In this document: piece after piece, positions 1-25,221 of the stretch | Layout of the letters: every line of letters starts with the position of its first letter | Position numbering within the stretch: the first letter of the stretch is position 1 | Virus record (IMG/VR): IMGVR_UViG_3300044832_000025 | Span: 1 to 25,221 of that record | Direction: 5' to 3' (one strand) | DNA: 25,221 bases | Source: a virus | Notes under the pieces: generated by a model | Told to the model about the DNA's origin: nothing | Database searches by the model: none | Seen by the model: only the letters and a program-made list of their open reading frames with translations | Made by a program: the position numbers and the translations under genes

Positions 1-1
1 A

Positions 2-1069
2 AAAAACTATCCAAAATCATCAAAAGAACTGGTAAAATCAATAATGTTCAGCGATTTCGTTGAATCATATAACGCGTTTACGGAATTAGCTGATTTTTAT
101 AAAGAACACCCCCCCGAAATACCTACCGGGCATATTGACAAAATAATCAGCAGTATAATCACAGAAACACCCAACGCGGGCCTTTTTATAAAAAAGTGGA
201 TAGTAAGTATGATTGCATCGATGCATTATAAGCACAGTCCTTTAATGCTTGTTTTATGTGGAGGCCAAAATACTGGTAAAACTGAATGGTTCAGGCGACT
301 GTTACCTGTTAAATTTTTGCACTATTATGCAGAAAGTAAACTTGACTCCGGCAAAGATGATGAAATTTTGATGACCAAAAAAATAATCATTATGGATGAT
401 GAAATGGGTGGCAAGTCAAAAATGGAGCAAAAGAAACTTAAATCCCTGACTTCTAAGCAGACATTTTCCGTCCGCGCTCCATACGGCTCAGTTAGTGAAG
501 ATTTATGGCGTATAGCCATGCTTTGCGGTACTACTAATGACGAGGAGGTTTTGAACGATCCCACAGGAAACCGTCGAATACTGCCAATACTGGTAAATGC
601 AATTTTATATGATATTTACAATTCAGTTGATAAAGATTTACTATTTTATGAGGCATGGTGTTTATATGAATCTGGTTTTGAATATGAGTTAAATGATGAA
701 GATATCGCCCTTTTAAAAGAATCAAGCCATAATTTTAAGCAAAGCAACCCCGAGGAGGAACTTGTTGCCAAATACTACGGCAAGGACGGTGAATGCACCG
801 GCGTAACACTTCAATTAACCAATAGTGAAATACTATCATATATTCAGCTTCATTCACAGGCCAGGCTATCACAAAACAAACTTGGGATGATATTAAAACA
901 AATGGGTTTACCCCAACATCACGTAAAATTCGGCAACACTACTATCCGAAAATATACCGTAACCCAAATAGATCACAGCCAACAATCAAGCCCGTATGAC
1001 CCTGCATATAAACCAGGAGAATCCAAAGAAATTGATTTTCAACCAATAGAAAGGGATGTTGAATTTTGA
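2..1069 (+). CDS. VapE-like superfamily 3 helicase/ATPase, 5'-truncated by the window edge
   Basis: Replicative helicase-type ATPase of the virulence-associated E (VapE) family, which in phages and mobile elements unwinds DNA at the origin. The frame is open from base 2, so the gene starts outside the window. An ATG at 44 is internal or a fallback start. Counting from that ATG, Walker A is GGQNTGKT at residues 73-80, Walker B is IIIMDDE ending near residue 120, a sensor-like CGTTND lies at 161-166, and the GNRR segment at 175-178 fits the arginine finger. These match VapE proteins closely. The family's N-terminal primase-like part, if present, is not visible. The C-terminal 100 residues look like a winged-helix tail. 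The gene lies directly upstream of a TGTAAAC repeat block, which supports a replication role. The family call is confident; the domain make-up of the missing part is unknown. Confidence 0.88.
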   Translation, partial: KNYPKSSKELVKSIMFSDFVESYNAFTELADFYKEHPPEIPTGHIDKIISSIITETPNAGLFIKKWIVSMIASMHYKHSPLMLVLCGGQNTGKTEWFRRLLPVKFLHYYAESKLDSGKDDEILMTKKIIIMDDEMGGKSKMEQKKLKSLTSKQTFSVRAPYGSVSEDLWRIAMLCGTTNDEEVLNDPTGNRRILPILVNAILYDIYNSVDKDLLFYEAWCLYESGFEYELNDEDIALLKESSHNFKQSNPEEELVAKYYGKDGECTGVTLQLTNSEILSYIQLHSQARLSQNKLGMILKQMGLPQHHVKFGNTTIRKYTVTQIDHSQQSSPYDPAYKPGESKEIDFQPIERDVEF

Positions 1070-1071
1070 AA

Positions 1072-1129
1072 AACTCTGTAAACTTTTGCCCCAACTCTGT
1101 AAACTTTTCGGGCAACTCTGTAAACTTTT
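1072..1129 (+). repeat. Three direct iterons with exact 21-bp period
   Basis: AACTCTGTAAACTTTT occurs identically at 1072-1087, 1093-1108 and 1114-1129. The 5-bp spacers differ (GCCCC, CGGGC). A period of 21 bp is two helical turns, so the same DNA face is presented each time, as expected for protein binding. An inverted copy matching 15 of 16 bases lies at 1146-1161. Confidence 0.85.
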
Positions 1130-1149
1130 TTCATCGATTTATAGCGAAA

Positions 1150-1175
1150 GTTTACAGAGTTTACAGAGTTTACAC
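1150..1175 (-). repeat. Three inverted iteron cores with 9-bp period
   Basis: GTTTACA, the reverse complement of TGTAAAC, occurs at 1150-1156, 1159-1165 and 1168-1174 as an overlapping tandem GTTTACAGA array. The orientation is opposite to the 1072-1129 group. Confidence 0.8.
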
Positions 1176-1237
1176 TATTTATTCAACATCTATATGTGAG
1201 AGAGACATAAATAGTTTTATACTTTAGAAAAACGTAG

Positions 1238-1260
1238 TGTAAACTGTAAACTCTGTAAAC
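1238..1260 (+). repeat. Three forward iteron cores
   Basis: TGTAAAC is present at 1238-1244, 1245-1251 and 1254-1260, spaced 7 and 9 bp apart, closer than in the first group. Confidence 0.75.
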
Positions 1261-1303
1261 CGAAAATATAAATATCATAGTATCAGATACTTACAAAAAC
1301 ACG

Positions 1304-1334
1304 GTTTACACACTTTTTTAAAAACTGTGTAAAC
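1304..1334. repeat. Palindromic iteron pair
   Basis: GTTTACACA (1304-1312) is matched by its exact inverse TGTGTAAAC (1326-1334) around a T-run/A-run centre. It can form a 9-bp stem or bind a dimer symmetrically. This is the last repeat before the AT-rich stretch. Confidence 0.7.
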
Positions 1335-1442
1335 TTAATAGCAAAAACACCAAAAAAGTAGTAAAAAACACGAAAAATGTAAAAAATAAAACACTGATAA
1401 TCAAACAGTTAATTTTTTAATTTTTGTAAAAAAACGCGCAAA

Positions 1443-1685
1443 ATGTCACTAAAGCAAAAAATATCATATTCACAATTCAAACAGGCAAAAGTGAAGTGGA
1501 GTAGTTTAGGCGGGGATGTTGAAGATGTTAAGTCCGAAAAGAAGCCATCCAAACCAAAACTCTTAAGTCAATTAAATATGGCATGGATTGAAAATTATTG
1601 GTTATTGCGAGACAGGGTAATATTTAAAAGGGCAGACGAAAAAACTAAGCAGGAAATTTTAGATCGATATAAAGTAAAAATATGA
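1443..1685 (+). CDS. Small hypothetical protein (80 aa)
   Basis: A charged, mostly helical 80-residue protein that I do not recognise. Lys-rich segments alternate with a Trp-containing middle (residues near 48-55). No cysteine cluster, signal peptide or membrane segment is visible. It is the first gene after the putative origin. Its stop codon overlaps the start of the nuclease gene (ATGA, 1682-1685), so the two are probably translationally coupled and transcribed together. That coupling is the main reason to believe it is real. A role in replication or DNA metabolism is possible from position only. Confidence 0.6.
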   Translation: MSLKQKISYSQFKQAKVKWSSLGGDVEDVKSEKKPSKPKLLSQLNMAWIENYWLLRDRVIFKRADEKTKQEILDRYKVKI

Positions 1686-2260
1686 AAAAGGAAACCATAA
1701 CATCAGACCCGCGTGGATTTTTTAACGTAGAAAAACGCGACCCAATGCAAATGTTCGGAGACGCTAAACAGCCTAAAATAGTAACCGATGCACATGATAA
1801 GGAATCGCGCAATACACGTAATGCTGAAAATGACCTACAAACTAAAATATGCAAATGGTTGCGACATACTTACCCTGGCATATTATTTATAAGCGATTTT
1901 GCAGCAGGAATGAAGTTAAGCCTATTTTTAGCTTCCATACGCTCACTTCAAAGCTGTGATAGTAAAATGGTTGACTTAATTATATTGAAGCCCTCTTATA
2001 TAAATAAAGAATACTCAAACGATCAGTACCATGCTTTATGCCTGGAATTAAAAACAGGCCCCGATAAGATATTTATGCAGGATGGGATAACGTTGCTTAA
2101 AAATGAGCATGTATTAGCACAGTACGAAACTATAAAGGCACTACGAAAAGAACAATATGCAGCCTGTTTTGCTTGTGGTGAGGCTCAAATAAAGGCCATT
2201 ATTAGTGATTATATGCGTTCTAAGTTCGTTCACCCCCGAGTTGTTGAGCGCACTTTTTAA
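1682..2260 (+). CDS. VRR-NUC-like nuclease (PD-(D/E)xK fold)
   Basis: Probably a small structure-specific or Holliday-junction-type nuclease of the phage VRR-NUC kind. The first 45 residues are a disordered-looking lead. The domain then starts at E49 (sequence AENDLQ) with a helix. D98 lies in the strand MVDLII and the E-x-K pair in CLELK at E122 and K124, giving the E...D...ExK order of the PD-(D/E)xK fold. The C-terminal QYETIKALRKEQY helix and the following Ala/Cys strand are typical of phage VRR-NUC proteins that act in replication or recombination. It overlaps the 80-aa gene by 4 bp and lies just before the terminase genes. The family call rests on motif order, not on a search. Confidence 0.72.
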   Translation: MKKETITSDPRGFFNVEKRDPMQMFGDAKQPKIVTDAHDKESRNTRNAENDLQTKICKWLRHTYPGILFISDFAAGMKLSLFLASIRSLQSCDSKMVDLIILKPSYINKEYSNDQYHALCLELKTGPDKIFMQDGITLLKNEHVLAQYETIKALRKEQYAACFACGEAQIKAIISDYMRSKFVHPRVVERTF

Positions 2261-2297
2261 CCAACCCTGTGAGTCTGATATAGAAAATTTGAAGTGG

Positions 2298-2328
2298 TTT
2301 GCATAATTGGTAAAAAGAACTAACTTTG
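2298..2328 (+). promoter_or_regulatory. Bacteroidota-type promoter for the terminase genes
   Basis: TTTG at 2298-2301 is followed after 19 bp by TAACTTTG at 2321-2328, a full match to the -33/-7 pattern TTTG / TAnnTTTG. The ATG at 2335 lies only 6 nt after the -7 box, so the mRNA would have almost no leader. It also rules out the TTG at 2326 as the start codon, since that codon lies inside the box. Confidence 0.7.
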
Positions 2329-2334
2329 GTACAA

Positions 2335-2703
2335 ATGGACAGTTATAAAAAAGAAGTTTTAGAAAGTTTGGAACAACATCACGGTATTGTTACAACAGCC
2401 TGTGCTTCAATAGGTTGCCCACGATCTACGTATTACAATTGGTTAGCAGCTGATGCCGAGTTTAAATTAGCAGTTGAAGACATTCAGGAAACAGCTATTG
2501 ATTTCGTTGAAAGTAAACTGATGGAATTAATAACGTTCCGAGATACGACTGCCGTTATATTTTTCCTTAAAACACGTGGCAAAAAACGCGGATATGTGGA
2601 ACGTATGGAGGTTGATGATGTTACACCTATTCGTTTACTCACAAACAACCCATTAAATGATACTACAGCCGACGACAGCACTCCGGAAGATATCGGCTCT
2701 TAA
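2335..2703 (+). CDS. Terminase small subunit
   Basis: DNA-recognition subunit of the packaging terminase; it binds the phage packaging site and hands DNA to the large subunit. The 122-residue protein begins with a helix-turn-helix in residues about 5-40, where an N-terminal helix is followed by TACASIGCPRSTYYNWL, typical of HTH terminase small subunits. A helical oligomerisation region follows (AVEDIQETAIDFVESKL) and then the family-typical segment AVIFFLKTRGKKRGYVER. The last 30 residues are acidic and flexible. I chose the ATG at 2335 because a TTG 9 nt upstream lies inside the -7 box. The 3' end overlaps the large subunit gene by 47 bp. Confidence 0.88.
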   Translation: MDSYKKEVLESLEQHHGIVTTACASIGCPRSTYYNWLAADAEFKLAVEDIQETAIDFVESKLMELITFRDTTAVIFFLKTRGKKRGYVERMEVDDVTPIRLLTNNPLNDTTADDSTPEDIGS

Positions 2704-3928
2704 AAAGCGTATTTGGTGCATACAGGGGGGCCAGGGAGCCGGAAAAACGATAAGTATACTCATGCTGTTGATTGATTATGCATCAACAAATCCAAATAAA
2801 GAAATATTCATAGCCAGCGACGAGTTATCTAAAATGAAGATAACCGTAATAAAAGACTTTCTAAAGGTAATGCAGGCCTATGGAATATTCAACCGGCAAA
2901 GATGGACTAACGATGTGCTTTATAAATTCAAAAATGGCAGCTTCATCCGATTTTTAGGACTTGATAAAGAAGATATTGGTAAAGGATTGAGGTCTGATGT
3001 GATGTTCGTTAACGAGGCAAATAAGGTGAAATTCGACACATACCGGGAGTTAACCAGTCGTGCCAAACGTGTAATTATTGACTTTAATCCAAACAAGAAA
3101 TTTTGGGCACATCAACAAGTAATAACTCGCGATGACTGCCAATTTTTGAAACTTACATTTCAGGATAACGAATACCTGGGAGTTGAGGAACTGAATGAGA
3201 TACTGTTATATAAAAAAAACGGATACAAATTTGATAACGAAACCGGCGATTATGCCGTAAATGAAAAAGGTGAGTTAATAATAATTAATCAATATTGGGC
3301 CAATAAATGGCAGGTGTACGGATTAGGAATTCCAGGGCAAGTTGAAGGCCGTATTTACAATTGGCGCAAAATACCATATTCAGAATATTTAAAAATACAA
3401 AAAGCAGAATACATCGGCAACGACTGGGGTAAGGTAGACCCGTGGGGGGTTGCCGGCCTGAAATACCATGACGGCAATCTTTACGTTGACGAAAAAAACT
3501 ACGAAAGCGAAAACGAGATTGAGCGTAATTTAAGCCAGCAGCAACTACACACCATACGAGGATATGATGAGGAAGGATTAGTAGCGTGGCGGTTCAAGTC
3601 ATTCGGAATAGGCTATAATCAGGTTATCAGCTGCGATAATAACAGGCCGACTAAAATAATATCGTTGCGTAATGCAGGATGGGAATATGCAGTTGCCGTG
3701 GGCGCTAAAATGGATTTGATTAACCGAATTGGCCTGTTATCAGGATTGAACATTTTTTATACAGACCGCTCGACAAATATCGAATTTGAGCAGGAAACAT
3801 ACGCATATGACAAAGATAAATTTGGCGTAACGATTGAAACACCTATAGACCAGGATAACCACTTGATTGATGCCATTGCGTACGGGGTTAGTCAGATGTT
3901 TAAGGATGGGGTTATTAAAAATATTTAA
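2657..3928 (+). CDS. Terminase large subunit (packaging ATPase/nuclease)
   Basis: The motor that pumps DNA into proheads and cuts the concatemer. The N-terminal ATPase half has Walker A GGQGAGKT at residues 24-31 and Walker B MFVNE at 116-120, with E120 catalytic. The C-terminal nuclease half has the expected three acidic sites: D256 in GNDWG, D327 in VISCDNN, and D400/D405 in DQDNHLIDAIAYG. At 423 aa it is a normal length for this family. The start lies 47 bp inside the small subunit gene in another frame, an arrangement common for terS-terL pairs. Only an HTH-type small subunit is adjacent, so cos or pac packaging cannot be decided from sequence. Confidence 0.93.
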   Translation: MILQPTTALRKISALKKRIWCIQGGQGAGKTISILMLLIDYASTNPNKEIFIASDELSKMKITVIKDFLKVMQAYGIFNRQRWTNDVLYKFKNGSFIRFLGLDKEDIGKGLRSDVMFVNEANKVKFDTYRELTSRAKRVIIDFNPNKKFWAHQQVITRDDCQFLKLTFQDNEYLGVEELNEILLYKKNGYKFDNETGDYAVNEKGELIIINQYWANKWQVYGLGIPGQVEGRIYNWRKIPYSEYLKIQKAEYIGNDWGKVDPWGVAGLKYHDGNLYVDEKNYESENEIERNLSQQQLHTIRGYDEEGLVAWRFKSFGIGYNQVISCDNNRPTKIISLRNAGWEYAVAVGAKMDLINRIGLLSGLNIFYTDRSTNIEFEQETYAYDKDKFGVTIETPIDQDNHLIDAIAYGVSQMFKDGVIKNI

Positions 3929-3936
3929 TCATTTTA

Positions 3937-3968
3937 TTTGCAACTGTGATTAAATGTAGGTATATTTA
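3937..3968 (+). promoter_or_regulatory. Cassette promoter, copy A
   Basis: TTTG (3937-3940), a 20-bp spacer ending in AAATGTAGG, then TATATTTA (3961-3968). The spacer shares TGTGATT...TGTAGG with three other cassette promoters in the window. It drives the Imm-5-like gene at 4004. The leader is about 35 nt. Confidence 0.7.
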
Positions 3969-4003
3969 AATACTGAAATTAATCAGCAATAAAAACTTTT
4001 CAA

Positions 4004-4561
4004 ATGAAAACAGTATTTTTAAAATCACAAACAAAATTCGGTTGCTACGCCGAAAAAAGCGACGAACAAAATAAGTATTTGCCTAAAGAAGAATTTACCA
4101 TTACTGATGTTTTGGCCGCCGATGTGCCGCTAAAAGACAAGGCTTGGTTTATACGCAAAAACTGCGAATTTACAACTGATGAATTTCAGCAATTCGCTAT
4201 CGGCTGTGCATTGTGCGTATTGCCTATTTATGAAGCTAAATATCCAGGCAATAACGCGCCGCGCGAAGCAATACAGGCCGCAAAAGACTATTTAGACGGG
4301 GTAATTACTATTGAAGTGTTACGCGAAAAAATAGACGCCGCCGCCTCCGCCGCCTACGCCGCCTACGCCGCCTCCGCCGCCTCCGCCGCCTCCGCCGCCT
4401 CCGCCGCCTACGCCGCCTACGCCGCCTCCGCCGCCTCCGCCGCCTCCGCCGCCTACGCCGACGCAGCCGCCGCCGACGCAAAAACTAATGGTAAAATAAA
4501 TTACCAATCTTTGCTACTACAATTTTTCAAAGATTTCACCACAATAAAAGAAACTGTATAG
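4004..4561 (+). CDS. Imm-5-like Ala-rich putative immunity protein with tandem repeat
   Basis: The core (residues about 60-105) reads FAIGCALCVLPIYEAKYP followed by NNAPREAIQAAKDYLDG, matching Imm-5-like putative immunity proteins, helical Ala-rich proteins found in actinobacteria and phages. The biochemical role of the family is not established. After residue 111 a perfect run of thirteen AAS/AAY tripeptides forms a long Ala-rich helix, followed by a 36-residue tail. The run is far more regular than the loosely Ala-rich tail usual in the family. The gene is a self-contained cassette between terminase and portal, with its own promoter at 3937-3968 and terminator at 4590-4620. An accessory (moron) role is likely. 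Superinfection immunity or toxin neutralisation are guesses from the family name only. Confidence 0.7.
   Translation: MKTVFLKSQTKFGCYAEKSDEQNKYLPKEEFTITDVLAADVPLKDKAWFIRKNCEFTTDEFQQFAIGCALCVLPIYEAKYPGNNAPREAIQAAKDYLDGVITIEVLREKIDAAASAAYAAYAASAASAASAASAAYAAYAASAASAASAAYADAAAADAKTNGKINYQSLLLQFFKDFTTIKETV
4340..4456 (+). repeat. In-frame 9-bp tandem repeat with 54-bp higher-order unit
   Basis: Thirteen perfect 9-bp units, GCCGCCTCC (S) or GCCGCCTAC (Y), in the order S Y Y S S S S Y Y S S S Y. Units 1-6 and 7-12 are identical, so a 54-bp block is duplicated exactly. The tract is 99/117 G+C inside an AT-rich phage. Because units are 9 bp, slippage changes protein length without breaking the frame. 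Confidence 0.95.
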
Positions 4562-4589
4562 TTTCCTGAAAAGTTCTATACCTTGAATT

Positions 4590-4620
4590 AAGCCAGTCAA
4601 ATTGACTGGCTTTTTCTTTT
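4590..4620 (+). terminator. Rho-independent terminator after the Imm-5-like gene
   Basis: An 11-bp perfect stem, AAGCCAGTCAA (4590-4600) with TTGACTGGCTT (4602-4612), followed by a T-rich tail. It isolates the cassette from the portal operon. Confidence 0.88.
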
Positions 4621-4630
4621 TATGAATTAT

Positions 4631-4644
4631 TTATTTACATTTAC
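4631..4644 (+). promoter_or_regulatory. Late-type promoter motif before the portal operon
   Basis: TTATTTACATTTAC, identical to copies at 13035 and 23524 and nearly identical at 19318. The embedded TACATTTA resembles the Bacteroidota -7 box. It follows the cassette terminator and precedes the head operon. No TTTG -33 element is seen 19-21 bp upstream, so activation by a phage factor is possible. Confidence 0.6.
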
Positions 4645-4652
4645 GTCCAATT

Positions 4653-4676
4653 ATGGGTTTCAACTTTAGTTTATGA
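4653..4676 (+). CDS. Possible 7-codon leader peptide before portal
   Basis: ATG GGT TTC AAC TTT AGT TTA TGA starts 8 nt after the late promoter motif. Its stop overlaps the portal ATG (ATGA, 4673-4676). If transcription begins near 4650, ribosomes could load at this ATG and re-initiate on portal. It is too short to support by itself. Confidence 0.2.
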   Translation: MGFNFSL

Positions 4677-5959
4677 ATTGGTTTCAACAACTCGGAGCCA
4701 ATATCTTTGGCCTAAACGATTACATTGTACAGCAATGGGGTAGTGATTTATTTATGCTCGACCCAAACGCCGATTTCACTAATTTTTCAAATGACAGACT
4801 AAAAGTTCAGGCTGTTTTTTCAAATCCAGCGATACTTAAAGTATTCAAGCTACAGTGCGATATGTTTAGCATGGGCGAGGTGTATGTTTACAGGAATGGT
4901 AAGGAAGTACCCAACGACCCGTTTATAACACTAATTAACAATCCTAATCCGTTTCAACAAAAATCTCAACTACTTTGGGACTACATGTTTTGGAAAATGA
5001 TTGGCAATGCATATTGCTATGTTGATTCCGATAGCGCGCAATCAGATACGAATAAGATGTATATGATGGATAGTTATAAAATGCTATTCCCATCAACAAT
5101 GAACGCATACCGGGATAAAATTGTGCTATCAAAAGCAACAGAAGCTGCAATTAACGACCTACCAATTACATATAACTATTCAGATGGTACAAGTCAGCAG
5201 ATAAAATGGGGACGTATTACATTTGTCCCTGATTTGAGCAACGGAACCGGCAATTGGTTTCGAGGCCCGTCATCAATTGACGCGCTTTACCAAATAATTG
5301 CAAACTCAAAAGCATCACCACGAAGCAAAAATGTTACAGTAAGATTTGCGGGTAAGTACATGGTTGCCGGGCAACAAGACCCGAATAATGTGCAGGAGTT
5401 GCCAATGTCAGAACCTGAACGTCAGGATATTGAAAGCAAAATGAACGGCGTTAAAACAGTTCATGGCGTTAAGTCAATGATTGACATTAAGCGTTTCGTT
5501 GAAAATTCAGCAGTAATTGAAGATTTAGATAAATCATATTGGGATGATTATTTTAAAGTTGGCTCATTGTTTGGCATACCGCGTGACGTGTTGGAGGCTT
5601 CATTAAGTGGTAGCACATACGAAAACCAGGAGATTGCCAGGGGCGCACATGTTGACTATACATTGCAGCCAGCCGGTGACCAATTCATGAACGCGCTAAC
5701 TAAAAGATTTGGGTATAGCACAAAAAGCATAGTTATAAAATGGGATCATTTGCCATTTACGCAGGCATCGGCTAAGTTGAAAAATCAGGGCCAATTGTTT
5801 TTATCACAGGCATTAATTAATTTTATGAAAGCTGGCGTAAAAGTTGACGAAATTAATTCTAACTTAGGAACTTCATTTACAAGTTTAGATTATGCAACAG
5901 CAAACGCAGCCCCAGTCCAAGCAGGAACGTCTAAAACAAGTGGCGGAAAAGGTGAATAA
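4673..5959 (+). CDS. Portal protein
   Basis: Dodecameric ring at the capsid vertex through which DNA is packaged and to which the tail is attached. The 428-residue protein matches HK97-type portals. Early helical segments with NPAILKVFKLQCDMFSMGEVYVY (residues 51 onward) precede the NPNPFQQKSQLLWDYMFWKMIGNAYCYV stem-like region. WGRITFVPDLSNGTGNWFRGPSSIDALYQII corresponds to the usual 'H-h-p...G-x-S' segment. Residues about 285-325 (YWDDYFKVGSLFGIPRDVLEASLSGSTYENQEIA) are the portal signature. The last 20 residues are a flexible Ala/Gly/Ser tail. It is the first gene of the head operon. A short ORF in another frame begins inside its 3' end. Confidence 0.9.
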   Translation: MNWFQQLGANIFGLNDYIVQQWGSDLFMLDPNADFTNFSNDRLKVQAVFSNPAILKVFKLQCDMFSMGEVYVYRNGKEVPNDPFITLINNPNPFQQKSQLLWDYMFWKMIGNAYCYVDSDSAQSDTNKMYMMDSYKMLFPSTMNAYRDKIVLSKATEAAINDLPITYNYSDGTSQQIKWGRITFVPDLSNGTGNWFRGPSSIDALYQIIANSKASPRSKNVTVRFAGKYMVAGQQDPNNVQELPMSEPERQDIESKMNGVKTVHGVKSMIDIKRFVENSAVIEDLDKSYWDDYFKVGSLFGIPRDVLEASLSGSTYENQEIARGAHVDYTLQPAGDQFMNALTKRFGYSTKSIVIKWDHLPFTQASAKLKNQGQLFLSQALINFMKAGVKVDEINSNLGTSFTSLDYATANAAPVQAGTSKTSGGKGE

Positions 5960-6017
5960 CCCAAAGTTAACACAACAGGTAAAAGAACGGTTGAAAGATA
6001 AAGAGGTTAAGAAATGA
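5892..6017 (+). CDS. Overlapping small basic protein (41 aa)
   Basis: A 41-residue ORF starts inside the 3' end of portal in another frame (68-bp overlap). It ends in the ATGA overlap with the prohead protease start (6014-6017). The product is Gln- and Lys-rich at the start and then one long charged helix (KQERLKQVAEKVNN followed by KLTQQVKERLKDK). It fills the otherwise unused gap between portal and protease, and the stop-start overlap suggests translational coupling. It could be a small head assembly factor, or merely a device to carry ribosomes to the protease gene. I do not recognise a family. Confidence 0.45.
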   Translation: MQQQTQPQSKQERLKQVAEKVNNPKLTQQVKERLKDKEVKK

Positions 6018-6820
6018 TTTACACGCTAAAACAATTCCCTGATAAGAAGTTCACCGACAAGATGGATCAGACCGCTTTTATCAAAAAGCGCATTAATGAA
6101 TTGTCGGCAATTAAAATAGCGGAGTATAAAACAGAATGTTCATACACTGTTAAGTCAGAATTGGTAAAGGAATTTAAACCACAGATTGAGCCCATTGTAA
6201 GCGACATAATTGAAGTAAAGGCAATAATCAATACCACCAATGTTATTGATTCTCACATGGATTTGCACTTGCAGGGCATTTGGAATAAAACAGTTAAGGA
6301 TAACCCTTATAACCCTGTGCTTAAACAGCACGAAAATAAGTTTGAAAGCGTAATAGCCAATAAGGCTAAAAACATAAATCAAAATATGAACTTCAAGGAT
6401 ATTGGAGTTGATATTGATTTTACAATGCAAGCTAATTGCAACATATTCACGGTTGACAAAAATAAACATCCGCTTATGTTCGACAAATACGCAAGCGGAG
6501 AAGTTGAACAACATTCGGTAGGAATGATATATGTTGACCTGGATATTGCCTATTATGACGAGTCTTCACAAAAAGAAATGGATTTCTTTGATTCCATGCT
6601 TTTACAATGCATCAACCCAGAAATAGCTGAAGAAGCTGGATATGTTTGGGTTATTCGTGAGGCTAAAAAAAGAGAAGGAAGCGCGGTAGTATTCGGTTCA
6701 AACCCTATTACACCGACACTATACGTAAAAAACTATCAGCCGCAACAAAGCACTGGTAAAAATGAGCCGCAAACAAGCACTCACCAATTAACAAAAATGT
6801 TTAACCCAAATTTTTATTAA
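6014..6820 (+). CDS. Prohead serine protease (HK97 U35-like)
   Basis: Maturation protease that cleaves the N-terminal scaffolding part of the capsid protein inside proheads. VIDSHMDLHLQGIW (residues 78-90) fits the family's early strand. H106 in VLKQHENK is the candidate catalytic histidine, HSVGMIYVDL at 167-176 matches the 'S-V-G' block, and S223 in REGSAVVFGSNP is the candidate nucleophile. The order H...S with these blocks is characteristic. The final 35 residues are Gln/Thr/Ser-rich and probably removed or flexible. Position between portal and a capsid gene with a long coiled-coil N-terminus supports the call. The third triad member could not be assigned. Confidence 0.82.
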   Translation: MIYTLKQFPDKKFTDKMDQTAFIKKRINELSAIKIAEYKTECSYTVKSELVKEFKPQIEPIVSDIIEVKAIINTTNVIDSHMDLHLQGIWNKTVKDNPYNPVLKQHENKFESVIANKAKNINQNMNFKDIGVDIDFTMQANCNIFTVDKNKHPLMFDKYASGEVEQHSVGMIYVDLDIAYYDESSQKEMDFFDSMLLQCINPEIAEEAGYVWVIREAKKREGSAVVFGSNPITPTLYVKNYQPQQSTGKNEPQTSTHQLTKMFNPNFY

Positions 6821-6822
6821 TC

Positions 6823-8133
6823 ATGTTCAAATACAAGAACGAAGAAGAGTTAAGCAAAATGACTGCGGCTGAAAGGGATAACTATTCAGATGAACTTCGC
6901 AAGCATAATGCTGCATTACTCAAAACAGCGGTCGACGAAGGAAACGCACCGTTGATTAAAACCATTGGCGAACAGGCCGAAACTATCAAAGGCTTAAAAA
7001 CCGAAGTAAACGAGGCCAAAGAAAAGGCAAATCAGGCAGTCGACGGTGCAAAATCACTTTCGCTTGTTTCAATTGAAAAACAGGTACGCGACTTCATTAA
7101 AGACAAATTTGAAGAAATTAAAGGCTTAAAGCAAAAAGGCCAAGGTTTCATAGAATTTGAAGTTAAGGCAGTTGGCAGCATGACAGCTGGTAACGCAATC
7201 GTTGATAATGGTGGCAGTTCAGGCACAGTAGGCAGCTCAACCAATCCGGACGGCATACCTGAATTGGTAGGCGTTCAGATGGCACCTCCAAGTCGTGTTA
7301 ATCTGCGTACCAACCTGATTAACGGGATGGTAAATAATTTCAGCACATCGCTTGCTGCTTATCCGTACACCGAAAGCATCCCCAAAGATGGCGATTTTGC
7401 ATTCCAATTAACAGAAGGTGCAGCCAAAGCACAGATAGACTTTAAAATCGAAACACGCTATGCGCAGCCGTTTACATTGGCCGCATGGGAACATCTTTCA
7501 GAGCAATCCGTACAGGATATACCCGGCCTGCAATCAATTGCAACTGGATTTCTGAAAGATAAGCACGACATCAAAAAGCAACGTGCTTTATTATTTGGCG
7601 ATGTGGCATTGGCTGCACTGGTTGGAGCTACTGAATATGGCCGTGCATTCGTTGCCGGGGCAATGGCAAACACAGTACGCTTCCCTAACTTTATGGATGT
7701 TGTAAACGCGGCTATTACCGATGTTTACACTACCCATAACTACCAGGATGAAATGCCGTACATGCCGTCATTAGTATTGGTTAATCCGATTGATTTCTTT
7801 GTGCATTTAGTTTCAGCTAAGGATGAGCGCGGTTTGCCACTATATCCGAACGCATCACTATTTAACCAAGTGCAAATCGGCGGCGTAACTATACTGCCAG
7901 AAGAAATGATACCGGCCGGAAAAATATTCGTTTCGGATATGAGCAAGTACAACGTATCAAACTACCTGGGGTATCGCGTTAAGATCGGTTGGATAAATGA
8001 TGACTTCATCAAAAACCAATTCGTTATACTTGGCGAGTCGCGTTTTCATGCCTACGTGAAGAAACTTGACCAACAGGCGTTTATTTACGATGATTATGCG
8101 ACTATTTTGGCCGCAATATCAGCAACCGTTTAA
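6823..8133 (+). CDS. Major capsid protein, HK97 fold, with N-terminal scaffold domain
   Basis: Forms the icosahedral shell. Residues 1 to about 115 are charged, helical and coiled-coil-like (for example AETIKGLKTEVNEAKEKANQ), as expected for the delta scaffolding domain removed by the adjacent protease. A Gly/Ser/Asn-rich stretch (about 118-145) marks the likely junction. The rest matches HK97-like capsids: the RVNLRTNLINGMVNN and IPKDGDFAFQLTEGAAKAQIDF regions, the EHLSEQSVQDIPGLQ spine, and a C-terminal block with LVNPIDFFVHLVSAKDERGLPL and an RVKIGWINDDFIKNQF strand. It starts 2 bp after the protease stop. The cleavage site cannot be fixed from sequence. Confidence 0.92.
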   Translation: MFKYKNEEELSKMTAAERDNYSDELRKHNAALLKTAVDEGNAPLIKTIGEQAETIKGLKTEVNEAKEKANQAVDGAKSLSLVSIEKQVRDFIKDKFEEIKGLKQKGQGFIEFEVKAVGSMTAGNAIVDNGGSSGTVGSSTNPDGIPELVGVQMAPPSRVNLRTNLINGMVNNFSTSLAAYPYTESIPKDGDFAFQLTEGAAKAQIDFKIETRYAQPFTLAAWEHLSEQSVQDIPGLQSIATGFLKDKHDIKKQRALLFGDVALAALVGATEYGRAFVAGAMANTVRFPNFMDVVNAAITDVYTTHNYQDEMPYMPSLVLVNPIDFFVHLVSAKDERGLPLYPNASLFNQVQIGGVTILPEEMIPAGKIFVSDMSKYNVSNYLGYRVKIGWINDDFIKNQFVILGESRFHAYVKKLDQQAFIYDDYATILAAISATV

Positions 8134-8136
8134 GCC

Positions 8137-8292
8137 ATGTTAGTAAAAGTAATAGGCAAGAAATTCGGACGCTACGAGGTAGGGGAAGAAATTGAAATGC
8201 ACGAAAGTACCGCTAAAGCCGTTGCGAAAAACGGACATGTTGAACTAATTGAAGGCAGCGAAAGCAAGCCTAAAAAAGGAGGTAAAAAGTGA
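8137..8292 (+). CDS. Small head-module protein (51 aa)
   Basis: A 51-residue ORF between capsid and the signal-peptide protein, starting 3 bp after the capsid stop. It begins with MLVKVIGKKFGRYEVGEEIEM, then AKAVAKNGHVELIEG, and ends in a Lys/Gly-rich tail. Small proteins with this 'vGeeiemheSTAKAVakNG' layout are common after phage capsid genes and are usually uncharacterised head proteins. Its TGA overlaps the GTG start of the next gene (GTGA, 8289-8292), supporting translation. Confidence 0.68.
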   Translation: MLVKVIGKKFGRYEVGEEIEMHESTAKAVAKNGHVELIEGSESKPKKGGKK

Positions 8293-8723
8293 AAAACTTA
8301 ATAAAAATAGGACTGTTATTGTTGGTTATGTCGGTAATTTCGCCGATAGTGAAAGGCCAGGGATTTAATAGCTCAAACGACTATGCGGGATCTATTGGCC
8401 CCGCAACAGTCACACATACAAATGCAATGGCAGATACTGTTTCATTGGCAATTGCCAAGAGCCGAACAGCGATAACGTTTAAATACGATATTGCTAAAAC
8501 AAGCGGTACCGTCGCTGGCACTATTGTTCTACAGGGTCGAATAACGGCAACAACAACCGCCGAACAATGGACTACGATCAATAGTTATACATTAACCGAT
8601 GCAACGGCGACTAATTCCGTTTCTTTAACCGCTAATCAGTATTTAAATTATCGAATTATAACGACGACGACAGGAACATCGGTAACTGTTCATCGAAAAT
8701 GGCTACTTTGTAGAGGGTATTAA
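8289..8723 (+). CDS. Signal-peptide-bearing beta-rich protein in the head module
   Basis: The 144-residue protein opens with a clear Sec-type signal: K2 and K6, a hydrophobic core IGLLLLVMSVISPIV, then VKGQG, with likely cleavage after about residue 23. The mature part is Thr/Ala/Ser-rich and strand-forming (TAITFKYDIAKTSGTVAGTIVLQGRIT...), like a beta-sandwich or Ig-like domain. It starts with GTG overlapping the upstream stop. Location between capsid and connector genes would suggest a decoration or head-fibre protein, but export is odd for a virion protein assembled in the cytoplasm. It may act in the periplasm or at the cell surface. I cannot assign a family. Confidence 0.7.
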   Translation: MKNLIKIGLLLLVMSVISPIVKGQGFNSSNDYAGSIGPATVTHTNAMADTVSLAIAKSRTAITFKYDIAKTSGTVAGTIVLQGRITATTTAEQWTTINSYTLTDATATNSVSLTANQYLNYRIITTTTGTSVTVHRKWLLCRGY

Positions 8724-8725
8724 CA

Positions 8726-9283
8726 ATGGCAAACATAGTCACTACCGCTGATTTCATTGGTCAAAATAACATACCTGACAAAGCTACGTACGGCGAAAAT
8801 TTGACGTGGTTTATAACTAAGTATGAGCCTATTTTGATGACTAAACTACTCGGTAGTGACTTGTATGTGCTTTTAAAAGCATCACCTACAAGCGCGAGGT
8901 TTGTAGCAATTATTGATACATATTTAAAACCAGCTATCGTAGATTACGTGTACTGGTTTTACTTGGAAGACCAGGGAACGCAATTAACCAGCTTAGGCGC
9001 TTCGCAGAACAAAAAGCAAAACGCTAAATCCGTTAGTCCTTACCCTAAAATGGTGAGGGCATGGAATGAGATGGTGGAGTATAACCGAAATTTGCATAAG
9101 TACTTAACCGATAACGCCGCAACCTATCCGGAGTATGTAAATACGTTTCCGGAGTGGTTTTTCGGTTGGGGATTTTGGTCGGGTACGTGGCAGTGTTGGT
9201 TTTTTGATTGGAGTAATTGGGGTGGCGAATTTGGCAATTGCGTTGATGAAATTTACAGGATTAAAAATACGTTGGGGATATGA
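8726..9283 (+). CDS. Head-tail connector-like protein with tryptophan heptad
   Basis: A 185-residue, mainly helical protein in the position of a head-completion/connector protein. It resembles DUF6712-type connectors of Bacteroidota phages in layout (an early TADF segment, then YLKPAIVDYVYWFYLEDQG), though this is from memory of the family and not from a search. The C-terminal part holds seven tryptophans at 144, 148, 151, 155, 158, 162 and 165, a perfect 4-3 spacing, then GG and a closing helix. It starts 2 bp after the previous stop, and its TGA overlaps the next ATG (9280-9283). Confidence 0.65.
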   Translation: MANIVTTADFIGQNNIPDKATYGENLTWFITKYEPILMTKLLGSDLYVLLKASPTSARFVAIIDTYLKPAIVDYVYWFYLEDQGTQLTSLGASQNKKQNAKSVSPYPKMVRAWNEMVEYNRNLHKYLTDNAATYPEYVNTFPEWFFGWGFWSGTWQCWFFDWSNWGGEFGNCVDEIYRIKNTLGI

Positions 9284-9834
9284 GGGCAAAGCCTGTTTAT
9301 GTAGTTGACCTAATCAAGGACGTTGTAACAGCGACAAATACCGCTGTTATAGCAGAACTACAGTCGGCTAAACCATTTATACAGGCGATAAACTTCATAC
9401 CAGGCACAGAGGGAGAGATTACAGACGTATTGACGCTAATGAGTCAGCAGTACACAAAGGATGGTAAACAATGGCCGTTATTCGCATTATTGATGTCATT
9501 CCCTGAAAATAAAGCCCCTGAAGTTGGTATAGATGGCAGCGTTGAGTTAAATATCGTTATCGCAATGGTAAGCAAGCCGGAAGATAAAACGCCCGACAGG
9601 TACGCCAATAACTTTAAGCCGGTTTTATACCCGATTTACTTGGAGTTTTTAAACCAAGTGTATTTATCAGGCAAGTTCAGCGTTTCGACACCCGACAATA
9701 TTCCGCATGTAAAATGGGATTTCCCATATTATAATTCGGATAAACAGGTAAATGTGTTCAATAGTTATGTTGATGCAATACAAATTAAAATTAAATTAAA
9801 AATCTTGCTGAGCGCGGTTAACCGCTGTGTATAA
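9280..9834 (+). CDS. Probable head-tail joining / tail completion protein
   Basis: A 184-residue mixed alpha/beta protein with a helical start, strands through VELNIVIAMV, a Pro/Tyr-rich middle (NNFKPVLYPIYLEFLNQVY) and a C-terminal strand pair (VDAIQIKIKLKILL). The size, the fold pattern and the place between connector and tail tube genes fit a tail-terminator or neck protein. No motif clinches it. It is coupled to the upstream gene by an ATGA overlap. Confidence 0.55.
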   Translation: MRAKPVYVVDLIKDVVTATNTAVIAELQSAKPFIQAINFIPGTEGEITDVLTLMSQQYTKDGKQWPLFALLMSFPENKAPEVGIDGSVELNIVIAMVSKPEDKTPDRYANNFKPVLYPIYLEFLNQVYLSGKFSVSTPDNIPHVKWDFPYYNSDKQVNVFNSYVDAIQIKIKLKILLSAVNRCV

Positions 9835-9853
9835 GCGTAAACAATTAAATATT

Positions 9854-10090
9854 ATGGGTCAAATTATTATAGAAATGGAGTGCGCAAGCACTAAACAGGG
9901 TAGGCCATACACGTACAATGGTAAAACCCAAAGACAACACGATATTGCTTTTGATATACCCTATAAAGATGGGAATATTTTTTCGCAACTATCGGGAGGT
10001 ACTGCACTTAATTTATTAACCGTAAACGATGATGCCGTTGCTGATATAGCACCGGGTAAAAAATATCGTGTAACTATTGAGGAGATATAA
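9854..10090 (+). CDS. Small conserved-position protein before tail tube (78 aa)
   Basis: A 78-residue beta-leaning protein, MGQIIIEMECASTKQGRPYT..., ending YRVTIEEI. The frame also offers a GTG at 9827 inside the previous gene. I prefer the ATG at 9854, 20 bp after the upstream stop, because the product then begins at a clean strand. It precedes the tail tube gene by 2 bp and may be a small neck or tail accessory protein. The family is not recognised. Confidence 0.55.
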   Translation: MGQIIIEMECASTKQGRPYTYNGKTQRQHDIAFDIPYKDGNIFSQLSGGTALNLLTVNDDAVADIAPGKKYRVTIEEI

Positions 10091-10092
10091 TC

Positions 10093-11040
10093 ATGGGAGT
10101 AAAAAATGTAAAAGTTGCCTGCGTCACAGACAATGGCAATACACGGGTAGGCGACTGCTGGAATGATATAGGTGTACCGAGGGCGGTTATATTCGTTCCA
10201 AAGAATAAGACCTATACCACCGTTAGTATAGCCGCGTTTTTGGCAGCATTCCTGCCCGACCTGCTTAATGATCACCCTTCAGGACGGGCTTATCCTGTTC
10301 AAAATATCGTAGAGGTTACCGACAGCACCACTGCGCCGAATGTACAAACATTCCCCGGCGACGGTTCACAGATCATCAGCGGCGAAAATGCATATACAAT
10401 GAAGTACCGTTGGATTGATGGTGGTTTCTGTTTGCAGCATTCATTAAGACAGTCAAAAGGTCAAACAAAGGCGTTCTTTATCGTTGATTCATTCGGCCAA
10501 TTAATAGGCACCGATGGAGGTGTTGACTTAATTAAGGGTATCGTTGGGTATAACTATACCGAGCCATTTAAATTCGCTACAACAAATGCCGCAGTAGCTG
10601 ATTATAACACCATGTTATCATTCAGGCCGGAACAGGTTAACGAAAATATAGCTATATTGGACTTTGCCAACGATGGCGGTTTGGCATACCTGTCAAGTTT
10701 GGAGGGCTTGTTCAATGTAGATATCAGCCAGGCCGCCGCACCTACATCAACACACGTTAAGGTTAAGGCAGTTGTTAGCGGTTGCGGATCTACTGACCTG
10801 TACGACCTGTACGCCGATGCATTGGCCGTACCTGGTGCATGGGCTGTTACGCGGGTTGATACTGGCGGAACAATTGCCGTATCAGCGGTTGCTAAATCTG
10901 CCGTGTTTAACGGATGGGATTTGACCCTAACTGCCGCTACCGGGTTAACTGTAAATGTTGCGTTGGTAGGGCCTACCGAATTAGACGCGCTCGACGTGTC
11001 GGGCTATGCAAGTAATAAACTTGTTCAAATAATACCGTAA
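10093..11040 (+). CDS. Major tail (tube) protein, probable
   Basis: A 315-residue beta-rich protein that by position and size should be the tail tube subunit. The N-terminal 200 residues look like the tube domain (PRAVIFVPKNKTYTT, YTMKYRWIDGGFCLQHSLRQSKGQ, FFIVDSFGQLIGTDGG). From about residue 215 a separate Ala/Val/Thr-rich strand region (THVKVKAVVSGCGSTDLYDLY...) resembles an Ig-like decorating domain, often added to tail tube proteins of siphophages. Its TAA shares one base with the ATG of the next small ORF (TAATG). Confidence 0.72.
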   Translation: MGVKNVKVACVTDNGNTRVGDCWNDIGVPRAVIFVPKNKTYTTVSIAAFLAAFLPDLLNDHPSGRAYPVQNIVEVTDSTTAPNVQTFPGDGSQIISGENAYTMKYRWIDGGFCLQHSLRQSKGQTKAFFIVDSFGQLIGTDGGVDLIKGIVGYNYTEPFKFATTNAAVADYNTMLSFRPEQVNENIAILDFANDGGLAYLSSLEGLFNVDISQAAAPTSTHVKVKAVVSGCGSTDLYDLYADALAVPGAWAVTRVDTGGTIAVSAVAKSAVFNGWDLTLTAATGLTVNVALVGPTELDALDVSGYASNKLVQIIP

Positions 11041-11165
11041 TGAGGTGGAATGATCGTAGTATCGACATAATCAGGCAAGGCTGGAATGTCGATAAGGGGA
11101 AAGTGAAAGAGGTGGTAAGAGAGCCCGTAAAGGTTGAGCCGCCGGTTGAGGTTGATAAGAAGTGA
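11040..11165 (+). CDS. Small ORF after tail tube gene (41 aa)
   Basis: A 41-residue ORF starting in the TAATG overlap with the tail tube stop and ending 3 bp before a terminator hairpin. MRWNDRSIDIIRQGWNV is followed by a Val/Pro/Lys/Glu repeat-like tail (PVKVEPPVEVDKK). The tight stop-start overlap and the terminator right after it support expression. It may be a small tail-associated peptide. The function is unknown. Confidence 0.5.
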   Translation: MRWNDRSIDIIRQGWNVDKGKVKEVVREPVKVEPPVEVDKK

Positions 11166-11168
11166 AGT

Positions 11169-11196
11169 AACGCCGGGTGAATGCCCGGCGTTTTTT
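11169..11196. terminator. Bidirectional-looking terminator at a convergent junction
   Basis: Stem AACGCCGGG (11169-11177) with CCCGGCGTT (11184-11192), a 6-nt loop and a T-run on the + strand. It lies between the last + gene (stop at 11165) and the last - gene (stop at 11198). The + direction has the stronger U-tract. Confidence 0.85.
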
Positions 11197-11197
11197 G

Positions 11198-11329
11198 TTA
11201 GTTAAGAAAAGTAAAAATCTTTTTTTTATCAATAAAAGTTACTATATAACTCGATTTGATGTAATTAAAATTATCGTTTTTATGGCCGTATGACCAATGA
11301 ATTAACGGTTGTACTGATTTAAGTTTCAT
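11198..11329 (-). CDS. Small ORF at the end of the minus-strand island (43 aa)
   Basis: A 43-residue basic, aromatic-rich peptide (MKLKSVQPLIHWSYGHKN...). Its ATG overlaps the stop of the upstream 92-aa gene (ATGA at 11329-11326) and it ends right at the shared terminator. This coupling is the only support for it. No family is recognised. Confidence 0.4.
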   Translation of the reverse strand: MKLKSVQPLIHWSYGHKNDNFNYIKSSYIVTFIDKKKIFTFLN

Positions 11330-11604
11330 TTTTCAAAATCTCCATTTTTAAATTTAAGTTCTGGGAATGCATTTCGTACCTGCGCCAATTTGGCTAATTC
11401 GCTATCAGGTGCATCATTTAACGATGCATCCATGTAACTAATCATTTCCTCATTGGTATATCCAATAGGAATATGTGTACATCCTGATATGCCTGTATTG
11501 TCATCAAAAATAGGACACGGCATGCTTTTACCATCCCTGTCAACAACCAATTCCGGCCCGGTTTCAGGGAGATGGTTAAAACCTTTTTGACTTGTGTTTT
11601 TCAT
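11326..11604 (-). CDS. Hypothetical protein (92 aa), minus-strand island
   Basis: A 92-residue acidic protein that I do not recognise. It has an N-terminal polar region with GPELVVDRDGKSMPCPIFDD, a C/H pair in GISGCTHIPIG, and a C-terminal helix (DSELAKLAQVRNAF). Two cysteines and a histidine could bind a metal, but no known motif fits. It overlaps the upstream zinc-ribbon-like gene by 4 bp (ATGA) and the downstream 43-aa ORF by 4 bp, so it sits mid-operon. Confidence 0.6.
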   Translation of the reverse strand: MKNTSQKGFNHLPETGPELVVDRDGKSMPCPIFDDNTGISGCTHIPIGYTNEEMISYMDASLNDAPDSELAKLAQVRNAFPELKFKNGDFEK

Positions 11605-11759
11605 ATTATTATTTTGTATTTGCTAAATTTATGTTTACCGTCCGTGTACTTAGTGACCTTTATACACTCGTTACAATCGGTGCAATATGTACGAATTTCA
11701 GTATCGCCGCCATGCTGAACTATATTCATATGGGGGCATTGTTTGGGGTGCTTATTCAT
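11601..11759 (-). CDS. Small zinc-ribbon-like protein (52 aa)
   Basis: A 52-residue basic protein with Cys/His spacing suggestive of zinc binding: C-P-H-M near residue 8, then C-T-D-C-N-E-C around residues 26-32. I chose the ATG at 11759, which overlaps the end of the upstream gene by 8 bp, over one 27 nt upstream that would overlap it by 35 bp. Small treble-clef or ribbon proteins in phages often bind DNA, RNA polymerase or host proteins; nothing here shows which. Confidence 0.55.
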   Translation of the reverse strand: MNKHPKQCPHMNIVQHGGDTEIRTYCTDCNECIKVTKYTDGKHKFSKYKIII

Positions 11760-12015
11760 AATCCGCAAATTGTTTGTCAAATTCAACCCTTAGTTTTTTA
11801 TCCAATAGGTTATATGCTATACTTATTAATATAGCGAACACAACGCACGTAATGTCAACTTTTAAAACTATCCGCCAATCTATCCAAATAATTAAAGGGA
11901 TTAAAAGAACAGTTATTACAAATAATGACAGTTGAGATAATCCTAATATTCTAAATATTGGCATTTGTTCTGTTTTGAATTGGTTGTACAATTCTTCTTT
12001 ATTTTGTTGCTTCAT
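11752..12015 (-). CDS. Small two-helix membrane protein (87 aa)
   Basis: An 87-residue protein with a charged 25-residue N-terminus, membrane segment 1 (LSLFVITVLLIPLIIWI, about residues 29-45), a short linker with WR and K, membrane segment 2 (ITCVVFAILISIAYNLL, about 55-71) and a charged tail. Both ends would lie on the same side, probably the cytoplasm. Small phage membrane proteins in accessory islands can act in superinfection exclusion or abortive responses, but this is only a possibility here. It follows a 103-bp gap with a short GGGC/GCCC hairpin (12098-12113). Confidence 0.62.
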   Translation of the reverse strand: MKQQNKEELYNQFKTEQMPIFRILGLSQLSLFVITVLLIPLIIWIDWRIVLKVDITCVVFAILISIAYNLLDKKLRVEFDKQFADYE

Positions 12016-12118
12016 TTTAGTTAGTTAATTATAGTGAAAAATAATTTTATTACTTGCAGCCTGTATTGAGACAGTCTACATTTAATCTTCGCCTCACGGG
12101 CTTAATTTTGCCCTTAAA

Positions 12119-12334
12119 TCACTTTGAGTAAATCCAAAGTTTACCATACTTGCGAAATCGCATGATCCAGCGTTCATCTAACGAATTTTCGAGCAGGAAT
12201 AAAACTTTGCGCTCGTTTGATTTGCCGATGTATGCCGCCAATTGGTTTACGCTAATCATAAACTTTTTACGCTTGGTATAACGCCTATCCTTTGGCTGAA
12301 ATACGATGTTGAACTTTTGTTTTAGGGGGTTCAT
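12119..12334 (-). CDS. Hypothetical basic protein (71 aa)
   Basis: A 71-residue strongly basic protein with clusters KDRRYTKRKKF and RWIMRFRKYGKLW. The pattern of a basic start, a helical middle (SVNQLAAYIG) and an aromatic/basic end fits a small nucleic-acid-binding protein, without a recognised fold. The ATG overlaps the TGA of the upstream RHH-like gene (ATGA, 12334-12331), so the two are likely co-translated. Confidence 0.55.
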   Translation of the reverse strand: MNPLKQKFNIVFQPKDRRYTKRKKFMISVNQLAAYIGKSNERKVLFLLENSLDERWIMRFRKYGKLWIYSK

Positions 12335-12501
12335 GGCTTAATGGTTTTCAAATGCCCATCCAATTCCAAACCTTTTTTTAGCAGTACCCGTATCGCATCA
12401 GCCTTGCCGCGCTCATTCACTGCCATGTAACATTCCAACGCGATTAGCATTTCCTTGCTAATCCACGTATCAATTTTTTCGGTGTTTATTTTGCCTCTCA
12501 T
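12331..12501 (-). CDS. Ribbon-helix-helix-like small protein (56 aa)
   Basis: Residues after ISKEMLIALECYMAV, then NERGKADAIRVLLKKGLE, match the helix-turn-helix part of small CopG/Arc-type ribbon-helix-helix proteins, with KINTEKIDTWI as the leading strand. Such proteins usually act as dimeric DNA-binding regulators. The reading frame extends upstream to a TTG at 12525, but I use the ATG at 12501. Its likely targets, if any, are unknown. The conserved cassette promoters are candidates, by inference only. Confidence 0.5.
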   Translation of the reverse strand: MRGKINTEKIDTWISKEMLIALECYMAVNERGKADAIRVLLKKGLELDGHLKTIKP

Positions 12502-12527
12502 AATTATATTGTGTTTTACCGCCAAAA

Positions 12528-12544
12528 GCCGCGTGTTAGGCGGC
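12528..12544 (-). other. Short GC-rich hairpin inside the minus-strand island
   Basis: GCCGC (12528-12532) pairs with GCGGC (12540-12544). On the minus strand the hairpin is followed by TTTTGG. It lies in the 86-bp gap between the 116-aa gene and the RHH-like gene, next to a second hairpin pairing CCGTGA with TCACGG near 12558-12575. It may act as a weak attenuator or mRNA stabiliser. Confidence 0.35.
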
Positions 12545-12587
12545 TGGAATTGGCAGGCCGTGAACTATCTCACGGAACACGGTGTTT

Positions 12588-12938
12588 TTAATCTTGTTCA
12601 GCAAATCTTTTAGCGTTATAATAATCAAGATACAATTGTCTTATGCTCGATGGATACGTATTTACAGCCACACGGATATCATTGATTGACATTTTACGCA
12701 TATCATTTTCAGATGGCGCGTAAAACATGTTAAAAACGGTTTCGTAGAAATCAACCTTTTTAACCCTTATACCTTTGTTTTTGCCAAAGTTTTTGTCTGA
12801 CATTAGATATATTATACCGTTTGTGCATTTAATAGTAAAATCAGCAAGCCACCATAAATCAGCACTATTTATACCAAATTCAGTAGGTGTAATTTCAAAG
12901 TCGAACTTATCACCCCTTACTTCATATATATTGTTCAT
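12588..12938 (-). CDS. Hypothetical protein (116 aa), first gene of the minus-strand island
   Basis: A 116-residue soluble protein with a strand-rich N-terminal half (KFDFEITPTEFGINSADLWWLADFTIKC) and a helical C-terminal half containing MSINDIRVAVNTYPSSIRQLYLDYYN. I recognise no family. It is first in the operon driven by cassette promoter C (12981-13012), with a leader of about 40 nt. No signal peptide, membrane segment or catalytic motif is visible. Confidence 0.6.
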   Translation of the reverse strand: MNNIYEVRGDKFDFEITPTEFGINSADLWWLADFTIKCTNGIIYLMSDKNFGKNKGIRVKKVDFYETVFNMFYAPSENDMRKMSINDIRVAVNTYPSSIRQLYLDYYNAKRFAEQD

Positions 12939-12980
12939 TTTGAGATAGTTTTTAAAATTCCTTTAGCGTTATTGCTGATG

Positions 12981-13012
12981 TAAATCTACCTACAATAAAT
13001 CACAATTACAAA
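12981..13012 (-). promoter_or_regulatory. Cassette promoter, copy C
   Basis: On the minus strand: TTTG (13012-13009), a 20-bp spacer ending in TTTATTGTAGG, then TAGATTTA (12988-12981). The spacer block TGTGATTTATTGTAGG is the closest to the consensus of all four copies. It drives the seven-gene minus island. Confidence 0.75.
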
Positions 13013-13034
13013 TTATTTCGTAACTATTTTTTAA

Positions 13035-13048
13035 TTATTTACATTTAC
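13035..13048 (+). promoter_or_regulatory. Late-type promoter motif, copy before the 13052 gene
   Basis: TTATTTACATTTAC, identical to copies at 4631 and 23524. The GTG start of the next gene lies 3 nt after the motif. It is back-to-back with cassette promoter C. Confidence 0.65.
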
Positions 13049-13051
13049 GAG

Positions 13052-13504
13052 GTGGGAACAATCAATAATCTATATAAACGCTTCGCCGCGCTTGACTTTG
13101 AATTAATCAAGCAGCAGTCGCTTATAGAAACAGCCCCCCAAGTCATACCCGAAATGACAGAACAGCAACAGCGGTTAGGGCAACGGAGTGACGGGGAAAT
13201 GATAGGGTATCTGCATGACCCGGTATACGCAATGGGTAAAACAGAATCAGGCGGACAAGCCCCGCCCGGTGAAGTTGATTTGCGATTAACCGGCTCGTTT
13301 CAAGCGGGATTGAGGACTGTTGTAACGTCTGTTAGTTTAAAAACTTATTCGTTAGATGTAAAGGCAGCTAAGCTTGAAAGTACTGGCAAAGGCGGCTATG
13401 GGCCGTTAATATACGGGGCCAATAAAGAGAATCTGAGCAAATACGCCAAAGAAAACTTACTGCCGGATTTAATGCATAAGTTAAAGAGTGCTACAGTTGG
13501 TTAA
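13052..13504 (+). CDS. Probable tail completion / minor tail protein (150 aa)
   Basis: A 150-residue protein with a GTG start 3 nt after the late promoter motif. It is helical at the N-terminus, then has a GEVDLRLTGSFQAGL segment that resembles phage neck and tail-completion proteins, followed by strands (VSLKTYSLDVKAAKLES) and a closing helix. It stands alone between two minus-strand cassettes, so it has probably been separated from the connector genes by their insertion. The last 14 bp overlap the end of the convergent gene at 13491. The function is suggested by position and the LTGSF motif only. Confidence 0.55.
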   Translation: MGTINNLYKRFAALDFELIKQQSLIETAPQVIPEMTEQQQRLGQRSDGEMIGYLHDPVYAMGKTESGGQAPPGEVDLRLTGSFQAGLRTVVTSVSLKTYSLDVKAAKLESTGKGGYGPLIYGANKENLSKYAKENLLPDLMHKLKSATVG

Positions 13505-13691
13505 AATGTGAGAATGCCAATTCTAATTCGTCAATACTGTAAAATGATATAATAATCAACTCTTTATTTACACAATATAATTCCAAGTAAAAGTCATAAC
13601 CGTCGTTTTTTAAACATGTGGACACTACCTTTCTTACCGTCAATACATTAAGTGCATTCACTTTTTTGTCATCACGTACTTGAATAAACAT
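13491..13691 (-). CDS. Hypothetical protein (66 aa), end of three-gene minus cassette
   Basis: A 66-residue mixed alpha/beta protein (MFIQVRDDKKVNALNV..., then YDFYLELYCVNKELIIISFYS). No family is recognised. It starts 2 bp after the stop of the 112-aa gene and overlaps the opposing + gene tail to tail by 14 bp, with no visible terminator between them. Confidence 0.55.
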   Translation of the reverse strand: MFIQVRDDKKVNALNVLTVRKVVSTCLKNDGYDFYLELYCVNKELIIISFYSIDELELAFSHFNQL

Positions 13692-13693
13692 AT

Positions 13694-14032
13694 TTAAATA
13701 TTTTTAGCCGCTTCATGTACGGCATTTTTAAAATCACTTTTACCTATTCCGTCATTGCTAACAGATTCATCATTAAGCATAATAGCATCTATTTTATTTT
13801 TAAAAGCCAGTTGCGACTCTTTTGTATTTTTAAATGTATGTAATTTAACAGTTCCATACATTGGCATTTTATAAAATGCGCAAATTCGTTCCTCCGGTGA
13901 TAAATTTAACGCTATTTGTAACAATTCTTTGGTAGTCATGCTTTCCGAACGACCCGTTACTTTGCACATTTCAGCAATTTGTTCTTTTATCTCTTTATTT
14001 ACGACTGTGCGTATTTGATATTTTGCTCCCAT
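13694..14032 (-). CDS. Hypothetical protein with ribbon-helix-helix-like N-terminus (112 aa)
   Basis: The first 45 residues run strand YQIRTVV, helix KEIKEQIAEMCKVTG, turn, then TTKELLQIALN, the layout of a ribbon-helix-helix DNA-binding domain. The remaining 65 residues are a helical, Lys/Asn-rich extension (LAFKNKIDAIMLNDESVS). It could regulate its own cassette or phage promoters. It sits in the middle of a tightly spaced three-gene operon (2-bp gaps). The fold is inferred by eye. Confidence 0.5.
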   Translation of the reverse strand: MGAKYQIRTVVNKEIKEQIAEMCKVTGRSESMTTKELLQIALNLSPEERICAFYKMPMYGTVKLHTFKNTKESQLAFKNKIDAIMLNDESVSNDGIGKSDFKNAVHEAAKNI

Positions 14033-14034
14033 TG

Positions 14035-14226
14035 TTATAAAATTGTTAACTTAAGTCCAAATGTTTTTAAAAACGCTTCCTTAGCAAGTAGTATTTTAGA
14101 TTCAGTCCATTCATTATTTTCTGTTTTGATAAAGTTAATTTCTTTATCGCTGCCAGATACAAAAACGGCACCAGTTTCAATGATTGCCTTTGTCATTCCT
14201 GTTAGTAGTATTTTATTCCCGTTCAT
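14035..14226 (-). CDS. Hypothetical protein (63 aa), first gene of three-gene minus cassette
   Basis: A 63-residue protein beginning MNGNKILLTGMTKAII, with strand-helix character (AVFVSGSDKEINFI, then WTESKILLAKEAFLKTFG). I set the start at the ATG 14226. A GTG 33 nt upstream (14259) is in frame but lies next to and upstream of the -7 box, so it cannot be in the mRNA if that promoter is used. No family is recognised. Confidence 0.55.
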   Translation of the reverse strand: MNGNKILLTGMTKAIIETGAVFVSGSDKEINFIKTENNEWTESKILLAKEAFLKTFGLKLTIL

Positions 14227-14246
14227 AATAATTTGATTAAGTAGCC

Positions 14247-14278
14247 CAAAGATAGACACTTTTTATTTAATAAACAAA
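14247..14278 (-). promoter_or_regulatory. Consensus Bacteroidota promoter, minus strand
   Basis: On the minus strand TTTG (14278-14275), 20 bp, then TATCTTTG (14254-14247), a full match to the -33/-7 consensus. It lacks the TTTATTGTAGG spacer of the other cassette promoters. It drives the three-gene minus operon. Confidence 0.75.
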
Positions 14279-14291
14279 TTTATTTTTTAGC

Positions 14292-14299
14292 TATATTTG
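14292..14299 (+). promoter_or_regulatory. -7-like box before the tape-measure operon
   Basis: TATATTTG matches TAnnTTTG and lies 7 nt before the ATG at 14307, preceded by a T-run as in the late motif copies. No TTTG is seen at -33. Confidence 0.5.
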
Positions 14300-14306
14300 G
14301 CCTGAT

Positions 14307-14948
14307 ATGGCATCAAACCGCGAAACAAAAAAGTTAATCAGCCGATTATTCAGGCGTAATATAAATCAGGTAATTAACGAAACTGCAAAATCAGAATTTA
14401 CCAATTGCGCCGATTTGCCATTTTTAAACTTCATCAAAATTACTGTCACCGGCGACCTCAAATGGTTAGGCAATTGCACTGACCCCGAAGCACTATGGCA
14501 AGCAATACACTCCGAATATACCGAATTATCAGGCGACACATCCAATTCACGCGGATTAGAATTAGCCAAACAAATTAGTTTCCTAACCAACAAGATCAAC
14601 ATCACCAACCTAATATGCTATCACCTGTCAATGCGGGGACGGATTGATGAATTGGTAAAAGAACTGCAAAACATGGGCTACCGGCTGAAATATACCGACT
14701 TGGAAACGGATATTAAGCGTACGTTGATGTTAAGTAAGTCCGACCATGTAAAGTTAAAGGCGGCGCAATCGGCTTATGAGGGGTTGGGAAAGGGGGATAA
14801 GGTATCCGAATTTTCGTGGTATCAAACATTATCCGCACTGGCTAAGCATCGCCAGGTTAGCGTTATTAATCCTGCTTTGATTACTGTAATTGAGTATATT
14901 TGTATGGAAAAGGAATTTAGGGAATATATTAATGCGATGAAAAAATGA
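14307..14948 (+). CDS. Pre-tape-measure protein (213 aa)
   Basis: A 213-residue helical protein immediately before the tape measure gene, the place usually held by tail assembly chaperones. It contains LPFLNFIKITVTGDLKWLGNCTDPEALWQAI and a helical C-terminal half ending FREYINAMKK. No slippery heptamer or second overlapping frame typical of gpG/gpGT programmed frameshifting was noticed. Its TGA overlaps the tape measure ATG (ATGA, 14945-14948). Chaperone role is inferred from position. Confidence 0.6.
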   Translation: MASNRETKKLISRLFRRNINQVINETAKSEFTNCADLPFLNFIKITVTGDLKWLGNCTDPEALWQAIHSEYTELSGDTSNSRGLELAKQISFLTNKINITNLICYHLSMRGRIDELVKELQNMGYRLKYTDLETDIKRTLMLSKSDHVKLKAAQSAYEGLGKGDKVSEFSWYQTLSALAKHRQVSVINPALITVIEYICMEKEFREYINAMKK

Positions 14949-17900
14949 ACGAACAATTAATCGATACCGTAATTACGGAAGGCCCGAAAAAGCAAGTAGC
15001 TAAATTGGCCGAAATATTAAAAACGCTTGATATACAATTTGCATCAAGCATCAAGTCGGCAAATGCGCTTAATACCGAATTATCTAATGTGAAGAACTTT
15101 TCAGAACTTGGAAAATCAGTCACTAAAACCGCTTTGGAACTTGAAAAGCTACAGGCGGCACAAAACAAGACGGCAATAACTGCCAGTCAACTTGAATCAG
15201 TTAATAAAAAGATAGCCGCTGATGAACAGGCGCGGGCAGAAAAGGCGCTTGCACAGTTGGTAAAAAAACAAGCGGCACAAGAGGCTGCAAACGCAAAGGA
15301 GATAGCAAACGCAGAGGCAAAGGCCGCTAAGTTGGCAGCGATACAGGCCGAAGCGGACCGTAAGGCCGGTGTACAATTTCCGACCGCTCAAACATCGCCA
15401 AATCAATCAACGGTAGAACCTGATGTAGCAGCAACGCGATATGAGCCTATAATCACAGGGCAAGAAAATATGGCAATCGCTGCTACAAAAACAACTGAAG
15501 CCATTGCCATTGAAAATGCCGCATTATTGGAACAGCAGGAAGTATTGGCCGGACTATCGGTAGAATATCGGGCTAATCTTGAATTATTATTGGCGTTAAA
15601 GGCAGAACAGGCGGCAAATACAGCAGAATTAAAAGCACTCACCATAGCAGATGCGGCCAGTGGTGAACGTGCTGTATTTTTAACAGCTGAACAAATAAAG
15701 CTGAAAACGGCTATCCAACAAACGAATTTAACACTATCACAGCAAACAAAGCAATTATTAGCAGAAAATACGAGCGCGGCACAAATGCAAGCACGGTTAG
15801 ATGAGTTACGCGTTGCCTATAATAATCTATCATTGGCCGAAAAGGAAAATGTAGCTATAGGTGGTGTTTGGCTTGCTGAAATAAAGCAGTTAGATACCGC
15901 TGTAAAAGCAAACGCAGCTACGCAGGGCGTGCATAATAAAGAAGTGGGTAATTATTCCGGCGCGTTGCAAAAGGCTGGAAATGGATTAACTTCCATGTTT
16001 GGACAATTACGACAACTTGCTTATATACTACCTGGTATTGGTGTTGCCGGGTTATTTAATTTGGCTTTTGAGGCGATAAGTAAGGCGGCGGCGGCACTTG
16101 GGTTATTTAATTCAAAAATCACACTTGCCGAAAGTAATCTTGCAAATCTTAACGAAGTTTCTAAAAACGCATCAAAACAATATGGGGAGCAGGCAACAAA
16201 TTTAAAAATACTTTATCAAGCCGCTATAGATGTGAATAATTCTGAACATGATCGGATGTTAGCTGTAAGAGAGTTACAAAAAGAATTTCCTGATTATTTT
16301 AAAAACCTATCCTCAGAAAATATACTTAACGGGGATGCTTCCGTCATATACAAAGAACTAACAGTAGATATTTTAGAGAATGCCAAAGCAAAAGCTGCCG
16401 CAACTAAAATAGCAGAATTATCTGCTAAGCAATTGGATGTAGAATTTACAAAGCAAAAGATATTCAATGCTCTTGCAAGTAAAAATGCACGGGTTAAACC
16501 ATTAACAAATGCAAATATAGGCACTGGTAATGATGCAAGTTTACGTGGTGGTGATTTTTTTGATGCAAAAAAACAAGCGCAATCAATAGCAGATCAAAAA
16601 TACGTAAATGGGCAAAGAGCAGCGGAATCACTTAGGGAACAAGATCAAAATAAGAAAGACCTACAAGCACAAATAGATTTCCTCACTAATTACGCAGGTG
16701 GGAATAATAAAATAGCACAAGCATTATCCACTAAAAATACACCTACCATGCCTAAAACACGCGACACCGCAAATACCGACTTATTAGAATCTAACCGCAT
16801 CGATATTGAAGCCGCAAAAAAACGCAACAAGGCTATTTTTGATGATGACAAATATTCATACGAGGCCAGGTTAGTTGCGCTCGATCAATATGTAAAAAAG
16901 TCAAAAGAACTATTAGATAATTCGGCTGAAATAGTTAAGGCCGATACCAATATGCGTACCCAGCAACGACTTAACGCGCTTAAGAAATTAAAAAACGACG
17001 AAGCGGATATTGCAATCGAGGCGGTAAACGAACGGGAAAAATTAGATAAGCAGGAACTTGAAAAGCATAAAAGGCATTTAGCCGATATGTTGACAGCAAG
17101 CAAAGAAAGCGAGCAGGAACAACTTGAAACGCTTAACCGGGGGGCAAAACAGGCATTACTTGCGCTAACTGAAAACCGGGATGACAGGATTAACGCACTT
17201 AGTTTAGAACGGGCGAAAGGTAAGATAACAGAACAGAAATATAATGAGGATCTTCTGCAAATCAATGACAGGTATAATATAGACCGGATTGCGCAGGAAA
17301 TATCTGTTCAGCGCGCTATATTAGCCATTAAGACAACGAAAAAAGATAAAGACGTTATATCCGCCGTGTTCAATGGTGCTGATACTGCCGAAGTTAGTAA
17401 GATTTCATCCGCTGATAATAAAGATATAAACAGCACTGCCGATGAAATTTCGCGTTTGGAACTTGAATTAAAGAACGCCAAAAATAAATTAACAGTTGAT
17501 ACCACCAAGGGAGGCGGAAAGGATGCGGACAAGCGGCAAAAAGATGAGATATTCGCATTGCAGGAAACAGGCAAAGCCATTGATGAAATAGAAAACCTGC
17601 GCCAAAAAGCGTTTGAGGCTGAAATTTCAAGACTGGAAAAATTAAAAGAGCAGGTAGACGAAAATGCGAATAATGAAAAATTACGCATTAATGATTCGAT
17701 TGCAAGTAACGCAACTAAAGCGCGTCAAATTGCCGTTATTGACGCACAGTCCGCGTCGGCTAAGAAAGCATTAGACGTACAAGAGGCTAAAATAAAGGAA
17801 AAAGCAGCAATTGCTGATAAAGAGGCTGCAATAGCTAAAATTATATTAAACACGTCCATTGCGGCTATAAAAGCCCCGGCTGAATTAGGTCCGATATTAG

Positions 17901-18307
17901 GACTTGCAGCGGTGCCTATAGTATTAGCATTAGGAGCTGTTGAATTAGCATTGGCAGTTGCTACACCTATACCAAAATATGCGCGGGGAACGGAAAATTA
18001 CCCAGGGGGCTTAGGTATATGGGGTGAGGCCGGTATGGAACGGGCTGATTTGCCTGATGGAACGGTGCATTATTCATCCGGGCCGAGTTTAGCCAACTTC
18101 CCAAAAGGGACTAAGATAACACCTCACATAGAACTAATGCAGCAGATCCGCCCGGCGCGTGTTGAGTATGTTGGTGGTGAGGCTATTGGATGGGCGGAAG
18201 TGGTGAAAGCTATTAAGGATAACAAGCAGGAGCGGGCACGTATGCGGGTAGTGGTTAATGTGGATGCGGGATATGAGGCATATAAACGGGGGTATCTTTC
18301 ACGATAA
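14945..18307 (+). CDS. Tape measure protein (1120 aa)
   Basis: Sets tail length and is ejected with the DNA. The protein is almost entirely helical, with long Ala/Lys/Glu/Gln coiled-coil tracts (about residues 50-150, 220-320 and 620-960). One hydrophobic helix pair lies at about 358-388 (LPGIGVAGLFNLAF region) and another hydrophobic segment at about 980-1008 (GLAAVPIVLALGAVELALAVA). After it comes a Gly/Pro-rich block, YARGTENYPGGLGIWGEAG, seen near the C-terminus of many tape measure proteins. It is the longest gene in the window. Taking about 1.5 Angstrom per residue, the usual rule, the tail would be roughly 160-170 nm. No embedded lysozyme or peptidase domain was recognised. Confidence 0.9.
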   Translation: MNEQLIDTVITEGPKKQVAKLAEILKTLDIQFASSIKSANALNTELSNVKNFSELGKSVTKTALELEKLQAAQNKTAITASQLESVNKKIAADEQARAEKALAQLVKKQAAQEAANAKEIANAEAKAAKLAAIQAEADRKAGVQFPTAQTSPNQSTVEPDVAATRYEPIITGQENMAIAATKTTEAIAIENAALLEQQEVLAGLSVEYRANLELLLALKAEQAANTAELKALTIADAASGERAVFLTAEQIKLKTAIQQTNLTLSQQTKQLLAENTSAAQMQARLDELRVAYNNLSLAEKENVAIGGVWLAEIKQLDTAVKANAATQGVHNKEVGNYSGALQKAGNGLTSMFGQLRQLAYILPGIGVAGLFNLAFEAISKAAAALGLFNSKITLAESNLANLNEVSKNASKQYGEQATNLKILYQAAIDVNNSEHDRMLAVRELQKEFPDYFKNLSSENILNGDASVIYKELTVDILENAKAKAAATKIAELSAKQLDVEFTKQKIFNALASKNARVKPLTNANIGTGNDASLRGGDFFDAKKQAQSIADQKYVNGQRAAESLREQDQNKKDLQAQIDFLTNYAGGNNKIAQALSTKNTPTMPKTRDTANTDLLESNRIDIEAAKKRNKAIFDDDKYSYEARLVALDQYVKKSKELLDNSAEIVKADTNMRTQQRLNALKKLKNDEADIAIEAVNEREKLDKQELEKHKRHLADMLTASKESEQEQLETLNRGAKQALLALTENRDDRINALSLERAKGKITEQKYNEDLLQINDRYNIDRIAQEISVQRAILAIKTTKKDKDVISAVFNGADTAEVSKISSADNKDINSTADEISRLELELKNAKNKLTVDTTKGGGKDADKRQKDEIFALQETGKAIDEIENLRQKAFEAEISRLEKLKEQVDENANNEKLRINDSIASNATKARQIAVIDAQSASAKKALDVQEAKIKEKAAIADKEAAIAKIILNTSIAAIKAPAELGPILGLAAVPIVLALGAVELALAVATPIPKYARGTENYPGGLGIWGEAGMERADLPDGTVHYSSGPSLANFPKGTKITPHIELMQQIRPARVEYVGGEAIGWAEVVKAIKDNKQERARMRVVVNVDAGYEAYKRGYLSR

Positions 18308-18311
18308 CAAA

Positions 18312-18341
18312 TAAGGCCGGAACTTGCGAACCGGCCTTTAT
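18312..18341. terminator. Bidirectional terminator between tape measure and methyltransferase
   Basis: Stem AAGGCCGG (18313-18320) with CCGGCCTT (18331-18338) around a 10-nt loop, with short T tracts on both sides. It serves two convergent genes ending at 18307 (+) and 18380 (-). Confidence 0.75.
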
Positions 18342-18379
18342 AACGCCAAAGGAATAACCACAGACCTAAGACGTAAGTA

Positions 18380-19000
18380 TCACCCCCATTGGTCGGCCAT
18401 TGCGGCGGCAATTACGGGCCAAAATTTTGAACGCTTTTTAAATGATGTACCCGAACCATTACCGCCTGATTGAGCATCGGTAAAATAACGTTTTTTGCCT
18501 TTTTTATCAACAAAAGTTGGCTTTGGTTTATCGGTTGCGGTACGTTCGCCAAATAAATCATCGTGCATCCTGTATTTCAGCGGCGGAAGATTTTTTAACC
18601 AGAGTTGCGTCCGCTTTAATTGCGGTTCACCGAAGTAATACGGATTTACAACTTGGTCTGCTTTACGAATTACAGCATCGGCACAACCTTGCGGATTTTC
18701 AATACAAATTTTTGGTATATCCGACGTCAATAGTTGGTTAAAAAACATCAATGCCTCCAACCTTAATTTTGCGCGTCCCGGATTATCCCAATATGCGGTT
18801 GCGGCATAAGTAATATAAGTGCATGGCGGGAATGCAACCATTAAATCAAAACCGTCATTTATTATATCAAACACATCTCCCTGATAGTGTGGGCCCGGCG
18901 ATTCTGTAGCTAATAAATCGCAACTTATAGCATCGTGACCTTTGGCTAAAAAAGCATCCCGGACTATGCCGGAATACTCGCATGCAACAAGTACTTTCAT
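18380..19000 (-). CDS. Cytosine C5 DNA methyltransferase-like protein
   Basis: A 206-residue protein of the short phage DNA cytosine methyltransferase type. The start MKVLVACEYSGIVRDAF and CDLLATE correspond to the AdoMet-binding region. FPPCTYI (P58-P59-C60) is motif IV with the catalytic cysteine, and IENPQG (E101-N-P) is motif VI. The end, FKKRSKFWPVIAAAMADQWG, is typical of these phage proteins. It is much shorter than restriction-linked C5 methyltransferases and has no obvious target-recognition domain, so its specificity, and even its substrate, are uncertain. It could protect phage DNA from host restriction. No partner nuclease is nearby. It is the second gene of a minus cassette after the 61-aa ORF. 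Confidence 0.8.
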   Translation of the reverse strand: MKVLVACEYSGIVRDAFLAKGHDAISCDLLATESPGPHYQGDVFDIINDGFDLMVAFPPCTYITYAATAYWDNPGRAKLRLEALMFFNQLLTSDIPKICIENPQGCADAVIRKADQVVNPYYFGEPQLKRTQLWLKNLPPLKYRMHDDLFGERTATDKPKPTFVDKKGKKRYFTDAQSGGNGSGTSFKKRSKFWPVIAAAMADQWG

Positions 19001-19053
19001 AATTACGCAGGAATTGCCATAAAGTCCATTTTAGCCGATATACTCCATGCCTT

Positions 19054-19239
19054 TTATTTGATTGTTTCGTCGTCAAAACCATACCTGAAAGCCATAGCAT
19101 CGGATATTTTATCGGTTATTTTAATGTGAGTTAACGTAGTATCTTTGTGCAAAAATACGTATCTGTCAGTGTCGAATGCTGCCAATATAAAAATTGGTGC
19201 GTTTTTGGCTTCTTTTTGAAGTTGTGAGAATGTTTTCAT
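19054..19239 (-). CDS. Hypothetical protein (61 aa) before the methyltransferase
   Basis: A 61-residue protein, MKTFSQLQKEAKNAPIFILAAFD..., with a helix, two strands (PIFILAAF and RYVFLHK) and an acidic end. I do not recognise it. It is driven by cassette promoter D (19265-19296) with the leader ACCACAAAAA just before its ATG. The methyltransferase follows after 53 bp. Confidence 0.55.
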   Translation of the reverse strand: MKTFSQLQKEAKNAPIFILAAFDTDRYVFLHKDTTLTHIKITDKISDAMAFRYGFDDETIK

Positions 19240-19264
19240 TTTTTGTGGTTATTTAATTACAATA

Positions 19265-19296
19265 CAATTGTACCTACAATAAACTACAATTCCAAA
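19265..19296 (-). promoter_or_regulatory. Cassette promoter, copy D
   Basis: On the minus strand TTTG (19296-19293), a 20-bp spacer with AGTTTATTGTAGG, then TACAATTG (19272-19265). ATTGTAGGTACAAT in this copy is an imperfect palindrome (ATTGT/ACAAT), suggesting an operator. It drives the 61-aa gene and the methyltransferase. Confidence 0.7.
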
Positions 19297-19317
19297 TAAA
19301 ATGTAATATTTATTTTT

Positions 19318-19331
19318 TTAATTACATTTAC
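19318..19331 (+). promoter_or_regulatory. Late-type promoter motif, copy before the 791-aa tail gene
   Basis: TTAATTACATTTAC differs by one base from the other copies (TTATTTACATTTAC). The ATG at 19335 lies 3 nt after it. It is back-to-back with cassette promoter D. Confidence 0.65.
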
Positions 19332-19334
19332 CCT

Positions 19335-21710
19335 ATGAATTTAAACAATCTCATAAAACAATTCCTGTTCAAATTAGACATTCGCGGGATTGATACCGAA
19401 ACGTTGCCTAACGCCCCGACCGGATGGCGCGAAATGATAGTCGAATACTCCAGGTCAAAAACCTACAGCGGCATACTACGCAACATCACCGGCCAACTGG
19501 ATTTTATAGGCAAAGCAGCTTACATACTTCGCCGGGAATATGCCAAGTACCGTTTAATGGCGCGTGTAAATTTCTTAATCGACCGTGATACAAGGCAACC
19601 CTATAACACATACTCCAACTTGTATACCGGCCAAATTGACTTCTCCAAAAAAGTAGACAAACAAGGCACATTTACGGTAGGTGCAAAATCATTGGACTTC
19701 TCACAGAATATCGATGCCTACGATAGTCAACAGTACACTATACCATTAACAGGTGGTATCAACTTAGAATTGCCAGGTATCCAATTGACCGAAAACCCTC
19801 AACTAATATTTTCAACATCCCCCGATTTCCGTTCAAATGCTTTTTTTGAAATGGAAATAGCATCTTATAACCAAATGAGTATTGCACCGTCGGTATCAGG
19901 TCAGGGGTTTTTGGCAAGCGATGCACCAGTGTTTGAGGTTGGCACATCACCGCATTTTTTCACGGCGCAAGTTGACGGGAAATTGCAATTACAGGGAGAT
20001 ATAGCCAGTTCTGTTAATTCAGGGCAATTTCAGTTCAATATTTATAGCACTGGCGGAACATTGGTAAAAACACTCTTTCAAACTCCCGTATATTCAACAA
20101 CTACCCAAACTAATTTCAACTGGAATTTTACTATAAACGTAACTAAAGGTGAATCGTTATTTTTCTACATAAAACGCACTGCTGGCGGAGGCGGAACGTT
20201 CCAGGGCGTTAATATGCAAAACGGATCGTTATTATTATTTTATAATACAATCACACCGCCGACAATGTGCCAGGCGTTAAGCGGACACCAATTATTTGCA
20301 GCGTTATTACAGGCGATGAACGTAAACCAGGATAGCGGCCCTAACTTACCAGTTGCGTATCAATCGTTTTTGCTTAACGGGGCATTGCGTCCACTATACT
20401 TTACCAGTTCTGACAGCATACGGGCAGCACAGGGCAGTATTTTCAAGGCTGGAGATACCATAGGGCCCGGTGTATATAAAGTCATTACAGCAGAATCTAT
20501 TACTTATAGCGGCACGACATATACAACCGGGCAGCAATTTCCATTTATTGTGACTGCGGTTACGTTTACCGGCGATGGAGCGGTTCAAAAGATACAAAGC
20601 ATTTTAGTGGGTGCATTGTATAATATTGGCGATTCTTTGCAATCGGGCGGCACTTATTTGGTCGAGGGGTTAAATAATGGGCATGTTACATATAACGCAA
20701 CAACTTATAACATCGGTGATTTCTTTAAATATGTTTTAGGGCAGGAAACATTTACGGGTAGCGATGATTCGATGTTTGTTAAGCAGATTGCAATTGACCC
20801 GCAAATAATAATTTCGTTTGCTGATTTTTTTCAGTGTATCAAATCAGTTCAAGGCGGCGATTGCGCGTTTGGAGTTAATCCTAAACCATTTATTGAAACG
20901 CTTGCAAATGTGTTCATGTCAGGCGGAACTACTAATTTAGGCAACGTTCCGAAAGATTGGCAGTCTGAATGTGCTACGGATATGTTGTATAATACGATTA
21001 AAGTAGGGCAAAATGATCAACAATATGATGCGGTAAACGGGGTGCAAGAGGTTAGTAGTGAACAATATTACTCATCCGCGCAATTAATGCCGGCAACTGA
21101 ATTAAACCTAATTTCATCAGTCCGGTTCGATCCGTACGGAATTGAAACAGTACGGATAACGCAAAATGATACAGCAGCTTCACGGTCGGATAATAATACA
21201 TTCGGGGTATGGATAAATACAACGCCTGTATCAACAACGCCGTTCGAGTATTACAGACCGCTAAGTTCATCGGACGGAACATTGCAGATTAGCGGTGTAT
21301 CTCCGTCATATTATAACTTCAAACTCAGCCCTAAAACAAATCTTTTACGAGGATCACGTTATTTAGCTTCCATATTTTACAACATGCCAGGCTATCAACT
21401 ACGGTTAACGGGATATGAGAAAAACGTTGGAATGAGTTATATCGGACTGGATGGGATCAAGATATCTGAAAGCGCACCTATTGACATGTTGGGGTTAGGA
21501 TCACCGTACTTTATACCGGAATACTATACAATGACGATACCTGGTGGATTGATCGATACGAATAGTTACGCAGATATGGCATTCACCGTTAATGGCAATA
21601 TTATGCGCGGATTCGTTATGTCTTATAAATGTAACTTCGCTAATAATGTGCCGCAGCCTGTTAAGTTGCTTTTAGGGCCTGGGAATGATTTGGGGAAATC
21701 GGTGAGGTGA
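19335..21710 (+). CDS. Large distal tail / baseplate protein (791 aa)
   Basis: A 791-residue beta-rich protein after the tape measure, so a distal tail or tail-associated structural protein. The first 135 residues (WREMIVEYSRSKTYSGILRNITGQLDFIGKAAYIL, then LIDRDTRQPYNTYSNLYTGQIDF) look like the domain that mounts it on the tail. Residues about 137-310 are strand-rich, like a jelly-roll. Two related segments at about 371-420 and 430-485 look like an internal duplication. The C-terminal 300 residues include VNPKPFIETLANVFMSGGTTNLG and a YYTMTIPGGLID segment. No hydrolase motif was recognised. Bacteroidota phages often carry such long uncharacterised tail proteins here. Confidence 0.7.
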   Translation: MNLNNLIKQFLFKLDIRGIDTETLPNAPTGWREMIVEYSRSKTYSGILRNITGQLDFIGKAAYILRREYAKYRLMARVNFLIDRDTRQPYNTYSNLYTGQIDFSKKVDKQGTFTVGAKSLDFSQNIDAYDSQQYTIPLTGGINLELPGIQLTENPQLIFSTSPDFRSNAFFEMEIASYNQMSIAPSVSGQGFLASDAPVFEVGTSPHFFTAQVDGKLQLQGDIASSVNSGQFQFNIYSTGGTLVKTLFQTPVYSTTTQTNFNWNFTINVTKGESLFFYIKRTAGGGGTFQGVNMQNGSLLLFYNTITPPTMCQALSGHQLFAALLQAMNVNQDSGPNLPVAYQSFLLNGALRPLYFTSSDSIRAAQGSIFKAGDTIGPGVYKVITAESITYSGTTYTTGQQFPFIVTAVTFTGDGAVQKIQSILVGALYNIGDSLQSGGTYLVEGLNNGHVTYNATTYNIGDFFKYVLGQETFTGSDDSMFVKQIAIDPQIIISFADFFQCIKSVQGGDCAFGVNPKPFIETLANVFMSGGTTNLGNVPKDWQSECATDMLYNTIKVGQNDQQYDAVNGVQEVSSEQYYSSAQLMPATELNLISSVRFDPYGIETVRITQNDTAASRSDNNTFGVWINTTPVSTTPFEYYRPLSSSDGTLQISGVSPSYYNFKLSPKTNLLRGSRYLASIFYNMPGYQLRLTGYEKNVGMSYIGLDGIKISESAPIDMLGLGSPYFIPEYYTMTIPGGLIDTNSYADMAFTVNGNIMRGFVMSYKCNFANNVPQPVKLLLGPGNDLGKSVR
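20445..20789 (+). repeat. Internal duplication in the 791-aa tail protein
   Basis: Two roughly 50-55-residue segments share the order 'GD-x-x-x-x-G-x-Y-x-V', 'ITYSGTTY' / 'VTYNATTY', then 'TFTG' followed by an acidic pair and K-I/K-Q-I. The match is at protein level; DNA identity is low. Confidence 0.5.
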
Positions 21711-21716
21711 AATAAA

Positions 21717-21748
21717 TTTGTTTATGTAGTTTATTGTAGGTACATTTA
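21717..21748 (+). promoter_or_regulatory. Cassette promoter, copy B
   Basis: TTTG (21717-21720), a 20-bp spacer with AGTTTATTGTAGG, then TACATTTA (21741-21748). It drives the Thg1-like gene with a leader of about 30 nt ending ACCACAATATG. Confidence 0.75.
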
Positions 21749-21784
21749 CAATGCCGTAATTCAGCGGCAGTAAAATACCACAAT

Positions 21785-22510
21785 ATGAATAATGATAGTC
21801 TTGGCGACCGCATGAAGTCGCTTTATGAAAACAGAACCCGTTTTCAATTATCCGGCAGAAACTATACCCTAATCCGAATAGATGGCAAGGCCTTTCACAC
21901 ATACACAAAGGGATTAGTTAGGCCGTTTGACCAACAATTGATATTTGATATGGATGAAACAGCTTGCTTTTTATGCAAAAACATTCAAGGCGCTAAATTT
22001 GCGTTTGTTCAATCAGATGAAATATCAATTCTATTAACCGATTTCGATAGTTTAACTTCGCAAGCGTGGTTTGATGGAAACGTTCAAAAAATGGTTAGCA
22101 TTAGTGCAAGCTTGGCAACTGCAAAATTTAACGAATTACGACCGGGAAAATTAGCAATGTTTGATTCACGTGTGTTCCAGATTAGCGATAAAGTTGAGGT
22201 TGAAAATTACTTCATTTGGAGACAACAAGATTGTACACGCAATTCAATATCATCGGTTGCACAAAGCCTATATTCTCCAAAGCAACTTCATGGTAAAACA
22301 ACTAATGATATGCAGGAATTAATATTCCAAAAAGGCATTAACTGGAATGACTATGACGTTAAATTAAAACGTGGCCGAATGATAATAAAGCAAAGTTTTG
22401 AAAGGAACGGCGCAATACGTAGTTCATGGGGGTCAATCGGCGCTGAAATATTTACACAGGAACGTTGGTTTATTTCAAAATTTATTCCCGACCGCCATAT
22501 TAATCCATAA
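21785..22510 (+). CDS. Thg1-like tRNA(His) guanylyltransferase / 3'-5' polymerase
   Basis: Thg1 and Thg1-like proteins add nucleotides to the 5' end of tRNA, the reverse of normal polymerases; bacterial and phage members mostly repair 5'-truncated tRNAs. The match is strong: LGDRMKSLYE at 6-15, the metal-binding RIDGKAFHTYTKG from residue 31 (D33, G34), QSDEISIL at 76-83 (D78, E79), WFDGNVQKMVSISASLATA near 95-113, then FDSRVF and the family block NYFIWRQQDCTRNSISSVAQ at 141-160, then SPKQLHGKT. At 241 aa it is full length for a phage member. It is a single-gene cassette with promoter B upstream and a terminator downstream, between two tail genes. Confidence 0.92.
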   Translation: MNNDSLGDRMKSLYENRTRFQLSGRNYTLIRIDGKAFHTYTKGLVRPFDQQLIFDMDETACFLCKNIQGAKFAFVQSDEISILLTDFDSLTSQAWFDGNVQKMVSISASLATAKFNELRPGKLAMFDSRVFQISDKVEVENYFIWRQQDCTRNSISSVAQSLYSPKQLHGKTTNDMQELIFQKGINWNDYDVKLKRGRMIIKQSFERNGAIRSSWGSIGAEIFTQERWFISKFIPDRHINP

Positions 22511-22538
22511 GTTAAGTGGTATTTCCTTATGCGGTTAT

Positions 22539-22564
22539 AAGCCTCGTTTCGGCGGGGCTTTTTT
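22539..22564 (+). terminator. Terminator after the Thg1-like gene
   Basis: Stem AAGCCTCG (22539-22546) with CGGGGCTT (22553-22560), one G-T pair, a TTTCGG loop and a following T-run. Confidence 0.8.
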
Positions 22565-22566
22565 CA

Positions 22567-22597
22567 TTTGCAAATCCCAAAACAATCACTATCTTTA
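22567..22597 (+). promoter_or_regulatory. Possible promoter of a short transcript
   Basis: TTTG (22567-22570), 19 bp, TATCTTTA (22590-22597), a near-consensus -33/-7 pair directly after the Thg1 terminator. No ordinary gene follows on this strand before the next terminator. Confidence 0.45.
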
Positions 22598-22602
22598 TTC
22601 CG

Positions 22603-22663
22603 GATAAGATGTTATATTTTGGATTTAGGGGGCGGCAATTTCGTAAGGAGTTGCCGTTTTTTT
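22603..22663 (+). ncRNA. Candidate small RNA, about 60 nt
   Basis: The interval between the promoter at 22567-22597 and the terminator at 22633-22663 would give a short RNA with a 3' intrinsic terminator hairpin. It is supported only by this promoter-terminator pairing. A 27-codon ORF begins within it at 22609, so a small mRNA is an alternative. Confidence 0.3.
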
Positions 22664-22692
22664 ATGGTAAAAGCGACCGGAGCCGCTTTTAA
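22609..22692 (+). CDS. Possible basic micropeptide (27 aa)
   Basis: ATG at 22609, 11 nt after the -7-like box, opens a 27-codon frame for an Arg/Phe-rich basic peptide (MLYFGFRGRQFRKELPFF...), ending at 22692. Both hairpins in the interval lie inside it, which argues against efficient translation. Confidence 0.15.
   Translation: MLYFGFRGRQFRKELPFFYGKSDRSRF
22633..22663 (+). terminator. Intrinsic terminator
   Basis: CGGCAA (22633-22638) pairs with TTGCCG (22651-22656), 12-nt loop, then seven T. It is strong on the + strand. Confidence 0.75.
22669..22690. terminator. Symmetric hairpin terminator for the minus-strand PAPS-reductase-like gene
   Basis: AAAAGCG (22669-22675) pairs with CGCTTTT (22684-22690) around an 8-nt loop. 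Flanking A and T runs allow termination in both directions. It lies about 46 bp downstream of the minus gene's final stop (22737). Confidence 0.6.
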
Positions 22693-22736
22693 TAACCGTC
22701 AAAATTAACTACCACGTTGAAGCTGAGCGGTTAGTA

Positions 22737-22985
22737 TTATGAAGTGCAACTGCATGAATAAGCAGGCAATATATCATCTATTGGGAATAGTGGCACTTGT
22801 CGTTGTGCTAAGTTTAATAACTGTATGTATGTTATATCTGAAAAATATTGCGCTTTTGCATAGTTCTTTTTCTTGCTCATATATTCTTCGTCCTTTATCC
22901 ATTTATCTGCCAATTCAGGATACATTTGCAATATCCTAATAATTGCGTTTTTGCCCTTTAAAAAACATAAATCGCAATTACCCAA
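22737..22985 (-). CDS. C-terminal part of a frameshifted PAPS-reductase-like gene
   Basis: The frame encodes LGNCDLCFLKGKNAIIRILQ, then a MYPELADKWIKDEE helix and a Cys-containing tail ending SCSCTS. In phage PAPS-reductase-family proteins the block 'LGNCDxCFLK' normally follows directly on the part encoded by the upstream ORF 22978-23484, which ends ...VHLG. The two frames overlap by 8 bp and differ by one base. Joined, they give about 248 residues, a normal family length. This piece has only a TTG in place to start alone, so it is best read as the continuation of the upstream ORF, reached by +1 frameshifting or cut off by a one-base insertion. Confidence 0.65.
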   Translation of the reverse strand: MGNCDLCFLKGKNAIIRILQMYPELADKWIKDEEYMSKKKNYAKAQYFSDITYIQLLNLAQRQVPLFPIDDILPAYSCSCTS

Positions 22986-23484
22986 GATGGACGGTAAATT
23001 CTAAATGATATGGTTTTGTTTGCCAAAATTGGTTTACCATTTCTTTTGTTATCCCAAGTTCGTTTAAAACGAACTTGGGAACGGATTGCTTATAGGTTGG
23101 CCTAAATCTTGCTATTCTTTGTTTTTCATCAAACCTAAAACCGATATGCTGTTCAAACTTCATTCCGATAAGTGGTCGCAAATATCTACGAGCGGTAATT
23201 ACCTTTAATTCCGTAGTGCAAATACGCTTCATTTTATTTGGTAAATAACATTTAGATTCAATCATTGCATCAAATCCAGTCATTCCGGGTGCTTTTTTAT
23301 TTGTGTAAGTGGCCCGATGTACCCGAATACCCTCGAACGCTTCAAAGTCATTTATGAATTTATATGTTTTTGGATGTTCACGTCCAGTGTCGCAAAATAA
23401 GACTATATCATCTTCGGTTGGTTTTAAAAGAATAGTCATGTATGCGGATGTTTTGCCGCCTGAAAAGTTTATAACACGCTTCAT
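22978..23484 (-). CDS. PAPS reductase-like (PP-loop) protein, N-terminal part, frameshifted
   Basis: ATP-pyrophosphatase-type (PP-loop) protein of the PAPS reductase/DndC superfamily. The PP-loop is SGGKTSAYM (residues 8-16), followed by FCDTGREHPKTYKFI at about 30-44 and the family block KCYLPNKMKRICTTELKV (about 78-95), which carries cysteines. Phage members are common but their substrate is generally unknown; options include sulfur activation for nucleic-acid modification. True PAPS reduction is doubtful without a visible C-terminal ECGLH-type motif. The frame stops after residue 168, and the conserved C-terminal domain continues in the +1 frame (22737-22985). The leader reads ACCACAAAAAAATG, like two other cassettes. 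Confidence 0.78.
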   Translation of the reverse strand: MKRVINFSGGKTSAYMTILLKPTEDDIVLFCDTGREHPKTYKFINDFEAFEGIRVHRATYTNKKAPGMTGFDAMIESKCYLPNKMKRICTTELKVITARRYLRPLIGMKFEQHIGFRFDEKQRIARFRPTYKQSVPKFVLNELGITKEMVNQFWQTKPYHLEFTVHLG

Positions 23485-23523
23485 TTTTTTGTGGTAGTTA
23501 ATGAATTACGAATTTACAAAATT

Positions 23524-23537
23524 TTATTTACATTTAC
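23524..23537 (+). promoter_or_regulatory. Late-type promoter motif, copy before the fibre gene
   Basis: TTATTTACATTTAC, identical to the copies at 4631 and 13035. The ATG at 23541 lies 3 nt after it. It is back-to-back with the minus PAPS-reductase-like gene. Confidence 0.65.
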
Positions 23538-23540
23538 ACC

Positions 23541-25221
23541 ATGGCAGGACATTTCGAGATTTCCCCTTACTTTACATTCCGTTGGTGCGATAACGACATA
23601 ACCAGTCCATACAACACATTACCCCTCGAAAGCCAGGTAGATGACCTATCCTATCACCAACCCGTACAATGCGGCGGTGGTGGCTACCAATCCGATACAT
23701 GCCAAATACAACTAACATCTGATTTCGTACCTACTGGCAGCTTGCATGATTTCGATACAAACGAATTTATAAAGGCCATTGATTTTGTACCGCTTGACCC
23801 GCCAATATTGGGTTACTCTTTTGTGGGCTATAACGCTGAAATTGATTTCAGCGACGTTGACCCCGGCACGTACTATGGTAAAATAAACTTTACTGATTCC
23901 GACCTGATAACCCACGATTGGCGTACCAATCCGCTTGACGTGCAGATATACCATGAGGGAACGCAATTATTAGAGGCGACCAACTTCACCAATGATAAGG
24001 GCGTTGTATTCGTTAATTCAGACCTGACAACATTAACTATTCGTAAGCGTATCGGCTCGTTAATCCGCTCACCATTGGTTAAGGCCGATGCAGATGATTA
24101 CGAAGATCAGTACAACGATTTGACACAGGAAACATCTGTTCCATTCGTAACATACACTCAATTGTTATACGGCGCAAATGGATTTCTACTCCCATTTTAC
24201 GAGATTGAAAAAATAAATTTGTTATATTCGCTTAATCAAGTTTTAATAGATGGCAACCCGTTCGCTAAAATCGCAAAATCAGACTTCAAGCCAACACGCG
24301 GCGACACTTATCCGCAGGGAGCATGGTGGGAGGTCGATATTCAGCCGAATTTCAACTATCCAAACGAACAATTTATTACAGGCACACCACCGGATGGGGA
24401 ATATATTGTGATAAAAAAACAGGTCACATATCTTAATAAATCGGCCAACTTCGCAGTTACTGGCATATTTTCAGCACGTAAAAACCTGATAAGAATAGCA
24501 ATTGTTAATAATGGGGGGGATATTGTTACGGTACTTGTTGGAAATGCAGAAGGCGACTCAACTTACGGCACTCTCGTTTTGCCCGTTGATGCAACCGATA
24601 GTATCGACATTGGCCGATTATTTAAGATACCTACTACCGTTTGGATTAGCGGTATTGCCGGGGCTGATTTGGATATAACATTTGACTATAATGATTATGC
24701 GGCTGCGGCTGTAACGCCACCAACAAGTACCAGCTCATTCGCGAAAAATACATTATACTTTTTTGAGGAAATTGTACCCGATTCTTTTGCGACTGAATTT
24801 GACATTTCGACAGGATTAGGGCAAGTAGGATCTGACCATGAGGGCTGCGCTTTAGCAGATGGCAGAAATGGAATGCCCGATAGGAGGGGATTGATTCCGC
24901 GCGTTTGGGACAGCTTAGAAGTTTTTCCATTAGCGACCCGTGGAACTGAAATAGGTAATAACTCCGTAACGATTGCATTAAATCAAATGCCATTACACAA
25001 CCACATGATTGCTAATGGTGACGTTCATGGCGGAGGACCTGGCGGCGACTTAGGGCCGGGTGGAATATTAATTCGTAAATGGGATTCGGGCATCAACGCT
25101 GCATATAACCTGCAACAATCCTCTACTGCACCTGATAGGGGCACAACATCTAATGCCGGGGCGGGTGACCCTATAGATGTTACTAACAGGGCTATGATAT
25201 TGGCAGCCTTTTATTTTATAG
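23541..25221 (+). CDS. Tail fibre / tail-collar-domain protein, 3'-truncated by the window edge
   Basis: The frame is open for 560 codons from the ATG at 23541 to the end of the window without a stop. The N-terminal 400 residues are strand-rich with no recognised domain. From about residue 430, ADGRNGMPDRRGLIPRVWD and later ALNQMPLHNHM match the phage tail collar pattern ('nGtPDLRGRF...' followed by 'lP.HnH'), which is common in receptor-binding fibres and microcollar proteins. A Gly-rich loop with GGGPGGDLGPGG follows. It therefore probably takes part in host adsorption. The start lies 3 nt after a late promoter motif. Confidence 0.8.
   Translation, partial: MAGHFEISPYFTFRWCDNDITSPYNTLPLESQVDDLSYHQPVQCGGGGYQSDTCQIQLTSDFVPTGSLHDFDTNEFIKAIDFVPLDPPILGYSFVGYNAEIDFSDVDPGTYYGKINFTDSDLITHDWRTNPLDVQIYHEGTQLLEATNFTNDKGVVFVNSDLTTLTIRKRIGSLIRSPLVKADADDYEDQYNDLTQETSVPFVTYTQLLYGANGFLLPFYEIEKINLLYSLNQVLIDGNPFAKIAKSDFKPTRGDTYPQGAWWEVDIQPNFNYPNEQFITGTPPDGEYIVIKKQVTYLNKSANFAVTGIFSARKNLIRIAIVNNGGDIVTVLVGNAEGDSTYGTLVLPVDATDSIDIGRLFKIPTTVWISGIAGADLDITFDYNDYAAAAVTPPTSTSSFAKNTLYFFEEIVPDSFATEFDISTGLGQVGSDHEGCALADGRNGMPDRRGLIPRVWDSLEVFPLATRGTEIGNNSVTIALNQMPLHNHMIANGDVHGGGPGGDLGPGGILIRKWDSGINAAYNLQQSSTAPDRGTTSNAGAGDPIDVTNRAMILAAFYFI

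Follow-up and report, generated by a model that had tools for sequence, protein, structure and literature searches.

Most structural operons of the tailed phage analysed here are very probably expressed from leaderless or near-leaderless late messages, made from a -7 box that abuts the start codon, and this appears to hold across the phage's lineage; the joint reading rests on predicted 5' ends. The DNA studied (hereafter the window, the whole 25.2-kb stretch of IMGVR_UViG_3300044832_000025) covers the structural half of the phage. We propose that a recurrent 14-mer, TTATTTACATTTAC, is the late-promoter form of this phage, in which the Bacteroidota -7 box (here TACATTTA; TAnnTTTG by consensus) directly follows a T-rich stretch and a -33 element is mostly lacking. 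In most late operons RNA polymerase would start on the first gene's start codon or within ~3 nt of it, so that the late messages would have no leader or almost none. Ribosomes would begin on the 5'-terminal AUG (in one case GUG), and the downstream genes of each operon would be translated through ordinary Bacteroidota initiation sequences. Accessory genes would be transcribed from promoters of the form TTTG-N18-21-TAnnTTT[GA], their leaders being ~10-40 nt long. The lineage seems to keep the box-to-start distance while the sequence of the box varies.

A repeated motif ahead of the structural genes

The window encodes the end of a helicase/primase, the small and large terminase subunits, the portal, the major capsid protein, tail genes, a tape measure, a 791-aa virion protein and a tail-fibre-type gene, and accessory or opposite-strand genes lie between the structural operons. 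Its relatives are for the most part metagenomic contigs, the closest record being IMGVR_UViG_3300010375_000005 (G001; terminase identity 88%); Leeuwenhoekiella phage Arctus_1 (capsid protein 56%) and Olleya phage Harreka_1 (portal 39%) are among the nearest named phages. A Pribnow-type promoter model was set aside because the host phylum lacks that promoter.

Exact copies of TTATTTACATTTAC are located at 4631-4644, 13035-13048 and 23524-23537, and a copy with one mismatch at 19318-19331. When both strands of the window were searched with up to two mismatches, only these four matches were obtained, all on the plus strand. The gap between motif and start codon is exactly 3 nt at GTG13052, ATG19335 and ATG23541. 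The fourth copy (4631) lies downstream of a strong terminator hairpin and 28 nt upstream of the portal ATG4673. As can be seen from its sequence, the late box TACATTTA departs from TAnnTTTG solely in its last base, A instead of G. The motif copies with their coordinates and the 3-nt gaps had been reported in a sequence-only reading of this DNA and were recovered exactly when the window was searched again, as were its terminase box (2321-2328, 6 nt from ATG2335) and tape-measure box (14292-14299, 7 nt from ATG14307). The promoter elements and the genes concerned are as follows (TSS, transcription start).

2298-2301, plus strand: terminase -33 box TTTG, 19-nt spacer to the -7 box at 2321, from sequence
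2321-2328, plus strand: terminase operon -7 box TAACTTTG; predicted TSS 2333, ATG 2335, 2-nt leader
3937-3968, plus strand: leadered accessory promoter TTTG-N20-TATATTTA, 35 nt to ATG 4004
4590-4621, plus strand: terminator hairpin of the gene preceding the portal promoter; fold -16.2 kcal/mol, z -5.6
4631-4644, plus strand: late motif of the portal operon; box 4636-4643, predicted TSS 4648, ATG 4673
12981-13012, minus strand: leadered accessory promoter TTTG-N20-TAGATTTA, 42 nt to an ATG with its first base at 12938 on the minus strand
13035-13048, plus strand: late motif of the tail gene; box 13040-13047, predicted TSS 13052, the first base of the GTG
13052-13504, plus strand: tail protein gene with GTG start, predicted leaderless; phrog_6195
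14292-14299, plus strand: tape-measure operon -7 box TATATTTG; predicted TSS 14304, ATG 14307, 3-nt leader
19318-19331, plus strand: late motif with one mismatch, 791-aa gene; box 19323-19330, predicted TSS 19335, the A of the ATG
19335-21710, plus strand: 791-aa virion structural protein gene, predicted leaderless; phrog_15220, E 2.4e-26
21717-21748, plus strand: leadered accessory promoter TTTG-N20-TACATTTA, 36 nt to ATG 21785 (Thg1 gene)
23524-23537, plus strand: late motif of the tail-fibre-type gene; box 23529-23536, predicted TSS 23541, the A of the ATG
23541-25220, plus strand: tail-fibre-type gene, running past the window end, predicted leaderless; phrog_8469, E 6.8e-7

None of the reading frames at GTG13052, ATG19335 and ATG23541 contains an in-frame ATG, GTG or TTG further upstream, and in the frames at 13052 and 19335 the next in-frame ATG lies only downstream of residues that already align with homologues. 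On these grounds, we regard the three start codons as securely assigned. For GTG13052 the comparison rests on L021, where TATCTTTG, 4 nt and ATGGGAACGATT follow one another, and on others, because the L005 reading frame at 18457 (MGTI..., 63 aa), considered as an orthologue, was rejected as a small gene in its own right that precedes the tail gene. GTG would be an unusual codon for a leaderless start. Where a box lies this close to a gene in the lineage, the start codon is ATG nearly throughout; GTG is used in the tail genes of the window and of L007 and in L240 at the start of the terminase gene.

In Flavobacterium psychrophilum, TAnnTTTG, the -7 box of sigma-A promoters, spans -12 to -5 (PMC9723704), and the box-to-start gap in F. 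johnsoniae is 4 or 5 nt (PMC6847099). Applied to TACATTTA at 13040-13047, 19323-19330 and 23529-23536, this published spacing puts the predicted +1 at 13052, 19335 and 23541, in every case on the base that opens the start codon, and the three copies thereby agree with the earlier proposal that the -7 box would put transcription starts on or next to start codons. The portal operon of the window should not be leaderless, given its predicted 25-nt leader; its motif is retained at this position in L005 and L008, where the leaders are shorter. This leader, the A in place of G at the end of the late box and the unusual GTG start at 13052 are points against the proposed reading.

Conservation of the box-to-start distance

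The arrangement was examined in >100 related viral sequences, sampled as the best 80 per scan from a lineage in which >300 contigs encode a relative. A first set comprised 1933 predicted genes with candidate ATG starts, from which near-identical upstream regions had been removed, and the expected counts were taken from larger distances. Treating the loci, which are related, as independent once near-identical upstream regions are gone, TAnnTTTG was found 3-5 nt from starts 36 times against 7.8 expected (P 1.7e-13) and TAnnTTT[GA] 66 times against 17 (P 1.7e-19). The prediction was then fixed before a second set of 57 new contigs was assembled through a portal alignment, with sequences resembling the first set dropped; under the same assumption, boxes at 3-5 nt numbered 38 in this set where 9.0 were expected (P 5.6e-13), and the mode was 4 nt.

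An AT-rich genome could yield AT-rich 14-mers and TAnnTTT boxes near starts by chance, and about one match to the motif at up to two mismatches is indeed expected in the window. However, dinucleotide shuffles searched at this stringency gave a mean of 1.07 matches and a maximum of 3, none of 100 reaching the four found, and only 1 of 200 third-order Markov simulations contained any complex 14-mer three times. Moreover, the peak at 3-5 nt recurs in the independent second set, and among 30 permuted motifs a comparable peak was seen only for ATnnTTTG, a one-base shift of the same box that is contained in TATATTTG. Chance is thus already refuted and keeps a negligible probability, unless de-duplication failed badly.

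The same arrangement can be followed in individual relatives, where the sequence-only reading had suggested looking for the motif with its short spacing. G001 carries copies 13 nt from the ATG of its portal gene, 3 nt from that of the gene whose 805-aa product is orthologous to the 791-aa protein, 3 nt from a small Cys-rich reading frame and 4 nt from a 1117-aa fibre-type gene, and both copies in G002 lie 4 nt upstream of an ATG. Other relatives have TAnnTTTG or TAnnTTTA at the corresponding sites: the L073 orthologue of the 791-aa gene is preceded by TTATTTACATTTGG and 3 nt, the L005 terminase orthologue has TAGATTTA 4 nt upstream of its ATG, a box lies 4 nt ahead of the tape-measure ATG in both L073 and L075, and tail orthologues show a box 4-5 nt from the start in 12 of 48 loci. 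In the cultured Olleya phage Harreka_1 (MT732457), two nearly identical sites lie 5 nt upstream of an ATG (8681 and 38581), with late 5' ends predicted on these positions or within 1 nt of them. Arctus_1 (PP314354) has one (30526), with a 5' end predicted within ~2 nt, and these phages are practical test systems. A search of genome contigs with a single terminase protein found no relative, and a terminase alignment found eight, mostly distant, at whose loci the peak of boxes at 3-5 nt was not seen. Scans with the 791-aa protein gave one distant match and with the fibre protein none.

Among non-redundant orthologues, a strict box at 3-5 nt precedes 43 of 234 operon heads and 4 of 309 internal genes (Fisher P 4.7e-13). 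The heads concerned are genes for the small terminase subunit, portal, tail, tape-measure and 791-aa-type proteins, and such boxes are almost absent from internal genes such as the capsid gene. The share of head orthologues with a strict box is ~18% overall and 30% for the tail gene; the remainder have weaker boxes or leaders. In addition, at 17 of 60 distinct heads a hairpin with a T-run ends 11-15 nt (once 24) upstream of the start codon, which leaves space for a -7 box and none for a leader. Two of these hairpins, in L094 and L237, were folded and gave z scores of -5.8 and -7.7.

These observations bear on whether the motif might instead be a translation-initiation signal within a longer leader, with transcription coming from further upstream. 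Its short, fixed distance to start codons would suit such a signal, and Bacteroidota are known to have AT-rich signals ahead of their starts (PMC3160421). Yet the box is nearly absent from operon-internal genes, which need translation too, it often occupies the interval that separates a terminator from the start codon, and in the same phages it also occurs at leadered distances together with a -33 element. Restriction to operon heads and abutting terminators thus argue both against a translation signal, which we consider highly improbable, and against long leaders. As to the start context itself, A at -3, typical of the A-rich Bacteroidota context, is found at 61% of operon-internal starts and at 42% of leaderless-type starts, where the box itself dictates some of the upstream bases. 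A shortage of G at -10/-9, tried as a promoter signature, was not significant.

Taken with the Flavobacterium spacing, the peak in two sets, the operon heads and the terminators at 11-15 nt support the earlier suggestion that structural operons are translated from leaderless or near-leaderless messages, but not for every operon, as the window's portal leader and the modest share of strict boxes at heads make clear.

Chromosomal stretches of two Flavobacteriaceae had no significant excess of boxes at 3-5 nt (17 versus 12.2 and 8 versus 5.2), and their box distances were of the usual leadered kind. This agrees with published leaderless fractions, namely 5.5% of mRNAs in F. psychrophilum (PMC9723704) and, as 5' UTRs <10 nt, 3.7% in B. 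thetaiotaomicron (PMC7366714). Nor was there an excess (5 versus 6.2) in six named Bacteroidota phages from lineages other than this one, crAss001 and B124-14 among them. As far as this small sample goes, the feature therefore belongs to the lineage of the window phage. In a survey of leaderless genes that considered Pribnow-like boxes only, 1 of 37 Bacteroidetes/Chlorobi genomes had them (PMC3160421), and, according to a remark in a Bacillus phage study, phages often make leaderless transcripts (PMC5312081). In the open-licence papers searched, we found none on leaderless late messages in Bacteroidota phages, an absence that is not proof.

Promoter classes and the -33 element

In the window, a leadered class of promoters with a -33 element precedes accessory genes (4004, 21785 and 12938 on the minus strand), whereas the late class precedes structural genes. 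Across the first set, TTTG at 18-21 nt accompanies 33 of 223 boxes lying 9-47 nt from starts and 7 of 66 boxes at 3-5 nt, and in the second set 4 of 38 boxes at 3-5 nt; the proportions of the two classes are not far apart because chance boxes dilute both. Counts taken position by position separate them more clearly: boxes 12-35 nt from starts show a TTTG spacing peak at 19-21 nt (15 of 76). The leaderless set has no clear peak, its 7 cases at 18-21 nt comparing unconvincingly with the ~4 that other spacings would predict. Upstream of the box, that set is most clearly enriched in T at -5 and -4 relative to it. These Ts correspond to the first half of the 14-mer and are in keeping with the AT-rich element that F. 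johnsoniae promoters have near -18; little -33 signal is found generally in those promoters (PMC6847099). The -33 element had been described as missing from the late promoters. This holds for most late boxes, which lack it more often than leadered boxes do, but not for the terminase promoter, a hybrid that combines the TTTG at 2298-2301 with its predicted 2-nt leader; the L005 terminase promoter has an equivalent TTTG at 20 nt.

From the missing -33 element, the sequence-only reading had gone on to suggest a phage activator, and late promoters that need a phage-encoded activator or sigma factor, as T4 late promoters do, would account for the absence of TTTG at 18-21 nt from 59 of 66 (first set) and 34 of 38 (second set) boxes at 3-5 nt. 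Consistent with this, the stretches common to motif copies of a single phage are longer than those common to copies from different phages (mean 8.4 versus 6.9 nt, P 0.005), and the closest relative, G001, has a gene for a DnaN-type clamp, a weak hint that brings T4 late transcription to mind and is by itself no evidence for an activator. On the other hand, the similarity within phages comes in part from neighbouring divergent promoters, the terminase promoter has a good -33 box, a weak -33 is general in F. johnsoniae, and many leaderless boxes are plain TAnnTTTG, which host sigma-A should read. Furthermore, no match to Sigma70 region 2 or 4 (PF04542, PF08281) was found in 22 relatives, some of them fragments, with control genomes positive, in a search that diverged factors or non-sigma activators could escape. 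The activator is therefore not established, and we consider it possible but doubtful. A further proposal would have the -33-less promoters fire through a phage-specific factor while infection shifts host ribosomes to leaderless messages, favouring virion proteins; we think this unlikely. Examples of such a shift are one towards free 70S ribosomes, or altered IF3 or S1. Returning to leaderless late messages made from a start-abutting -7 box, we infer that host sigma-A is the recognising factor, that the actual 5' ends lie at the predicted positions and that translation begins from these ends.

Significance and known systems

Bacteroidota have no Shine-Dalgarno initiation and few leaderless mRNAs, which bears on how their phages produce virion proteins efficiently. 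Late operons whose start codons would coincide with transcription starts give clear, testable 5' ends, and the compact late promoters may be of use in Bacteroidota genetics. For these phages a gene-start rule is also suggested, in that TAnnTTT[GA] 3-5 nt upstream marks a likely true start codon and operon head.

T4 late promoters consist of a single -10-like element, TATAAATA, served by gp55, gp33 and gp45, and the late messages of T4 carry leaders that include Shine-Dalgarno sites. The phages described here resemble T4 in having a single element before structural genes and, in G001, a sliding clamp, but differ in that the 22 relatives searched yielded no sigma-like protein. With the Bacteroidota sigma-A and sigma-ABfr promoters (TTTG / TAnnTTTG) they share the -7 box, which is exact in many relatives, the box-to-start spacing of 4-5 nt and an AT-rich upstream stretch, whereas the phage late box sits on the start codon, mostly lacks the -33 and, in the window, ends in A. 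Leaderless mRNAs of Bacteroidota hosts, like the messages predicted here, begin on or close to the start codon, and the phylum lacks Shine-Dalgarno sites; those of the hosts occur on scattered genes, whereas the predicted phage messages are concentrated on late operon heads in one lineage. Among phages, lambda cI transcribed from PRM has its transcription start on the start codon, as predicted here, and P2 gene V is a classical leaderless phage message. These are single genes of proteobacterial phages, whereas here the arrangement would involve several structural operons per genome, in many genomes.

ORFs at late boxes and before the portal gene

A seven-codon ORF (MGFNFSL, positions 4653-4676) begins 5 nt past the predicted portal transcription start, and its TGA stop overlaps the portal ATG. 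A similar seven-codon ORF (MQFNPNI) lies 4 nt downstream of the motif in the related virus L007, immediately before the portal gene. The MGFNFSL ORF could possibly encode a coupling peptide.

Unannotated ORFs also follow late boxes in other relatives. Two of them encode microproteins rich in Cys: MRCICGACLENCQCCKAIIELLNKLSA at 10194 of L073, on the minus strand, and MCQCGQCEICLCHKPEPVEAAKR at 7211 of L075. Both start 3-4 nt past the late motif and are positioned upstream of the fibre-type gene. In Olleya phage Harreka_1 (L244), an ORF at 38581 that has no annotation in the record is located between the terminase and portal genes; its ATG stands 5 nt behind a TATCTTTG box having the same context as the box of gene 10 (8681).

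Candidate regulatory elements and other genes

The leadered accessory promoters, at 3937-3968, 12981-13012 and 21717-21748 of the window as well as in L073, have in common an element similar to TTGTNATTGTGATTWATTGTAG, located between the -33 and -7 boxes, as if one regulator bound them all. In the related contig L019, TATAACAATGTGTTATNNTTGTTATATTT is present upstream of two leaderless heads (9118 and 18901), at differing distances from the box, and could be a regulator's binding site.

Other genes in the window and in its closest relative, L074
18380-19000, minus strand: DNA methyltransferase, between late operons on the opposite strand
21785-22510: phage-encoded tRNA-His guanylyltransferase (Thg1; PF04446, E 1.7e-24)
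22978-23484, minus strand: PAPS-reductase-family protein, between late operons on the opposite strand
L074 851-2056, minus strand: DnaN-type sliding clamp (PF00712, E 5.8e-15)

Repeats

Within 4320-4480, the ORF at 4004-4561 contains a GCCTCCGCCGCCTAC-type repeat, and the encoded run is rich in Ala, Ser and Tyr. A second repeat, AACTCTGTAAACTTTT, is clustered at 1066-1340, a non-coding stretch 3' of the helicase/primase gene, in direct and inverted orientation and with up to four exact 14-mer copies. The cluster resembles a set of iterons, or else an origin or partition site.
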